This document shows positions 1 to 64,000 of a stretch of DNA of 64,000 nt, one piece after another. The stretch comes from Dokdonia sp. Dokd-P16 (GTDB lineage: Bacteria; Bacteroidota; Bacteroidia; Flavobacteriales; Flavobacteriaceae), in assembly GCF_003095655.1 (NCBI RefSeq), contig NZ_CP029151.1, forward strand, positions 577,501 to 641,500. The letters run 5' to 3'. The position numbers were made by a program, and so were the translations under genes. The number at the start of each line of letters is the position of its first letter. Within the stretch, counting starts at the first letter, position 1. The notes below the pieces were generated by a model. The model saw nothing but the letters and a program-made list of their open reading frames with translations, was not told the DNA's origin and made no database searches.

Positions 1-207
1 TCCTTTTTGCTTCTTGATCTTACGAGTAGAACCCGCAATCTCTGCTCTTTCTTTAGACTTGTGCGTTCCTTGACGTTGGTTAGCAAGAAATTGCTTAACA
101 TCTAAATACACAGCATGCTTGTTTGGTTCAATTCCAAAAACAGCATCAGAAAGGTCTGCCTTTCTCCCTGTTTCTTTTCCTTTGATATCTACAACTGCTA
201 TCTTCAT
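1..207 (-). CDS. rplD: 50S ribosomal protein L4, N-terminal part (runs off the window)
   Basis: This is the first 69 codons of ribosomal protein L4, a 23S rRNA-binding protein of the large subunit. The reading begins [16 protein letters not shown] and includes the family-typical stretch [16 protein letters not shown] near residues 38-53. The start codon overlaps the rplC stop by one base (TAATG on the minus strand), which suggests translational coupling. The rest of the gene lies beyond base 1. In enterobacteria L4 is also the autogenous repressor of the S10 operon; whether it regulates here is not known. Confidence 0.95.
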
Positions 208-818
208 TACTTCTGAATGATTACATAAGCATTTTTGTGACCAGGAACACATCCTTTCACTACAAGTAGATTCTTTTCAGCAACTACTTTCAATACTTTA
301 AGATTTTGAACTTTTATTTTGTCACCACCCATACGACCTGCCATACGCATTCCTTTGAATACACGTGCAGGGTAAGATGCTGCCCCAATTGAACCTGGCG
401 CTCTAAGACGGTTATGTTGACCGTGAGTAGCTTGTCCAACACCACGGAAACCGTGACGCTTTACAACTCCTTGAAAACCTTTACCTTTTGAAGTTCCCGA
501 TACATCGACAAATTCTCCTTCAGCAAAATGATCTACAGTAATTGCATCTCCTAATTTAAACTCTCCTTCAAATCCTTGAAATTCGACAACTTTACGCTTA
601 GCAACAGTTCCTGCTTTTTTGGCGTGGCCAGCAGCAGCTTTGTTTGCCTTCTTAGCGTCATCGAAACCAAGTTGAAGGGCTTCATACCCGTCAGCTTCTG
701 TGGTTCTGACTTGGGTGATAACGCAGGGACCTGCTTCGATAACGGTACATGGAATATTTTTTCCATTCTCGTCAAAGATGCTAGTCATACCTACTTTCTT
801 TCCGATTAACCCAGACAT
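207..818 (-). CDS. rplC: 50S ribosomal protein L3
   Basis: This encodes L3 (203 aa), an early-assembling large-subunit protein close to the peptidyl transferase centre. The N-terminus [17 protein letters not shown] and the central loop [15 protein letters not shown] (about residues 112-126), followed by [18 protein letters not shown], are diagnostic for bacterial L3. It lies between rpsJ and rplD in the conserved S10 order. The gap to rpsJ is unusually long (153 nt) and holds a terminator-like hairpin, so transcription of rplC and the genes after it may be attenuated or partly independent. Confidence 0.98.
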
Positions 819-852
819 AATTATAAATATTTGTTATTAAAAAATCTATTCT

Positions 853-884
853 AAAAAAAACAAGGCCGAACACGTTCGACCTTG
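853..884 (-). terminator. Terminator-like hairpin (possible attenuator) between rpsJ and rplC
   Basis: Read on the minus strand, an inverted repeat with 10-bp arms (caaggtcgaa / ttcggccttg, one G-T wobble) is followed directly by eight T residues. This is the classical form of an intrinsic terminator. It lies inside a ribosomal operon rather than at its end, so partial termination or regulated attenuation is more likely than complete transcription stop. Confidence 0.7.
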
Positions 885-945
885 AATGTGTGTTTCCGTT
901 TTTCCCTCGCACGCAGCTCAGGACAAATTAGTGTGGTAATTAATA

Positions 946-961
946 CGCTTTCGCGAAAGCG
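946..961. repeat. Dispersed palindrome, copy 1 (intergenic, rpsJ-rplC)
   Basis: A perfect palindrome cgctttcgcgaaagcg, extending symmetrically to 20 bp (944-963). It begins ten bases after the rpsJ stop codon. It is the first of 15 copies of this element in the window. Confidence 0.9.
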
Positions 962-971
962 TAAACATCTA

Positions 972-1277
972 TCACACCTTAATCTCTACCTCTACTCCAG
1001 ATGGTAATTCTAATTTCATCAAAGCATCAATAGTCTTTGAAGAGGAAGAATAGATATCAAGTAAACGCTTATAAGAGCTAAGCTCAAATTGCTCACGAGA
1101 TTTCTTGTTTACGTGTGGAGAACGTAATACAGTAAAGATTTTCTTATGTGTTGGAAGAGGAATAGGCCCTGTTACTACAGCTCCTGTTGTCTTCACAGTT
1201 CTTACAATTTTCTCAGCACTTTTATCTACTAAGTTGTGATCGTAAGATTTTAGTTTAATTCTAATTTTTTGACTCAT
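972..1277 (-). CDS. rpsJ: 30S ribosomal protein S10
   Basis: This encodes S10 (101 aa), a small-subunit head protein that in other bacteria also joins NusB in antitermination complexes. Diagnostic segments are the N-terminal [20 protein letters not shown] and [20 protein letters not shown] (about residues 39-58). The start is 11 nt downstream of the fusA stop, consistent with one transcript from rpsL onward. A copy of the dispersed palindrome follows its stop. Confidence 0.98.
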
Positions 1278-1288
1278 TTCCTTAGTAA

Positions 1289-3415
1289 TTAATCGTTTGT
1301 ACCTTTAGATGCTGCAATAACTTCTGCTGCAATATTTGCAGGAGTTTCCTCGTAGTGAGAAAATTCCATAGTAGAAGTTGCACGTCCAGATGATAGCGTA
1401 CGCAATGTTGTTACATAACCAAACATCTCAGAAAGTGGCACTGTTGCCTTGATAGTCTTTGCACCAGCACGGTCACCCATACTTGCCATTTGACCACGAC
1501 GACGGTTCAAATCTCCTACAATATCACCCATGTTCTCTTCTGGTGTAATCACCTCAAGCTTCATGATAGGCTCCATTATAACTGCCTTGGCAGCTTTTGC
1601 AGAGTTTTTAAATCCAAGCTTAGCAGCAAGTTCGAAAGAAAGTTGATCAGAATCCACATCGTGGTAAGATCCATCTCTCAACGTTACTTTAATTGCATCT
1701 ACTTCATAACCAGCAAGAGGTCCATTTACCATTGCCATTTTGAATCCTTTCTCAATAGATGGGATAAATTCCTTAGGAACGTTACCACCCTTAATTACTG
1801 ATTCAAATTGCAATCCTACAACACCTTCGTCTGCAGGCTCTATTGTAAATACGATGTCAGCAAATTTACCACGTCCACCAGATTGCTTTTTATAAGTTTC
1901 TCTGTGCTCTGCGGCTCTTGTAATTGCCTCCTTGTACTCAACTTGTGGTTGACCTTGGTTAACCTCTACTTTAAATTCTCTTCTTAAACGGTCTACAATT
2001 ACATCTAAGTGAAGCTCACCCATTCCTGATATAATAGTCTGACCTGAAGCCTCGTCTGAACGAACTGTAAACGTAGGATCTTCTTCAGCAAGTTTTGCTA
2101 AGCCCATTCCTAATTTATCTACATCTGCTTTAGTTTTAGGCTCAACCGCGATACCGATTACCGGATCTGGGAAGTCCATAGATTCCAAAACAATAGGGTG
2201 CTTCTCATCAGAAAGTGTATCTCCAGTCTTAATAGACTTGAAACCTACAGCTGCTCCAATATCTCCAGCCTCTATATAGTCAATCGCATTTTGCTTGTTA
2301 GCATGCATTTGATAGATACGTGAGATACGCTCTTTTTTACCAGAACGATTGTTTAGTACATAAGATCCAGCATCTAAACGACCTGAGTATGCTCTAAAAA
2401 ATGCAAGGCGACCCACAAAAGGATCTGTTGCAATTTTAAATGCAAGAGCAGCAAAAGGCTCCTTTACATCTGGCTTACGTAATTCTTCTTTTTCTGTATC
2501 TGGGTTTACACCTACGATACCCTCCTTATCCATAGGAGAAGGTAAGTAACGACAAACAGCATCAAGAAGGAATTGAACTCCTTTGTTCTTAAATGCAGAA
2601 CCACAGATCATAGGAATGATAGACATATCCATTACAGCAGCACGAAGCGCAGCGTGCACTTCATCTTCTGTAATTGAATCCTCATCTTCCATATATTTTT
2701 CTAGCAAGTTTTCATCATACGCAGCAACTTCTTCAATAAGCTTACCGCGAAGCATTCTTGCTTCCTCTTTTAAGTTTTCTGGAATATCAACAACATCAAA
2801 TGTTGCTCCCATTCCTTCTTCATGCCATACGATAGCACGGTTCTTAACAAGATCGACAATTCCTTTAAAATCCTCTTCATCACCAATGTTAAGAACGATA
2901 GGCACAGCATTTGAACCTAACATTTCCTTAACTTGAGTACAAACCTCTAAGAAGTTTGAACCTTGACGGTCCATTTTATTTACAAAACCAATACGTGGCA
3001 CTTTGTAATTATCTGCAAGTCTCCAGTTAGTTTCTGATTGCGGCTCAACACCATCAACAGCACTAAACAAGAATACTAAACCATCAAGTACACGTAAAGA
3101 ACGATTCACCTCTACAGTAAAATCAACGTGACCAGGAGTATCTATAATATTAAAGTGATAATCCTTAGTATCAGGAAGCGTCTGTGCGTTCTCCATTGGA
3201 AACTTCCAAGTACAAGTAGTAGCAGCAGAGGTAATTGTAATACCACGCTCCTGCTCTTGCTCCATCCAGTCCATTGTTGCAGCACCATCATGCACTTCAC
3301 CAATCTTGTGACTTACACCTGTATAATAAAGGATACGCTCTGTAGTCGTAGTTTTTCCAGCATCAATGTGAGCTGCAATACCTATATTTCTAGTAAATTT
3401 TAAGTCTCTAGCCAT
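1289..3415 (-). CDS. fusA: Translation elongation factor G
   Basis: This encodes EF-G (708 aa), the GTPase that drives ribosomal translocation. The G1 P-loop [19 protein letters not shown] lies at about residues 15-33, the switch region [10 protein letters not shown] at about 58-67, the G3 motif DTPGHVDFT at about 92-100 and the G4 motif NKMD at about 146-149. Length is normal for bacterial EF-G. It starts 3 nt from the rpsG stop and sits in the str operon. No tuf gene follows it; rpsJ comes next. Confidence 0.98.
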
Positions 3416-3418
3416 TTC

Positions 3419-3895
3419 TTAGAATCTAAAGTGTGAGAATGCTTTGTTTGCTTCTGCCATCTTGTGTGTATCAACGCGCTTCTTTACAGCAGCACCTTCC
3501 TCCTTTGCAGCAGCAAGAATCTCTGCCGCAAGTTTTGCAGCCATTGATTTCTCATTTCTCTTACGAGAAAAACTAATTAACCATTTCATAGCCGTAGAGA
3601 TCTTACGATCTGGGCGGATTTGGTTTGGGATCTGATATGTTGCTCCTCCCACACGACGACTACGTACTTCTACGTGTGGCATCACATTAGATAAAGCATC
3701 TTTCCACAATTCAAGAGCAGTTTTCTCTTCGTTTGTGTTTTTTTCTTCTACGATATCAATTGCATCATAAAAAACTTTGAATGCAGTAGACTTCTTACCA
3801 CTCCACATCATCATGTTAACGAAACGAGTCACTAACTGATCATTAAATTTCGGATCTGGAAGAATTGGTCTCTTCTTGGCCTGTTTTTTTCTCAT
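3419..3895 (-). CDS. rpsG: 30S ribosomal protein S7
   Basis: This encodes S7 (158 aa), the primary 16S rRNA 3'-domain organiser. The N-terminus [19 protein letters not shown] and the segment [16 protein letters not shown] (about residues 76-91) are typical, as is the C-terminal [14 protein letters not shown]. It is the second gene of the rpsL-rpsG-fusA string, with 25 nt to rpsL and 3 nt to fusA. Confidence 0.98.
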
Positions 3896-3920
3896 TACTT
3901 CTTCTTAAAGTGTTGTTGAT

Positions 3921-4295
3921 TTACTTCTTAGGGCGTTTTGCACCGTACTTAGATCTCGATTGCGTTCTTCCTGCAACACCAGCGGTGTCTAAGGCTCCAC
4001 GTACAATGTGATATCTAACTCCTGGCAAATCTTTTACCCTTCCACCTCTTACCAATACTATCGAGTGCTCTTGTAAATTGTGTCCTTCACCACCGATGTA
4101 TGCATTCACCTCTTTACCATTTGTTAAACGAACACGCGCAACTTTACGCATAGCCGAGTTTGGTTTTTTAGGTGTAGTCGTGTAAACACGAGTACATACG
4201 CCACGTCGTTGTGGGCACGATTCAAGGGCAGCAGATTTACTCTTCTTGGTAATCTTGGTTCTTCCTTTACGTACTAATTGTGAAATTGTTGGCAT
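3921..4295 (-). CDS. rpsL: 30S ribosomal protein S12
   Basis: This encodes S12 (124 aa), the decoding-centre protein. The segments [18 protein letters not shown] (about residues 40-57) and [13 protein letters not shown] (about 84-96) are invariant family signatures. The lysines known from streptomycin-resistance work in other bacteria are present (Lys43 and Lys88 here), so the sequence looks wild type at those sites. It is the first gene of the operon, about 50 nt downstream of a consensus promoter. Confidence 0.98.
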
Positions 4296-4349
4296 AATTT
4301 CTTTCTACCTAATTGTTAATTTTCTTAATCTACCCAAATTTAGGGTTTG

Positions 4350-4380
4350 CAAAAGTAAGAATAATTTACTAACCATCAAA
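4350..4380 (-). promoter_or_regulatory. Bacteroidota-type promoter for the rpsL operon
   Basis: On the minus strand TTTG (4380-4377) is followed by exactly 19 nt and TACTTTTG (4357-4350). This matches the primary sigma consensus known for Bacteroidota, TTTG-N19-21-TAnnTTTG, at every defined base. The expected transcript start would leave a leader of roughly 45-50 nt before rpsL. Confidence 0.8.
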
Positions 4381-4478
4381 CCCACTTTGATTAAAATTTG
4401 GAAAAACTTCTGAATACCAAAAAACTAGCATACTTTCGTAATCCTAAATTCGTTTTAAAACAACACTAAAAATATTAC

Positions 4479-6173
4479 TTGAAACTATTCTATCTATTTT
4501 TAATTATTTGCTTCGCCAGACACAATATGTCTGCACAAAAAAATGACGCAAGAATCCAACTAGAAGTAACAAGTAATATTCAATCAGAATCTACCATTCT
4601 AGATGACACATATTATAGGACGACATTTGAAGATAGACAGTCCGCATTAGACGAACTGAAAAACCTAAACACACAACTTCAAAATTTAGGATACCTAGAC
4701 AGCAGCTACGATCTAACTACACAAAGCGACACCTTATACATTGCTACTTTCCTTCTAGAAAAACCATATCCATACATAACTTTAAAAATCAAAAAACACG
4801 AAAACCTCGAGAGTTATATAAAACAGACAGGATATAAAATTAAAAATGACAGTATAACTATAGAGACCGCTTTCGCGAAAGCGTACTTAAAGAAACTAAG
4901 CTCCATTGCTTCAAACAACGGAAATCCTTTTGCAACGTTTCAAATAACCAACATCACAAAAACAACACAACACAATCTCATAGGATCACTTAAATCTTCT
5001 TTTGAAAAAAACAGGACAATTGATAGAATTGAAATAGAAGGTTACACGAATATCCCGAAAAGCTTTCTCAGACATAGTGTCAAATTAAAAGAGGGCGAAA
5101 TATTTAACCGCGATAAACTCGATAATCAAAGTAAAGACCTCTCCTACCTCCCTTTTGTAAATCAAATAAAAAATCCGCAAGTACTTTTTAATCCGGACAG
5201 CACAACAGTCTACCTATACTTAGAACGTAAGAATGCTAATAAATTTGATGGCTTTCTAGGCTTTGCAAATGAGGAAGACAATTCTTTTCGCTTAAATGGT
5301 TATCTCGACTTACTCCTTACCAACAACTTTAACTATGGAGAAACATTCATTTTAAATTACAAAGCAGATGGCGGCGATCAATCGCAGCTCCATTTAAAAA
5401 CCAAGCTACCCTACCTTTTCAAAAGTCCGCTAGGAATTGAAGCATCTCTCAACCTATTTAGAAAAGACAGCACATTTTCCACAACACAGCAGTCATTGGA
5501 TTTAGTCTATCAACTAAATCAAAAAAACCACCTTACTCTAGGGTACGAATCTGAACAATCAGAAAATCTTAATGACAATACAACTACTCAACTTATAAAT
5601 CTTGAAGACTTCACCTCTAAAAGACTAACAACATCATTTACACATCAAAATTTATCCACTAATTTATTTTTTCCTACAAAAAGACGTTTGCACTTTAGAG
5701 CTACTTTTGGAAATAGAGAAATCACAGAAAGCTTAGACAAACAAATATCCCTTACTGCTATACTAGAAAATGAATTTACCTTAAGCGATAAACACTCCAT
5801 ATTTGCAAAAAGCACCACACAATATTTAATCTCTAACAATTTCTTAACAAACGAGCTTTATCGTTTTGGGGGAATTTTAACTCTTAGAGGATTTGAAGAA
5901 AACAGTCTTTTAGCAAACCTTTACAACACCCTTAACACAGAATATAGATACAAATTAAATGAAGGGATCTACATCAACTCAATTTTAGATCTTGGATACC
6001 TTGAAAACAATATAGAGAAGACAAAACGAAAACTCTACAGTTTTGGCTTAGGCACTGGCATTCAGACGAAAACGGGAATACTAAAATTAAATATTGCAAA
6101 TGGTCTATTTGATAATCAAGAGTTTAGGTTTTCAGACACTAAACTCCATATAATTCTTGAAGTAAATTTCTAA
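4479..6173 (+). CDS. Omp85/TamA-like outer-membrane barrel protein
   Basis: A 564-aa exported protein that resembles the Omp85 (BamA/TamA) group. These insert or translocate proteins at the outer membrane. Residues 1-19 form a signal peptide ending near MSAQ. Residues about 180-255 look like a POTRA domain (IDRIEIEGYTNIPKSFLRHS, then a ligand of hydroxy-rich strands). The rest alternates amphipathic strands and contains the LRGFEENSL motif (about 468-476), equivalent to the conserved LRGF/Y barrel motif, and ends in phenylalanine. The start is TTG: an in-frame stop lies four codons upstream and the next ATG would cut through the signal peptide. A copy of the dispersed palindrome encodes TAFAKAY. 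Its exact substrate cannot be told. Confidence 0.75.
   Translation: MKLFYLFLIICFARHNMSAQKNDARIQLEVTSNIQSESTILDDTYYRTTFEDRQSALDELKNLNTQLQNLGYLDSSYDLTTQSDTLYIATFLLEKPYPYITLKIKKHENLESYIKQTGYKIKNDSITIETAFAKAYLKKLSSIASNNGNPFATFQITNITKTTQHNLIGSLKSSFEKNRTIDRIEIEGYTNIPKSFLRHSVKLKEGEIFNRDKLDNQSKDLSYLPFVNQIKNPQVLFNPDSTTVYLYLERKNANKFDGFLGFANEEDNSFRLNGYLDLLLTNNFNYGETFILNYKADGGDQSQLHLKTKLPYLFKSPLGIEASLNLFRKDSTFSTTQQSLDLVYQLNQKNHLTLGYESEQSENLNDNTTTQLINLEDFTSKRLTTSFTHQNLSTNLFFPTKRRLHFRATFGNREITESLDKQISLTAILENEFTLSDKHSIFAKSTTQYLISNNFLTNELYRFGGILTLRGFEENSLLANLYNTLNTEYRYKLNEGIYINSILDLGYLENNIEKTKRKLYSFGLGTGIQTKTGILKLNIANGLFDNQEFRFSDTKLHIILEVNF
4868..4883. repeat. Dispersed palindrome, copy 2 (inside the Omp85-like gene)
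   Basis: A perfect 16-bp copy, cgctttcgcgaaagcg, read as AFAKA in the host gene. Confidence 0.9.
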
Positions 6174-6371
6174 GAAACGAGAAAAAACTGATTGACATGT
6201 ATGCAATAGATAATTCTAATCAAAAGTTATTAGGTTAAAATTTTACCTTCAATTTCACAAACCTAAGTTAACAATAAGTTAAAGTTAAATTATCTTAATT
6301 TTTTTAACAAAAAAGTTTGTGATTCAAATAATCTTATTACAGATTTTTGCTTTAAATAAACAAATTTTTTT

Positions 6372-9300
6372 ATGAAAACACTTTTACAAAAAGTACTTGT
6401 TCTTTGTACTATTTTAAGTGCCTCCGCCCTGTTTGCACAGGGTCGTATCATTACGGGTACGGTAACTGAGGCTAATGGACCACTTCCAGGTGCGACAGTG
6501 GTAATTAAAGGTACCTCTACAGGTACTCAAACAGATTTTGATGGAAACTTTTCTATTGAAGCAGCATCAAGTGATGTTCTTTCTTTTAGTTACGTTGGTT
6601 TCAAAACTTTAGACATCCAAGTTGGTAATCAAAACTCAATCAATGCCACTCTTGAAGCTGACAACTCACTAGCAGAAGTTGTTATTACAGGTTATGGAAG
6701 TCGCTCAAGAGATTTATCTACAGCAGCTACAACAACCGTAAGTGCTGGCTCTATTGAAGATTTTGTGCCATCTACGAGTGTAGATAACATTCTTCAAGGT
6801 AAAGCTGCCGGAGTACAGGTAACTGCTGCAAATGGACAACCAGGTCAAACTGCATTTGTACAGATTCGTGGAGTAGGTTCGATTAATGCTGCAACAACAC
6901 CATTATATGTAATTGATGGAGCCCCTATTGAGGCTGCGTTTGTTAACAACATCAACCCTAACGATATCGAGACCCTAACTATACTTAAAGATGCTGCTAC
7001 AGTATCTAAATATGGTTCAAGAGGAGCAAACGGAGTTATCTTAATTACTACAAAAAGAGGTAGAAGTAAAGACGCTAAGTTTGTATTTAGATCTTCTATA
7101 GGAACTAGCGAGAGAATTGCAGATCCATTTGATTTAATGAATGCATCTCAAAAATTAGAACTTGAGAGACAATATGCTGCACTAGGTGTACCTCAGGCTC
7201 AAGGACTTCCAGGAGCAACATCATCACCTGAAGAATTAGCTAGATTAATTGGAAATGACACCAATTGGGAAGACGCACTTTTGAGAAAAGGTTACATTCA
7301 ATCTAACTCTCTTGCTATATCAGGAGCTGATGAGAAAATCAACTACTTCTTGTCTCTTGGATATGACAAAAACACAGGTATTATTGATCGTATTGATGGT
7401 TTTGAAAGAATCTCAGCCCGTTTAAATACAACTTATGAAGCTAGAGATTGGCTTACAGTGGGAACTAATATTTCTGCGTCTAGAAGTACTACAGATTTAC
7501 CAAGGGACCGTAACAACGTTCAAAATCCTTTCAGATTTTTATACGACGCAAATCCTTATGAAACTCTATTCTTAAGAGATGGAAACAATGAAATAGTTAC
7601 AAACGCAGATGGTGAACCTCAATTCAACCCTACGACTTCAGGATTCCCAGTTGCACAGGCACTACAAACTGAACCTGAAACTAACACAAACTTCTTGCTT
7701 GTTGCTAATATTTTTGCAGACCTAAAGTTTTCTGATAAATTTTCAAACAGATTTGCAGTAGGTACAACTACTAACAGAGGTAGAACAGTAGCTAGATCTA
7801 TTGCTGGTGGAACGCTAGACCCTATTGTAGGTGATTCAAACTTCCCTGGTACTCAAAGAGAGTCACTTAATGTAGATTTCCAATATAACGTAAGTAACGT
7901 ATTTGGATATAAAGATACATTTGGAGAGAAGCACAATATTAGTGCTGATGTACTTTTAGAATACAATGAAAGAATCTTTACTCGTACTAACGTATCAGGT
8001 AGAGGATTCCCTACAGCAGATATTCCTTTCTTAGATGTAGCCGCTGATTTTAGTGATGGTGGGTCGACTGAGGTTCGTAACAGTTTATTCTCACAAGGAC
8101 TATTTGTTGATTATGATTATGACGGTAAATACCTTGTATCTGCATCGGTAAGAAACGATGCGTCATCTCGTTTTGGTCCTGAAAATCAAAATGCGATTTT
8201 CTACAGTGGAAGTGCTGCTTGGAATATTGCTAGAGAAGATTTTATGGAAGGAAGTATTTTTAACGACCTTAAACTAAGAGCTTCTTATGGTAGTTCAGGT
8301 AATCAAAACATAGGTAACAACCAATTTGTTAACCTTATCGGTTTTGGAACATACAATGGAAATAGCTCTGCAGTACCAGGTGGTATAGCAAATCCAGATA
8401 TTAAGTGGGAACAACAATTTCTTGCTGATATCGGAGTTGAATTTGGTCTATTTAACAACCGCATTAGTGGTGTTGTAGATTACTACGTAAAGACTTCTGA
8501 AGACCTTCTTCTAAATAGACCTATTTCAGGACTTGTAGGTGATGGAAACAATGGAATTTTATCTAACATTGGTAAAATTGAAAACTCTGGATTAGAAGTT
8601 GCATTAAACTTTGACGCCATCAAAACAGAAGACTGGAGAGTATCATTAGGAGGAAACATTGCCTTCCTTGACAATGAAGTTAAAGAACTCGTAGATGGTG
8701 AAGACATCAATAATGGAAATACAATTTTACGTGTAGGTGAAGAAATCAATACTTTCTTTTTAGTTGAATATGCTGGAGTTAATCCCGCAAATGGTGAACC
8801 ACTTTACCTTACAGCAGATGGAGATGTAACAAATCAATACAGTGCTGACTTTGCTAAGACTCTAGAAGGTAAATCTCCACTTGCAAACATAGAAGGAGGT
8901 TTTTACGGAAATGTACGTTACAAAGGCTTTGGTCTTCGCGGTGATTTTGTTTTCAAAGCTGGAAACTACATCCAAAACTTCCAAAGATCTGCAGGTGTCC
9001 AAATCGGTAATATCGATTCAAACCAAAGAGTTGAAGCATTCAATTACTGGCAACAACCAGGAGATCAAAATGTTCTTCCTAACCCATTATTTGAAGCAAC
9101 AGCTGACCAAACCTCTACTAGATTCTTAGAGAAAGGTGATTATGTAAGACTAAGAACATTAACTCTTTCTTACGACATCCCTAGTCAACTACTAGACAGA
9201 ACAGGTCTTTCTTCAGTAAGAATTTATGGTACTGGACAAAACTTACTAACGTTTACTGACTATGAAGGAGATCCAGAAATCGGTATTGGTTCTGCTGAAA

Positions 9301-9401
9301 ATAGCGGCCCTGGCGATGCTGGATTTGTACCTGGACAATTTTCTTTATTCAGTTACCCACAAACTAAGTCACTTACATTTGGTGTTGACATCGGATTTTA
9401 A
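6372..9401 (+). CDS. SusC/RagA-family TonB-linked outer-membrane transporter, pair 1
   Basis: A 1009-aa TonB-dependent transporter of the SusC type, which imports glycans, peptides or other large nutrients with its SusD partner. A signal peptide covers residues 1-22 (ending ALFAQ). A carboxypeptidase-regulatory-like domain follows (about 26-105, with GTVTEANGPLPGATVVIKG and TDFDGNFSI), then a TonB-box region EVVITGYGS. The plug domain (about 115-230) carries GVQV, IRGVGS, YVIDGAP and GSRGANGVILITTKRG. The remainder is the 22-strand barrel, ending in phenylalanine. The GYGS-type junction differs from that of the two later SusC proteins, so pair 1 belongs to a different SusC subgroup. SusD follows after 13 nt. 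Substrate unknown. Confidence 0.95.
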   Translation: MKTLLQKVLVLCTILSASALFAQGRIITGTVTEANGPLPGATVVIKGTSTGTQTDFDGNFSIEAASSDVLSFSYVGFKTLDIQVGNQNSINATLEADNSLAEVVITGYGSRSRDLSTAATTTVSAGSIEDFVPSTSVDNILQGKAAGVQVTAANGQPGQTAFVQIRGVGSINAATTPLYVIDGAPIEAAFVNNINPNDIETLTILKDAATVSKYGSRGANGVILITTKRGRSKDAKFVFRSSIGTSERIADPFDLMNASQKLELERQYAALGVPQAQGLPGATSSPEELARLIGNDTNWEDALLRKGYIQSNSLAISGADEKINYFLSLGYDKNTGIIDRIDGFERISARLNTTYEARDWLTVGTNISASRSTTDLPRDRNNVQNPFRFLYDANPYETLFLRDGNNEIVTNADGEPQFNPTTSGFPVAQALQTEPETNTNFLLVANIFADLKFSDKFSNRFAVGTTTNRGRTVARSIAGGTLDPIVGDSNFPGTQRESLNVDFQYNVSNVFGYKDTFGEKHNISADVLLEYNERIFTRTNVSGRGFPTADIPFLDVAADFSDGGSTEVRNSLFSQGLFVDYDYDGKYLVSASVRNDASSRFGPENQNAIFYSGSAAWNIAREDFMEGSIFNDLKLRASYGSSGNQNIGNNQFVNLIGFGTYNGNSSAVPGGIANPDIKWEQQFLADIGVEFGLFNNRISGVVDYYVKTSEDLLLNRPISGLVGDGNNGILSNIGKIENSGLEVALNFDAIKTEDWRVSLGGNIAFLDNEVKELVDGEDINNGNTILRVGEEINTFFLVEYAGVNPANGEPLYLTADGDVTNQYSADFAKTLEGKSPLANIEGGFYGNVRYKGFGLRGDFVFKAGNYIQNFQRSAGVQIGNIDSNQRVEAFNYWQQPGDQNVLPNPLFEATADQTSTRFLEKGDYVRLRTLTLSYDIPSQLLDRTGLSSVRIYGTGQNLLTFTDYEGDPEIGIGSAENSGPGDAGFVPGQFSLFSYPQTKSLTFGVDIGF

Positions 9402-9414
9402 AATAAAATAAAAT

Positions 9415-10866
9415 ATGAAAACAATAAAAACTTTAATTACGATTTTCATCATGACCCTAGGACTTACGTCTTGTGATGATGAATTGGAGATAGCACCCTT
9501 TACACAAGGAGATGCTGATACTTTTTACAACAGTGTAAATAATTTTGAAATTGCTCTTAATGGAATGTATAGTTCATTCTTTGGCTACTATTCAAATGGA
9601 TCTGGAGTTCAAGGACTTCCGGACATTCTTTCGGATAACGCAATTATAGCTAGAACTGGAAGAGGATCAAATCAAGTTTTTTCTGACTTCACTTATGGAG
9701 CAAATAATGGTGGATATATCACTAATGTATTCAATGGAGCTTATACTACAATTCGTAGAGCGAACTTGATGATATCTCAAATTGATAATATTGATGGTGA
9801 AGCTGAAAGAGATAATATTCTTGGACAAGCCCTTGCAGGTAGAGCATTTGCTCACCTAGATCTAGTGCGTACTTATGGGAAAATACCTACACAAAGCGCA
9901 GATGCAAACGCATCGCTTGGAATTACATACATAAAAGAACCTATTGATGCGTTAAGTCAATTATCTAGAGAAACAGTAGCTAGTAATTATGAAAATATAA
10001 TTACTGATCTTACTGATGCACTAGCACTTATTGATGAGACGACTCTTGCTAATGGAGATAAAACAGAGGGAGTTTTCAATAAGAATTCCGTAAGAGGTAT
10101 GCTAAGTAGAGTATATTTATACACTGGAGACTACGATGCTGTAATTGACATTGTAGACGAAATAACAGCTCCTCTAGCTACTAGAACTGAAATACCAGGT
10201 GTTTACACAGACTCAAATGATGCAGGTTTACTTGTAGAATTTGCTGTAAACACAGCTTCTGAAAGTAATTTTAATAACGTTGGTGTAATTTACAGTCAAA
10301 CGATTAGTGGTTCTACAGTTTCAGAATTTGCTGTTGATTTTGGACTATTTAATTCTTTACAATTTTCGGATGTTCGTACGAATATTATAACATTTGCAGC
10401 TGAAAATGAAGGGAATAATTACAACGCAATAAATAAGTTTATTGGAGAAACTGATCAAGTAAACGGTCGTGTTGATATTAAAGCTTTAAGAGTAGCAGAA
10501 GCTATTTTAAACAAAGCTGAAGCTCAATTTGAGTTAGGTCTAGAAGGTGATGCTTTAATAACTTTAGATTTACTAAGAGCACAAAGATTCTCTCCTTTCA
10601 CAATTGGAACAGAAACTGGACAAGATCTTGAGGATGCTATTCAATTAAATCGTCGTATCGAACTTGCATTTGAAGGTCACCGTTTTTATGATCTAAAAAG
10701 ACGTGGTGAAGCTATCGTAAGAGGTACTTTTGGAGACTTAGCAAATGGGACAGGAACACCAAACACAACACAAACTTTAGAAGCTGGTAACTTTAGATTC
10801 CAACTTCCTATTCCTCAAGCTGAGATCAATGTTAATCCAAATTACACTCAAAACGAGGGTTACTAA
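9415..10866 (+). CDS. SusD/RagB-family nutrient-binding lipoprotein, pair 1
   Basis: A 483-aa surface lipoprotein that forms the lid of the SusC channel. The lipobox LGLTSC places the lipidated Cys near residue 20. Canonical SusD signatures are present: AFAHLDLVRTYGKIP (about 143-157, helical TPR-like region) and, near the C-terminus, RRIELAFEGHRFYDLKRRGE, followed by the usual LPIPQAEINVNPN ending. It lies between its SusC and a third lipoprotein in one transcription unit. Nothing in the sequence identifies the ligand. Confidence 0.95.
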   Translation: MKTIKTLITIFIMTLGLTSCDDELEIAPFTQGDADTFYNSVNNFEIALNGMYSSFFGYYSNGSGVQGLPDILSDNAIIARTGRGSNQVFSDFTYGANNGGYITNVFNGAYTTIRRANLMISQIDNIDGEAERDNILGQALAGRAFAHLDLVRTYGKIPTQSADANASLGITYIKEPIDALSQLSRETVASNYENIITDLTDALALIDETTLANGDKTEGVFNKNSVRGMLSRVYLYTGDYDAVIDIVDEITAPLATRTEIPGVYTDSNDAGLLVEFAVNTASESNFNNVGVIYSQTISGSTVSEFAVDFGLFNSLQFSDVRTNIITFAAENEGNNYNAINKFIGETDQVNGRVDIKALRVAEAILNKAEAQFELGLEGDALITLDLLRAQRFSPFTIGTETGQDLEDAIQLNRRIELAFEGHRFYDLKRRGEAIVRGTFGDLANGTGTPNTTQTLEAGNFRFQLPIPQAEINVNPNYTQNEGY

Positions 10867-10886
10867 TCTTAAAACATATTTATATT

Positions 10887-11738
10887 ATGAATAAATTAAA
10901 ATATATCGCAGCTAGTTTACTAGTAGGATTTATGACTCTTACTTCATGTGAGGATGCAGAAATCCCTCAAGTAGATGCTGAAAATGGCAGAGCTATAGCT
11001 GGTTTCAATGGAGCTACTACAACTCGTACAGTTGTATTTAATCCTGAAGCAGAAACAACTACTACATTTACAGTTGGAGTTTCAACAATATCTTCGTCAG
11101 ACAGAACAGCGCAATTGTCTATTGATACAGATGCAACAACTTTAGCACAAGAGCTATATAGCGTTAGCACATTAAGTCCTGTTATTCCTGCTGGCCAATT
11201 TACTGTGGATTTCACAGTAACTACACTAGGATCACCAAACTTACCTGCTATTACTGATGTTATTGTATTGAATCTTGATTCTGTAGAAGGAGCTGAGATT
11301 CTAACTGAAAGTGAGGATCGTTTAACTTTAGGATTAGCAATAGAATGTCCTTCTGTTGATCTTTCTCAAGTAGTAGGATCTGCTGTAACATTAGAAAATC
11401 CTTTACTTGAGGCTTTTGGCGTTCCAGCAACCTTTTCAGATCTTAGAACTGTAATAGCTGGACCAGAAGATAACCAGATTACAATTCTTGGAGGAATTTC
11501 ATCAGATGTTGGTGGTACTGACACAATTCTTACTATTGATCTTGATACTGGATTTGTTATATCTGACCAATCAAGTGATGGCGGGGTTTCTTTCGTAAAC
11601 GGAAGTACGCCAATACCTACCACTAAAATTTCAGGAAGAGTTCTAACATGTATTAATCAAATTATTATAAATATTGATAATGTGAACTTTGGTCCACCAT
11701 TTAATTCCTTGAGATTAAAATTACAGGTTCAACCGTAA
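10887..11738 (+). CDS. Lipoprotein in SusE/F position, pair 1
   Basis: A 283-aa lipoprotein with lipobox MTLTSC (Cys about residue 21). Residues about 30-130 resemble a beta-sandwich domain common in lipoproteins beside SusCD pairs (a run of TTTFTVGVSTISSSDR, then PAGQFTVDFTVTT). The C-terminal half is a second all-beta region with two cysteines (IECPS and LTCIN). By position, 20 nt after susD and before a terminator, it is a likely surface accessory to the transporter. I do not recognise a specific family with certainty. Confidence 0.7.
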   Translation: MNKLKYIAASLLVGFMTLTSCEDAEIPQVDAENGRAIAGFNGATTTRTVVFNPEAETTTTFTVGVSTISSSDRTAQLSIDTDATTLAQELYSVSTLSPVIPAGQFTVDFTVTTLGSPNLPAITDVIVLNLDSVEGAEILTESEDRLTLGLAIECPSVDLSQVVGSAVTLENPLLEAFGVPATFSDLRTVIAGPEDNQITILGGISSDVGGTDTILTIDLDTGFVISDQSSDGGVSFVNGSTPIPTTKISGRVLTCINQIIINIDNVNFGPPFNSLRLKLQVQP

Positions 11739-11784
11739 TTTTCTTATTACAAGACCGCTTAATCTAGATTAAGGGTTGAAAATT

Positions 11785-11819
11785 AAAAGGCTATCTAATT
11801 CTTTAGATAGCCTTTTTTT
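11785..11819 (+). terminator. Intrinsic terminator after SusCD locus 1
   Basis: A perfect 11-bp stem, aaggctatcta / tagatagcctt, with a 6-nt loop, followed by seven T. It ends the susC-susD-lipoprotein transcript. Confidence 0.9.
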
Positions 11820-11832
11820 ATTTGTTGCAAAT

Positions 11833-11848
11833 CGCTTTCGCGAAAGCG
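11833..11848. repeat. Dispersed palindrome, copy 3 (intergenic)
   Basis: A perfect 16-bp copy just after the terminator of SusCD locus 1. It is the last copy before a 16.5-kb stretch with none. Confidence 0.9.
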
Positions 11849-12195
11849 AAACAATGATCACTCAATTATAAACACAAAATATAAATTTAGAAATACCTCT
11901 ACCTATAAATTATAATCATTTTGAGAGCATTAAATCATTCGAATTCTAAATCCTTATTACTCTAAACAGAACACAATTACTGCTCTCAATATCATGAAAA
12001 TATAAAGCTATATGTTAAACAAAACTTATCATCAAATAGCTTAATGTTAAATTTTAAGAACTTTAATCACTCATTAAGAACTATTTAACACCTCTAATTG
12101 TTAAACAAATTTCATTAATATATCATTTTTGTTAAGACATTCCCAATTTCGTTAAAAGAGTATTAATTAGATTTCTTTATGACTTTATTTGGAAT

Positions 12196-12287
12196 GGCTA
12201 ATTCAAATAATTTATAAAAATGAAAACAAAGTTTAGTGGAATTTTAACGCTACTACTAGCGTTTGTAGTGCAAGTTTCGTTTGCACA
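12196..12287 (+). repeat. Shared susC leader and signal-peptide repeat, copy A
   Basis: A 92-bp stretch from 24 nt before the ATG to the end of the signal peptide matches 17336-17427 at 90 of 92 positions. The two differences are synonymous (Leu and Ser codons). Identity stops at the mature protein. Confidence 0.95.
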
Positions 12288-15200
12288 ATTAACAGTGACT
12301 GGAACGGTGAAAGACGACACCGGCGTACCACTTCCAGGAGCTAATGTCCTTTTAAAAGGAACAAATACAGGTACACAAACAGATTTTGACGGTAATTACT
12401 CCATAGAAGCAGAGCAAGGACAATCTCTTGTCTTTACTTATGTAGGTTTTACTGACCAAACTATATTGGTAGGCACTTCTTCTACTATTAATGTAACCTT
12501 AGCTGCTGGAGATGCTCTTGACGAGGTTGTGATTACTGCCTTAGGTATTTCTCGAGAGAAGAAATCCCTAGGTTACTCAACTCAAGAAGTTTCTGGTGAA
12601 GAAATTGCCGAGACTAGGAACCCAAATGCACTCAACTCGATTTCTGGTAAAGTAGCGGGTGTGCAAATTTCTAATGCTACCGGTAACCTTGGAGGCTCAA
12701 CACGAGTTGTAATTCGTGGTGCATCGTCAATCACAGGTGAAAACAGACCTCTTATTGTTGTAGATGGTATTCCGTTGGACAACACTAACTACAACTCTAC
12801 TTCAACCCAGTCTGGTGGTGGTGGTAGAGATTATGGTGATGCTGGTTTTGATATTAATCCGGATGACATTGCAACTATGAATGTTTTAAAAGGAGGACCT
12901 GCGGCAGCACTTTATGGATCTAGAGCCTTAAACGGTGTAATACTTATTACTACTAAATCTGGAAAAAAAGGAAGAGCTGAAGTTACAATAAACTCTGGTA
13001 TTACATTTGAAACTGTAAACATCCTTCCTAAAATCCAAAAATTATACGGAGGTGGTGCTGGAGATGCTAGTACTATTGGTCAAGCTGGGTTCAATCAAGC
13101 GACTATAAACGGAACTACGTATGACGTGGTAGATTATGGTACTGATGAGTCATGGGGACCAAGATTTGAAGGACAACAAGTACTACACTGGGATGCTTTT
13201 GACCCTGAGTTTGAAGATGATTTTCTTCAGACTCGCGCATGGTCTGCACCTAAAAACAATGTTGATTCTTTTTGGGATACTGGTGTTTCTTATAACAATG
13301 GAGTATCATTCTCACAAGGAACAGATAAATCAACAATGCGTTTGAGTGCTAACAATACTAGAACTGATGGAATCGTTCCAAATTCAAACTTGAGAAAAAA
13401 CTCTATTAACTTTAATGCAACTAGTCAGATATCTGATAAATTAAAAGTTGAAGCAATTGTAAATCTTACTATTACTGAAGGTTTTAACAGACCTGCTTCC
13501 GGTTATACTGGTGCGGGTGTTGTACAGCAGTTATATCAATTTGGACAGACTTCTCTTGACTACGGTCGCCTAAGAGATTACAAACTAGCTGATGGATCAC
13601 AAAGACCATGGAATAGAATTTCTGCTACAAATGGAAATCCAAGATATTCAGACAACCCTTATTGGACCTTGTATGAAAATACTGCAAATGACAAACGTAC
13701 TCGCTATTACGGAAATGTAGGAGCCACATATAATTTCACTGATGATTTATATGTTGTAGGAAAGGTATATGCAGACACGTATGATTTTAGAATTAATGAA
13801 AGAGTTGCTGTTGGTTCACAAGGTATAGCAAGTTACTCTGAGTCAGATCGTGACTTTGAAGAGATAAACTATGAAACTCGCGTACACTTTGACAAAAAAT
13901 TCTTAGACAACAAAATAAGCCTCAACTCTTTTGTAGGGGTTAACAGAAGAGATACAGAGCGTCATACGCTTTCTGCAGCAACTTCTGGAGGTCTTGTTGT
14001 TCCAGGACTTTACAATATAAGTAATTCTACAGATCCAGCTCAAGTTTCTGAATTTGACTCAAGAAAACGTGTAAATAGTGTTTTTGGATCTGTTTCTTTA
14101 GGGTATGATAATTTTGCTTATTTAACATTCACAGGAAGAAACGACTGGTCATCATCATTAGCAGAAGATAACCTATCATTCTTTTATCCAAGTATCAACG
14201 GTAGTTTTGTGTTTTCAGAATTCATAGAAGCAGATTGGCTTTCTTTTGGTAAGATTCGTGGAGGTTATGCAGAGGTAGGAAGTGATTCAGAGCCTTATCA
14301 ATTAATAACGCCCTTTTTTCCATCTATCCCATTTTTAGGCGATGTACCTTTCAGCACTTCCAATACTAGCCAAAATCCAAATCTTGAACCAGAATTTAAA
14401 AACAGTTACGAGGTTGGTTTAGAGATGGCATTTTTACAAAATCGTATTAGTTTTGATTTTACTTATTATAACGAAGAAACTACAAATCTCATAACACCAG
14501 TACAAGTAGATCCAGCAAGCGGATATCCAGCGACATTCACCAATGGAGGAAACTTACGTAATAGAGGTATTGAAGCGTTAGTTAACGCGACAATCATTCA
14601 AACTGAAAACTTTTCTTGGGACACAACATTTAACTTCTCAAAAAACAACAGTGAACTTATCGAACTACTACCTGGTATTGAATCATTACAAATCGCCAGT
14701 TTCCCGTTTAACTCTGTTACATTGAACGCTGTTGTGGGTGAACCTTATGGAGTTATTAGAGGGACAAACTTTGTTTTTGATGATCAAGGAAATAAAGTAG
14801 TTAATTCTAACGGAAGTTTTGCTGAAACTAGAGATCAAGAAAACTTAGGGTCTATATTACCAGACTTTAATTTAGGTATTAGAAATACGTTCCGTTATAA
14901 AAATCTAAGCCTAGGATTTCTAATTGATATCCAAGAGGGAGGAAAATACAGATCTCTTACAAATATTTGGGGTAATTACTCTGGTATTCTTGAACAAACA
15001 GCTACAGATAACAAACGTGAAGTGGGAACTGTTTTAGAAGGAGTTACGGGAACAGTAACCTATGATGAAAATGGAAATTATAGTGTTACAGACACTGTGG
15101 AAAACACACAAGTAATATCTGCTCAACAAGAGGGTACTGATTACTTTTTTGGACCAGATGCAGCAAATGTATTTGATGCAGATTATATTAAACTAAGAGA

Positions 15201-15423
15201 AGTATCTCTAAGCTATAGACTACCTACTGATTGGATTAAAAATCTTGGTGTATCTGATGTCATGCTTTCAGCTTTTGGCAGAAACTTAGGTGTTTGGGGT
15301 CTAGATAACGACAACTTTGATCCAGAAGTAGCTACTTCAGGAAGTGGAAATATTCAAGGCTCTGAAGGAGGATCACTTCCATCAACAAAGAGCTACGGTT
15401 TTAACGTACAATTAAAATTTTAA
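12220..15423 (+). CDS. SusC/RagA-family TonB-linked outer-membrane transporter, pair 2
   Basis: A 1067-aa SusC-type transporter. The signal peptide MKTKFSGILTLLLAFVVQVS is identical in protein sequence to that of the third SusC. A carboxypeptidase-regulatory-like domain (about 25-105, GTVKDDTGVPLPGANVLLKG, TDFDGNYSIE) precedes the TonB-box junction DEVVITALGISREKKSLGYS. The plug contains VVIRGASSI, LIVVDGIPLD and YGSRALNGVILITTKSGKKG. The barrel ends QLKF. The ALGIxREKKxLGY junction groups it with pair 3 rather than pair 1. The SusD partner starts 4 nt downstream. Substrate unknown. Confidence 0.95.
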   Translation: MKTKFSGILTLLLAFVVQVSFAQLTVTGTVKDDTGVPLPGANVLLKGTNTGTQTDFDGNYSIEAEQGQSLVFTYVGFTDQTILVGTSSTINVTLAAGDALDEVVITALGISREKKSLGYSTQEVSGEEIAETRNPNALNSISGKVAGVQISNATGNLGGSTRVVIRGASSITGENRPLIVVDGIPLDNTNYNSTSTQSGGGGRDYGDAGFDINPDDIATMNVLKGGPAAALYGSRALNGVILITTKSGKKGRAEVTINSGITFETVNILPKIQKLYGGGAGDASTIGQAGFNQATINGTTYDVVDYGTDESWGPRFEGQQVLHWDAFDPEFEDDFLQTRAWSAPKNNVDSFWDTGVSYNNGVSFSQGTDKSTMRLSANNTRTDGIVPNSNLRKNSINFNATSQISDKLKVEAIVNLTITEGFNRPASGYTGAGVVQQLYQFGQTSLDYGRLRDYKLADGSQRPWNRISATNGNPRYSDNPYWTLYENTANDKRTRYYGNVGATYNFTDDLYVVGKVYADTYDFRINERVAVGSQGIASYSESDRDFEEINYETRVHFDKKFLDNKISLNSFVGVNRRDTERHTLSAATSGGLVVPGLYNISNSTDPAQVSEFDSRKRVNSVFGSVSLGYDNFAYLTFTGRNDWSSSLAEDNLSFFYPSINGSFVFSEFIEADWLSFGKIRGGYAEVGSDSEPYQLITPFFPSIPFLGDVPFSTSNTSQNPNLEPEFKNSYEVGLEMAFLQNRISFDFTYYNEETTNLITPVQVDPASGYPATFTNGGNLRNRGIEALVNATIIQTENFSWDTTFNFSKNNSELIELLPGIESLQIASFPFNSVTLNAVVGEPYGVIRGTNFVFDDQGNKVVNSNGSFAETRDQENLGSILPDFNLGIRNTFRYKNLSLGFLIDIQEGGKYRSLTNIWGNYSGILEQTATDNKREVGTVLEGVTGTVTYDENGNYSVTDTVENTQVISAQQEGTDYFFGPDAANVFDADYIKLREVSLSYRLPTDWIKNLGVSDVMLSAFGRNLGVWGLDNDNFDPEVATSGSGNIQGSEGGSLPSTKSYGFNVQLKF

Positions 15424-15427
15424 GAAA

Positions 15428-17026
15428 ATGAAAACTAAATTTTATATAATTATGATGCTAGTCATCGCTGGAGCATTTACCTCATGCACCGATGACTTAG
15501 TTGATCTAAATATCAACCCAAATCAACCTGAAGTGGTTCCTACTGCAAATATTTTTGCAAGTGCAACAAAAGATTTTACTGATTTCTCAAGAAGTGGATT
15601 TAATGAAGGTCGTCTTACATTGCCTTGGATGCAATATTGGGGTCAAACTGCTTATGCTGATGAAGATAGATTCCTTTATCGCGAATCTACTGCAGAATCA
15701 CTATACACCAATACGTATTTGACGATGACAGACTTCAAGGCAATATTAGATTTAAATACTAATGAAGACACTAGAGAAACTGCAGCGGCGTCGGGAAATA
15801 ATGACAATCAAATTGCTGCTTCACGTATCATGTTAGCTTATATGTTCTATGATTTGACAAATTTCTTTGGAGATGTACCTTATTACTCATACGGATCTGA
15901 TAATGAAACTTTCCAAGCCGGGCAATTAAACGATGGAGTCCTATCGCCAGTATTTGCTGCACAAGAGGACATTTACACAGATATCCTTAAAGAACTTAGA
16001 GAATCTGCAGATATGATCAACGAAGGTGAAATTGTATTTAACAGTGGAGATAATATATTCAATGGTGATGCAACAAAATGGAAAAAGTTTGCGAACTCAC
16101 TTATCTTAAGAGTTGCTACAACTATCAAAGGTGTTGACGCTGGTGCATACCAAACAGCTTTTGACGCAGCGATTGCTAGTGGAGTAATGACATCAAATGA
16201 TGACAATGCTTCACAAGCTTATGATACTGCAGATGCAAATTCATCTCCATTATGGGGAGCATTTCTTACGAGAACTGACTTTGCAGTAGCTGCTCCTTTT
16301 ATAGAACTACTTAAAGGTGAAAGAGGTAACTTTGATCAAGATCCAAGATTATTTCAAATGGCCGTGCCAATTTCTGTTGACATTGAAGACGTAAAATCTG
16401 GAACTGCTGCAGTAACTATGGACTATGACGACTATTTAGGAGTACCTTATGCATTCAGAAATACTAATTTCTTAGATAGAACTACTTATTCATATCCAAG
16501 TAGCAATGTAATTAAGCCAGATTATCGTGAAATGCTAATGGAATATGCAGAGGTACAGTTCTTAATATCTGAAAGAAATGGTTTCGCGCAAGCAAACTAT
16601 GAGAATGGAGTTACAGCAAGTATGGAAAAGTGGGGAGTTCCTGCGGCAGACATCGCTACTTTTGTAGGTAACTTACCAGCGGCTAATCAAGCCAACGTAT
16701 TAAATCAAAAATATATTGCTTTATATATGCAAGGACATCAAGCTTACACTGAATATAGAAGAACAGGTTTTCCTGATATTCTAGTTCAAGTAGACGAAAC
16801 TGTTGCATTAGCTCAAGAACAGATTGATGGACTTGCTCCAGAAAACAGAGTTGAAAGTTATGTTTTTGAAGCCGGACCTGTTGACCCTTCAGTATCTGAC
16901 TTACCTTTTAGACTGAGATACCCACAAGTATTACAAACTCTAAACGGAGCAAACAGAGATGCGGCAGCAGCTAACTTATCGAATGGTGATTTAATAATCA
17001 GTAAACTATTTTGGGACGTTAACTAA
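15428..17026 (+). CDS. SusD-like nutrient-binding lipoprotein, pair 2
   Basis: A 532-aa lipoprotein with lipobox GAFTSC (Cys about residue 20). It resembles the SusD-like_2 branch: an early INPNQPEVVPTANIFASA segment, a helical middle with DLTNFFGDVPYYSYGSD (about 142-158), and the ending YMQGHQAYTEYRRTGFPDI (about 437-455) followed by LRYPQ. It lies 4 nt after its SusC and directly before a terminator, so this unit has no third lipoprotein. Confidence 0.92.
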   Translation: MKTKFYIIMMLVIAGAFTSCTDDLVDLNINPNQPEVVPTANIFASATKDFTDFSRSGFNEGRLTLPWMQYWGQTAYADEDRFLYRESTAESLYTNTYLTMTDFKAILDLNTNEDTRETAAASGNNDNQIAASRIMLAYMFYDLTNFFGDVPYYSYGSDNETFQAGQLNDGVLSPVFAAQEDIYTDILKELRESADMINEGEIVFNSGDNIFNGDATKWKKFANSLILRVATTIKGVDAGAYQTAFDAAIASGVMTSNDDNASQAYDTADANSSPLWGAFLTRTDFAVAAPFIELLKGERGNFDQDPRLFQMAVPISVDIEDVKSGTAAVTMDYDDYLGVPYAFRNTNFLDRTTYSYPSSNVIKPDYREMLMEYAEVQFLISERNGFAQANYENGVTASMEKWGVPAADIATFVGNLPAANQANVLNQKYIALYMQGHQAYTEYRRTGFPDILVQVDETVALAQEQIDGLAPENRVESYVFEAGPVDPSVSDLPFRLRYPQVLQTLNGANRDAAAANLSNGDLIISKLFWDVN

Positions 17027-17359
17027 ACTTTCCAAATTAATATCTTAAAAGCCACTCATAATATGAGTGGCTTTTTTTATTTAAAGTTAATAAGAATGTA
17101 AACACTATCTTAAAAAAGAGTTAGCCCTCTTAAATTTGTTAATAAAACAAGAATCCCATATTAATTTTACAATTTCATTAACAATTCAAAATTACAACCC
17201 AAACCTTTTGTTTACAGCTATTTACATCAAAAAAAGCTTAGTAACAAACCCAAAATCACGTTTATAACATCAATAAATATCCACATTCCGTTAAAGAAAT
17301 ATTAATTTTTATATATAAAATGTTATTTTAGCCACGGCTAATTCAAATAATTTATAAAA
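17027..17359. other. Intergenic region before SusC pair 3 (333 bp)
   Basis: It holds a terminator (17047-17078), then AT-rich sequence with no recognisable gene or RNA. The block CCGTTAAAGAAATATTAATT begins near 17288 and parallels the one before pair 2 at nearly the same distance from the ATG (70 versus 69 nt). The final 24 nt before the start codon are identical to those of pair 2. Confidence 0.6.
17047..17078 (+). terminator. Intrinsic terminator after SusCD pair 2
   Basis: The stem gccactcat / atgagtggc has a very short loop and is followed by seven T, 25 nt after the susD-like stop. Confidence 0.88.
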
Positions 17360-17427
17360 ATGAAAACAAAGTTTAGTGGAATTTTAACGCTATTACTAGC
17401 GTTTGTAGTGCAAGTTTCCTTTGCACA
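17336..17427 (+). repeat. Shared susC leader and signal-peptide repeat, copy B
   Basis: Partner of 12196-12287 (90 of 92 bases identical). It covers the last 24 nt of the leader and the signal-peptide codons of the third SusC. Confidence 0.95.
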
Positions 17428-20400
17428 GACAACAGTTTCCGGAACTGTTACCGAAGAAAATGGTCCTTTGCCTGGTGCAAATGTCATTATTAAGGGAACA
17501 TCAACCGGAACCCAAACAGATTTTGATGGTAACTACTCAATTCAAGCAAGTGCAACAGATGTACTTGTTTTTAGTTTTGTAGGCTTCACTACAAAAGAAG
17601 TCACAGTAGGTGGTCAAACAACGATCAACGTAGGTTTGGCTGCAGACAATGCACTTGAAGAAGTGATTGTAACTGCACAAGGTATTAAAAGAGAAAAGAA
17701 AGCTCTTGGTTATGCCGTAAGTGAGATTGCATCTGAAGCGATTCAAGAAAATCCAGCATCTGATGTTGCTCGTGTACTTTCAGGAAAAGCTTCTGGAGTG
17801 CAAATTACTTCTCAAAGTGGAATTGCAGGATCTGCGACCAATGTTATTATACGTGGTCTATCTTCTTTTAGTCAAAGTAATCAAGCTTTATTTATCGTAG
17901 ATGGAGTTCCTTTTGATAGTTCAACTAACTCAAATGGTGGTTTTGCTGATGGAAACAATGGTTCTTCAAGATTTTTAGATCTTGATCCAAATAATATTGA
18001 AAGCGTGAACGTTCTTAAAGGACTTGCCGCTTCTACATTGTATGGTTCTGCGGGTCGTAATGGTGTGATACTAATTACAACTAAAGGTGGATCTACATCT
18101 TCTTCAAAAAATCAAAAATCTTCGATTAATGTAACGCAATCTGTATTTTTTACAGAGATAGCATCTTTACCAGATTATCAAAATGAATATGGTGGTGGTT
18201 TTGATCAGGCATTTGGATGGTTCTTCTCAAACTGGGGGCCTTCTTTTTCTCCAAATGGTCCAGCAGGATACTTAAATGATCCTTCTGGAAGTATAGATGA
18301 AAATGGAACAGTAGCACACCCTTACTCTACAGCTGCTTTTGCTGCAGACTTTCCTGAATTTGAAGGTGCTCGTTATGAGTTTAGACCATATGATTCTGTT
18401 GAAAGATTTTTTAGAACTGGTGTCAACTCTACAACGAGTATTAATGCTAAAGGTGGTAATGGTGATGTAAACTATAACATGAACTATGGTCGTACAGAAG
18501 AAACTGGTTTTACACCTGGTAACAAACTTTCTCGTAATGCTATAAGTTTAGGAGGTAATGCAAAACTAAGTAACAATTTTAGAATTGCTGGAACTCTTAA
18601 CTGGACAAGAACTAACTTCAAAACACCACCTGTTGCTGCATCAGGAGGATCAGGAGCGCTAGGTGATGGTTCATCTATTTTTGGAGATGTATTTTATACG
18701 CCAAGAAACGTAGATATTCAAGGACTACCATTTGAGGACCCTGTAACTGGAGCTTCAAGATACTACAGACAAAACAACTCAATACAACATCCACTATGGA
18801 CTGTACAGAATGCTGTTTTCTCTCAAGAGACTAACCGTGCTTTTGGATCTGCAAATGTATTTTATGATCTATCAGATGATTTAGTGTTAAACTATCGTTT
18901 TGGACTTGATACTTATTCTGAAAATAATGTCAACTCTCAAAACAAAGGAGGAGTTGGCGGAAGTACAGCTGTTCAAAATGGTATTTACCAGACTTGGAAC
19001 AACACTAATAACATTTATGATAACTTCTTAAGTTTATCAGGAAACTATGATCTGACTGATGACATTGGTTTTTCTTTCAACGTAGGTGGAACTTCTAAAT
19101 TTGAGGAATTTATTCAAAATGGAATATCTAGTTCAGGACAGAATGTTTTTGGCGTGCTTGCACACTTTAACTTCAACACTTATAACCCTATTGAATTTTA
19201 TCGTCAAAGAAATATTGTTGGTGTATTTGCACAAACTTCATTTGACTACAAGAATTTATTATTTGTAGAACTTGCTGCACGTACTGACTGGGTTTCTAAC
19301 TTAGACGTTTCAAATAGAAATATCACTTATCCATCTGCTAGTCTTTCTTTTATCCCTACACAAGCTTTCCCTGGTCTTAAAGGTGAAAACGGAAAAGGTT
19401 TAAATTATTTAAAACTTAGAGCTGGTTACGGTACATCTGCTGGATTTGCAACAAACTATCCGGTTGCTCAAACATTAGTTTTAGATACACAGGCTTTCCA
19501 AAATTCTGATGGAGAGAATGTAGTAAGTAATACTACTTCTACGACATTAGGAAATCCAAATTTAAAGCCTGAGCGTGTAGATGAAATAGAAATTGGTCTT
19601 GAGACCAAATTTTTTGATAACCGAGTTACTCTAGACGTTTCTGCTTACACAAGAAGCACAGTGGATTTGATAGTTAACCAACCTCTAGATCCTGCAAGTG
19701 GATTTACAAATACTTCAACAAACATTGGAGAGATTCAAACCAAAGGTATTGAAGCTGACTTAGGAGTTAATATTTTTCGTGCAGCAGATGAAAATGGCTT
19801 TAGCTGGAACTCTAGCGTGAACTTTACAACAAATACAAGTGAAGTTAAGGACTTAGGAAACACGGATACTGAAGAAATTGTATTTGCAGGTTTTAGTAAC
19901 CGTGGAAATGCAGCACGTGTAGGTGAAGTATTAGGAGTTATGGTAGGTAGTACAATTGCAAGAGATGATGCAGGAAACTTTATCGTTGGTAGTGATGGTA
20001 GTTATATTGAAAATACTGAGAACAGTATTATTGGTAACCCTCTTCCTGACTTCACAACTAACTTCATAAACTCATTTAGTTATAAAAACTTCACACTAGG
20101 AATACAAGTAAACTGGACTCAAGGTGGTGATATATATACAGAGACGATAGCGGCTCTTTTAGGTCGTGGATTAACAACAGATATTGGAGATCGTGAAAAC
20201 ACGTATATCCTTCCTGGCGTAAGAGAAGATGGAACAACAAATACTATCCAGATCAATAACTCTGATTACTATTTCTCAAATTTATTTGCTGCTCCTGATG
20301 AGACAAAAGTTTATGATGCTACTGTAGTAAGATTACAAGAACTTTCTTTTGGTTATTCTCTACCTCAGAAATTTTTGGAAAAGACTCCTTTCGGAAGTAT

Positions 20401-20572
20401 AAGTATAACTGCAAGAGGTAACAACTTATGGTATAACGCACCTAATGTTCCTAAAGGAACTAATTTTGACCCGAATGTTGCTGGACTTGGTGTTGGTAAC
20501 GGATCAGGATTTGATTACTTAAATGGTCCAAGTGCTAAACAGTACGGTATCAGTGTAAATGCTTCTTTCTAA
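17360..20572 (+). CDS. SusC/RagA-family TonB-linked outer-membrane transporter, pair 3
   Basis: A 1070-aa SusC-type transporter. It has a signal peptide (1-22), a carboxypeptidase-regulatory-like domain (about 25-105, VSGTVTEENGPLPGANVIIK), the TonB-box junction EEVIVTAQGIKREKKALGYA, and a plug with VIIRGLSSF, LFIVDGVPFD and YGSAGRNGVILITTKGG. The barrel ends SVNASF. The N-terminal domain is closer to that of pair 1 at the start of the mature protein, while signal and leader match pair 2, a mosaic that could reflect recombination. The SusD partner follows after 10 nt. Confidence 0.95.
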   Translation: MKTKFSGILTLLLAFVVQVSFAQTTVSGTVTEENGPLPGANVIIKGTSTGTQTDFDGNYSIQASATDVLVFSFVGFTTKEVTVGGQTTINVGLAADNALEEVIVTAQGIKREKKALGYAVSEIASEAIQENPASDVARVLSGKASGVQITSQSGIAGSATNVIIRGLSSFSQSNQALFIVDGVPFDSSTNSNGGFADGNNGSSRFLDLDPNNIESVNVLKGLAASTLYGSAGRNGVILITTKGGSTSSSKNQKSSINVTQSVFFTEIASLPDYQNEYGGGFDQAFGWFFSNWGPSFSPNGPAGYLNDPSGSIDENGTVAHPYSTAAFAADFPEFEGARYEFRPYDSVERFFRTGVNSTTSINAKGGNGDVNYNMNYGRTEETGFTPGNKLSRNAISLGGNAKLSNNFRIAGTLNWTRTNFKTPPVAASGGSGALGDGSSIFGDVFYTPRNVDIQGLPFEDPVTGASRYYRQNNSIQHPLWTVQNAVFSQETNRAFGSANVFYDLSDDLVLNYRFGLDTYSENNVNSQNKGGVGGSTAVQNGIYQTWNNTNNIYDNFLSLSGNYDLTDDIGFSFNVGGTSKFEEFIQNGISSSGQNVFGVLAHFNFNTYNPIEFYRQRNIVGVFAQTSFDYKNLLFVELAARTDWVSNLDVSNRNITYPSASLSFIPTQAFPGLKGENGKGLNYLKLRAGYGTSAGFATNYPVAQTLVLDTQAFQNSDGENVVSNTTSTTLGNPNLKPERVDEIEIGLETKFFDNRVTLDVSAYTRSTVDLIVNQPLDPASGFTNTSTNIGEIQTKGIEADLGVNIFRAADENGFSWNSSVNFTTNTSEVKDLGNTDTEEIVFAGFSNRGNAARVGEVLGVMVGSTIARDDAGNFIVGSDGSYIENTENSIIGNPLPDFTTNFINSFSYKNFTLGIQVNWTQGGDIYTETIAALLGRGLTTDIGDRENTYILPGVREDGTTNTIQINNSDYYFSNLFAAPDETKVYDATVVRLQELSFGYSLPQKFLEKTPFGSISITARGNNLWYNAPNVPKGTNFDPNVAGLGVGNGSGFDYLNGPSAKQYGISVNASF

Positions 20573-20582
20573 AAAAAATATT

Positions 20583-22232
20583 ATGAAAAAAAACACAATT
20601 AAATATAACATCTTCTTCATGTTATTGGCATTGGTAGGTTTTACATCATGTGAAACTATCGAGCTTGACCTAACAGAAGATCCTTTATCAGTTGGGCCAG
20701 ACTCAGCAGACCCACAATTACTATTGAATCAAATTCAGATTGATTTTGCATTTTTCGCAGAAACAAGTGGAGATTTAGGTTCTCAAGTAACGCGTATAGA
20801 TCATCTATTTGGTCGTCAATACTTAGCCGCTTACGGACCAACATCTTTTGACCGTCTTTGGAGTAGAGCGTATCGCGACATACTTGCTGACATTCGTATT
20901 ATGAATCCTCTGGCTGAAGAAGCAGGACTTTCTAAGAATGTTGGAATAGGGCAATTTATAGAAGCTTATACAATTGTTACTCTTGTTGATTTATTTGGTG
21001 ATGTACCATATTCAGAAGCTATTGATGCAACTAATATTAATCCTGTGGCAGATGATGATGCAGAATTATATGATAGAGCAATTGTTTTATTAGATAATGC
21101 TATTGCAAACTTTAATACAGCTGGTCCTGATCCTGATACTGATTTTTATTACAATAACAATTTTGATAACTGGATTAAGGCTGCTAATACGTTGAAAATG
21201 AAAATCTACTTATCAAGTAGATTAGTAAATACTGATGCTGCCGCTGCATTCAACGCTATAGTATCTTCTGGAGACTTTATTAGCGACAATTCTGAGGATT
21301 TACAATTTTCTTTTGGATCAAACGAAGTATCTCCTGACACACGTCACCCAGATTATGCAGCTCAATACACTGGACAAGGTGGAGGAGCTTACCAATCGAA
21401 CTGGTTAATGAACCAGATGAACTCTTCTAATGACACGAGAATAAGATATTACTTTTACCGTCAAAATGCTATGACACCTGGAGCTGATGGAGAAGATCCT
21501 TCTCTTGAAACTTTGGCATGTTCTGCTACTCTAGCACCACCTCACTATGATGGATTTACTTTTTGTTATTTATCTGACGGATACTGGGGAAGAGATTCAG
21601 GAGACGATGGAGGTATTCCTCCAGATGGATTACTAAGAACAGCATACGGAGTTTATCCTACTGGTGGTCAATTTGACGACGACACTTTTGGAAATATCGC
21701 TCAAGGTTCTGGTGGTGGTGGAGCTGGAATACAGCCTATTTTACTTGCATCTTCTGTTGATTTTTATAGAGCTGAATTTGCACTTATAGGTGGACAGTTA
21801 CCAGAAGCTAGTAACTTCGTTAGAAGTGGTATCACAAAATCCATTGCAAAAGTTCAAGCATTTGGAGATTTAGACACCAATGCAAACCTTGCATCTTTTG
21901 CTCCAAGCGCTAGTGACAATGCATTATTCATAAACGACATTGTTGCCTCTTTTGATGCAAATAACACTGAAGGACGTTTCAACATTTTAGGTGAGCAATT
22001 TTTTGTTTCATTATTTGGAAATGGAATGGATGCATACAACTTTTACCGTCGTACTGGATTCCCTAGTACTCTTCAACCAAACATTGAAGCAAATCCAGGA
22101 GCATTCATACGTTCTATGTTGTACCCACAAAGTTATGCAGCTACAAATTCTAACGCACAACAGAAACCTGATCAAACGGTACAGGTATTTTGGGACACGA
22201 ATCCTGCTTCAGGCTTCCCATTATCTAATTAA
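20583..22232 (+). CDS. SusD-like nutrient-binding lipoprotein, pair 3
   Basis: A 549-aa lipoprotein of the SusD-like_2 type. The ATG at 20583 is preferred over one 24 nt upstream, which overlaps susC, because it gives a compact signal peptide with lipobox VGFTSC. Typical segments are the early DPQLLLNQIQIDFAFF and the helical TLVDLFGDVPYSEAIDATN, plus the C-terminal DAYNFYRRTGFPSTLQP. A glycine-rich insert GSGGGGAGIQ lies near residue 380. It sits between its SusC and a large lipoprotein. Confidence 0.92.
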   Translation: MKKNTIKYNIFFMLLALVGFTSCETIELDLTEDPLSVGPDSADPQLLLNQIQIDFAFFAETSGDLGSQVTRIDHLFGRQYLAAYGPTSFDRLWSRAYRDILADIRIMNPLAEEAGLSKNVGIGQFIEAYTIVTLVDLFGDVPYSEAIDATNINPVADDDAELYDRAIVLLDNAIANFNTAGPDPDTDFYYNNNFDNWIKAANTLKMKIYLSSRLVNTDAAAAFNAIVSSGDFISDNSEDLQFSFGSNEVSPDTRHPDYAAQYTGQGGGAYQSNWLMNQMNSSNDTRIRYYFYRQNAMTPGADGEDPSLETLACSATLAPPHYDGFTFCYLSDGYWGRDSGDDGGIPPDGLLRTAYGVYPTGGQFDDDTFGNIAQGSGGGGAGIQPILLASSVDFYRAEFALIGGQLPEASNFVRSGITKSIAKVQAFGDLDTNANLASFAPSASDNALFINDIVASFDANNTEGRFNILGEQFFVSLFGNGMDAYNFYRRTGFPSTLQPNIEANPGAFIRSMLYPQSYAATNSNAQQKPDQTVQVFWDTNPASGFPLSN

Positions 22233-22245
22233 ATAAAAACTTACA

Positions 22246-23742
22246 ATGAAAAAAATAAATAGAATATTTCAAGCGTCATTGATAGGCTTGTTACTTTTCT
22301 CCTGTTCTGCAGACGATATTGTAACCGATCAAATTCAAGCCGATGTAACAAACGGAGCTTTCGCAAGAATTATTGAAGAGTTTGGAGTAGCATCAAACGC
22401 CACTTCTACTTCAATCACATTTGATAAGGATGGAACTGCAAATCCTTTTACACTTTCTAGTACCGATGAAGCTATTGGAACTGTTGAATCTGAAGTTTTT
22501 TCTGTAGGATTAGAGTTAACTGATAACCAAGAAGGAGCTTTAATAGAATCTATAGATGTATTTGTATCTTTTGAAGATCGTACTATCTTAGACGGTGAAA
22601 CAGAAGATTTTTCAACTACTGAAAGTTTTGTAAAATCAATTCCTGCATCTGAGTTTACTACTACTGTAAATGGTCTTCCTTTTGCGTTAATTACTCTTAA
22701 TGAGGCAGAACTATTCCCTGGAGTAGACGTAGTAACGGCAATTTCTAATGATCGCGCTGTAGTCCGCATGGCTCTTAACTTAACAGATGGTAGAACATTT
22801 AGTGTAAATGACACCAATGCTAACGTTGGAGGTCTTGGAACTTTCTACAACTCACCTTTTCAATTCTTTGTAGTTGTAGATTCATTAGTTGACATTGTAT
22901 TATCTGATGCCTCACCTGCCTCTTTTAATGAGGTAAATGTAGGCGCTGGTGCTCCAAATACGGGTTATGCAGAAAATGTAGAAATCATTGATCCACTTAT
23001 GCAGTTTGATTCTGTAGATGTATTTTTAAAATTAGTTGATAATAGTACATTATTACCTACAGATAATGACGTATCGTTTTCTGAAATACTATTAGAAACT
23101 GTTTCTGCCACAGACTTCACAGTTAATGCAGATGGGAACCTAGCGAGAGATTTTGCTTATGACCTTACTACTGTATTAAACGGTATTGATCTAGCGGATT
23201 TGAAAATTGGTGATACGTTTGTTATTCGATACAATGTAAATCTTGCAGATGGAAGCTCACTATCAGCTAACAATGCTCCTTTTGAATCGACAATACCTGT
23301 ATTAGAATGTTCAGCTCCTCCACTAGAAGATATCACTTATTTTACGGGTGATTATCAGATGGAGCAAACTGACGGGGTTGATCCTTTCTTCCCTAACTAT
23401 GGATTAGCATTTGACTCTCAAGTTATAACAGTGACAAATCCAGACGGTGATAATGGACGATTTTTCAACTTTTCATACTTCCCAACAGCATTTGGAAGTC
23501 CATATTTCATGGAATTAGATTTAATATGTGATTTTATGTTATTCACTACTGATATTGTCCCAGGAAACGGAACTTTAGGTTGTGGTGATGGATCTATTAC
23601 TGCTACAGAAAATCCTGCTTTGCCTTCAACTTTTGATTTAAATGATGATAGTGTTATTATTCTTAATGTACTTGATTTTGCTAATGACGCTGGTTGTGGA
23701 ACAGGATCTGCACCTGTTCAAGTTACTTTGACAAAGCTATAA
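22246..23742 (+). CDS. Lipoprotein in SusE/F position, pair 3
   Basis: A 498-aa lipoprotein (lipobox LLLFSC, Cys about residue 20), 13 nt after the susD-like gene. Two related beta-sandwich segments are visible: one around residues 105-215 (VDVFVSFEDRT ... LTDGRTFSVND) and one around 255-350 (VDVFLKLVDNS ... LADGSSLSANN), which suggests an internal duplication. The C-terminal third has several cysteines (LECSA, LICDF, LGCGDG, AGCGTG). I do not recognise the family. By position it is a surface accessory of the third transporter. Confidence 0.7.
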   Translation: MKKINRIFQASLIGLLLFSCSADDIVTDQIQADVTNGAFARIIEEFGVASNATSTSITFDKDGTANPFTLSSTDEAIGTVESEVFSVGLELTDNQEGALIESIDVFVSFEDRTILDGETEDFSTTESFVKSIPASEFTTTVNGLPFALITLNEAELFPGVDVVTAISNDRAVVRMALNLTDGRTFSVNDTNANVGGLGTFYNSPFQFFVVVDSLVDIVLSDASPASFNEVNVGAGAPNTGYAENVEIIDPLMQFDSVDVFLKLVDNSTLLPTDNDVSFSEILLETVSATDFTVNADGNLARDFAYDLTTVLNGIDLADLKIGDTFVIRYNVNLADGSSLSANNAPFESTIPVLECSAPPLEDITYFTGDYQMEQTDGVDPFFPNYGLAFDSQVITVTNPDGDNGRFFNFSYFPTAFGSPYFMELDLICDFMLFTTDIVPGNGTLGCGDGSITATENPALPSTFDLNDDSVIILNVLDFANDAGCGTGSAPVQVTLTKL

Positions 23743-23772
23743 TTGATAGACAATTCTTTTGATTAATTTATT

Positions 23773-23805
23773 AATGCCGTCTACTTAACTGTAGACGGCA
23801 TTTTT
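23773..23805 (+). terminator. Intrinsic terminator after SusCD locus 3
   Basis: A 12-bp stem, aatgccgtctac / gtagacggcatt, with a 6-nt loop and a T run. Confidence 0.9.
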
Positions 23806-23955
23806 ACTTAATAGAAATCCTATAACGCTCCATTCAACACAACAAAATAATACTCTTACAACGAAAATGACATAATTCATTTAACTTGTAATTCTCAATA
23901 TATTATACTTATGTCCTCCTATTACACTCTAATTAGATTATTAAGTCCAAATAAA

Positions 23956-25608
23956 ATGTATCGACTCAACTATGTTATCATTATAACAGCTCTTTTTGCA
24001 ACTCATTATCTCACATCACAAAATACAATAGGTACAGTTTTAAATACGCCACAAGCATTTGATGGCTTAACGCTTATCACCCCAAACTCCAATGAAATTC
24101 CTAATTTCACCTATTTAATAAATAATTGTGGTGAAATAGTTAATCAATGGGAAAGTGACTTTAAAGGACAGGGCGCAGATATCATAACTACTACAGGAGA
24201 TTTGTACAGAGGTGCTTTTGACGACAATTCGACCTTAAACTATGCTGGAAATAACGGACGACTTGAACGTTACAATTGGGATGGTGACTTAACTTGGAGC
24301 CTTACTTATTCTGAAGAAAACTTTAGCTTTCATCACGACTATTATGTTCTCGATAATGGCAACATTCTTTTATTAGTTGCTGAGCGTAAAGGATTAGAAG
24401 CAGCCATAGATGCAGGACGTGATCCATCTACACTTATTCAAGATGACTTATACACAGAAAAAATAATTGAAATAGAACCTATCAACGAAAACGACTTTAA
24501 TATTGTTTGGGAATGGGATTTTTGGGATCATCTGATTCAAAATTTTGATTCTACTAAAAATAATTTTGGTGTAATTTCTGAACATCCCGAGAAACTTAAC
24601 ATCAACTTTGTGGGTTTAAGTAATAATATAGCAGATTGGATTCACCTGAACTCAATTGACTACAATAAAGATGTCGATCAGATATTAATAAGCTCTAGAT
24701 TCACAAGTGAATTTTACATTATAGACCATTCTACAAATTCTACGGAGGCTAGCGGCAGTTTTGGAGGTAATTCAAACAAGGGAGGAGATTTTCTATATCG
24801 ATGGGGAAATCCTCAAGCTTATAATCAAGGAAATGAAGAAAACCAACAACTCTTTGGACAACATAGCGTTCATTGGACAAACAGTACGAACGAAAATTTT
24901 GGGAAAATTCTTTTATTCAATAACGGATTAACACGAGGATATTCTAATGTAGTACTTATAGATACTCCGGACACAGATGATAATGGTAATTATCCAATAA
25001 TTCCAAATGAAGCCTTTCTTCCATTAAACTTAAATATAGTATATGAAGCAAATCCAAAACAGGATTTCTTTGCACCATTCCTGTCCAGCGCATATGAACT
25101 AGAAAACGGAAATTTTTTAATAAATAATGGACCAATAGGAGAAACTTTTGAAGTAGATAGTCAGGGCCTTAAAGTTTGGAGTTATATATCCCCAATAACT
25201 GTAACCAATGGCACGTTATCTCAGGGAGATAGCCCACCAGGAATAAATGCTCGTTTTTTTAGAACTAGAAAATACATACTAGATTATGAAGGATTTGAAG
25301 GGAGAGATTTAACATCCTCAGGTTACTTAGAAAACAACCCACAGCCAGAAAACTGCGATACACTATCTACTCCTATGGTTAAAGATTCGACTAATTTGTC
25401 TAAGCTATACCCTAACCCTACCAATGGCAGCTTTGTTATAGAAAGTTTTAATGAAATCTTATCTACACAAGTATATAATTTACAAGGGAGATTAATCATT
25501 TCTTCTAATAAAAATCAACTAGATCTCACAAACTATGCGGACGGAATTTATATAGTCGTTATCAAAACGTCTAATGAAACAGAACGTATTAAATTAATAA
25601 AAAAATAA
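23956..25608 (+). CDS. Secreted arylsulfotransferase-family protein with type IX sorting domain
   Basis: A protein of about 550 aa resembling the arylsulfotransferase (ASST) beta-propeller family, which moves sulfate between phenolic compounds. Residues matching the catalytic set of the enterobacterial enzyme are visible: FHHDYY (His126/127), DWIHLNS (His230), SSRF (Arg248) and FGQHSVHW (His303, the sulfohistidine position). The last ~75 residues form a type IX secretion type-A sorting domain (KLYPNPTNGSF ... ADGIYIVVIKT ... IKLIKK). The start at 23956 gives a clean signal peptide (MYRLNYVIIITALFATHY); an ATG at 23911 would add 15 residues. It is its own unit after the SusCD locus 3 terminator. 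Enzyme activity is inferred. Confidence 0.8.
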   Translation: MYRLNYVIIITALFATHYLTSQNTIGTVLNTPQAFDGLTLITPNSNEIPNFTYLINNCGEIVNQWESDFKGQGADIITTTGDLYRGAFDDNSTLNYAGNNGRLERYNWDGDLTWSLTYSEENFSFHHDYYVLDNGNILLLVAERKGLEAAIDAGRDPSTLIQDDLYTEKIIEIEPINENDFNIVWEWDFWDHLIQNFDSTKNNFGVISEHPEKLNINFVGLSNNIADWIHLNSIDYNKDVDQILISSRFTSEFYIIDHSTNSTEASGSFGGNSNKGGDFLYRWGNPQAYNQGNEENQQLFGQHSVHWTNSTNENFGKILLFNNGLTRGYSNVVLIDTPDTDDNGNYPIIPNEAFLPLNLNIVYEANPKQDFFAPFLSSAYELENGNFLINNGPIGETFEVDSQGLKVWSYISPITVTNGTLSQGDSPPGINARFFRTRKYILDYEGFEGRDLTSSGYLENNPQPENCDTLSTPMVKDSTNLSKLYPNPTNGSFVIESFNEILSTQVYNLQGRLIISSNKNQLDLTNYADGIYIVVIKTSNETERIKLIKK

Positions 25609-25710
25609 TATCACATTATCTTTAATAATTATAAATTATTGATATTCAATATTTTGAATTTATTAGGCACAATTATTGATTACTTTATTCACTCATTAAA
25701 ACCACTCATT

Positions 25711-26421
25711 ATGAAAATTATCATTTTATCCGCTTCTTTTTTATTTTTAGGTTTATCTAGTAGTAAAGCAGTTTCACAAATTGTTACTTCTAAAACACAA
25801 ACTGGATTTTCTGCTCAAGCTAGACAATATAACACACTACAAATTCAGCGCATTATTGCATCTGCAAATGAGTTTCCCGATTTAAAAGAAATACAAGGAT
25901 CTCCATACTACACTGAAAATTTTGTTATGAGCAATATTTCTTTAGATGATAAAGTTCTCGATAGAGAATTGACAAGGTATAATGCCTATTCAGATGAAAT
26001 GGAAATACCTGGTCCTGGTGAGGAAACACTTGCTATCTTAAAATTTGAAGGTCAAACTATTTTAACTCCAGAAGTAAAGTTTACCTGTCGAAAAAAAATA
26101 GGTGATAATCTTGGATACTATATTTTACATGGCTCAGCAGATGACGTTGAAATTTTGGAATCAATAGAAAAAGTTTACGACCAGGGTCGCAAGGCGCAAA
26201 CAAGTCTAGAAAGAGAAGTGCCAGCTTCATTCAAGGAGAGGAATAAATATTTTCTATTTGATACTAAAGCAAATAAAATGACAGAGATTAAATTGTCTTC
26301 AAAAAGAAAACTTAGTAATGAACTACAGAAAATAAGACCAGAATGGAAAGAATCTGTAGCCGAGTATAATAACAAAATTAAAACTCCATCAGACTTAATA
26401 CAAGCACTAAATAGGAGATAA
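25711..26421 (+). CDS. Exported protein of unknown function
   Basis: A 236-aa protein with a signal peptide MKIIILSASFLFLGLSSSKA (1-20, cleavage near VSQ). The ATG at 25711 is preferred to an in-frame ATG 72 nt upstream because the signal peptide begins there. The mature part is mixed alpha/beta, charged and lysine-rich toward the C-terminus, with one cysteine. I recognise no family. It follows the sulfotransferase-like gene by about 100 nt and is followed by a hairpin, so it may share a transcript with it. Confidence 0.65.
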   Translation: MKIIILSASFLFLGLSSSKAVSQIVTSKTQTGFSAQARQYNTLQIQRIIASANEFPDLKEIQGSPYYTENFVMSNISLDDKVLDRELTRYNAYSDEMEIPGPGEETLAILKFEGQTILTPEVKFTCRKKIGDNLGYYILHGSADDVEILESIEKVYDQGRKAQTSLEREVPASFKERNKYFLFDTKANKMTEIKLSSKRKLSNELQKIRPEWKESVAEYNNKIKTPSDLIQALNRR

Positions 26422-26458
26422 CTACAATTATTATAAAGACAAAGTACATAAACTTAAC

Positions 26459-26490
26459 TAAGTCCAGTGAACACTAATTCACTGGACTTA
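26459..26490. terminator. Perfect hairpin, probable weak terminator
   Basis: A 12-bp perfect stem, taagtccagtga / tcactggactta, with an 8-nt loop. The following sequence is AT-rich but has no long T run, so termination is likely but not certain. Confidence 0.6.
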
Positions 26491-26564
26491 ATTTATTAAA
26501 TTGCATCTTTCTTATTAAAGTAATAAAATTAACTAGTGGGAGTTTAATCTATTCAAGGACATAA

Positions 26565-27344
26565 ATGTTTACACGTCATAAAAAATCAAATAAATCATTA
26601 TTCACTCTATTAATGATCATAACATTATTTGCATCATGTAAGAATGAAAACAAGACCCTAGATGTAAATACAGATCCTTTAGAGTTATTTGATAAACTAC
26701 TAGACAATTATGGAGGCTCTAAATTTTGGACTAGTACATCGACCTTTAATTATGGAGATATTTATTACACGGCTCTACGTAATAATAATATCCTAGAATC
26801 GTCTATGTCAATTAATGGAGATGGTAAAAATTATTTAGCCACTTACAAAAATGGATTTAGTGAATATTTTATCGATTCTATTCCTCAAAATGACAACAAT
26901 TATAAAAGTATCTTCATAGACTCAAAACTTGATGCATTCATTTATCTTCTATCGATACCTCATTCATTAAGTGGTACTGACGTAGCTCTTAACAATAAAG
27001 ACAACGTATTGATAAAAGGAAAAAGTTATAACGTTTTACATGCTAAATATAAAGTAGACCCAAATCAAACTGGTGATGAGTTCTACCTATATATTGACAC
27101 TGATGAATTAAAAATAAAATTTATAGCATACCACTATAAGCTTTCTGGAGCAATGAACAAGTTTAGAGCATATGACAATTTCAGAATTGAAAATGGAATT
27201 GTTTTTACTGATTATGATGATTACATCTCGTCATCACCAGAAACCCCTCTAGAAGAATTCTACAAATTATTTAATGAAGATAAATTAAAATTAAAAGATA
27301 GTGTTGCTCTTACGAATATAGAAGTGACTCCTACAAAACTTTAA
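26565..27344 (+). CDS. Lipoprotein of unknown function (DUF6503-like)
   Basis: A 259-aa lipoprotein with lipobox TLFASC (Cys about residue 25). The mature N-terminus contains LLDNYGGSKFW, and the body alternates strands as in the LolA-like folds of flavobacterial DUF6503 proteins (YNVLHAKYKVDPNQTGDEFY, then YIDTDELKIKFIAYHYK). The DUF6503 assignment is from general resemblance. It stands alone between a hairpin and the rlmB promoter. Confidence 0.6.
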   Translation: MFTRHKKSNKSLFTLLMIITLFASCKNENKTLDVNTDPLELFDKLLDNYGGSKFWTSTSTFNYGDIYYTALRNNNILESSMSINGDGKNYLATYKNGFSEYFIDSIPQNDNNYKSIFIDSKLDAFIYLLSIPHSLSGTDVALNNKDNVLIKGKSYNVLHAKYKVDPNQTGDEFYLYIDTDELKIKFIAYHYKLSGAMNKFRAYDNFRIENGIVFTDYDDYISSSPETPLEEFYKLFNEDKLKLKDSVALTNIEVTPTKL

Positions 27345-27366
27345 GCAGAAAATGATTATTTAAAAC

Positions 27367-27374
27367 TATCTTTG
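27367..27374 (+). promoter_or_regulatory. -7 box of rlmB, nearly touching the start codon
   Basis: TATCTTTG matches TAnnTTTG fully and ends 4 nt before the rlmB ATG. Initiation at the normal distance would fall on or next to the ATG, giving a leaderless or near-leaderless mRNA. The -33 element is weak. Confidence 0.6.
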
Positions 27375-27378
27375 CACT

Positions 27379-28113
27379 ATGCAAAAAGACCTACAAATCT
27401 TTGGTACTCGTGCCATCATAGAAGCTATACAAGCTGGTAAAGAAATAGATAAAGTTTTCCTTCAAAAAGGACTTCATAATCCTTTATTGAGTGAACTCAA
27501 TACACTCATCAAAAAGAATGGTGTACAGACTTCTCATGTACCTATTGAGAAACTTAATAAGCTGACTCAACAAAATCACCAAGGAGCCATTGCAGTAGTA
27601 AGTGCGATTTCATTTTATGATTTTGAAGAACTTGTAAATGCTGTTGTAGAAACTGAAGCTGCTCCCCTATTTATATTATTGGATCAATTATCTGATGTAA
27701 GAAATTTTGGTGCCATCATACGTACTGCAGAGTGCACTGGTGTACATGGTATTATTATTCCTAAAAAAGGTGGCGCACCGGTAAATGGTGTTGCTATAAA
27801 AACTTCGGCAGGTGCTGCTTTTAATATTCCTATTGCAAAGGTTGATCACATCAAAGATGCTATTTATTACCTACAAGGATCTGGTGTACAAGTAGTGGCT
27901 GCGACTGAAAAGACTGAGACTACTTTATTTGAAACAGACTTTACTTCACCTACCGCTATAGTAATGGGTCGTGAAGATAGTGGTGTATCTCCTGGGGTTC
28001 TCAAAATTGTAGATAAGCAAGCAAAACTCCCTCTTAAAGGCTCTATTGCTTCATTAAATGTATCGGTAGCCTGTGGTGCTTTTCTTTATGAAATAGTTAG
28101 ACAACGCTCATAA
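27379..28113 (+). CDS. rlmB: 23S rRNA (guanosine-2'-O-)-methyltransferase RlmB
   Basis: A 244-aa SpoU/TrmH-family methyltransferase, which 2'-O-methylates a guanosine of 23S rRNA. The N-terminal substrate-binding domain (FGTRAIIEAIQAGKEIDKVF) is followed by the SPOUT domain with motif 1 LLDQLSDVRNFGAIIRTAEC (about 99-118), motif 2 VMGREDSGVSP (about 195-205) and motif 3 LPLKGSIASLNVSVACGAFL (about 216-235). Its 3' end overlaps the convergent rhomboid gene by 6 bp. Confidence 0.93.
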   Translation: MQKDLQIFGTRAIIEAIQAGKEIDKVFLQKGLHNPLLSELNTLIKKNGVQTSHVPIEKLNKLTQQNHQGAIAVVSAISFYDFEELVNAVVETEAAPLFILLDQLSDVRNFGAIIRTAECTGVHGIIIPKKGGAPVNGVAIKTSAGAAFNIPIAKVDHIKDAIYYLQGSGVQVVAATEKTETTLFETDFTSPTAIVMGREDSGVSPGVLKIVDKQAKLPLKGSIASLNVSVACGAFLYEIVRQRS

Positions 28114-28863
28114 ATCACCTTTTTCAGGTGTTTTATGTTCTTTAAACTCATAACTTATCACAATAGTTTCTGTTTCCTCATCTGGATCAATTTCTGGAGG
28201 TAACTCAAAAAAGTTTCCATTTTCATCAAACTGCTGCATGAATGGATCTTCATCTGACACATAATCGGGTTTTTCCCAGTTGTATGTGAGTGGTTTTGGC
28301 ACGCTTTCGCGAAAGCATAACGCAACCAATCCTCCGGCTATAAATCCAGATAAATGTCCTTCCCAAGATATAGTCTCACTAGTGGGAAGTGTTCCCCATA
28401 TCAGACTACCATAAAGAAAGACAACTATTAATGATAGTGCAATAAGTCGAAAGTGCTTTGCTAGGATTCCTTTAAAGAAGAGAAAAGAAACTAGCGCATA
28501 TATCACTCCGCTCATTCCGATATGGAAAGAGTCTCGACCTATTAACCAAGTACCTGTGCCGCTTAAAAGAACAAGAAGCAAAAGAACACGCCAAGATATT
28601 CTCCTATAAAAATAAAACAAGGCAGCACTTAGCACTAATAATGGAACAGTGTTGTGCCATAAATGTTTAATTCCAGAATGAATAAATGGTGAGAAAATCA
28701 CACCTCTTATTCCCGATACAGTACGCGGTTTTACACCCCACCTTGTGAAGTCTAACCCAAACTTTATTTCTACCCAAAATATGATCCACATCACGAGCAC
28801 AAATAACAATGGATACACTACGACCCCGTTATAAAACTTAAAATAATCTGCTTCTTTGTTCAT
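28108..28863 (-). CDS. Rhomboid-family intramembrane serine protease
   Basis: A 251-aa polytopic membrane protein. The rhomboid dyad is visible: GMSG (residues 116-119, Ser118) and His170 in WEGHLSGFIAG, together with the upstream HLWHN motif (67-71). About six hydrophobic segments span residues 14-190, followed by an acidic cytoplasmic tail. It cleaves membrane-spanning substrates; its target is not predictable. A copy of the dispersed palindrome encodes CFRES just after the last membrane segment. Confidence 0.92.
   Translation of the reverse strand: MNKEADYFKFYNGVVVYPLLFVLVMWIIFWVEIKFGLDFTRWGVKPRTVSGIRGVIFSPFIHSGIKHLWHNTVPLLVLSAALFYFYRRISWRVLLLLVLLSGTGTWLIGRDSFHIGMSGVIYALVSFLFFKGILAKHFRLIALSLIVVFLYGSLIWGTLPTSETISWEGHLSGFIAGGLVALCFRESVPKPLTYNWEKPDYVSDEDPFMQQFDENGNFFELPPEIDPDEETETIVISYEFKEHKTPEKGDL
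28302..28317. repeat. Dispersed palindrome, copy 4 (inside the rhomboid gene)
   Basis: A 14-bp core gctttcgcgaaagc (28303-28316) flanked by c and a. It is read as FRES in the host protein. Confidence 0.9.
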
Positions 28864-28950
28864 AATACTGTGATTATCTCTTTAACTGCAATTTAACGCC
28901 CACATGTGAAGTAGATGTAATATTGTCACGAAAGACCTCATCAAAATAGC

Positions 28951-28958
28951 TATTTTTG
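28951..28958 (+). promoter_or_regulatory. -7 box of rarA, nearly touching the start codon
   Basis: TATTTTTG matches TAnnTTTG and ends 4 nt before the rarA ATG, the same geometry as at rlmB. A near-leaderless transcript is inferred. No clear -33 TTTG is present. Confidence 0.55.
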
Positions 28959-28962
28959 TACC

Positions 28963-30240
28963 ATGAATACTCCTCTTGCAGAAAGGTTACGCCCTAAAAA
29001 ATTAGAAGATTACCTCAGCCAGCAACACCTTGTAGGTCCTAACGGATCATTACAGCAGGCGTTAAAAGCAGGTATTATTCCGTCGCTTATTTTATGGGGA
29101 CCTCCAGGCATAGGAAAAACAACCCTCGCTACTATTATCTCTGAAGAGTCTAACAGACCCTTCTACACATTGAGCGCAATAAACAGTGGCGTTAAAGATA
29201 TACGCGATGTTATTGATAAGGCAAAACAAAGCGGAGGGCTATTTACTCAGAAGAATCCTATTCTTTTTATAGACGAAATTCATAGATTTTCAAAATCTCA
29301 GCAAGATTCACTACTAGGAGCAGTAGAGCGTGGCTGGGTTACCTTAATAGGTGCCACTACAGAAAACCCTAGTTTTGAAGTTATTCCCGCATTGCTATCC
29401 CGTTGTCAGGTATATATACTGAAACCTTTTGACAAGAAAGATTTAGAATTATTACTTAATAGAGCAATTAAAGAAGATAGTATTCTCAAGAAGAAAGATA
29501 TCACACTTAAAGAAACGGAAGCACTACTGTTCTTAAGTGGAGGAGATGCTCGTAAACTGCTCAATATATTTGAACTAATAGTGACTACAGAGCCTCAAAA
29601 GGAGGTAATTGTTACCAATGATATGGTCCAGTCTAAAGTGCAACAAAACATTGTGCGTTATGATAAAACCGGAGAGCAGCATTACGATATAATTTCTGCT
29701 TTTATAAAATCAATACGAGGAAGTGATCCTAATGCGGCAGTTTACTGGCTTGCCCGTATGATAGAAGGTGGAGAAGATGTTAAATTTATTGCTCGCCGTC
29801 TTATTATAGCAGCTTCTGAAGATATTGGGAATGCAAATCCTACGGCACTGGTAATTGCTAATAATTGTTTTCAAGCAGTAACTACAATCGGGTATCCAGA
29901 AGCACGTATTATACTCAGTCAGTGCGTGACTTACCTTGCCACCTCACCAAAAAGTAATGCCTCATACCTTGCAATTGGAAAAGCGCAGCAGCTAGTAAAA
30001 CAAACAGGAGATCTCTCTGTACCACTTCCGTTACGTAATGCTCCTACCAAATTAATGAAAGAAATAGGGTGTGGTGATGATTACAAGTATTCACACGACT
30101 TCCCAGGTAGTTTTGTAAATCAAGAATTTATGCCACCTGAAATAAGTGGCACTAGGTTTTATGAACCAACTAATAATGCAAGAGAAAAAGCTTTACGTGA
30201 AAGCTTAAAAGAGAAATGGGGTTCTAAGTACGGATATTAA
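28963..30240 (+). CDS. rarA: Replication-associated recombination protein A (AAA+ ATPase)
   Basis: A 425-aa AAA+ ATPase of the RarA/MgsA/WRNIP1 family, acting at stalled replication forks. The N-terminus PLAERLRPKKLEDYLSQQHL is diagnostic. Walker A GPPGIGKTT is at 46-54, Walker B LFIDEIHRF at 101-109, and sensor 1 GATTENPSF follows. The C-terminal tetramerisation region includes YWLARMIEGGEDVKFIARRL and ASEDIGNANPTAL. It is alone between divergent and convergent neighbours. Confidence 0.95.
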   Translation: MNTPLAERLRPKKLEDYLSQQHLVGPNGSLQQALKAGIIPSLILWGPPGIGKTTLATIISEESNRPFYTLSAINSGVKDIRDVIDKAKQSGGLFTQKNPILFIDEIHRFSKSQQDSLLGAVERGWVTLIGATTENPSFEVIPALLSRCQVYILKPFDKKDLELLLNRAIKEDSILKKKDITLKETEALLFLSGGDARKLLNIFELIVTTEPQKEVIVTNDMVQSKVQQNIVRYDKTGEQHYDIISAFIKSIRGSDPNAAVYWLARMIEGGEDVKFIARRLIIAASEDIGNANPTALVIANNCFQAVTTIGYPEARIILSQCVTYLATSPKSNASYLAIGKAQQLVKQTGDLSVPLPLRNAPTKLMKEIGCGDDYKYSHDFPGSFVNQEFMPPEISGTRFYEPTNNAREKALRESLKEKWGSKYGY

Positions 30241-30247
30241 AATTGTC

Positions 30248-31078
30248 CTACTTTTTTATAAAAATCATCTCGATAGGATCTGCAATACCTTTTATTACAC
30301 GTTCCACAATAAGTCGTCCTTCCTTTAAATATCCTTTACCAGTAAATTGCGTTGTCTTAACTTGAAAAGGAGCATCTACATTTACATTAGTCACCTCACC
30401 TATTTTTTGAGAATTTTCAAAAAACTGAATAGATGAACCAGCGGTTAGTGCCTCATAAGCGCCATCTGTACTCACATAAGATTGTACCGCTAACACAGCA
30501 TTTTTGGCAAGTGACTCATTACCTACTTGCTCTTGACTAGAAGTAGTAGACTTAACCATGTTATCTACCTCAGGAGTTTTATTTACTGTAGGTTTTTCAA
30601 CATTTTCTGTCATAGTAGGTTCTTCCTCAACTACCACAGTGTTATTTTCCTGATACGTATAATTAAGCTCTTCAATAGATTCAAAAGCTCTTCTTAAAGC
30701 TTCATGATAACTTTTCTTATACTCTTTGAGCTTGCTAGAACCTTCTTCTGAAACAAAGACTACGGCATCATTACAATCTAATAATTTCACTTGCAATTTG
30801 GTTCTTAGCATTCCTGAAGATTCTACAACATCTGCACGAAGCGTATTACAACCGTTACGTTTGTAATCTAGCGGAAGATTACTTGCCTTTTCCACATAAG
30901 CTTCAAACCCATACTTATTGAAAAGAAATGTAGTTAAGCTATTCAATTGATATTGATCTTTTTCATTTAAAAAATCGAATTTCTCTGGGACAATGACGTA
31001 TTTATAATCATTTACAGATTGAGATATTAAAGAAGATCCTATAAATACAGTAAATAATAAGCTAAGTAATAATTTCAT
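30248..31078 (-). CDS. Exported protein of unknown function
   Basis: A 276-aa protein with signal peptide MKLLLSLLFTVFIGSSLISQ. Residues about 25-150 form a compact alpha/beta domain (VIVPEKFDFLNEKDQYQLNSL, then RTKLQVKLLDCNDAVVF). A low-complexity Glu/Thr/Val linker (about 150-190) leads to a C-terminal beta region. Two cysteines (CNTLRAD and LLDCND) might pair. It is the last gene of a three-gene unit with an outer-membrane DUF5723 protein and a lipoprotein (7 nt and 1 nt spacings). Function not recognised. Confidence 0.65.
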   Translation of the reverse strand: MKLLLSLLFTVFIGSSLISQSVNDYKYVIVPEKFDFLNEKDQYQLNSLTTFLFNKYGFEAYVEKASNLPLDYKRNGCNTLRADVVESSGMLRTKLQVKLLDCNDAVVFVSEEGSSKLKEYKKSYHEALRRAFESIEELNYTYQENNTVVVEEEPTMTENVEKPTVNKTPEVDNMVKSTTSSQEQVGNESLAKNAVLAVQSYVSTDGAYEALTAGSSIQFFENSQKIGEVTNVNVDAPFQVKTTQFTGKGYLKEGRLIVERVIKGIADPIEMIFIKK

Positions 31079-31085
31079 TTTGGGA

Positions 31086-32492
31086 TTATTTGTTATTGAA
31101 GACTAGCTGCATTCCAAGTTGCAAACTAGCGCCTCTAGCTTTTGCTAGATTTGTATATTCTAATAAATTATCTGCAGCAAGATAGAGATTAAATTTATCA
31201 ATTTTTGCACTCATTAAAAGTCCTATGTTTTTACTCGAACGTTTGTCATAAGTATATGTAACTCGGGATAGCAACTTATTGCCCCACTGTTTTTCATAGT
31301 AACCCGTAAATGCTGTTTGAAAACCTCTAGGCCTTTTTACACTATATAAATGAGCACCTACTCGATTTTTATAACTTCTTTTTAATTGTGATATACAATT
31401 ACAGGCCTCTCCCCTATCCTCTCCAAAGGAATACTGTATAGAGCCATTTATTTTTAAGGGACGCCAACTTGTATAAGGATTAGACAAGCTATCTTCAAGG
31501 GTAACTGCATCCTCAAACTCATCCTCTAGCTCCTGCCAGTATGGAGTAGTCTCGACACCTTGTAAAGAACCGGGAAATTCAAGCTCAATACCACTTGTCT
31601 CGTAATTTCCTATCGCACTAAAATTTCTCACATCTCCTTTATGCTTTACAAAACCAATATCTATAAGACTTCCTGTAACTGTCCATTGATCATTGAGAAA
31701 GTGTGTAAATCCTATGTCTAGCCCCATGCCAATATTATCACTTAGGAAAGCATTACTAACGATTTCCCCAACATCAGTAGACTCCTGATCATCAAATAAT
31801 GATGCAATTCCAGACGTGTTAACTCCTAGTCTTGCATTACGAAGCTGATGACTATAAAAATTAGGCCCCTCCGGTGTGCTTCTAGTGACAAAGGTTCCAG
31901 TGTTATCTATACTATTTACATTTGCTACGCTCATATAGACTTTGGCTCTTATTCCTAATTGCCAAGAGTCATTTACTTGTTTCTGTAATCCAAAGTGATA
32001 TACAGAGAGTGACTCTGCTGTAAATGAAAGATCAGAAAAGTCAAATGCCTTATCAATATAGTCTGCATTACCTCTATAGGCTAGCACTGCGATATCTTTA
32101 GGAAAGTACACAAGTGCATCTATCTCATGATACAAACCTCCAGAGTAATAAATCTCAGATTTTCTTGACCTCCACCCAAAAGATAAAATCTCTAGCTGCT
32201 GATTTAAGCTAAAATAATCCTTATTATCAAGCTCGGCGATGGCAATATCAATAGAGGTATTAATATCACGATCTGACCTAAAGAGGTCATAAGCACTTAC
32301 TCCAGAAGATCCTACCTCAACAGAAAAGCCTGATAAAAGTGGTATACCTATATGTTTATCAAAATTAATAACGCTTGCAGGATTACTTAGTAGTGACTGA
32401 GGCAACTCTTGAACATTATACAAAAGTTGTCTGTTTTGTGCAGACAACATATTATATGATACTAGAAAGATTATAATTGCTAGTATGCGCAT
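31086..32492 (-). CDS. DUF5723-family outer-membrane protein
   Basis: A 468-aa protein with signal peptide MRILAIIIFLVSYNMLSAQ. The opening LLYNVQELPQSLLSNPA and later segments of alternating strands match the DUF5723 family of Bacteroidota, which is thought to form outer-membrane barrels. A short cysteine motif EACNCISQLKRS lies near residue 365. It ends LQLGMQLVFNNK. It begins one base after the preceding lipoprotein's stop, so the two are probably co-translated. Role unknown. Confidence 0.75.
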   Translation of the reverse strand: MRILAIIIFLVSYNMLSAQNRQLLYNVQELPQSLLSNPASVINFDKHIGIPLLSGFSVEVGSSGVSAYDLFRSDRDINTSIDIAIAELDNKDYFSLNQQLEILSFGWRSRKSEIYYSGGLYHEIDALVYFPKDIAVLAYRGNADYIDKAFDFSDLSFTAESLSVYHFGLQKQVNDSWQLGIRAKVYMSVANVNSIDNTGTFVTRSTPEGPNFYSHQLRNARLGVNTSGIASLFDDQESTDVGEIVSNAFLSDNIGMGLDIGFTHFLNDQWTVTGSLIDIGFVKHKGDVRNFSAIGNYETSGIELEFPGSLQGVETTPYWQELEDEFEDAVTLEDSLSNPYTSWRPLKINGSIQYSFGEDRGEACNCISQLKRSYKNRVGAHLYSVKRPRGFQTAFTGYYEKQWGNKLLSRVTYTYDKRSSKNIGLLMSAKIDKFNLYLAADNLLEYTNLAKARGASLQLGMQLVFNNK

Positions 32493-32493
32493 A

Positions 32494-33054
32494 CTAAAGA
32501 TCTGAAAGTTCTAATGAATATATTGCTTTACTCTGCAAGGTTAAAATTCCCTCATTTACAACTCCATTAGTAAATAATGTCACTTCATTTACTAGCTGTA
32601 TGGAATTTCTAATAGCTTCTATATCGTTTTCAGAAAGAATTACTTGATACCTTGTAGTAGCTATCTCCCCATTTTGTGATGCGGTTATAGGAAAGCTCAC
32701 TTCATATTGAATAGCTCCAGTATTGTCTAAAAATAAAGATCTATTTATAAGAGCACTATCAAATGTATTATCAGAACGATATGTGAGCTCTATTTCTTTT
32801 AAATTTTCTTGGACCACATTATCATCAAGAAACTCGAGTCTAGTTGTATCTCTCACAACTAACTGAGCAGTATTTATATTTGCAGTTTCAAAATCTGAAG
32901 CGTTGAGGGTAAAGAAAACAAGGTCTGCATCTATTTTTGGAGTAAGAACAACCTCATCAATACGATCTAGGTCTATATCACTTACACAAGAAGTAATTAA
33001 TAATAGCTGAAGCACTACTACAATAACAAATTTTAACCGTCTATAATAACCCAT
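32494..33054 (-). CDS. Lipoprotein of unknown function
   Basis: A 186-aa lipoprotein with lipobox LLLITSC (Cys about residue 23) and a mature part rich in beta strands (VLTPKIDADLVFFTLNASDF). It is the first gene of a compact three-gene envelope unit with a DUF5723 protein and an exported protein, and lies 56 nt after yjjG, so it could also be read from the radC-yjjG transcript. No family recognised. Confidence 0.65.
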   Translation of the reverse strand: MGYYRRLKFVIVVVLQLLLITSCVSDIDLDRIDEVVLTPKIDADLVFFTLNASDFETANINTAQLVVRDTTRLEFLDDNVVQENLKEIELTYRSDNTFDSALINRSLFLDNTGAIQYEVSFPITASQNGEIATTRYQVILSENDIEAIRNSIQLVNEVTLFTNGVVNEGILTLQSKAIYSLELSDL

Positions 33055-33110
33055 ATATGATACGTATTATGCCGTGAATGATTAAAACGATAGTTACGCA
33101 TTTATTATTG

Positions 33111-33794
33111 CTATAAATGATCTCTAAGCTGAATGATACTATTGACTTCTTTTATTCCCTGCGGTAATACTAGTTTGTGGTAATTAAAACAAATAGCATC
33201 CATACCTACATTAATAGCACCTACAACATCTGCTTCATAAGTATCGCCTATCATAATGCTACTACCGGCTGTTGCGCCTGCCTTTTCCATAGCTACATGA
33301 AAAATTTTAGGATTTGGCTTTTTCACATTGGCAGACTCGCTAGTGGTCATGGTTTTAAAATAAGGTGCAAGACCTGACTTTTCCATTTTAGTAGTTTGTA
33401 CTTCTTGAAAACCATTAGTAATAATGTGCATCTTATAATTAGGCGCTAGATAATCTAGTAGTTCTATAGTTCCATCAAATAGAAAGTTATTCTCTGGTAG
33501 GTGATTAATATAATCATCAGAGAGTCTATCGATAATATCATCTGTCACAGAGATACCCATTTTATCGAAGGTTTTTTTAAACCTTCCGTAGCGCAGTTGT
33601 GCTTTTGTAATGCGCTCTTCTCGATACCATTTCCATTGCTGGAAATTTATAGGGCTATAAACTTCTAAGAACTCGTCGTAATTAATAGACAGATTGTTGA
33701 GTTCAAAAATTTTGGCGAAAGCCAAACCACTATTACGGTCAAAGTCCCACAATGTGTGATCTAGGTCAAAAAAAATATCTGTAATGTTAGCCAT
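33111..33794 (-). CDS. YjjG-family noncanonical pyrimidine nucleotidase (HAD superfamily)
   Basis: A 227-aa HAD hydrolase. Motif I is DLDHTLWDFD (residues 10-19; nucleophile Asp10), motif II ITNGFQEVQ (about 124-132), motif III Lys in KKPNPKIF, and motif IV GDTYEADVVGA (about 182-192). The HTLWDF signature is typical of YjjG, which dephosphorylates noncanonical pyrimidine nucleotides. It overlaps the upstream deacetylase-like gene by 8 nt. Confidence 0.88.
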   Translation of the reverse strand: MANITDIFFDLDHTLWDFDRNSGLAFAKIFELNNLSINYDEFLEVYSPINFQQWKWYREERITKAQLRYGRFKKTFDKMGISVTDDIIDRLSDDYINHLPENNFLFDGTIELLDYLAPNYKMHIITNGFQEVQTTKMEKSGLAPYFKTMTTSESANVKKPNPKIFHVAMEKAGATAGSSIMIGDTYEADVVGAINVGMDAICFNYHKLVLPQGIKEVNSIIQLRDHL

Positions 33795-35070
33795 TTGCTA
33801 GTAAGTGTCTAAAGAGTTTTTTACTGTAAATATCATCAAAGGAAGCGTTAGAAAATGAAATTCTAAACACGCCTCCCATGCTTTTAAGGCGATCTTGTAA
33901 CTCCTTGAGAAGTACAAAATCAATAGTATGGTTTTTATAATTTATAATTGCATCAGACTGCATACACACGGGATTTATCACTAGTGGCGTCTGGATTTCA
34001 TAATCGAGATCATAGTATAAAAATGATTGCGATGTACCTGCTCTAAAGCCTATAATCCCATCATATCCCATGGTAAAATCTTGTTGAATCTCTTGATCTA
34101 ACGCATCTCGATATACGTGTGGCAAATTCAATTTAAAATTTGAGATATGTATACTGCGCAACGGTCTGTGCTCTATTTCTTCAAGACGCTTACGTTCTAA
34201 ACCTAAAGAAACCTTATCACGTGCTGCTTGTGGTGAAACCAGCAGACCTACTTTACAATAATCTCCCACCATTTTTATGGTGCTTTGAAAACTGCGCTTA
34301 GAATGCTTTATATTCTTCCCGTCCTTACCATAATCTCCTACTTGAAAAAATACCTGAAAGAGACACTTCTCATTTTTTTGCACATTTGTAAGCCACCCAA
34401 AAGTGTCATAAGGATCTTTACGAGCGCCTACTAGAACTTGGGTGCGCTTTAAAATTTCGCGTAAGCGTAATTTACCTATATCTCGCATATAACCACCTAG
34501 CATACGCAACACGCCTAGCTTTCTATATTTAAAAGCTTGAGGTACGGTAACCATCATGTGGGTATGATAGGTACTATCCTTTAATTCTATTGCCGGAAAA
34601 CTATTTACTAATACCGCAGCAAAACGATGTATCCAGATATCAATGACTGGCTGCTGTAAAAAACCATGCATTCCCGCCAGACTCTCTGAGGCAGGAAAGC
34701 GTCCTAACTCATCTTTTACATGTGGCAAATACTCTTCATACCTACTTAACAAGTAAAATGTTGCAGCAAAAATATCATAAGGAATCTCTGTCGTTGCTTC
34801 TCTTATTTGGAAAAAGCACGGAACTCCATCCCAGTCTTGCACACTTACATCCATAGAGAGCACTCCTTGATCAAAGAGCAAGTCTGTACTTCTTATGTGA
34901 AGTTCGTTACCTAATTTTTTGTTGGTATATGAAAGTTTAGGCCCCTCGTGAGCGATAAAAGCTTCTAGCTTACTAGTGAACTGCACTGGCACTCCAAGAA
35001 TACGCGTACATATATGCTTGAATGTATATGAAACACGAGGTGTAATTTTATGCGTATAAACGAGTAACAT
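33787..35070 (-). CDS. Polysaccharide deacetylase-family protein (DUF7033 type)
   Basis: A 427-aa cytoplasmic-looking protein of a Bacteroidota family annotated as polysaccharide deacetylase. Recognisable parts are FYLLSRYEEYLPHVKDELGRFPASESLA (given in two overlapping blocks near 108-135) and the C-terminal HRPLRSIHISNFKLNLP and FTMGYDGIIGFRAGTS. I see no signal peptide and no clear full NodB metal triad, so catalysis is uncertain. It lies between radC (14 nt) and yjjG (8-nt overlap). Confidence 0.75.
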   Translation of the reverse strand: MLLVYTHKITPRVSYTFKHICTRILGVPVQFTSKLEAFIAHEGPKLSYTNKKLGNELHIRSTDLLFDQGVLSMDVSVQDWDGVPCFFQIREATTEIPYDIFAATFYLLSRYEEYLPHVKDELGRFPASESLAGMHGFLQQPVIDIWIHRFAAVLVNSFPAIELKDSTYHTHMMVTVPQAFKYRKLGVLRMLGGYMRDIGKLRLREILKRTQVLVGARKDPYDTFGWLTNVQKNEKCLFQVFFQVGDYGKDGKNIKHSKRSFQSTIKMVGDYCKVGLLVSPQAARDKVSLGLERKRLEEIEHRPLRSIHISNFKLNLPHVYRDALDQEIQQDFTMGYDGIIGFRAGTSQSFLYYDLDYEIQTPLVINPVCMQSDAIINYKNHTIDFVLLKELQDRLKSMGGVFRISFSNASFDDIYSKKLFRHLLANG

Positions 35071-35084
35071 GAGGCAGACAGTGA

Positions 35085-35798
35085 TTATAGAATGCCGTCA
35101 TCGGCAAAGCTAAAATACTGCTTTTCGGTCACAATAATATGGTCTAAGACTTGGATATCTAGACTCTGCGCAGCCGTTTTTAGTTTGGCCGTAAGTAACT
35201 TATCTGCCTGAGATGGTTTAAGAGTTCCAGAAGGGTGATTATGTCCTAAAATCATACCGACAGCACTGAGTTCTATAGCTGTTTTCATGACTAACCGCAC
35301 ATCAACTAATGTTCCCGTAAGTCCGCCTTTACTCACTTGTTCCTTGCGTAGCACCTTATTTGAATTATTTAAAAAAAGCACCCAGAATTCCTCATGACCA
35401 AGCTCTCCTATTATAGGTTGTAAAATTTGATAAGCATCTTTTGAGGAAGAAATACGCTTTCGCGAAAGCGTCTCTCCACCACTTCTCCTTCTCCCTAGTT
35501 CTAGCGCAGCAGCAATAGTAACTGCCTTTGCCTCTCCTATTCCTTTAAATTTCATTAAATCTTTTACCGAAAACTTACCTAGCTCTGAAAGATTATTCTC
35601 AGCTTGTGAGAGAATGCGCTTACTTAGTGCAACTGCGCTTTCTTCACGAGATCCAGAACTTATTAAAATAGCGATTAACTCTGCATCAGATAATACAGAT
35701 CGCCCTTTAATCATCAATTTCTCTCGGGGCCTATCATCTTCAGACCAATTTTTTATAGAAATATAGGAAGCTGCGTCTGTTGATGTTTTTATTGCCAT
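35085..35798 (-). CDS. radC: RadC/UPF0758-family JAB-domain protein
   Basis: A 237-aa protein with the N-terminal helix-hairpin-helix region (KFKGIGEAKAVTIAAALELG, about 72-91) and a JAB/JAMM metalloprotease-like domain with the motif LGHNHPSGTLKPSQAD (about 191-206). It is historically linked to DNA repair, but the biochemical role is unsettled. The dispersed palindrome encodes TLSRKR in the linker between the two domains. A -7-like TATATTTA lies close to its ATG. Confidence 0.93.
   Translation of the reverse strand: MAIKTSTDAASYISIKNWSEDDRPREKLMIKGRSVLSDAELIAILISSGSREESAVALSKRILSQAENNLSELGKFSVKDLMKFKGIGEAKAVTIAAALELGRRRSGGETLSRKRISSSKDAYQILQPIIGELGHEEFWVLFLNNSNKVLRKEQVSKGGLTGTLVDVRLVMKTAIELSAVGMILGHNHPSGTLKPSQADKLLTAKLKTAAQSLDIQVLDHIIVTEKQYFSFADDGIL
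35455..35470. repeat. Dispersed palindrome, copy 5 (inside radC)
   Basis: A perfect 16-bp copy, read as LSRKR between the helix-hairpin-helix and JAB domains. Confidence 0.9.
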
Positions 35799-35995
35799 AA
35801 GCCCTAAATATAATGCTTTAGTCTGAATATCTGCATCTTAGCAATAAATCAACATCAGTTTATATTAGGATTACAAGTTCTAAAAGCAGTCCACTTGATA
35901 ATACAGACACCTTATATTATTTAAAAGGGTCTTACAATTTGAGAATATGAAGAATGAGAAAATAGTACATTTACATTTCATTAATAAAGCGACAA

Positions 35996-36613
35996 ATGTC
36001 TGAAATCATCACTTCCATTTTCTTCATTTTTGCAGTGATCGACCCTATAGGATCTATCCCTGTATATCTAGAAGCTACAAAAGAATTTGATTTACGTCAC
36101 AAAAAGAAAATTGCTATTAGAGCTTCTGTGATAGCATTTTTAATACTCTTATTTTTTATTGTGATAGGGCAGCTCATTCTTGAGGGTATGTCTGTATCCT
36201 TAAATGCCTTCCAGATTTCTGGAGGTGTCATACTATTTCTATTTGCGCTGACTATGATTTTTGGCGATGGTAAACCAGAGGAGGAAAAAAGCAAGATTAC
36301 AGATTACAAACACGTTACCATTTTCCCTATTGCGATACCATCTATTGCTTCACCTGGGGCAATTATGGCAGTAGTTTTAATGACAGATAATCACATTTAC
36401 TCCATACAAGAGCAGTTTATAGCTACAGCGCTCGTGCTATTTGTGATAGGACTTACTTGCTTGATTTTACTTGGAGCAAATAAACTTCAAGAACGCATAG
36501 GTAACTACGGGATTACAGTCATTAGTAAAATAATGGGACTCATCTTGGCCGCATATGCTGTACAAAGTATTTTAAGCGGAATAAGTGCTTATTTTGGAAC
36601 CGCTACGGCTTAA
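35996..36613 (+). CDS. MarC-family integral membrane protein
   Basis: A 205-aa polytopic membrane protein with about six hydrophobic segments. The N-terminal FAVIDPIGSIPVYLEAT (about 13-29) and the central AIPSIASPGAIMAVV (about 102-116) are the two NPxG-like repeats typical of the MarC family. Members are annotated as NAAT or amino-acid-type transporters on thin evidence. The ATP-grasp gene follows after 34 nt. Confidence 0.9.
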   Translation: MSEIITSIFFIFAVIDPIGSIPVYLEATKEFDLRHKKKIAIRASVIAFLILLFFIVIGQLILEGMSVSLNAFQISGGVILFLFALTMIFGDGKPEEEKSKITDYKHVTIFPIAIPSIASPGAIMAVVLMTDNHIYSIQEQFIATALVLFVIGLTCLILLGANKLQERIGNYGITVISKIMGLILAAYAVQSILSGISAYFGTATA

Positions 36614-36647
36614 AGTTTAATTAGAATTCCTCACAATAACCATCATT

Positions 36648-37811
36648 ATGTTTTTAATAGATAAGCCATTTGCATCAGATTTTCTTATTGCGACTATAAA
36701 GGAAAATGACTATCCCATTATTGCAACTCCCGTGGCAAAGTCCATCGCTCAAGATGACACGCTTAACTGGATAGATGAGCAGGATGCGGTAGCTATTTAT
36801 AAAGATAATCCAGATACAACGCTATACTCTAACTCAGAAAATGCGTTAGTATGGATAGAACAGCACCTAGGAGATAGCACACTTGCTCGCCAGATAAATA
36901 TTTTAAAGGATAAAGTCCAGTTCAGAGAGCTTACTAAAAGCTTGTTTCCAGATTTTCATTTTCAAAAGCTTTCTCTAACTGATGTACATCTTCTAGATTC
37001 GGCTACCTTAAAATTTCCTTTTGTTATAAAACCCAGTGTTGGCTTTTTCAGTATAGGTGTTCATATCATTCAAGATCAAAACGACTGGGAGCAAGCAAAG
37101 AATGAGCTACACCCAGAGAAGCTCAAAAGTATTTTTCCTAAAAATGTACTGGACACCACATATTTCATTATTGAAGAATTTATTCAAGGAGAAGAATTTG
37201 CTATAGATTACTATCACAATGCAAACGGTGAGGTTGTTATTTTAAACATTTTACACCACCTATTTTCTTCTGGAAAGGACACTAGTGATCGCGTTTATTG
37301 CACCTCAAAAGAGATTATCACCATACATAGTGCTGCCATACATGAATTTCTAAACGCATTAGGACAAGAGTTACAACTCAAGAATTTTCCAGCACATGCA
37401 GAGATACGCATAGATGCTTCTGGAAAAATCACACCTATTGAGATTAATCCGCTGCGTTTTGGAGGATTTTGTACTACAGGCGACTCACTTGGTGTTACCG
37501 TAGATTTTAATTCTTATGTATGCTTTCGCGAAAGCAAAAAACCTAACTGGGACCACATATTTAAAGGCAAGGAAGATAAAGTCTTTAGCATTATCATACT
37601 AGATAATAGCACAGGCATCCCTGCCGAAGATATCAAAAGTTTTGACTACAAAAAGATAGCTGCAAAGTTTGAAAAACCAGTATTAGTAAGGCCACTAGAT
37701 ATACATAGCTATCCCGTATTTGGATTTATTTTTACAGAGACAAGCCTTGGTAATGAGCGCGAACTCACAGATATCTTAATTTCTGATTTAAAGGAATACG
37801 TTACTACATAA
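36648..37811 (+). CDS. ATP-grasp domain protein
   Basis: A 387-aa enzyme of the ATP-grasp superfamily, which couples ATP to carboxylate-amine or thiol ligation. The ATP-binding lysine region FPFVIKPSVGFFSIGVHII (about 124-142), the IIEEFIQGEEFAIDYY strand (about 178-193), and the metal-binding HAEIRIDASGKITPIEINPLR split over about 253-273 are visible. The specific ligase reaction cannot be assigned. It is probably co-transcribed with marC. A dispersed palindrome encodes CFRES. Confidence 0.82.
   Translation: MFLIDKPFASDFLIATIKENDYPIIATPVAKSIAQDDTLNWIDEQDAVAIYKDNPDTTLYSNSENALVWIEQHLGDSTLARQINILKDKVQFRELTKSLFPDFHFQKLSLTDVHLLDSATLKFPFVIKPSVGFFSIGVHIIQDQNDWEQAKNELHPEKLKSIFPKNVLDTTYFIIEEFIQGEEFAIDYYHNANGEVVILNILHHLFSSGKDTSDRVYCTSKEIITIHSAAIHEFLNALGQELQLKNFPAHAEIRIDASGKITPIEINPLRFGGFCTTGDSLGVTVDFNSYVCFRESKKPNWDHIFKGKEDKVFSIIILDNSTGIPAEDIKSFDYKKIAAKFEKPVLVRPLDIHSYPVFGFIFTETSLGNERELTDILISDLKEYVTT
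37522..37535. repeat. Dispersed palindrome, copy 6 (inside the ATP-grasp gene)
   Basis: A 14-bp core gctttcgcgaaagc, read as FRES. Confidence 0.9.
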
Positions 37812-37880
37812 CCTCAACAATATTTTTGAATTTTATAATAAGCCTAACACTTTCTATTCGCTAGGCGTGTATAGCCGTAC

Positions 37881-37888
37881 TATCTTTG
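37881..37888 (+). promoter_or_regulatory. -7 box before the MRJP-family gene
   Basis: TATCTTTG fits TAnnTTTG and lies 39 nt before the start codon. There is no good -33 TTTG at the usual spacing. Confidence 0.5.
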
Positions 37889-37927
37889 CAAGGTTAAAGA
37901 AGTACCATACATTATAAAACTCATATT

Positions 37928-38998
37928 ATGAACAAAACAATACTATCGCTGCTTGTTATATTTTCTATTATAAGCTGCAAGAACGCTACAGAAACAAAAG
38001 AAGTAGAAGACACCCAAGAAAGCCCTGTAATCACTGAAGTAGCTTCTTTTACAGGACAACAGGTTACAGGTGTAACGGTGAGTAATGAGGGAAGAATATT
38101 TGCTAATTTCCCAAGATGGAGAAAAGGTGTAGAAAACTCTGTAGTTGAAGTATTAGAAAATAATGAGTCAGTCGCATTTCCTAATGAACAGTGGAATACA
38201 TGGGAAGATGGAAAAGAAATTAATGATTCGCTTTTTGTAGCGGTGCAATCTGTAGTTGCATTTAAAGATGATCTGTATGTAGTGGATACTCGTAATCCAC
38301 TATTTGGCGGAGTGATTGATAACCCTAAAATCTTTGTATTCGACTTAACGACAAACTCATTAAAACGCACCTACACTATTACAGAAAGTAGCATCCATAA
38401 AGACTCATACATAAACGATGTGCGTATAGATGCAAAAAACAATAAGGCTTACTTTACAGACTCTGGACATGCAGGACTTGTAGTTTTAGATCTTGAGTCT
38501 GGCGAATCTAAAAGAGTTTTAAATGAGCACACCTCAACACTAGCTGAAGTAAACCAACTTACATTTCCTGATGGCAGTACTTGGGAGAACACAGTACATT
38601 CTGATGGTATTGCATTAGATGTAAATAATGACATTTTATATTACCACGCATTAAGTGGTTATAGCTTATATGCTATCCCAACAGCAACACTTATTAATGG
38701 CACACAAGAAGAGATAGAAAATAGCGTGTCTTTAGTTAAAAAAACGAGCGCACCAGATGGGATGATACTTGATGATTCTGGTAACCTATACTTCGCCGAC
38801 TTAGAAAATAATAAGGTGATGAAAATGGATACTAACACTAAAGAAGTTTCTACACTTATTGAGGGTGACCAAGTGCGCTGGGCAGATACCTTTAGTATTT
38901 ACAAAGGTGATTTATACTACACCAACTCTAGAATTAATGAAATTACAGGTCCTCTAGGAGATATGAAATTTACTATCAATAAAGTGAGTATTGATTAA
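37928..38998 (+). CDS. Major royal jelly protein-family lipoprotein
   Basis: A 356-aa lipoprotein (lipobox SIISC, Cys about residue 17) with a six-bladed propeller of the MRJP/Yellow family. Typical segments are GVTVSNEGRIFANFPRWRKG (about 51-70), the sequence VVDTRNPLFGG (about 119-129), HSDGIALDVNNDILYYHALSG and APDGMILDDSGNLYFADLENN near the C-terminus. Bacterial members are poorly characterised; sugar-lactone hydrolysis or dopachrome-related chemistry is assumed by homology only. It ends before a bidirectional terminator shared with asnB. Confidence 0.85.
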   Translation: MNKTILSLLVIFSIISCKNATETKEVEDTQESPVITEVASFTGQQVTGVTVSNEGRIFANFPRWRKGVENSVVEVLENNESVAFPNEQWNTWEDGKEINDSLFVAVQSVVAFKDDLYVVDTRNPLFGGVIDNPKIFVFDLTTNSLKRTYTITESSIHKDSYINDVRIDAKNNKAYFTDSGHAGLVVLDLESGESKRVLNEHTSTLAEVNQLTFPDGSTWENTVHSDGIALDVNNDILYYHALSGYSLYAIPTATLINGTQEEIENSVSLVKKTSAPDGMILDDSGNLYFADLENNKVMKMDTNTKEVSTLIEGDQVRWADTFSIYKGDLYYTNSRINEITGPLGDMKFTINKVSID

Positions 38999-39023
38999 AT
39001 AAATGTCATTCAATTTCACGCAT

Positions 39024-39062
39024 TAAAAAACCGCTTTATCTTTTAAGATAAAGCGGTTTTTC
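39024..39062. terminator. Bidirectional terminator between MRJP gene and asnB
   Basis: A 15-bp stem aaaccgctttatctt / aagataaagcggttt, with an A run before and T run after it, serves both convergent genes. Confidence 0.92.
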
Positions 39063-39083
39063 TATTTAACAATTTACATATTC

Positions 39084-40751
39084 TTAATAAGCATCATCAT
39101 GTACAAAAGCCACCGCTCTTCCAGATGGATCATTCATGTTTTTAAAGGCTTCATCCCATTCTAGTGCTGTAGGTGTACTACAAGCTACACTTGGCACAGA
39201 TGGTACACAGAGCGCTGCAGCATCACTTGGGAAGTGCTCTTCAAAAATGGTACGGTAGTAAAACTCTTCTTTATTTTGAGGCGTATGGATAGGGAATCTA
39301 TGATGTGCATTTTCCATTTGAGTTGCGCTCACAGCTTCATCTACTACTTCCTTAAGACTATCAATCCATGAATAACCTACACCGTCTGAGAACTGCTCTT
39401 TCTGTCTCCAGGCTACGCTTTCTGGTAAATACTTTTCAAAAGCCTTACGCAAGATCCATTTTTCCATCTTACGCTCCTTAGTTATCATTTTATCTTGAGG
39501 GTTAAGGCGCATTGCGACATCCATAAATTCTTTATCTAAGAAAGGAACACGTCCTTCTATACCCCAGGCTGCAAGTGATTTATTTGCACGTAGACAGTCA
39601 TACATGTGTAATTTATCTAGTTTACGCACAGTCTCCTCATGAAACTCTTTTGCATTTGGTGCTTTATGAAAGTATAAATATCCTCCAAAAATCTCGTCTG
39701 CTCCTTCTCCTGAGAGTACCATTTTCACTCCCATAGATTTAATCACACGTGCCATTAAGTACATAGGCGTACTCGCTCTTATCGTGGTGATATCATACGT
39801 TTCTAGATGATAGATTACATCACGTATAGCATCTAGTCCTTCTTGTATTGTAAACTCAATAGGGTGATGCACTGTCCCTATATGATCTGCTACCACCTGA
39901 GCAGCTGCAAGATCTGGAGAACCTTTAAGTCCTATACTAAAAGAGTGTAACTGTGGCCACCATGCAGCTTGCTCATCACCAGATTCTATACGCTTTTCTG
40001 CATATAGCTTTGCAACCGCACTTGTGATGGATGAGTCTAGACCTCCAGAAAGTAATACCCCATAAGGCACATCACTCATAAGTTGGCGCTTTATAGATGC
40101 CGCAAGTGCATCGTGCAACTCTTCTATACTTGACTCGCTATCTTTTACGTTATCATATTCCATCCAGTCACGAGAATACCAGCGTGTAAGCTCTCCTCTC
40201 ACACTAGAGTAATAATGTCCTGGAGGAAATAATTCAATTTTTGAACAAACACCTTCTAGTGCCTTTAACTCAGAAGCTACATAAAAAGTCCCGTGTTGAT
40301 CCCATCCCATATATAGCGGAATAATTCCCATATGATCACGAGCTACAAAATATTCGTCTTTTTCCACATCATATAGTGCAAAGCCAAAAATCCCATTGAG
40401 CTTGTCACAAAAGTCGTGACCGTGTTCTTTATAAAGTGCGAGTATGATCTCACAGTCTGATGCTGTTTGAAACTCGTAATCACCAGTTAAGGTCTCACGC
40501 AATTCTTTATGGTTATATATCTCTCCATTTGCTGCGAGTACAAGACTCTTATCTTTTGAAAATAACGGTTGTTTCCCAGAAGCTGGATCTACTATAGACA
40601 GACGTTCGTGTGTCATGATGGCATTCTCATTATTAAAAACCCCATTCCAATCCGGCCCTCTGTGGCGTATTTTTTTTGACATTTCTAATAATTGAGGACG
40701 TAAATCTTCGGCTTTCTCCTTGAGATCAAAGGCACATACAATTCCACACAT
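39084..40751 (-). CDS. asnB: Asparagine synthase B (glutamine-hydrolysing)
   Basis: A 555-aa class II amidotransferase that makes asparagine from aspartate, ATP and glutamine. Cys2 (MCGIVCAF) is the glutaminase nucleophile, with RHRGPDWNG and the AANGEIYNH loop in the N-terminal domain. The synthetase domain has the PP-loop LLSGGLDSSITSAVAKLYA (about 233-251) and VLSGEGADEIFGGYLY (about 347-362). The length fits the family. It is transcribed alone. Confidence 0.96.
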   Translation of the reverse strand: MCGIVCAFDLKEKAEDLRPQLLEMSKKIRHRGPDWNGVFNNENAIMTHERLSIVDPASGKQPLFSKDKSLVLAANGEIYNHKELRETLTGDYEFQTASDCEIILALYKEHGHDFCDKLNGIFGFALYDVEKDEYFVARDHMGIIPLYMGWDQHGTFYVASELKALEGVCSKIELFPPGHYYSSVRGELTRWYSRDWMEYDNVKDSESSIEELHDALAASIKRQLMSDVPYGVLLSGGLDSSITSAVAKLYAEKRIESGDEQAAWWPQLHSFSIGLKGSPDLAAAQVVADHIGTVHHPIEFTIQEGLDAIRDVIYHLETYDITTIRASTPMYLMARVIKSMGVKMVLSGEGADEIFGGYLYFHKAPNAKEFHEETVRKLDKLHMYDCLRANKSLAAWGIEGRVPFLDKEFMDVAMRLNPQDKMITKERKMEKWILRKAFEKYLPESVAWRQKEQFSDGVGYSWIDSLKEVVDEAVSATQMENAHHRFPIHTPQNKEEFYYRTIFEEHFPSDAAALCVPSVPSVACSTPTALEWDEAFKNMNDPSGRAVAFVHDDAY

Positions 40752-40879
40752 GATTTTATATATTTATTGTTATTGATAAGGCAAATATGCAATTACACTT
40801 CCATTAATAAAACGAAGAATATAAATACAGTTACATATTATAACTTTATTACACATAAACGTATTAATGTGAAGGTATA

Positions 40880-40895
40880 CGCTTTCGCGAAAGCG
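40880..40895. repeat. Dispersed palindrome, copy 7 (intergenic)
   Basis: A perfect 16-bp copy, symmetric to 20 bp (40878-40897), in the divergent region between asnB and the DUF2911 gene. Confidence 0.9.
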
Positions 40896-41008
40896 TACTT
40901 CTAAAACATTTTGAAAGTTTTAGCACTTTTGTGAGACTTACAACATAACTTTGAAGGAGCCTTGAGAGCTATTTCAAGACTAATTAACTCTAAAACAATA
41001 TTACTATT

Positions 41009-41545
41009 ATGAAAAAGTTTTTTATGACTGCTATGGTGGCACTAGCATTTGTTGCTGCACCATCTGTGAATGCACAAGATTTTAATGTAGATAAAAGCCC
41101 AATGGATCAAGCGGCTTTTCCATCTAATTACAAGGAATCAAATAAGCTAGTAAAAGTAACATATAGCCGCCCTCAGCTTAAAGAGCGTGAGCTTTCAAAA
41201 CTTGCTCCAGACGGTAAAGTATGGAGACTTGGTGCAAATGAAGCAGCAGAGATTACTCTTTACAAGGATATGAAACTAGGAACGACGCCAGTAAAAGCAG
41301 GAACGTACACAATGTATGCAATGCCTAATGGTGCTGAGTGGACCATCATTTTAAACTCTGACCTTAATGTATGGGGTTCTTACTTCTACAAAGAAGCAAA
41401 TGATGTAGCTCGTATCACAGTACCGGTAACACAAGCAGATGATGCTATCGAGTATTTTGGAATGGAATTTATGCCAGTAGATCAAGGAGCTCACCTTCAC
41501 ATGGCGTGGGGTAATGCTCGTGTAGAAGTACCATTCTACAACTAG
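41009..41545 (+). CDS. DUF2911-family exported protein
   Basis: A 178-aa protein with signal peptide MKKFFMTAMVALAFVAAPSV, cleaved near NAQD. The DUF2911 signature is clear: KVTYSRPQLKERELS, KVWRLGANEAAEIT and YTMYAMPNGAEWTIILNSDL. Function is unknown; the fold is a small beta sandwich. It is a single-gene unit with its own terminator. Confidence 0.9.
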   Translation: MKKFFMTAMVALAFVAAPSVNAQDFNVDKSPMDQAAFPSNYKESNKLVKVTYSRPQLKERELSKLAPDGKVWRLGANEAAEITLYKDMKLGTTPVKAGTYTMYAMPNGAEWTIILNSDLNVWGSYFYKEANDVARITVPVTQADDAIEYFGMEFMPVDQGAHLHMAWGNARVEVPFYN

Positions 41546-41570
41546 TCTTTAGATTTTATACAACATACAA

Positions 41571-41605
41571 AACCCGAATTTCTGTAATAGAAATTCGGGT
41601 TTTTC
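41571..41605 (+). terminator. Intrinsic terminator after the DUF2911 gene
   Basis: A 13-bp stem aacccgaatttct / agaaattcgggtt with a 5-nt loop, then a T run. Confidence 0.92.
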
Positions 41606-41628
41606 TTTTAGATACAACATTGAGATTT

Positions 41629-42159
41629 CTAATCTTGAAAATCACCTTTTAGCCATCTTGTGACTTTAAGCTCCCATTGTAATTCTTTCATATGATCGAT
41701 AGAGTGGTTAGTCTCTTTATCAAATAATTGCTGAGTAGCGATGCGCTCTTCCTCTACTTCTTTATAGAGCATTTTAATTTCTTCAAGACTATTTGAAGTA
41801 AACGTAAACGAGGCTACTTTATCTTCAAGCTTACGTGCATACACTTCTGTAATATTAAAATGTGTTTGCTCATGAGCCAGAAGATGTTTGCTCTTTTCTT
41901 GATGTCGCACCCATGAATACTCAGGATAAAAATGAGCAGTAACAGTTAAGCTCGCTTTATCTATATACCCCTCACCATTAGAAGCATATCCTTGACTGAT
42001 ACCTGTACTAGAAATCGCTGCCCAGCGTTCTAAAGAATTCGGTGTTCCTTTAAAATCTGACCATTGCAGTATACGCTGGCTATGCCAAGGAAGTCGTTCT
42101 GGAGCATCAGAGACAGATACAAAGGCTATTGCAATTAGTATGATAAATACTCTATTCAA
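41629..42159 (-). CDS. DUF922-family exported putative zinc protease
   Basis: A 176-aa protein with an N-terminal signal segment (about 1-19) and the zincin motif HEQTH at residues 96-100 (LLAHEQTHFNI), typical of the DUF922 family of predicted Zn-dependent proteases. The start is TTG in the same frame; no ATG lies nearby that keeps the signal segment. It follows the next gene by 5 nt and is probably co-transcribed with it. Confidence 0.82.
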   Translation of the reverse strand: MNRVFIILIAIAFVSVSDAPERLPWHSQRILQWSDFKGTPNSLERWAAISSTGISQGYASNGEGYIDKASLTVTAHFYPEYSWVRHQEKSKHLLAHEQTHFNITEVYARKLEDKVASFTFTSNSLEEIKMLYKEVEEERIATQQLFDKETNHSIDHMKELQWELKVTRWLKGDFQD

Positions 42160-42164
42160 TGTTA

Positions 42165-43424
42165 TTATGTTTTTTGCTTTTTCTTGCGTGCTGCTGGAAA
42201 CAGTACATTATTTAAGATCAAACGATAACCAGGCGAGTTAGGATGTAGTTCTAATTCTGTCTTAGGATCACCTACTCTGTGCTGGTAATCTTCTGGATCG
42301 TGACCTCCATAAAAGGTAAAAAATCCTTTTCCTTTAATCCCGTGAATGTATCTCGCCTCACCATTTGTAAGATTTTCTCCCATTACTAGCACATTAGACT
42401 TGATAGTTTCTGGATCATAACTCGTAGTCTGTCCCATAAAGCCTTTTACAAGAGCCGTATGATTTTGACAAAGCATCGTAGGAATAGGATCCCATTTTGC
42501 ACTATAATCTTTTAAGGTAAAGTAATCTGTTTGAAAAGGAATCTTACGTTTACTCGTCATATCTATAGATGAAAACTCGTATGTAGTAGGAGAACGTTCT
42601 AGACTATAGTTTTTGAAAGCAAATGTTTTCTGGAAGTCTATTTTTGAAGTATATCCTGGTTCGCTAGGATCTCCGTCAAACATTGGTTCACAAATATCTA
42701 CTCCCTCAGCAGAGAGCGCAATATCAAAACTATCTGTCGCGCTACACATTGCAAACATAAAACCACCTCCCACAACATAGTCACGTATTTTAAGAGCTAC
42801 ATCGCCTTTCTCCTTAGATACTTTATCGTAACCTAATTTGGCAGCAAGTGCTTCGGCTGCTTTTTTCTCTTCTATATACCAAGGCGCGGCGCGGTAGGAT
42901 CCATAAAATTTTCCAAACTGTCCTGTAAAATCTTCATGGTGTAGGTGCAACCAGTCGTATAAAATAAGCTGGTCACTCAGTACTTCTGTATCGTAAATAG
43001 TAGTGTAAGGAATCTCTGCATAAGTAAGCACCATGGTCACGGCATCATCCCAAGGCACTTTACTGTCTGGTGTGTACACGGCAATTTTTGGCGCTTTTTC
43101 TAGCACTACAGCTTCCATATTTTGAGAAGGACTCGCTATTTCCGTAAGAATTTGTTCCGTTTGTCCGTCTGATAATACTTCATATGAAACACCACGTATA
43201 GTGCACTCTCTGCGTACCTCTTCGGTATCTGGCAGTAAAAATGAGCCGCCTCTATAGTTAAGCAACCACTTTACTTTTTGGTTTTTATCAAGTGACCAGT
43301 ATGTAATTCCATATGCTTTAAGATGCTCCCTTTGTGTCTCTATATCCATAGGTATGAGGATATATGAAGCTTTCGCGAAAGCGAAATTCAATATCAAAAA
43401 GGATAAAATAAGTAGTTTCTTCAT
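42165..43424 (-). CDS. Exported protein, often labelled 'asparagine synthetase B', function unclear
   Basis: A 419-aa exported protein (ATG at 43424 chosen over a TTG two codons upstream). The signal peptide MKKLLILSFLILNFAFAKAS contains a dispersed-palindrome copy, read as AFAKA. The body has AVYTPDSKVPWDDAVTMVLTY, YDWLHLHHEDFTGQF and a GGFMFAMCSATDSFDIAL segment that recalls glutamine-amidotransferase-like folds (a Cys in a turn after a hydrophobic strand). It lacks the N-terminal Cys2 domain and the SGGLDSS loop of real AsnB. Related flavobacterial proteins carry the AsnB label, which looks wrong here. Operon partner of the DUF922 protein. Confidence 0.7.
   Translation of the reverse strand: MKKLLILSFLILNFAFAKASYILIPMDIETQREHLKAYGITYWSLDKNQKVKWLLNYRGGSFLLPDTEEVRRECTIRGVSYEVLSDGQTEQILTEIASPSQNMEAVVLEKAPKIAVYTPDSKVPWDDAVTMVLTYAEIPYTTIYDTEVLSDQLILYDWLHLHHEDFTGQFGKFYGSYRAAPWYIEEKKAAEALAAKLGYDKVSKEKGDVALKIRDYVVGGGFMFAMCSATDSFDIALSAEGVDICEPMFDGDPSEPGYTSKIDFQKTFAFKNYSLERSPTTYEFSSIDMTSKRKIPFQTDYFTLKDYSAKWDPIPTMLCQNHTALVKGFMGQTTSYDPETIKSNVLVMGENLTNGEARYIHGIKGKGFFTFYGGHDPEDYQHRVGDPKTELELHPNSPGYRLILNNVLFPAARKKKQKT
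43369..43382. repeat. Dispersed palindrome, copy 8 (inside a signal-peptide coding region)
   Basis: A 14-bp core gctttcgcgaaagc, read as AFAKA at the end of a signal peptide. Confidence 0.9.
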
Positions 43425-43505
43425 TGTCAATTTTATAACGTTGAATTTACGGAATTGTTATGACAAGAAAGGTGCCACAAAACATCCTGATGGAATCATA
43501 AAATA

Positions 43506-43976
43506 TCAATTTTCTAAACGAACTTTAGAAGGTTCCTTTACTATATATAGTATATATAATGAATCGCCGATTTTTGGTATCTCATTTAAATAAGTAGAAT
43601 TTTGATATGTTTCGAATTTAACAATTGCAGATAGTGTATCTGTGTTTATCACATATTTCAATTTTAAATTGTAATAGTCATAGGCTGCTGAACCCCATCC
43701 TGAAGCATTTAAATCACGATGTTGAACTACATCTAATACTTTAGCTTTTGTTCGTTCAGAATTTTTCAAAAAATAATTGACGTTATAATTATCTACACCC
43801 CATATTATAAATCCCAAAATAAAAACAAATAGAAAAAGTAAATAAATACTTTTCAACGTAATCCTACTTGATTCCATTTTATGCTTTAATTCTTTTTCGT
43901 ATAATTCAGCATTTTCTCTTGCTCTTTTACGACTTGATGAATAAGGAAATTTATTGTTTTCTTTATCAAAGAACAT
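43506..43976 (-). CDS. Single-pass membrane protein of unknown function
   Basis: A 156-aa protein with a charged N-terminal cytoplasmic part (about 1-42), one membrane segment (SIYLLFLFVFILGFIIWGV, about 43-61) and a C-terminal beta domain (KAKVLDVVQHRD, then YYNLKLKYVINTDTLSAIV) that vaguely recalls DUF3592-type domains. No family is assigned with confidence. It stands alone between two minus-strand genes. Confidence 0.6.
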   Translation of the reverse strand: MFFDKENNKFPYSSSRKRARENAELYEKELKHKMESSRITLKSIYLLFLFVFILGFIIWGVDNYNVNYFLKNSERTKAKVLDVVQHRDLNASGWGSAAYDYYNLKLKYVINTDTLSAIVKFETYQNSTYLNEIPKIGDSLYILYIVKEPSKVRLEN

Positions 43977-44064
43977 ACATCGTTTATTACATTCAAAAAT
44001 ATCTTTGATTATTGAAAAGATTGTTCAAAGAATCAACTTCTATTTTGAGACTAATCATCTGAAA

Positions 44065-45621
44065 TTAAAAAGGAACATCATCATCCTCATTCTCACTTGG
44101 GAGTCCTGGTGGTGGACCTCCAAAAGCATCATCTGCACTAGGTAATGCATTAGGGTTAAATGTGTCATCATTTGCCGCAGCATTCATACTACTTGCAAAC
44201 TCGTATGGTGTAGAGAAGTCATCAAGGTTATCAAACTTACCTAAGTGACCAACGAACTTAAGACGTATGTTATCGAGACCACCGTTACGGTGTTTTGCAA
44301 CGATAAACTCTCCTTGTCCTTCTGTTGGGCTGCGTTCATCATCATCCCACTCTTCAATTTTATAGTATTCTGGACGGTAGATAAAAGATACAATATCTGC
44401 ATCCTGCTCGATCGCTCCAGATTCACGAAGGTCAGAAAGTAAAGGTCTTTTACTACCTCCACGCGTCTCCACCGCACGTGACAACTGTGACAGTGCAATT
44501 ACTGGTATAGAAAGTTCCTTTGCAAGTGCTTTAAGGTTACGAGAAATCATAGAGATTTCTTGCTCTCGGTTTCCTCCACCCTTTTGTGAAGAACCACCCG
44601 TCATTAATTGCAGGTAATCAATCATTATAATTTTAATCCCAAACTGTGATGCAAGACGTCTTGCCTTTGCACGCAAGTCAAAAATAGAAAGTGATGGTGT
44701 ATCATCAATAAATAGAGGCGCTTTCTCTAAGCTTTTTACTTTCACGTTGAGCTGCTCCCATTCATGCTTCTCTAACTTTCCTGTACGCAGTTTTTCTGAA
44801 GACAATCCCGTTTCTGAAGAAATCAAACGAGTAATCAACTGTACGGAAGACATCTCCAGCGAGAAGAATGCTACTGGTATATTTTGATCTACTGCCATGT
44901 TACGAGCCATCGTAAGCGTCATCGCTGTTTTACCCATACCTGGACGAGCTGCAACGATAATTAAATCTGATGGTTGCCATCCAGAAGTAAGCTCATCTAC
45001 TTTATGAAAACCAGTAGGAATACCTGATAGTCCCTCTTGATTTGCAATCTCCTCAATTCTCTTTTTCGCTTGTATTACAAGGTTCTGAGCACTCTCAGAA
45101 CTACGTTTTACGTTTCCTTGCGTTACTTCATACAGTTTTGTTTCGGCAGTATCTAGAAGGTCAAATACATCTGTTGTTTCATCATATGCTTCTTCAATAA
45201 TTTCATTAGAAATTTTGATGAGTGAACGCTGTATAAACTTCTGTAAGATGATACGAGCGTGATACTCTATGTGAGCAGAAGAAGCTACTTTTTGTGTGAG
45301 TTGGATCAGATAATAATCACCTCCAGCTGTATCGAGCTTACCCATCTTCTTAAGCTGCTCAGAAACAGTTAATAAGTCGACTGGTTGCCCTTCTTCAAAG
45401 AGTACTCTTATCGCTTCAAAAATATGTTTGTGTTGTTCTTTATAGAACACCTCTGGTGATAAAATGTCAATTACCTCATCTACACCTTTCTTATCAATCA
45501 TAAGCGCACCAAGCACAACAACCTCAAGATCAAGCGCTTGTGGCGGTATCTTCCCTTTTTCAAGGCTAATTACTTGACCCTTAGAAGTGTTATATGCTGG
45601 CTTCGGCTTCGTTTGTTCCAT
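44065..45621 (-). CDS. dnaB: Replicative DNA helicase DnaB
   Basis: A 518-aa hexameric 5'-3' helicase at the replication fork. The N-terminal domain (about 28-130) precedes the RecA-like core with Walker A AARPGMGKTAMT (about 224-235), SLEMSSVQL, Walker B IIMIDYLQLM and RGGSKRPLLSDLRESGAIEQ split over the DnaB-specific region. The ATG at 45621 (MEQTKPKPAYN) is chosen over a start 60 nt upstream. The upstream choice would read through the dispersed palindrome (as TLSRKR) and add a non-conserved tail. A -7-like TACTTTCG lies 5 nt before the chosen ATG. Confidence 0.95.
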   Translation of the reverse strand: MEQTKPKPAYNTSKGQVISLEKGKIPPQALDLEVVVLGALMIDKKGVDEVIDILSPEVFYKEQHKHIFEAIRVLFEEGQPVDLLTVSEQLKKMGKLDTAGGDYYLIQLTQKVASSAHIEYHARIILQKFIQRSLIKISNEIIEEAYDETTDVFDLLDTAETKLYEVTQGNVKRSSESAQNLVIQAKKRIEEIANQEGLSGIPTGFHKVDELTSGWQPSDLIIVAARPGMGKTAMTLTMARNMAVDQNIPVAFFSLEMSSVQLITRLISSETGLSSEKLRTGKLEKHEWEQLNVKVKSLEKAPLFIDDTPSLSIFDLRAKARRLASQFGIKIIMIDYLQLMTGGSSQKGGGNREQEISMISRNLKALAKELSIPVIALSQLSRAVETRGGSKRPLLSDLRESGAIEQDADIVSFIYRPEYYKIEEWDDDERSPTEGQGEFIVAKHRNGGLDNIRLKFVGHLGKFDNLDDFSTPYEFASSMNAAANDDTFNPNALPSADDAFGGPPPGLPSENEDDDVPF

Positions 45622-45655
45622 AGCTACGAAAGTAAATAAATAGTTATGCGAGATA

Positions 45656-45671
45656 CGCTTTCGCGAAAGCG
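45656..45671. repeat. Dispersed palindrome, copy 9 (just upstream of dnaB)
   Basis: A perfect 16-bp copy, symmetric to 20 bp (45654-45673), 35 nt before the dnaB start. Confidence 0.9.
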
Positions 45672-45733
45672 TAGTACTCACAGGTCATTAACAATTGAAC
45701 TGTTAATAACTAGAAAATATTGTTAATAAGGGT

Positions 45734-45763
45734 AAAAAAATCCGCACTGGAAAAGCGCGGATT
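45734..45763 (-). terminator. Intrinsic terminator after accA
   Basis: On the minus strand aatccgc / gcggatt encloses an 11-nt loop and is followed by seven T. Confidence 0.85.
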
Positions 45764-45788
45764 ATGGCATCAAGTGAAAAAGGTCTTG

Positions 45789-46742
45789 TTAGCCTTTGAA
45801 GACTCCCATTTCTGAATATTTATTCATCCTTTGTTCCACGAGTTCTGTTGGTGATAAGTTCTTAAATTCGTCAAAAGCTTTTAATATTGATTCTTTTACA
45901 GTAAGAAAAGCCTCTGGACGGTTTGCATGCGCTCCGCCTAATGGTTCTTTTACAATCTCGTCTATAAGCTTCTGTTTTTTCATATCTGTAGCTGTAAGCT
46001 TTAAAGCCTCTGCTGCCTGTTCTTTATACTCCCAGCTTCTCCATAAAATTGAAGAACATGACTCTGGTGAGATTACAGAATACCAAGTATTTTCAAGCAT
46101 AAGCACTTTGTTACCTACACCTATTCCTAAGGCTCCACCACTTGCTCCTTCTCCTATGATCATCACAATAATAGGCACTTTAAGACGTGTCATCTCAAGA
46201 ATATTACGAGCAATAGCTTCTCCTTGTCCACGCTCTTCTGCTTCAAGACCTGGGTATGCTCCTGGTGTATCCACTATAGAAACTACAGGTACTCCAAATT
46301 TCTCGGCGCTTTTCATAAGGCGTAATGCCTTACGGTAACCTTCTGGATTTGCCATACCGAAGTTACGGTACTGCCTTGTTTTTGTATTATAACCCTTTTG
46401 CTGACCAATGAACATAAATGACTGATCACCTATCTTTCCTAGGCCACCTATCATTGCTTTGTCATCTTTTACATTGCGATCTCCGTGAAGCTCCAAAAAA
46501 GTATCACCACAGATAGCATTTATATAATCTAAAGTATAAGGACGATTAGGGTGTCTTGATAATTGAACACGCTGCCAAGCAGTAAGATTTTTATAAATAT
46601 CCTTTTTAGTAGCAGCTAGTTTTTTTTCTATTTGCTTACAAGTCTGGGTAACGTCTACATCGCTCTCTTGGCCTATTAAGGCACATTTTTCCAGTTGCTC
46701 TTCAAGCTCTTTGATTGGTAATTCGAAATCTAAATATTCCAT
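45789..46742 (-). CDS. accA: Acetyl-CoA carboxylase carboxyltransferase subunit alpha
   Basis: A 317-aa carboxyltransferase alpha subunit, which with AccD transfers CO2 from biotin-BCCP to acetyl-CoA to make malonyl-CoA for fatty-acid synthesis. The ATG at 46742 ([17 protein letters not shown]) fits the family length; an in-frame start seven codons upstream is less likely. Signatures are [16 protein letters not shown]-like [16 protein letters not shown] (about 84-99), [33 protein letters not shown] and the oxyanion-hole [15 protein letters not shown]. Confidence 0.96.
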
Positions 46743-46796
46743 TCTCAAGGTTTTAAGACGCACAATGGCGCTTTGCTTTCGGTTAGGTATAGTCTA

Positions 46797-46826
46797 CAAA
46801 TATAATGGTTTTCTTAAGAGACTCAA
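46797..46826 (-). promoter_or_regulatory. Promoter of accA
   Basis: On the minus strand CTTG-like (46826-46823) is followed by about 19 nt and TATATTTG (46804-46797), a full match to TAnnTTTG. It gives a leader of roughly 50 nt. Confidence 0.55.
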
Positions 46827-47728
46827 GCCTCTTTAACAGCCTTGAATTTTTTACTATTCTTAAGCACTCCATTTGCAATAACTACGGCGAGAATTACAAG
46901 CGCGCCATAGTAAAATTCTTTACTCATTTGTTCTGCATCTCCTAGCACTAGAAAGGCTAGTAATATTCCATATACTGGTTCAAGATTAATGGTAAGCATG
47001 ATTGTATATGGACTTAAATGTTTCATTACCGCTACAGCCGCTATAAAGGCATATGCTGTACATACAGAGGAAAGTACCCCTATATAAACCCAATCCATAG
47101 TAGCTAGAGCAAAAAACTGTGCAGAAAAGAATGTATCTGGCCTTGCAACCACAAGATAGACTGTCACACACAGACTCCCGATGAGTAACTCGTAAAAAGA
47201 TATTTTTGTAGGATGATGATTTTCTATAAACTTTCCATTTATCAACGTAAATACTGCCGATAAAAATGCAGAAAATAAAGCTAATAATATTCCCGTTTGA
47301 TAAGCAGTTTCTACTTCAAAAATAACATATAGTGCCCCTACAACGATAGCTCCAAAAAGTAACTCATACCAGATTACTTTACGCTTATAAAATATGGGTT
47401 CGAGTAAAGCTGTAAAAAATGCTCCTGTACTCATCATAGCAAGTGTAATAGATACATTAGACTCCTTAATTGCTCCAAAGAAAGTAAGCCAGTGTACCGC
47501 AATGACTAAACCAGCAATAGCAAAACCTACTAATGTTTTACGTGATACTGCAAGAGACACTCCTCGTATCTTTATAAATGCAAATATAAATATACTTGCT
47601 AAGCCCATTCTGAACCAAACTAACGGCACGGCATCTATAGTTATAAGCGCTCCGAGTACTGCTGTAAATCCCCAAATAAATACTATCAGGTGAAAGTGAA
47701 GGTATGCTTTAAGCTTATCGTTTTGCAT
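46823..47728 (-). CDS. EamA/DMT-family transporter
   Basis: A 301-aa membrane protein with ten predicted helices in two EamA repeats (first opening FHLIVFIWGFTAVLGALI, second around FSAFLSAVFTLINGKFI). It belongs to the drug/metabolite transporter superfamily. The substrate is unknown. Its start overlaps the lptF/G-like gene by 14 nt, so it is likely the last gene of a tgt-lptF/G-eamA operon. Confidence 0.9.
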   Translation of the reverse strand: MQNDKLKAYLHFHLIVFIWGFTAVLGALITIDAVPLVWFRMGLASIFIFAFIKIRGVSLAVSRKTLVGFAIAGLVIAVHWLTFFGAIKESNVSITLAMMSTGAFFTALLEPIFYKRKVIWYELLFGAIVVGALYVIFEVETAYQTGILLALFSAFLSAVFTLINGKFIENHHPTKISFYELLIGSLCVTVYLVVARPDTFFSAQFFALATMDWVYIGVLSSVCTAYAFIAAVAVMKHLSPYTIMLTINLEPVYGILLAFLVLGDAEQMSKEFYYGALVILAVVIANGVLKNSKKFKAVKEA

Positions 47729-48791
47729 TGCGTAGAAGATATACTGCTAGTATAGCAAAAAGTATGTTAGGTGTCCATACAGCAATCAATGGTGGAAAAT
47801 CTGATTGTTCTGCAAGTGTTCCAAAAACTTTATCAAAGAATATAAAAACAAAAGCAAGCACAATTCCAAAGGCAAGGTTGATACCCATCCCTCCACGACG
47901 CTTCATAGCGCTTACAGCTACTGCTATAATTGTGAGAATGTATGCTGCGACGGGTAAACTATAGCGTTTTTGCAAGGTTACTTCATAACGACTTATGTAA
48001 GAAGATCCTCTTGATTTTTCTTTAGCTATAAACTCTCTCAATTCTGGAGTACTCAAAGTTTCTGCAATATATTCTACAGGAGTGAGATCATCCATATCAA
48101 AATTGAATACCGTATCTAACTTTGCTTTACTTTCAAGTATATCACCATCCTCTGTAATCGTTCTCTTCTTAAAACTATTTAAGGTATAAGTAGTATCCTC
48201 CTCATTATATCTAATACGCGTAGCACTCATTTTGTAAGTCATCTTATTGCCTTCAAAATGCTCCCAAGTAAAATTACGCCCAGTCTTAGTACGTGGCGTA
48301 AAACTGCTCACATAGATATAATCTCCTGTATCAATCTGTCGATAGACGTTTTGTGTATCTCGATCTTTTTTATTCTTCTTTAGGTATTCAAAAATGAATT
48401 CGTTGTAGCCCTTATTTGCACGTGGAGCAAGATAAGTCCCTAAGAAAAAGGCCCCTGCACAAACTATGGTCGCCCCTATTATATATGGTCTTAAGAATCT
48501 ATAAAAGGATACTCCACTACTCAAGAAGGCAATAACCTCCGTATTGTTTGCTAGTTTTGAGGTAAACCAAATGACCGACAAAAACAGAAATAAAGGAAAA
48601 AGAAGATTTGCAAAGTATATTGTAAAATTGAGATAATATAAAGCCACCTCACCAAAAGGAACTTCGTTTGCTAAGATTTTATCAATCTTCTCTGCAAGAT
48701 TTACAATGATACCTATAGGTATAAACAGCACAAGCATCGTGACAAATGTCCCGATGTATCGCTTTACTATATACCAATCTAGAATTTTCAA
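47715..48791 (-). CDS. LptF/LptG-family permease
   Basis: A 358-aa inner-membrane protein of the YjgP/YjgQ family, part of the ABC machine (LptB2FG) that extracts lipopolysaccharide from the inner membrane. It opens MKILDWYIVKRYIGTF, typical for the family, followed by membrane segments at about 14-32, 50-75 and 95-117. A periplasmic beta-jellyroll domain comes next (about 130-265), and three C-terminal helices (about 275-355). Whether it is F or G is not clear. It starts directly after tgt ends. Confidence 0.9.
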   Translation of the reverse strand: MKILDWYIVKRYIGTFVTMLVLFIPIGIIVNLAEKIDKILANEVPFGEVALYYLNFTIYFANLLFPLFLFLSVIWFTSKLANNTEVIAFLSSGVSFYRFLRPYIIGATIVCAGAFFLGTYLAPRANKGYNEFIFEYLKKNKKDRDTQNVYRQIDTGDYIYVSSFTPRTKTGRNFTWEHFEGNKMTYKMSATRIRYNEEDTTYTLNSFKKRTITEDGDILESKAKLDTVFNFDMDDLTPVEYIAETLSTPELREFIAKEKSRGSSYISRYEVTLQKRYSLPVAAYILTIIAVAVSAMKRRGGMGINLAFGIVLAFVFIFFDKVFGTLAEQSDFPPLIAVWTPNILFAILAVYLLRNAKR

Positions 48792-49922
48792 TTATAAACG
48801 ATTATCCATTTGTTTTACCATCATTTCTTTCCAAGTCACAAAGTCTCCTGCAATAATATGCTTACGAGCTTCACGCACTAACCACATATAAAAACCTAAA
48901 TTGTGGATGGTTGCGATTTGCATTCCTAATAACTCATGACATTTGAACAGGTGACGAAGATAGGCTTTACTATATTCTGTATCTACCCAAGTAAGCCCCA
49001 TCTCATCTATAGGAGAAAAGTCATCCTCCCATTTCAGGTTTTTAATATTTATACTACCGTAGGCAGTAAATAACATTCCGTTACGAGCATTTCTTGTAGG
49101 CATCACACAGTCAAACATATCTACACCTAACGCAATATTCTCTAAAATATTTATAGGAGTACCCACTCCCATCAAATATCTAGGTTTGTCCTTAGGCAAT
49201 ATAGCAGTTACAACCTCTGTCATCCCATACATTTCTTCTGCTGGCTCTCCTACAGAGAGACCACCTATGGCATTTCCAAAAGCACCTGCATTTGCAATAT
49301 ATTCGGCAGATTGAGCTCTTAGATCCTTATAAGTACTCCCTTGCACAATAGGAAATAAGGCTTGCTCATGACCATACAACGCTGGGATTTTATTAAAATG
49401 ATTTATACAACGATCTAGCCATCTATGCGTCATATGCATAGACCTCTTTGCATAACGGTAATCACATGGATATGGCGTACATTCATCAAATGCCATCATA
49501 ATATCTGCACCTATCTGGCGCTGAATTTCCATTACATTTTCTGGTGTAAATAAGTGCATAGACCCATCTACGTGAGACTTAAAACGCACTCCTTCTTCCT
49601 TAATCTTACGTCTATTAGATAATGAGTACACTTGATACCCACCACTATCTGTAAGAATAGGTCGATCCCAGTTCATAAACTTATGTAATCCACCTGCCTT
49701 CTGCATAATGTCCATCTTAGGACGTAAATACAAATGATAGGTATTACCTAATATAATATCTGGATTAATATCTTCTCTAAGCTCGCGCTGGTGTACACCT
49801 TTTACAGATGCTACCGTACCTACGGGCATAAAAATAGGCGTCTCAATGACACCATGATCTGTTGTAAGTTTTCCTGCTCTCGCTTGAGATGCAGGATCTG
49901 TTGTAAGTAAGTCAAATTGCAT
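48792..49922 (-). CDS. tgt: Queuine tRNA-ribosyltransferase
   Basis: A 376-aa tRNA-guanine transglycosylase, which swaps guanine 34 for a queuosine precursor in tRNAs with GUN anticodons. The ATG at 49922 (MQFDLLTTDP) is preferred over a TTG three codons upstream. Signatures: MPVGTVASVKGV, LGNTYHLYLRP, LTDSGGYQVYSLS, FDECTPYPCDY, VQGSTYKDLRAQS, YLMGVGTPINI and FDCVMPTRNARNG. The usual C-terminal zinc motif CxCxxC is missing: the aligned segment reads GLTWVDTEYSKAYLRHL, while the later TIHNL histidine is present. Confidence 0.95.
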   Translation of the reverse strand: MQFDLLTTDPASQARAGKLTTDHGVIETPIFMPVGTVASVKGVHQRELREDINPDIILGNTYHLYLRPKMDIMQKAGGLHKFMNWDRPILTDSGGYQVYSLSNRRKIKEEGVRFKSHVDGSMHLFTPENVMEIQRQIGADIMMAFDECTPYPCDYRYAKRSMHMTHRWLDRCINHFNKIPALYGHEQALFPIVQGSTYKDLRAQSAEYIANAGAFGNAIGGLSVGEPAEEMYGMTEVVTAILPKDKPRYLMGVGTPINILENIALGVDMFDCVMPTRNARNGMLFTAYGSINIKNLKWEDDFSPIDEMGLTWVDTEYSKAYLRHLFKCHELLGMQIATIHNLGFYMWLVREARKHIIAGDFVTWKEMMVKQMDNRL

Positions 49923-49928
49923 AAGAGG

Positions 49929-49936
49929 CAAAGATA
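49929..49936 (-). promoter_or_regulatory. -7 box of tgt, close to the start codon
   Basis: On the minus strand TATCTTTG fits TAnnTTTG exactly and ends 6 nt before the tgt ATG. This implies a near-leaderless mRNA, as at rlmB and rarA. Confidence 0.55.
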
Positions 49937-50002
49937 TAACTTAGATACAATTTAAAATGAAAGTTGCAACGTCATTTTAAAGGTTAAAAAGGTGTCAGCA
50001 TA

Positions 50003-51238
50003 TTAAAACAACGTAATTACATACCAGATGCTGAAGCCTAACAAAGCAATTATACTCACAATACTAAGCAAATCCATGCCTTTAGAGAGCCTCGCTTCTC
50101 TAGGAATACTTTCGTCCTTGAAAGATAAATAATTACAAATGGCATAGAACGGAGCCGTAAGAAAAGATAATATGGTCGCCACTTTCACAAGAGCTCCCAT
50201 CTCGCTTATTAAGAAAAATAATGTCCCACAGGTTCCAAGAATTAAGACGATAAGATAAAACAAGTACCCTCGTTTTTTAAAACCAAAACCTAATAATGAG
50301 GTGGTAGCTTCTAGCGCTCTAGGAGACGCATCTAATGTAGTAAGTGTGGTGCTAAAAATTGTTGTAAATGCCGCCACACCAATAAGCAGGCTTGCCCAAT
50401 CTCCCAGACTTGCTGTATACATATTGATAAGTTGGCCTGCAAAAACACCTCCCTTTGGAGAAAAAGTCTCCCCACTACCAAACATTACTAATGCCCCTAA
50501 GGTCATGAAGCAGATACCTAATACAATTGCCCCAGCATACCCAATATTAAAATCAAAAATTGAATTGCGCATTGCATCCTTACCCGTATCTCTTTTTTCT
50601 AGTGTCCATAATGAATGCCATATAGAAATATCAAGTGGCGCTGGCATCCATCCCATAAAAGCAATCAGAAATGCCACAGCCGCTCCTTCGGTTGGTATAA
50701 TTTGGAGCAAGTTTGCCGGAGTTCCCATTCCTTGAATAATTACGCTTTCGCGAAAAGCAAAAAAGACAGCCACCAGCGTACTTATAGTGAGTGTGATAAT
50801 AATCACCTTCATTAGTTTATCGAGAATCCTATACTTACCTATGGCTAGTATTGCAGCACACAGTATTGTAATTGCGACACTCCATATCGCTACGTCATTA
50901 GTAATACCAAAAAGCTGAACAGCAATTCCTGCAGTTACAATGGTTACTGCTGTCTGAATAGTAAACATAGTAGCTAGTGTCAAAAAGAAATAAACCCACA
51001 AAACAGGCTTACCTAATTTCATATAGCCAACTAGCAAACTATTTCCAGTTGCCGAGGCATACCTAGGTCCAAACTGGAAGAATGGATATTTTATAATGTT
51101 TACGAGGATCAAAGCCCAGAGGAGACCAAAGCCAAAATCGGCGCCTGCTCTAGTGCTCTGTACAAGATGAGAAACCCCAATAGCAGCACCAGCAAATAAT
51201 AATCCTGGTCCTAACTTTTTAAAGGGTATAGCTTTCAA
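50003..51238 (-). CDS. NRAMP-related transporter with altered metal-site motifs
   Basis: A 411-aa membrane protein with about eleven helices. The N-terminus KLGPGLLFAGAAIGVSHLVQ aligns with helix 1 of NRAMP/MntH metal transporters, but the metal-binding DPGN motif is replaced by GVSH. In helix 6 the MPH motif appears as MPAP (FMGWMPAPLDISIW). The family relation is clear from the overall pattern, yet transport of Mn or Fe by the known site is doubtful. A dispersed-palindrome variant encodes AFRES. Its ATG overlaps the sigma-factor stop by 4 nt. Confidence 0.85.
   Translation of the reverse strand: MKAIPFKKLGPGLLFAGAAIGVSHLVQSTRAGADFGFGLLWALILVNIIKYPFFQFGPRYASATGNSLLVGYMKLGKPVLWVYFFLTLATMFTIQTAVTIVTAGIAVQLFGITNDVAIWSVAITILCAAILAIGKYRILDKLMKVIIITLTISTLVAVFFAFRESVIIQGMGTPANLLQIIPTEGAAVAFLIAFMGWMPAPLDISIWHSLWTLEKRDTGKDAMRNSIFDFNIGYAGAIVLGICFMTLGALVMFGSGETFSPKGGVFAGQLINMYTASLGDWASLLIGVAAFTTIFSTTLTTLDASPRALEATTSLLGFGFKKRGYLFYLIVLILGTCGTLFFLISEMGALVKVATILSFLTAPFYAICNYLSFKDESIPREARLSKGMDLLSIVSIIALLGFSIWYVITLF
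50743..50758. repeat. Dispersed palindrome, copy 10 (variant, inside the NRAMP-like gene)
   Basis: cgctttcgcgaaaagc keeps the TTTCGCGAAA core but carries one extra A in the right arm. Confidence 0.75.
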
Positions 51239-51804
51239 TTATCTTCTGTTTTAATTACATCTGCGAGTAATCTGCGAGCTCGTAGAAGCTTCACTTTTAC
51301 ATTACTCATAGGTTCTTCAAGATGCTCTGCCATTTCTTTATAGCTCATTTCTTGAAAGTAACGCAAATTAATGATTTCTTGATAATGAGGCTTTAAAGTT
51401 TTAATGTACGCTAGTAATTCAGATAAATTCTGCTCTTTTATGAGTACATCTTCTGGAGAAGGGTTTAAGTCGGCAACTTTCTTTACTCGCTCGTCATCAC
51501 GATCAGAGATCTGAGATCTTATAGAAGACTCTTTTTTCCTAATAATATCAATGTGTATATTTTTTGATATCGTAATTAACCATGTAGCAAATCTATACTC
51601 TTCTTTATAGGTATCTATTTTTGAAAAGGCTTTTGAAAACGTCTGGATGGTAATATCCTCAGCGTCGTAAGCATTTTTAGTACGCTTGAGCTGGAAGCCA
51701 TACACCTCACTCCAAAAGGAATTGAGCAAGAAATTGAAAGCACTTTGCTTTCCTTCTTTTGCTCGGGATATTTCTAAAATAATTTTTTCGGGGGTTACTT
51801 CCAC
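51235..51804 (-). CDS. ECF-type RNA polymerase sigma factor
   Basis: A 189-aa sigma-70-family factor. Region 2 includes AYDAEDITIQTFSKAFSKID and FATWLITISKNIHIDIIRKK (about 45-98); region 4 includes IINLRYFQEMSYKEMAEHLE and NVKVKLLRARRLL (about 143-178). The start is GTG. It overlaps the glycosyltransferase upstream by 10 nt and the NRAMP-like gene downstream by 4 nt, so all three are translationally coupled. No anti-sigma gene is adjacent. Confidence 0.92.
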   Translation of the reverse strand: MEVTPEKIILEISRAKEGKQSAFNFLLNSFWSEVYGFQLKRTKNAYDAEDITIQTFSKAFSKIDTYKEEYRFATWLITISKNIHIDIIRKKESSIRSQISDRDDERVKKVADLNPSPEDVLIKEQNLSELLAYIKTLKPHYQEIINLRYFQEMSYKEMAEHLEEPMSNVKVKLLRARRLLADVIKTEDN

Positions 51805-52910
51805 CGTGTAGGTTTTGTGATAAGGTTACTGATAAAGATACTCATTTGCACACATACCAACGTAATCTCGTAAATAGGGTATAAATAAGTCAAATCTTTT
51901 TCTTGTAAACGCGTAGCGCTACAACCTACCGTAATCCATGAACATAAATAACGTACACCAATAATGAGCGCTACCCACTGCCAGTTAAACTGAGTTACAA
52001 GAAGTGCAACCGCTCCTACTAAGAACAAACACTGACTTATATAAAAAAGCGCTAGCAATGATTTCTCAAGAAATTTATAGTGCGCTGCAGTGCTTATGTG
52101 TCTACGCTTTTGAGTTATCCAACTTGCAAAAGTTTTCTTAGGGGTAGAAATTGTAAATGATTCTGGAGAAAACTGTATCGCTGTATTCTTTCGTGTGCTT
52201 GCCTCGTTCACAAATAAATCATCATCACCACTTTGAATTTTAATGTGGTTGATAAATCCTTTTTGCTCATAAAAAACATCTGAGGTATACGCTAGGTTAC
52301 GACCTACGCCCATGTAAGGTCTACCCGCTTTTGCCCAACTAAAATATTGTAAGGCAGTCATCAAAGTTTCAAATCTTATGAGCTTGTTAATCCAGGATCC
52401 TTTAATTTTCTCATAAGCACCATAACCTAACACAATTTCCTTTTCTTCACTAAAGGAGGAAGCCACGTGCTGCAGCCAGTGATTTGATGCTGGAACACAA
52501 TCTGCATCTGTAAATAACATGTGCTTATGCTGCGCTCGTTTTATTCCAAGCGTAAGTGCGTATTTTTTATTACCCCAAAAAGTTTCATTATTCACCACAT
52601 TTACTTGCTGCACATTAGTATTGGCTAGTTTAAATGCTTCCATTATATCTTCTGTATCATCAGAAGATGCATCATTAATTAAAATAACTTCAAATTCTGG
52701 ATAGTCTTGAGATAGTATTTTTGGAATATTTTTTTGAAGATTTGCCGACTCGTTTTTGGCACAAATAATTACAGAAACTGGAGGAAGCGAACTTGTATTG
52801 GTATTAGAAATTTTCGCGAAAGCGAATAACCAATAGAAAACATAAAAAGTCACGTTAATAAACGTGACTCCTATAAATATATAAAAAAGTAGTGTAAAAA
52901 TGTGTTCCAA
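51795..52910 (-). CDS. Family 2 glycosyltransferase, membrane-bound
   Basis: A 371-aa processive-type glycosyltransferase. One N-terminal membrane segment (about 4-31) precedes the GT-A domain, with VSVIICAKNESANL (45-58), VILINDASSDDTEDI (75-89), the DxD motif in FTDADCVP (134-140) and a QxxRH-like SWITQKRRH (about 258-266). C-terminal hydrophobic segments follow. The start is TTG, 12 nt after the stop of the small membrane protein before it. A dispersed-palindrome variant codes FAFAK next to the first membrane segment. Sugar and acceptor unknown. Confidence 0.88.
   Translation of the reverse strand: MEHIFTLLFYIFIGVTFINVTFYVFYWLFAFAKISNTNTSSLPPVSVIICAKNESANLQKNIPKILSQDYPEFEVILINDASSDDTEDIMEAFKLANTNVQQVNVVNNETFWGNKKYALTLGIKRAQHKHMLFTDADCVPASNHWLQHVASSFSEEKEIVLGYGAYEKIKGSWINKLIRFETLMTALQYFSWAKAGRPYMGVGRNLAYTSDVFYEQKGFINHIKIQSGDDDLFVNEASTRKNTAIQFSPESFTISTPKKTFASWITQKRRHISTAAHYKFLEKSLLALFYISQCLFLVGAVALLVTQFNWQWVALIIGVRYLCSWITVGCSATRLQEKDLTYLYPIYEITLVCVQMSIFISNLITKPTRWK
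52811..52824. repeat. Dispersed palindrome, copy 11 (variant, inside the glycosyltransferase gene)
   Basis: ttttcgcgaaagcg keeps the TTTCGCGAAA core and the right arm; the left arm is decayed. Confidence 0.75.
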
Positions 52911-52922
52911 CAGATAGAGGTC

Positions 52923-53120
52923 TTATTTCTCTACAGAACAGTCACCCATTTCTTCGGGCATTTTACCGCACATACCGCAAGCCTCGCCACTCTTATTAAG
53001 AAAAGGACTTTGACTAGCGCAGGTACCTGCAAATTTACCATCTTTTTTTGCCCAAATTTTTATTGCAATACCTGCTACAGATAGTGCAAGAAGGGCTAGT
53101 GTTATTAATAGTAACTCCAT
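52923..53120 (-). CDS. Small cysteine-rich membrane protein
   Basis: A 65-aa protein starting MELLLITLALLALSVAGIAI (ATG at 53120; a start six codons upstream is less likely). One N-terminal membrane helix is followed by a tail with four cysteines: GTCASQSP, then EACGMCGKMPEEMGDCS. The CxxC pair could bind metal or take part in redox chemistry; this is speculative. Similar short proteins occur in Flavobacteriaceae without known function. The glycosyltransferase follows after 12 nt. Confidence 0.7.
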   Translation of the reverse strand: MELLLITLALLALSVAGIAIKIWAKKDGKFAGTCASQSPFLNKSGEACGMCGKMPEEMGDCSVEK

Positions 53121-53189
53121 GACAATTATTTTGCACAAAGATACAGAAAGGCATTAGGAAGTAAAAGTTTTTTAAAGGAAGGAAAGTCC

Positions 53190-53957
53190 TTAGTTATTCT
53201 CAAAACTTATAGTCGCAACCTCATTTGCTTGTGTTGCTTCTTTACTCCCACCCTTAGGCTCTATTGTAATATTAATACTCGCCATACGCTCCTCATAAGG
53301 AATCTCTACAAGGTTATCTTTTGTAACCTTGAGAATATCTAGAGGAACTAGTGTTCCATCTACAGATGCCCACATCTGGTACACTTGCTCGTCTGGAAGC
53401 TCAGGCAAGGTATTTACGTGTATGTATGAACGCTGCTCTAGCTCGTTAACGTAAGCAACAGCCTCTAGTCGCTGTGCGCGCACATTACCTTGTAAAATAT
53501 ATTTCTGGGTTGATGTATTATTGAGAATCATAAATTGCTCCTCTACAGATTGTAACATCTCTCTATTTGAAACGATATCATCATTTAAGTTTTCAAGCAG
53601 GTTTGAAGTGAACCTTCTATCATCTAGTAACTCTTGATTTTGCTTATAAATCATAATAGCAACTAGTCCAAAAAATGCTGCAATCATACATGCAGTAATT
53701 GCAAGAATAGGCAAAGCACGCTTAGGCTTAGTTCTTGCTACATTTACGATTGTAGAACGTAATTCCTCAGGAACTTTTACAGCATACGACGCCGCATAAT
53801 TCTCAAGATTTTCTTGTAGTTCTATATAAGTTTGCTTCACCTCTGGATACTTAGCTATATAATGCTCAGCTTCCTGAGACTCTATAGGCGAAGTAGTTCC
53901 CATAAGGTAACGCTCTAATAAATCGCTCTCTAAAAATTGTGAAACTCTATCACTCAT
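53190..53957 (-). CDS. Anti-sigma factor, RskA-like
   Basis: A 255-aa membrane-anchored anti-sigma factor. The cytoplasmic part (about 1-85: FLESDLLERYLMGTTSPIES, with the zinc-free anti-sigma pattern) is followed by one membrane segment (about 86-108, ILAITACMIAAFFGLVAIMI) and a periplasmic RskA C-terminal domain ending with VYQMWASVDGTLVPLDILKV and ITIEPKGGSKEAT. Its ATG overlaps the sigma stop (ATGA), which marks it as the cognate regulator of that sigma factor. Confidence 0.9.
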   Translation of the reverse strand: MSDRVSQFLESDLLERYLMGTTSPIESQEAEHYIAKYPEVKQTYIELQENLENYAASYAVKVPEELRSTIVNVARTKPKRALPILAITACMIAAFFGLVAIMIYKQNQELLDDRRFTSNLLENLNDDIVSNREMLQSVEEQFMILNNTSTQKYILQGNVRAQRLEAVAYVNELEQRSYIHVNTLPELPDEQVYQMWASVDGTLVPLDILKVTKDNLVEIPYEERMASINITIEPKGGSKEATQANEVATISFENN

Positions 53958-54508
53958 AACGTACTGATCATAAAAAATAATACTCCAAACAGTTTACGCA
54001 GCTCTCGCAAGCCTATTTTTAACCTAGACTTTACGGTACCTAGCGGGATGTTCAGCTCTTCACTTGCCTCTTGCTGGGTCATTCCTTGAAAAAACAACGC
54101 GTCAATTACAACTCTATATTTATCTTCAAGTCCATTTGCGTGTTCTTGAATATCCATATGCTCTATTGCCAGCGAGGTAGACTGTACATGATATACGTTT
54201 GAATCGTTTGTTTGGACTTCTTTATTCATTTTTCTTTTACGGCTACGTACCTTGTCTATAGCCGTGTTTTGAACTACTCTAAAAAGCCAAGTAAACAGAC
54301 GCGCTTTATCGGCGTCATACTTATGTGCGTTTTTCCAAATTTTGACAAATGATTCTTGCAATACGTCTTGAGCAAGCTCCTCATCGTGGGTCACTTTAAT
54401 CGCAACACCATACAGAGCATCTGCATAGTTGTCATATAATAACCCTATAGCACGCTCATCTCCAGCTTTAAGGAGTTCTACAATATGTTTTTCGACAAAT
54501 GTCTTCAA
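53954..54508 (-). CDS. ECF-type sigma factor, SigK-like, paired with an RskA-like anti-sigma
   Basis: A 184-aa ECF sigma factor. Region 2: DNYADALYGVAIKVTHDEEL, LQESFVKIWKNAHKYD and LFTWLFRVVQNTAIDKVRSR; region 4: FFQGMTQQEASEELNIPLGT and VKSRLKIGLRELRKLF. It is coupled to the anti-sigma gene and divergent from a fasciclin-domain gene, the same three-part arrangement known for SigK-RskA and its FAS1-domain targets in mycobacteria. By that analogy it may direct transcription of the fasciclin gene. Confidence 0.92.
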   Translation of the reverse strand: MKTFVEKHIVELLKAGDERAIGLLYDNYADALYGVAIKVTHDEELAQDVLQESFVKIWKNAHKYDADKARLFTWLFRVVQNTAIDKVRSRKRKMNKEVQTNDSNVYHVQSTSLAIEHMDIQEHANGLEDKYRVVIDALFFQGMTQQEASEELNIPLGTVKSRLKIGLRELRKLFGVLFFMISTL

Positions 54509-54552
54509 AAAGTAAGTTTTTCTTGAATTAACAAAATCTTAAGAATACAATT

Positions 54553-54580
54553 CCATCCTACACTTCAAGTTAGTGCGTAT
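54553..54580 (+). promoter_or_regulatory. Candidate ECF promoter of the fasciclin gene
   Basis: CCATCC (54553-54558), a 17-nt spacer and CGTAT (54576-54580) lie about 50 nt before the fasciclin ATG. As I recall the mycobacterial SigK consensus is CCATCC / CGAAT, so this is one base off. The match may be chance and needs testing. Confidence 0.4.
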
Positions 54581-54631
54581 AATTAAGAAAGGAAAAGATT
54601 TTACTATAAACTCTGTAAACAGCGTATTATT

Positions 54632-55144
54632 ATGAAACCCAAAAATATAATTTTAATTGCAGTAATCTCATTCTTTTCCTTGAGCAGTTATGCACAATCG
54701 GACATCGCAGATATTATCTTACATTCTGAAAATCACACGACATTTACTGCAGCAATAAAAGCGGCAAATCTTGTTTCTACCCTCAAAGAAAAAGGTCCAT
54801 ATACCATATTTGCTCCTACTAATGAAGCATTTGACAAACTTGAGCAAGGAAAACTACAATTCCTCCTGCAGTCAGAAAATAAAGCTATACTATCCACTAC
54901 GCTTACCTATCATATAATACCAGCATATCTCACCACAACTAATATTGTTGACCAAATAGCAATAGGAGACGGCACCTTTAAAATGATAACCGTTGCTGGA
55001 AATATCCTTACTGCTTATTTTAAAGATGGTGATGTACTACTCACAGATGACCTAGGGAACACTGCAAAAATCATTGCTACAGATTTGAAAGGTTCTAACG
55101 GCATCATCCACGTGATTGACGGAGTAATGATGCCTAGAAATTAG
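54632..55144 (+). CDS. Fasciclin (FAS1) domain protein, exported
   Basis: A 170-aa protein with signal peptide MKPKNIILIAVISFFSLSSY, cleaved near AQS. A single FAS1 domain fills the rest: FTAAIKAANLVSTLKEKGPY, TIFAPTNEAFDKL, YHIIPAYLTT and NGIIHVIDGVMMP. FAS1 domains mediate adhesion or surface interactions. It is divergent from an ECF sigma and anti-sigma pair. Confidence 0.92.
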   Translation: MKPKNIILIAVISFFSLSSYAQSDIADIILHSENHTTFTAAIKAANLVSTLKEKGPYTIFAPTNEAFDKLEQGKLQFLLQSENKAILSTTLTYHIIPAYLTTTNIVDQIAIGDGTFKMITVAGNILTAYFKDGDVLLTDDLGNTAKIIATDLKGSNGIIHVIDGVMMPRN

Positions 55145-55171
55145 AATTGCCTCAAGTCTAGTTTAGTTGAG

Positions 55172-55200
55172 AAAGCCCCATGCGAGTGGGGCTTTTTTTT
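55172..55200 (+). terminator. Intrinsic terminator after the fasciclin gene
   Basis: A 9-bp stem aaagcccca / tggggcttt with a 6-nt loop and eight T. Confidence 0.92.
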
Positions 55201-55201
55201 A

Positions 55202-55216
55202 CGCTTTCGCGAAAAA
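55202..55216. repeat. Dispersed palindrome, copy 12 (variant, intergenic)
   Basis: cgctttcgcgaaaaa keeps the left arm and core; the right arm is changed. It starts directly after the terminator T run. Confidence 0.75.
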
Positions 55217-55243
55217 GGGATAGACTACAAAACGTAGAAATAG

Positions 55244-55270
55244 AAAAAGAGCAGCCATTGAGCTGCTCTT
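55244..55270. terminator. Terminator at the 3' end of murB, probably bidirectional
   Basis: The stem aagagcagc / gctgctctt has a 6-nt loop. On the minus strand it is followed by a short T run (complement of 55244-55248), and on the plus strand by a T-rich stretch. Confidence 0.8.
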
Positions 55271-55312
55271 TCTTTATTCGAAAACTACCTTCTTATCTAA
55301 TTTTTTTGGGGC

Positions 55313-56332
55313 TTAAATCACATTCACCTCTGGAACAATCTTTATCCCGAACATTTCATTTACGGCTGCTTGAATTTTCATAGCAACTCCCCAGACTTCT
55401 GCTCCGGTTGCATTACCATGATTAACTAATACAAGAGCTTGCTTATCATGCACACCTGCATCTCCAAATCTTTTCCCTTTAAAACCAGCTTGCTCGATAA
55501 GCCATCCAGCAGGAACTTTGATTTGCTCATCACCTATTGGGTAAAAAGGTATTTCGGTATACTCTTTTCTGAGCTCTGTAAACTGAGCTTGAGAGATTAC
55601 TGGATTCTTAAAAAATGACCCACTATTCCCTATCTTTTTGGGATCTGGCAACTTAGACTGGCGTATTTCAATCACAGCGTTTGAGATATCTACTAAGGTT
55701 GGGTTTGTTATTTCTTTCGCTTTAAGCGTGTCATAAATAGCACCGTACTCTGTATTTATTTTATGATTCTTCTTTGTAAGTTTAAAAGTCACCGACGTAA
55801 TTACATATTGATCTTTGAGCTCATTTTTAAACACAGAATCTCTATATCCAAAGGCACAATCATCAAGTGTAAAAACACGTTCCTGTTGTGTAGCCCTATG
55901 CACTGCCTCACATGAGTAAAAAGTATCTTTTAATTCTACTCCGTAAGCACCTATATTTTGAATAGGTGATGTCCCCACATTACCAGGGATAAGAGATAGG
56001 TTTTCAACACCTCCTAGGTTGTTGTTTACGCAATACAATACAAACTCATGCCAGTTTTCTCCTCCAGCTACCTTAAGCAAGATTTCATCTTCAGTAAATG
56101 AATCATCTACCACTACAATACTCTTAAGGTCACAGTGAATCACTAGCCTATCGACGTCTTTAGTGAGAAGCATATTACTCCCTCCTCCTATTATAAAAGG
56201 ATTAGGATATGCCTCATCTGCAAGTAATTCTTTTAAACTACCAATAGAAGAAACGCTCGCAAAATAGCGAGCGTTTACATCTATACCAAAGGTATTATAC
56301 TTCTTAAGCGATACGTTTTCTAGTACCTCCAT
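55313..56332 (-). CDS. murB: UDP-N-acetylenolpyruvoylglucosamine reductase
   Basis: A 339-aa FAD enzyme for the second committed step of peptidoglycan precursor synthesis. Signatures: NTFGIDVNARYF, IIGGGSNMLLT (FAD binding, about 47-57), GVENLSLIPGNVGTSPIQNI and GAYGVELKD (about 114-140), SGSFFKNP with the catalytic serine, and the C-terminal VPEVNVI with the proton-shuttle glutamate. It starts 2 nt after the aminotransferase stop, so the two are coupled. Confidence 0.95.
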   Translation of the reverse strand: MEVLENVSLKKYNTFGIDVNARYFASVSSIGSLKELLADEAYPNPFIIGGGSNMLLTKDVDRLVIHCDLKSIVVVDDSFTEDEILLKVAGGENWHEFVLYCVNNNLGGVENLSLIPGNVGTSPIQNIGAYGVELKDTFYSCEAVHRATQQERVFTLDDCAFGYRDSVFKNELKDQYVITSVTFKLTKKNHKINTEYGAIYDTLKAKEITNPTLVDISNAVIEIRQSKLPDPKKIGNSGSFFKNPVISQAQFTELRKEYTEIPFYPIGDEQIKVPAGWLIEQAGFKGKRFGDAGVHDKQALVLVNHGNATGAEVWGVAMKIQAAVNEMFGIKIVPEVNVI

Positions 56333-56334
56333 TA

Positions 56335-57525
56335 TTAATCTTGATATTGCTCTAAGGCAACTTTTAAAATGGCCACAGCATCTTTTAAGTGATTTTCTTC
56401 TAATACATATGCAATACGCACCTGGTTAAGACCTACGTTTGCACTACTATAGAAACCAGCTGCCGGAGCTACCATTATTGTTCTTCCATCTAAGTCAAAA
56501 GACTCTAGTAACCACTGTGCAAAAGCATCTGCATTTTTTACAGGAAGCTCTGCGATACAGTAAAATGCACCTTTAGGTTTTGCTACTTTTATTCCAGGTA
56601 TAGCTTCTAGTCCTGCTACAAGAATATCTCTACGAGACACATACTCTTCAATCACATCATCAAAATAACTCTGAGGAGTATCTAATGCTGCCTCAGAGGC
56701 TATTTGAGCAAATGTAGGAGGACTCAAACGTGCTTGTGCAAACTTCATAGCAGTGCTCATAAGCTCTTTATTACGACTTACGATACACCCTATACGAGCT
56801 CCACACATAGAAAAGCGCTTTGATACAGAATCTATCATGATAGCATGATTGTCAATATCACGCTCCTTCATTACTGAGTGATGCTGGTGACCATCGTAAG
56901 CAAACTCACGATACACCTCGTCTGCTATTAGAAAAAGGTCGTGCTTCTTAACAAGCTCTGCTAGCTGGCGTATTTCTTCTTGAGAATATAAATATCCTGT
57001 TGGATTCCCAGGATTACAAATAACGATTGCCTTTGTCTTGTCTGATATCAATTTTTCAAAATCTGAGATAGGAGGCAATGCAAATCCTTCTTCTAATGTA
57101 GATATAACAGGCACTACCGTCACGCCACTTGCAGTTGCAAATCCGTTATAGTTTGCATAGAAAGGTTCCGGAATGATAATTTCATCACCTGGATCTGTAA
57201 CACTTCCCATTGCAAATAGCAATGCTTCAGACCCTCCTGTAGAGATAATTATATCTTCAGAGGTTACATCAATACCGTGATTACTATAATATGAAGCTAG
57301 TTTATCTCTGTAAGATTGAAACCCTGCGCTATGGCTATACGCCAGCACTTCGAGATCATTATTTTTTACAGCATCAAGTGCTACTTTTGGCGTCTTAATG
57401 TCTGGTTGACCAATGTTAAGTTGGTGAATTTTTATTCCTCGTGCTTTGGCCGCATCGGCAAATGGTACGAGTTTACGTATAGGTGATTGAGGCATTGCAA
57501 GCCCCTTCTTTGATATTGCTGGCAT
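56335..57525 (-). CDS. PLP-dependent class I/II aminotransferase
   Basis: A 396-aa fold-type I aminotransferase of the aspartate-aminotransferase group. The ATG at 57525 (MPAISKKGLAMPQSPIRKL) is chosen over one seven codons upstream. Visible are QLNIGQPDIKTP, STGGSEALLFAMGS, VICNPGNPTGYLYS, LIADEVYREF and the PLP-lysine motif DSVSKRFSMCGARIG. The amino-acid specificity is not clear. It is upstream of murB with 2 nt spacing. Confidence 0.9.
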   Translation of the reverse strand: MPAISKKGLAMPQSPIRKLVPFADAAKARGIKIHQLNIGQPDIKTPKVALDAVKNNDLEVLAYSHSAGFQSYRDKLASYYSNHGIDVTSEDIIISTGGSEALLFAMGSVTDPGDEIIIPEPFYANYNGFATASGVTVVPVISTLEEGFALPPISDFEKLISDKTKAIVICNPGNPTGYLYSQEEIRQLAELVKKHDLFLIADEVYREFAYDGHQHHSVMKERDIDNHAIMIDSVSKRFSMCGARIGCIVSRNKELMSTAMKFAQARLSPPTFAQIASEAALDTPQSYFDDVIEEYVSRRDILVAGLEAIPGIKVAKPKGAFYCIAELPVKNADAFAQWLLESFDLDGRTIMVAPAAGFYSSANVGLNQVRIAYVLEENHLKDAVAILKVALEQYQD

Positions 57526-57594
57526 AATGTATTTTTCTTTATACAAAAATGCGGAATTTATTGGTGTTTTTAAAGCGCGTGCAAGGGTATTTTA

Positions 57595-57608
57595 CTTTCG
57601 CGAAAGCG
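57595..57608. repeat. Dispersed palindrome, copy 13 (intergenic)
   Basis: ctttcgcgaaagcg retains the complete 12-bp core; the outer left base pair is lost. It lies between the aminotransferase and DUF1573 genes. Confidence 0.85.
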
Positions 57609-57611
57609 CAT

Positions 57612-57639
57612 AAAAAAAGACCGCCATTACGACAGTCTT
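57612..57639 (-). terminator. Intrinsic terminator after the DUF1573 gene
   Basis: On the minus strand aagactgtc / ggcggtctt (with two wobble pairs) is followed by seven T. Confidence 0.75.
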
Positions 57640-57661
57640 TTATACAAGTTATGTGATCTGA

Positions 57662-58048
57662 TTATTGACCAGCTTCTGGCTTTACTGTCCCTTTAATTTT
57701 GAGACTTTGTGGCACTTCTGAAGCATTAGAATAAACTGTTATTGTCTTTCTAATTGGCCCTGGACGCTTAGTGTCATACTTTACCTCTATTTCTCCTTTT
57801 TCTCCTGGTTGAATAGGATTTTCTGGTTTCTTAGGTATTGTACAACCACATGTAGAGTATACACGAGCAACAATAAGTACGTCATTTCCAGTATTTGTAA
57901 AAGTAAACTTACGTATACCGTCTGCACCATAATCTACTTCACCATAATCTACAACTTCTGAATCAAAAGTGATTACAGCTTTTTTCTCTTGTGCTTGTAC
58001 GCTTACTACTAGAAGCATAGCAACAAATAAAAATAGTACCTTTTTCAT
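57662..58048 (-). CDS. DUF1573-family exported protein
   Basis: A 128-aa protein with signal peptide MKKVLFLFVAMLLVVSVQAQ. The mature part is a single Ig-like DUF1573 domain: FDSEVVDYGEVDYG, RKFTFTNTGNDVLIV, STCGCTIPKKPENPI (the usual CGCT motif) and ITVYSNASEVPQSLKIKGTV. Function unknown; such proteins are common in Bacteroidota envelopes. It is transcribed alone. Confidence 0.92.
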   Translation of the reverse strand: MKKVLFLFVAMLLVVSVQAQEKKAVITFDSEVVDYGEVDYGADGIRKFTFTNTGNDVLIVARVYSTCGCTIPKKPENPIQPGEKGEIEVKYDTKRPGPIRKTITVYSNASEVPQSLKIKGTVKPEAGQ

Positions 58049-58188
58049 AATTTTAAATATTTGAGGGATTTCAAATGTAACTACAAATTAAACACCTGCC
58101 AAGAATGATATTAACATTAACATGGTGCGCTACTGTATATGTGTGCCAAAAATAGCACTTTGTCTACACAATAATCCTACTGTTATCC

Positions 58189-58196
58189 CTACTTTT
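58189..58196 (+). promoter_or_regulatory. -7 box of valS
   Basis: TACTTTTG fits TAnnTTTG and lies 31 nt before the valS ATG. A TTTG at 58158-58161 is too far for the usual spacing, so the -33 element is unclear. Confidence 0.5.
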
Positions 58197-58227
58197 GCTT
58201 ACTTTAAGACAATAATCAGACCAAACT

Positions 58228-60861
58228 ATGAGTATAGCATCAAAATATGATTCTACCCAAGTAGAAGACAAGTGGTACAGCTACTGGATGGAACATAATT
58301 ACTTCCATTCTACACCAGACAATAGAGAACCGTATACAATCGTGATACCTCCTCCTAACGTAACTGGCGTCTTACACATGGGACATATGCTTAACAACAC
58401 GATTCAAGACGTTTTAGTGCGCCGTGCTCGACTGTTAGGAAAAAATGCTTGCTGGGTACCTGGAACAGATCACGCCTCTATTGCTACAGAGGCAAAGGTA
58501 GTTGCACGTCTTAAAGAACAAGGCGTAAAAAAATCTGATCTTACTCGTGAGGAGTTTCTTGCGCATGCATGGGAGTGGAAAGAAGAGTATGGTGGCGTAA
58601 TCCTAGATCAGCTTAAAAAGCTCGGAGCTTCATGCGATTGGGAACGCACTGCCTTTACAATGGATCCAGCAATGTCTGAGTCTGTTATAAAGACCTTTGT
58701 AGATCTTTATGACAAAGGTCTTATATACCGTGGCTACCGCATGGTAAACTGGGATCCAGAAGCAAAAACTACACTTTCTGACGAGGAAGTAATACATGAA
58801 GAACGCCAAGGACTTCTATATTACCTTAACTATAAACTAGAAGGCTCTGATGAAACGTTAACGATTGCCACAACACGTCCAGAAACTATTTTTGGCGACA
58901 CTGCTATATGCATTAACCCTACAGACGAACGCTTTACACACCTCAAAGGAAAGAAAGCAATTGTACCTATAAGTGGTCGTGTGATTCCTATTATAGAAGA
59001 TGAGTATGTAGATCTTGAATTTGGAACAGGATGCCTAAAGGTTACTCCTGCACACGACGAGAATGACAAAATGCTGGGCGATAAACATAAGCTTGAAGTA
59101 ATAGACATCTTTAATGATGACGCTTCTCTTAACAGCTTCGGACTTCATTACGAAGGTCAAGATCGTTTTGAATGTCGTAAGAATATTAAAAAAGAACTTG
59201 AAGAAATAGGTGCTCTAGTAAAAACAGAGAACCACATTAATAAAGTAGGAACATCAGAACGCACAAAGGCCGTAATTGAGCCTAGACTATCTGACCAGTG
59301 GTTCCTTAAAATGGAAGAGCTTGTAAAACCTGCCATAAAAGCTGTGCTTGAAACTGGCGAGGTAAAGTTATTTCCTAAAAAGTTTGAAAACACCTACCGT
59401 CACTGGATGGAGAACATACGTGACTGGAATATCTCTCGCCAGTTATGGTGGGGACAGCAAATTCCTGCTTACTTCTATGGAGAGGGAAAAGAGGATTTTG
59501 TAGTTGCCGAAAGTATGGAGGATGCTGTTACGCTTTCGCGAAAGCGTACCGGAAACGATTCCCTCACTGCTGCAGATTTACGTCAAGACGAAGATGCAAT
59601 GGACACTTGGTTCAGCTCATGGTTATGGCCTATGAGTGTTTTTGACGGAGTACGCAATCCAGACAACGAAGAGTTTAACTACTACTACCCTACAAATGAT
59701 CTTGTTACGGGACCAGATATTTTATTTTTCTGGGTAGCGCGTATGATCATTGCTGGATATGAGTACACAGATAAAAGACCTTTCCAGAATGTTTACCTGA
59801 CAGGTCTAGTACGTGACAAGCAGCGTCGCAAGATGTCTAAGTCACTAGGTAACTCACCAGATGCACTAGAGCTCATCAAAGAATACGGGGCAGATGGTGT
59901 ACGTGTAGGACTACTATTGAGTAGTGCCGCAGGTAACGACCTTATGTTTGACGAAGATTTACTTAAGCAAGGAAAAGGATTCATCAAGAAAAACTTAAGT
60001 GCCTTCAGCCTTATTCAAGGTTGGGAAATAGACGAGACCATATCACAACCTGCACACAGCGCACAAGGTTTAGAATGGTACACTAACCGTTTTAATCAGA
60101 CGCTTGTTGAGATAGAAGACCACTTCTCAAAATATAGAATTTCTGACGCTTTGATGGCGAGTTACAAACTCGTATGGAATGACTTCTGTGGTTGGTTACT
60201 AGAGATTATCAAGCCAGCATACCAACAACCTATTGATCGTAAGACGTATGATGCAGTAATTGCAGCATTTGAAAACAACCTACGTATACTTCATCCATTT
60301 ATCCCTTTTGCATCTGAAGAGATCTGGCAGACAATCGCCACACGTACTCCAGAAGAAGCGCTAATTATCAATAAATGGCCAGAAGGAGGCGAAGTAAACG
60401 AGCAAATCATTGCAGATTTTGACTACGCTACACAAGTTGTTTCAGGAATAAGAACGATAAGAAAAAGTAAGAACATAGCTTTTAAAGATCAGATAGAATT
60501 ACATCTTCTAAGCAATGAGAAAGCATCATCAGACTATGATGGCATCATCTCGAAGTTAGGGAATGTGAGTGAGATCGCTTTCGCGAAAGCGCCACTAGAC
60601 GGAGCATTATCCTTTAGAGTAAAATCTAATGAGTACTTCATACCACTTGCAGGCGCTATTGATGTAGAGGCCGAAGTTGCAAAAATTGAGGAAGAACTCA
60701 AATACACGAAAGGCTTCCTTATATCTGTTTCTAAGAAACTATCAAATGAACGCTTTGTAAGCAATGCACCAGAAAAGGTGGTTGAGATCGAAAAGCAAAA
60801 GATGGCAGATGCCGAAGCAAAAATTGAGGCTTTAGAAAAACGTCTTACTAGTTTGACTTAG
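58228..60861 (+). CDS. valS: Valine--tRNA ligase
   Basis: An 877-aa class I synthetase that charges tRNA-Val. The HIGH-type motif is HMGHM at 50-54 (PPPNVTGVLHMGHM), with the WVPGTDHASIATEAK segment after it. The editing domain spans about 190-340 (TIATTRPETIFGDTAI, TPAHDEND). The KMSKS motif RRKMSKSLGN is near residue 535. Anticodon-binding and C-terminal coiled-coil (VEAEVAKIEEELKYTKGFL) regions follow. Two dispersed palindromes lie in the gene: one codes TLSRKR (about 434-439) before the DTWFSSWLWP motif, the other AFAKA (about 783-788). Confidence 0.97.
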   Translation: MSIASKYDSTQVEDKWYSYWMEHNYFHSTPDNREPYTIVIPPPNVTGVLHMGHMLNNTIQDVLVRRARLLGKNACWVPGTDHASIATEAKVVARLKEQGVKKSDLTREEFLAHAWEWKEEYGGVILDQLKKLGASCDWERTAFTMDPAMSESVIKTFVDLYDKGLIYRGYRMVNWDPEAKTTLSDEEVIHEERQGLLYYLNYKLEGSDETLTIATTRPETIFGDTAICINPTDERFTHLKGKKAIVPISGRVIPIIEDEYVDLEFGTGCLKVTPAHDENDKMLGDKHKLEVIDIFNDDASLNSFGLHYEGQDRFECRKNIKKELEEIGALVKTENHINKVGTSERTKAVIEPRLSDQWFLKMEELVKPAIKAVLETGEVKLFPKKFENTYRHWMENIRDWNISRQLWWGQQIPAYFYGEGKEDFVVAESMEDAVTLSRKRTGNDSLTAADLRQDEDAMDTWFSSWLWPMSVFDGVRNPDNEEFNYYYPTNDLVTGPDILFFWVARMIIAGYEYTDKRPFQNVYLTGLVRDKQRRKMSKSLGNSPDALELIKEYGADGVRVGLLLSSAAGNDLMFDEDLLKQGKGFIKKNLSAFSLIQGWEIDETISQPAHSAQGLEWYTNRFNQTLVEIEDHFSKYRISDALMASYKLVWNDFCGWLLEIIKPAYQQPIDRKTYDAVIAAFENNLRILHPFIPFASEEIWQTIATRTPEEALIINKWPEGGEVNEQIIADFDYATQVVSGIRTIRKSKNIAFKDQIELHLLSNEKASSDYDGIISKLGNVSEIAFAKAPLDGALSFRVKSNEYFIPLAGAIDVEAEVAKIEEELKYTKGFLISVSKKLSNERFVSNAPEKVVEIEKQKMADAEAKIEALEKRLTSLT
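59531..59546. repeat. Dispersed palindrome, copy 14 (inside valS)
   Basis: A perfect 16-bp copy, read as LSRKR in a variable loop of ValS. Confidence 0.9.
60576..60591. repeat. Dispersed palindrome, copy 15 (inside valS)
   Basis: A perfect 16-bp copy, read as AFAKA in the C-terminal part of ValS, about 1 kb from copy 14. Confidence 0.9.
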
Positions 60862-60886
60862 ACTTTCAAATACCTATTACAACAAC

Positions 60887-60917
60887 AAAGGCGCAGATGA
60901 TATCTGCGCCTTTGCTC
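60887..60917. terminator. Bidirectional terminator between valS and the ACBP gene
   Basis: A 12-bp stem aaaggcgcagat / atctgcgccttt with a 3-nt loop; both flanks are T-rich in the matching direction, although weakly. Confidence 0.8.
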
Positions 60918-60941
60918 TTTTGTATAATCTAATAATTGTTT

Positions 60942-61202
60942 TTACAGATATTTATCTGCAGCTTCAATATACGCTTCTTTTGCCTCTTGCGTAGTCATAG
61001 ACTTAACTTGCAGTAATGCATTAATCTTAAAGGCGCTCACAAGCTCGTGCTCGCCTTCATTGTGACTAAATGTATTCTTTTGAGTAGCCTGTTTGTAAAG
61101 CGCGTAAAACTGCAGCAATACGTCTGGCGGAAATTCCTGCTTAGCATTACTCACCTTTCGGAGGGCTTCTTCAAATTTTTCATGAAGTACCTTCTTATCC
61201 AT
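60942..61202 (-). CDS. Acyl-CoA-binding protein
   Basis: An 86-aa protein of the ACBP family, which binds long-chain acyl-CoA. The segments KFEEALRKVSNAKQEFPPDV, LLQFYALYKQATQKN and MTTQEAKEAYIEAADKYL match the four-helix fold, and LYALYKQAT-like YALYKQAT is the family signature. The usual tryptophans of the KWDAW segment are replaced (FKINALLQ). Its ATG overlaps the psd stop by one base (TAATG), so it is the last gene of a cdsA-psd-ACBP lipid unit. Confidence 0.88.
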   Translation of the reverse strand: MDKKVLHEKFEEALRKVSNAKQEFPPDVLLQFYALYKQATQKNTFSHNEGEHELVSAFKINALLQVKSMTTQEAKEAYIEAADKYL

Positions 61203-61852
61203 TATATTGATGCTATTATCGATTGCGCTCCTTTTACAACATCATTAAGCTTTACATCAAGTTTTGTTCCTATAGGTAGATATAAATCTACACGAGAACC
61301 AAAACGTATAAAACCACTATCGTCTCCCTGTACTACCATCTGTCCCTCTTCTGCATAATTGATAATGCGCTTAGCAAGAGCTCCAGCAATCTGACGATAA
61401 AGAACGTCACCAAATTTATCTGTATTCACAACAACTGTTGTACGTTCATTCTCTGTACTTGATTTAGGATGCCAAGCTACTAGGTATTTACCCGGATGAT
61501 ACTTGCTGTAAGCAATACGCCCCCCTCCCGGATAACGTGTTACGTGCACATTGAGTGGCGACATAAACACAGAAACCTGAAGACGCTTATCTTTAAAATA
61601 CTCCGCCTCATACACCTCCTCGATAACAACTACTTTACCATCTACAGGAGAGGTAAGCACATTTGCATCATTAGGTGCAGTACGTTCAGGATTTCTAAAA
61701 AACTGAAGTACTAAATATAATAGCACACCTAATACGATAGCTATTAAATAAAACAACCAGTTTTTATCTAAAAACCTATTAGCAACTAATATAAGTCCCG
61801 TAAAAATAACGAGTGATATTACTATAATTTTATATCCTTCTTTATGGAACAT
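61202..61852 (-). CDS. psd: Phosphatidylserine decarboxylase family protein
   Basis: A 216-aa short (archaeal-type) decarboxylase that forms phosphatidylethanolamine. The ATG at 61852 (MFHKEGYKIIVIS) is chosen over a TTG four codons upstream. Two membrane segments (about 8-27 and 33-50) precede the catalytic part with LTSPVDGKVV, FMSPLNVHVTRYPGGG and the self-cleavage site FGSRVDLYLP, in which the serine becomes the pyruvoyl group. It overlaps cdsA by 11 nt. Confidence 0.93.
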   Translation of the reverse strand: MFHKEGYKIIVISLVIFTGLILVANRFLDKNWLFYLIAIVLGVLLYLVLQFFRNPERTAPNDANVLTSPVDGKVVVIEEVYEAEYFKDKRLQVSVFMSPLNVHVTRYPGGGRIAYSKYHPGKYLVAWHPKSSTENERTTVVVNTDKFGDVLYRQIAGALAKRIINYAEEGQMVVQGDDSGFIRFGSRVDLYLPIGTKLDVKLNDVVKGAQSIIASI

Positions 61853-62645
61853 AGTCAAGTACAATTAAAAATAAGTATAAAAATGGTGCTGCAAATATGA
61901 TACTATCTAGTCGATCATATAATCCACCGTGCCCAGGCATAATACGCCCGCTATCTTTCACCCCTGCTTGACGCTTGAGCTGTGATTGAATAAGATCTCC
62001 TAAAGTTCCAAAAACAGAAGTAACAATAGCTATAGTTATCCACAGCTGAAGACCGAGAAGATCTGTAAAAAAGTAAAATAGTAAACTAGCCAAACAACAG
62101 AATACTAATCCACCCACAAAACCCTCGACAGTCTTGTTAGGAGAAATACGTTCTAGCAGCTTATGCTTACCTATACTTTTACCTACTATAAAGGCAAAGG
62201 TATCATTAATCCATATAAGTGCAAACACGCTTGCTACTAGTAATGAGGTATATTCTCCTTTATATGATGGCAGGAGCATAGTAAAGACCACACCTCCTAT
62301 AATATAAAATATGGTATAAGCATACTTTTGAGCAACTGTAATATATCGCTCTGAAGGCCTAATAAGATTTTTAATGAGATAAAGGTTTACGGTAATTGTA
62401 AGCGCTAAAAAAATGAGAGTAACACTTCTATCTAACTTTAGGTAACATAAAACAGTTACACAAGCAAGTAGCAAAATATAAGAAAGCAATGATTTTATCT
62501 CAATGAGTTTGAGAAACTCATATAACACTACCACTCCTAGACCTAAAAAAACTATTAGATAGGTAGTTTCTAATGAGAAAATAGCAAGTAACAGTAATGT
62601 CACATAGAGCAATCCAGATAGCCCTCTAATAATTATTTCACGCAT
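61842..62645 (-). CDS. cdsA: Phosphatidate cytidylyltransferase
   Basis: A 267-aa polytopic enzyme that makes CDP-diacylglycerol from phosphatidate and CTP, the branch point of phospholipid synthesis. Eight or so membrane segments precede the signature near the C-terminus, SQLKRQAGVKDSGRIMPGHG and GLYDRLDSIIFAAP. The region IWINDTFAFIVGKSIGKHKL and the ISPNKTVEGFVGGL motif are also typical. It lies between a LUD-domain gene and psd. Confidence 0.95.
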   Translation of the reverse strand: MREIIIRGLSGLLYVTLLLLAIFSLETTYLIVFLGLGVVVLYEFLKLIEIKSLLSYILLLACVTVLCYLKLDRSVTLIFLALTITVNLYLIKNLIRPSERYITVAQKYAYTIFYIIGGVVFTMLLPSYKGEYTSLLVASVFALIWINDTFAFIVGKSIGKHKLLERISPNKTVEGFVGGLVFCCLASLLFYFFTDLLGLQLWITIAIVTSVFGTLGDLIQSQLKRQAGVKDSGRIMPGHGGLYDRLDSIIFAAPFLYLFLIVLDYVP

Positions 62646-62646
62646 A

Positions 62647-63261
62647 TTAAAGGTCTTCTAGCAATAATAGGTAAAGATTCTTTGTACTACTTCCATAGGT
62701 CATAAAATCTTTATCATCTTCTTTTGACTCAAAATTCTTAATAGTGGTAATGTTAGTAGGTATACTTCCAGAATTTCTATTCTTTATGAGCCTTAATCCC
62801 TCTCCTATTGTATTTACTATTTGACTTGTAGTCCCAAAAACAATAATATTCTCAGGCAAATCATTTAGCTTAAGTTCCTTTAACTGCTTTGAACACACTA
62901 GCAGCGAACCATCATTTGCTACAAGACTCTCACAAGTAGTAAGAAAAAAAGGAGCTTCTTTATTTGTACCGAAAGTAAGATTATATCCTTTAAAGAGATC
63001 TTTGAGGTTATCATCTGTACAAAATACATTTTCTTCGTACCAATCGTTTTCTAACAGAATGTTATCAAAATTTTCATTGATCTCATCTTGATTAAGAGCA
63101 TACAAAAATCGCCCTCCATTTATGATAAAGTTTTTTGTGAAACGCTCGTCTGCTGGAGTATTAATATCCGGCATGTATTTACTACGCACTTCACCTTCTT
63201 TATCGCTATGGGGGCTATCTGATTTAGATGTATTTCCAAAGATTTTTCTAAAAAGACTCAT
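62647..63261 (-). CDS. LUD-domain protein
   Basis: A 204-aa protein of the LUD (LutB/LutC) domain group, whose known members act in lactate oxidation; this flavobacterial type is not characterised. The ATG at 63261 (MSLFRKIFGN) is chosen over a TTG one codon upstream. Visible parts are FIINGGRFLYALNQDEINEN, FLTTCESLVANDGSLLVCS and a conserved IVNTIGEGLRLIKNRNSGSI. It ends with NLYLLLLEDL, 1 nt before cdsA, and follows ftsH. Confidence 0.85.
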   Translation of the reverse strand: MSLFRKIFGNTSKSDSPHSDKEGEVRSKYMPDINTPADERFTKNFIINGGRFLYALNQDEINENFDNILLENDWYEENVFCTDDNLKDLFKGYNLTFGTNKEAPFFLTTCESLVANDGSLLVCSKQLKELKLNDLPENIIVFGTTSQIVNTIGEGLRLIKNRNSGSIPTNITTIKNFESKEDDKDFMTYGSSTKNLYLLLLEDL

Positions 63262-63300
63262 CAATAGATTTGCTCAACGCTTGGTGTATTATTCAAATAT

Positions 63301-63340
63301 AAAAAATCTTGACTGAACCATAGGTACAATCAAGATTTTT
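63301..63340 (-). terminator. Intrinsic terminator after ftsH
   Basis: On the minus strand aaaaatcttga / tcaagattttt forms a long-loop stem ending in T residues between ftsH and the LUD gene, so ftsH is probably a separate transcript. Confidence 0.75.
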
Positions 63341-63373
63341 TGAGGGTCTATCCCTTAATCGATTAGTCTAAAA

Positions 63374-64000
63374 CTAGACTAATGGCTTAGTTTCAGAATC
63401 TTCAGAAGCTTCAGAAGCTTCTTCAATTTCGACATTTCCAAAAGCACGTTTTCCAAAAATCTCCTCTAAGTTATCTTTAAAAATTACTTCTTTATCAAGA
63501 AGATATTCTGCTAGTTGGGTAAGCTTTTCTTTTTCTTTAGTAAGTAAATCGATAGCTCTTTGATATTGCCCCTCTATAATATTAGAGATTTCTTTATCAA
63601 TTATTTCTGCTGTCTGCTCACTATAGGGTTTTGTAAAACTACTATCTGATTGACCTGTAGAATCATAATAAGTAAGGTTACCTACTTTATCATTTAATCC
63701 ATAAACAGTAACCATCATTCTAGCCTGCTTAGTTACTTTCTCAAGATCACTTAAAGCTCCAGTGGATATCTTGTTAAAGATTACCTTTTCTGCTGCTCTA
63801 CCTCCCAAGGCAGCACACATTTCGTCTAGCATTTGTTCTGGACGAACGATAAGACGCTCTTCTGGTAAATACCAAGCCGCTCCTAATGATTGCCCACGAG
63901 GAACAATAGTCACTTTTACAAGTGGTGCAGCATGCTCAAGCATCCAGCTCACTGTAGCGTGTCCTGCTTCATGAAAAGCAATTGCGCGCTTTTCGTCTGG
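63374..64000 (-). CDS. ftsH: ATP-dependent zinc metalloprotease FtsH, C-terminal part (runs off the window)
   Basis: The last ~208 codons of FtsH, the membrane-anchored AAA protease. The zinc site HEAGH (in AIAFHEAGHATVSWMLEH) is present at the window edge, followed by LPEERLIVRPEQMLDEMCAA, the LGGRAAEKVIF segment and the third metal ligand region STGALSDLEKVTKQARMMV. The tail is acidic (EEASEASEDSET). The AAA domain and membrane part lie beyond base 64000. Confidence 0.96.
   Translation of the reverse strand, partial: PDEKRAIAFHEAGHATVSWMLEHAAPLVKVTIVPRGQSLGAAWYLPEERLIVRPEQMLDEMCAALGGRAAEKVIFNKISTGALSDLEKVTKQARMMVTVYGLNDKVGNLTYYDSTGQSDSSFTKPYSEQTAEIIDKEISNIIEGQYQRAIDLLTKEKEKLTQLAEYLLDKEVIFKDNLEEIFGKRAFGNVEIEEASEASEDSETKPLV

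What the first reader, a model, noticed from the sequence alone, without database searches (positions are those of the whole stretch)
946..60591. A 16-bp palindrome dispersed 15 times through the window
The core TTTCGCGAAA, usually extended to cgctttcgcgaaagcg and sometimes to 20 bp, occurs near 946, 4868, 11833, 28302, 35455, 37522, 40880, 43369, 45656, 50743, 52811, 55202, 57595, 59531 and 60576. In random sequence a 14-mer should occur far less than once in 64 kb. It is not part of a larger repeat: flanks differ at each copy. It resembles the short, highly repeated palindromes of some cyanobacteria (HIP1-like) more than REP or transposon-derived elements. It might bind a nucleoid protein, carry a methylation mark (TCGCGA centre) or serve in chromosome organisation or DNA uptake.
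Basis: partly seen in the sequence, partly recalled or inferred. Interest (0 to 1): 0.85.

Follow-up and report, generated by a model that had tools for sequence, protein, structure and literature searches.

The report
A 50-bp palindrome repeated genome-wide
Some marine bacteria (Dokdonia and two other lineages) and viruses that may infect such hosts keep many evenly spaced copies, about a thousand per Dokdonia chromosome, of one 50-base palindromic DNA site whose centre natural selection holds nearly unchanged; none of the known kinds of DNA signal compared here fits it, so it may mark or manage the cell's own DNA in a way not yet described.

Summary
The genome (Dokdonia, Flavobacteriaceae, 3.62 Mb) holds 556 perfect 16-mers and an estimated 1,060 cores TTTCGCGAAA.

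The unit is a ~50-bp dyad, not 16 bp: the core plus a 20-nt arm on each side. Each strand's 5' arm is C-poor and G/T-rich. A change-point fit puts the outer edge at -20 in three genera separately. Copies are spaced more evenly than chance, are enriched between genes, and look DNA-level rather than RNA-level. The core changes at 1 of 1,110 aligned positions against a 10% background.

The motif is dense in Dokdonia and two other lineages. Several genera show only an excess of imperfect copies, read as relics. It also occurs in copper-resistance islands of other genera and in phage contigs; 24 related phage loci (238 kb) have none.

Three DNA-methyltransferase families are absent from this genome, and none of four is in every motif-bearing genome tested. 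ParB is unchanged. The binding protein was not found.

My best guess is a bidirectional self-DNA control site working like Chi. Rivals are a topology or packing site and an uptake sequence. HIP1, Chi and DUS each fail at least one defining feature.

The parts
929..978 (.). 50-bp dyad element 1, core 949-958; between ORFs, near the elongation-factor-G gene
4851..4900 (.). element 2, core 4871-4880; inside a TTG-start ORF 4479-6173 (true start uncertain)
11816..11865 (.). element 3, core 11836-11845; intergenic
28285..28334 (.). element 4, core 28305-28314; inside a rhomboid-family gene
35438..35487 (.). element 5, core 35458-35467; inside a RadC-family gene
37504..37553 (.). element 6, core 37524-37533; inside an ATP-grasp gene
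40863..40912 (.). element 7, core 40883-40892; intergenic
43351..43400 (.). element 8, core 43371-43380; near the start of a TTG-start ORF 42165-43430 (start uncertain)
45639..45688 (.). element 9, core 45659-45668; near the start of a GTG-start ORF 44065-45681 (start uncertain)
50726..50775 (.). element 10, core 50746-50755; inside an Nramp-family gene
52792..52841 (.). element 11, core 52812-52821; probably just upstream of the gene listed as 51795-52910 (flanks carry indels between species)
55185..55234 (.). element 12, core 55205-55214; intergenic
57576..57625 (.). element 13, core 57596-57605; intergenic
59514..59563 (.). element 14, core 59534-59543; inside the valyl-tRNA synthetase gene; core intact in all 15 aligned Dokdonia rows, same register in 3 loci of genus g11, shifted 2 nt in g210; 19 of 108 aligned rows in all
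60559..60608 (.). element 15, core 60579-60588; inside the valyl-tRNA synthetase gene; core intact in 12 of 15 Dokdonia rows and in none of the other 93

Best explanation
Shown: an estimated 1,060 copies of a ~50-bp dyad-symmetric DNA site (20-nt C-poor, G/T-rich 5' arm, core TTTCGCGAAA, mirror arm), whose core is kept in place far beyond neutral expectation, spaced more evenly than chance, and present in phage contigs and islands as well as in the chromosome. Inferred: it works at the DNA level and a lineage-specific protein, probably a dimer, recognises it. Most likely mechanism, inferred and not shown: a bidirectional control site for the machinery that degrades and recombines DNA. It would work like Chi but be readable from either side because it is palindromic. 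It would tell a translocating nuclease/helicase that the DNA is self, with the 20-nt keto-rich strand next to it favouring loading of a strand-exchange protein. The host would need such sites every few kb for repair, and phages would need them to survive and recombine. When a lineage loses the system the sites decay.
For: Selection: all aligned sites shared between Dokdonia genomes at 87-93% identity (15 of 15, 14 of 14, 13 of 13; neutral odds 1e-6, 2e-5, 9e-9 under uniform divergence); core divergence 1 of 1,110 against 10.1% background. Same arm architecture, with a fitted edge at -20 in G000, g11 and g210 separately, and C-poor arms in 47 unique viral-contig sites. DNA level: C-poor arms in both gene senses and in divergent intergenic spacers. 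Even spacing: 3.8% of gaps under 500 bp against 16% simulated. Phages: motif-bearing contigs carry portal, capsid and terminase genes, with one site kept in all three and another in two of three contigs at 65-68% protein identity, while 24 capsid relatives (238 kb) have none. Loss and decay: excess of near matches in some genera only.
Against: No cognate protein was found and no recombination enzyme was tested. Known Chi sites are short and not palindromic (recalled), and a 20-nt arm is not a feature of them (recalled). Single bases of the outer arm are not conserved (8-10% divergence at -7 to -20), and only A-to-C change is clearly rarer in arms (2 of 813 against 31 of 2,456); T-to-C is similar and G-to-C is not lower. 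Divergence shows no gradient within 2 kb of a site, so no local recombination signal is visible between species. Stretches without copies are tolerated (0 copies in 20 kb at 90-110 kb). The phage contigs were picked by carrying the motif, and their hosts are not known.
Confidence: 0.35

Rival explanations
1. A chromosome-packing or DNA-topology site: a dedicated nucleoid protein, or a preferred type II topoisomerase site, bound every few kb. The 50-bp dyad would be its footprint, with contacts every half helical turn.
For: Dyad with information dips at -10, -16 and -21/-22, about half a turn apart; similar density along the chromosome, including both GC-skew switch regions; even spacing; DNA level.
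Against: Such sites are usually degenerate (recalled), whereas this core is nearly invariant. Strand asymmetry of the arms (G/T against A/C) is not a usual bending signal (recalled). Phages would have to share the need. ParB, the one partitioning protein tested, is unchanged.
Confidence: 0.25
2. A DNA uptake sequence of naturally transformable cells, spread by biased uptake and recombination.
For: About 1,000 copies per genome, even spacing and excess outside genes; lineage-specific; site positions conserved; motif-bearing DNA appears in islands of other genera; singly mismatched cores are in excess, 58 against 18.3, as reported for uptake sequences.
Against: Known uptake sequences are not palindromes (PMC1939737, passages). 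Only 18 of the 58 one-mismatch cores have a recognisable frame, beside 253 perfect ones. Phage contigs keep the motif. Competence was not tested.
Confidence: 0.2
3. A methylation target maintained together with an orphan DNA methyltransferase, as proposed for HIP1.
For: Palindromic core with a TCGCGA centre; PF02384 matches in 12 of 13 motif-bearing genomes.
Against: G000 has 0 matches to PF00145, PF01555 and PF02086; the g210 genome has 0 to PF00145, PF02086 and PF02384 and 1 to PF01555; no family is in all motif-bearing genomes tested. A 50-bp unit is far longer than a usual methyltransferase site (recalled). Only four families were tested.
Confidence: 0.05
4. A mobile or selfish short element that inserts copies of itself.
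For: Many copies; found also in islands and phage contigs.
Against: No clean insertion among the closest pairs compared: sites are shared, and the single difference at 94% identity is one point mutation. Copies differ in their arms.
Confidence: 0.03
5. An RNA-level signal (hairpin, processing or termination site) in transcripts.
For: The core could fold as an RNA hairpin; density is highest in convergent spacers (1.65 per kb against 0.93-1.17).
Against: Arms of the same copy are no more complementary than shuffled pairs (z between -1.6 and 0.0). The 3' side is A-rich, not T-rich. Arm bias is the same in divergent spacers and present in both gene senses.
Confidence: 0.03

Closest known systems
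HIP1 (GCGATCGC) of cyanobacteria
   Same: Perfect palindrome, highly iterated genome-wide, lineage-specific, inside and between genes.
   Different: Different sequence; a nearly invariant 10-bp core plus ordered outer bases and 20-nt arms; lower density; no methyltransferase family of four tested present in all carriers; found also in phage contigs.
Chi sites (RecBCD/AddAB control sites)
   Same: About one per 3-4 kb, useful to phages (recalled), keto-rich neighbouring strand (recalled).
   Different: Chi is short and directional (recalled); this is a long dyad with arms of fixed length. No enzyme link shown.
DNA uptake sequences (DUS/USS) of Neisseriaceae and Pasteurellaceae
   Same: About 1,000 copies, lineage-specific, excess outside genes, some excess of singly mismatched forms.
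   Different: Palindromic; few recognisable near-perfect copies; kept in phage contigs.
parS / Noc-binding / SlmA / matS chromosome sites
   Same: Palindromes of about this length bound by dimers (recalled).
   Different: About 1,000 copies and no regional limit seen; ParB unchanged in motif-bearing genomes.

Membership tests
Highly iterated palindrome (HIP class) | Perfect palindrome over-represented genome-wide | tested here: met
   253 cores against 0.8-3.8 expected in 864 kb; 556 16-mers in the genome
HIP1 | Sequence GCGATCGC or a listed variant | tested here: not met
   Core is TTTCGCGAAA
HIP1 | Accompanied by an orphan DNA methyltransferase recognising the centre | tested here: inconclusive
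   No family of four present in all motif-bearing genomes tested; three absent from G000; PF02384 in 12 of 13; other families and actual specificities untested
DNA uptake sequence | Non-palindromic core (PMC1939737 passages) | tested here: not met
   Core is a perfect palindrome
DNA uptake sequence | Singly mismatched forms over-represented (PMC1939737 passages) | tested here: inconclusive
   58 against 18.3 expected in G000, 7 against 3.3 in g11, 13 against 4.0 in g210; only 18 of the 58 in a recognisable frame
DNA uptake sequence | Raises uptake of DNA by competent cells | not testable with these tools
   Needs transformation assays
Chi site | Short directional (non-palindromic) sequence (recalled) | tested here: not met
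   Perfect dyad, 10-16 bp plus arms
Chi site | Alters nuclease and recombination activity of RecBCD/AddAB | not testable with these tools
   Needs biochemistry
ParB/parS | ParB with altered or extra specificity | tested here: not met
   One ParB match in 9 of 10 motif-bearing genomes (G010 has a second, longer one); no alignment column cleanly separates motif-bearing from motif-free genomes, one does so weakly
REP/transposon-derived repeat | Part of a larger mobile repeat or inserted as a unit | tested here: not met
   Sites shared and uninterrupted in close relatives
Nucleoid/topoisomerase site | Binds such a protein in vivo | not testable with these tools
   Needs pull-down or ChIP

The most novel reading that the evidence does not exclude
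A new class of self-DNA mark: a 50-bp dyad that replicons living in these hosts (chromosome, islands, phages) carry every few kb, read by an undiscovered protein, partly independently placed in different lineages, and decaying when the system is lost.
Probability: 0.4. Interest if true: 0.92.

Novelty: new variant of a known kind. Interest (0 to 1): 0.76.

Why it matters
What highly iterated palindromes do is still an open question; the passages I saw of the HIP paper give no settled function for HIP1 (PMC4390886). This system makes the question testable. The motif is long and unambiguous and the unit has a fitted edge. Dense, relic-like and empty lineages exist for a gene-content comparison, and phage contigs with and without the motif form a natural contrast. 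If the self-DNA reading holds, it would add a new way in which cells and their phages negotiate what counts as own DNA. The C-poor arms alone are a constraint that a specialist would probably not predict.

Tried and rejected
ParB as the binder: same protein, no cleanly separating residue. ParB domain scores of the best match run slightly lower in motif-bearing genomes (108.9-115.4 against 113.7-120.5 bits), but no column explains it.

Methyltransferases: no family in all carriers; PF02384 comes closest (12 of 13).

Autoregulated gene beside close motif pairs: 10 proteins beside pairs spaced 101-449 bp; 8 gave families with no obvious role in site-specific DNA binding, 2 gave none.

Other palindromes with the same pattern in other genera: a few weak ones in the fetched loci, none convincing; G184, G082 and G116 stretches show imperfect copies, not a dialect.

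Hairpin or RNA reading disfavoured.

Recombination gradient around sites: none within 2 kb; in most of the five pairs divergence is higher beyond 2-4 kb, which I put down to accessory regions.

Early reading corrected: one-mismatch copies looked like background against composition controls; with a masked order-3 Markov model there is a real excess (58 against 18.3, 30 of them at core positions 3 and 8).

The best change point is -20 in all three genera, but a weak skew remains at -24 to -21 in G000, and the edge contrast in g210 alone has p = 0.057.

Rows dropped: 8 of the 41 viral stretches, all above 48% GC, were left out of the 47-site count; their arms are mostly not C-poor and I take them for chance matches. 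2 of 253 copies lay too near a stretch end to classify.

Named phage isolates and plasmids: a 30-base query gave only chance-level matches.

Papers: searches showed no description of the motif. I saw listings only. The 10 papers holding the decamer and the 25 listed of 199 holding TTCGCGAA were judged by title and not opened; none of those listed held the 12-mer or longer. The library lacks most subscription journals, so earlier mention is possible.
Full report
What was checked. The 15 cores TTTCGCGAAA are all present. The window is part of a single-contig 3,623,447-bp genome, and the perfect 16-mer CGCTTTCGCGAAAGCG occurs there 556 times with 0 for the reversed control. The nearest named relative of the window's valyl-tRNA synthetase is Dokdonia sp. 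MAG-19 at 96%. That contig's length equals that of contig C192 of G002, a genome of the window's own genus, so I take the genus to be Dokdonia.

Distribution. The 17 other genomes of the genus hold 138-711 16-mers. Among 397 Flavobacteriaceae genomes, 80 have at least one 14-mer, but only 6 are dense: two Dokdonia (808 and 857), three of genus g11 (578, 664, 609) and one of genus g210 (408). The rest have 0-19. In 395 genomes drawn from the phylum, 22 have a match, and none outside the family has more than one.

The unit is about 50 bp. In 504 arms from 864 kb of the genome, C is 4-13% over positions -20 to -5 of each 5' arm while G and T rise. A change-point fit on base composition puts the outer edge at -20 in G000 (502 arms), g11 (114) and g210 (42) separately, and in the pool by a wide margin. 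G against C differs between -20..-17 and -24..-21 with p = 2e-9, 3e-11 and 0.057; a weak skew (0.20) remains just outside the edge in G000. In 47 unique viral-contig sites C is 10% at -20..-5 against 17% at -30..-21. The weakest positions, -10, -16 and -21/-22, are about half a helical turn apart. The two arms of one copy are no more alike than shuffled arms, so this is not a hairpin. Arms are C-poor for coding copies on both sides (7% and 11%), for intergenic copies (7%) and in divergent spacers (6%), which points to action as DNA.

Where the copies sit. Of 251 copies classified with a simple ORF caller, 128 are in ORFs and 123 between them, though ORFs cover 86.8% of the bases. Density per kb of spacer is 1.05 and 1.17 between same-strand genes, 0.93 in divergent and 1.65 in convergent spacers. 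Counts in 40 stretches of 20 kb have mean 5.95 and variance 3.54. Gaps under 500 bp make up 3.8% of 213 against 16.0% in 1,000 Poisson simulations (lowest 7.9%). Density is similar along the chromosome, apart from poor stretches: 0 copies at 90-110 kb, and 2 at 720-740 kb, which holds a type I restriction system.

Selection. Between Dokdonia genomes the aligned sites are shared: 15 of 15 with G006 (91.4% identity), 14 of 14 with G012 (92.7%), 13 of 13 with G008 (86.7%). G016 and G003 (94%) share 20 of 21, the exception being a single point mutation; G000 and G016 share 8 of 9. Over more distant Dokdonia genomes some sites are lost. Over eight non-independent comparisons the core differs at 1 of 1,110 positions against 10.1% background. 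The outer arm bases diverge at 8-10%, near background, so there it is composition rather than sequence that recurs; of the changes to C only A-to-C is clearly rarer in arms (2 of 813 against 31 of 2,456), T-to-C is similar and G-to-C is not lower. Assuming uniform neutral divergence, the odds of full retention are 1e-6, 2e-5 and 9e-9. In valyl-tRNA synthetase the core at 59534 is found in 19 of 108 aligned rows: all 15 Dokdonia rows (one contig appears twice), three g11 loci in the same register, and g210 shifted by two nucleotides; the other 89 lack it. The core at 60579 is in 12 of 108, all Dokdonia. Across orthologous coding regions most sites differ between genera, and a few coincide: g11 1 shared, 1 own, 9 Dokdonia-only; g210 1 shared, 3 Dokdonia-only; both shared ones are in the same register. 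The motif can therefore override protein sequence, and its placement is partly shared and partly independent.

Loss. Near matches (up to 2 mismatches) exceed the reversed control in g164 (86 against 20, 74 against 10), G082 (69 against 8), g96 (41 against 5, 38 against 15), G091 (39 against 7) and G361 (29 against 10). In the other motif-poor genomes of that call the excess is small or absent. G184 stretches show a few imperfect copies, some with C-poor arms. I read these as relics of a lost system.

Mobile DNA and phages. In several motif-poor genera most of the few copies examined lie together in a related island that in the locus annotated here encodes copper resistance (efflux pump, multicopper oxidase, P-type ATPase). 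No copy of it was found in the Dokdonia, g11 and g210 stretches searched, the window not among them. In the 2.9-million-contig viral collection, 41 stretches carry the 16-mer, including contigs with portal, capsid and terminase genes; 8 high-GC stretches look like chance. These contigs were picked for the motif. As a control, 24 loci with a capsid protein 46-58% identical to one of them (238,147 bases) have none, and the related named phage Peternella_1 has none. Within the motif-bearing group, one site is kept in all three contigs and another in two of three at 65-68% protein identity. Hosts of these contigs are not known.

What it is not. Methyltransferase families PF00145, PF01555 and PF02086 have no match in G000. 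PF02384 is in 12 of 13 motif-bearing genomes, absent from that of g210. ParB is unchanged. One-mismatch cores number 58 against 18.3 expected, 18 of them in a recognisable frame; uptake sequences are described as non-palindromic with singly mismatched forms over-represented (PMC1939737, passages only), so the first feature fails and the second is partly met. HIP-class sequences are described at 1,000-2,000 per Mb (PMC4390886, passages only), against about 290 per Mb here.

Mechanism. The evidence supports a DNA-level, protein-read site useful to any replicon in the host. Among machines that treat chromosome and phage alike, recombination and nuclease control fits best in my judgement, with topology second and uptake third. 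The keto-rich strand next to the core would suit loading of a RecA-type protein (recalled preference). None of this is shown, and the binding protein was not found.

Noticed in passing
L083-L090, L092, L093, L097, L101 (other Flavobacteriaceae genera): A conserved island (copper-resistance genes in L085/L086) carries the motif in genera that otherwise have few copies; two copies exactly 933 bp apart, in an outer-membrane efflux gene in L085, recur in several genera.
   Followed up: partly
G000 contig 90001-110000 (L238): A 20-kb stretch with no motif copy, lower GC (33%) and widely spaced ORFs; looks recently acquired.
   Followed up: partly
G000 contig 720001-740000 (L148): Type I restriction-modification genes with a Z1-domain protein and a Schlafen/AlbA_2 protein in a motif-poor stretch.
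   Followed up: partly
window 11846-28304: A 16.5-kb gap without motif over TonB-dependent receptor genes; possibly acquired DNA.
   Followed up: no
L075 (Chryseobacterium angstadtii): AAAGCTTT occurs 11 times in 22.6 kb against 0.7 expected; unexplained.
   Followed up: no
L301 (G010) and L302 (G184): A second ParB-domain match in a 616-aa open frame, besides the normal ParB.
   Followed up: no
L123, L349-L351, L353-L357: Motif-bearing phage contigs related to Winogradskyella phage Peternella_1, whose record lists transposase genes and a Mu-like neck protein.
   Followed up: partly
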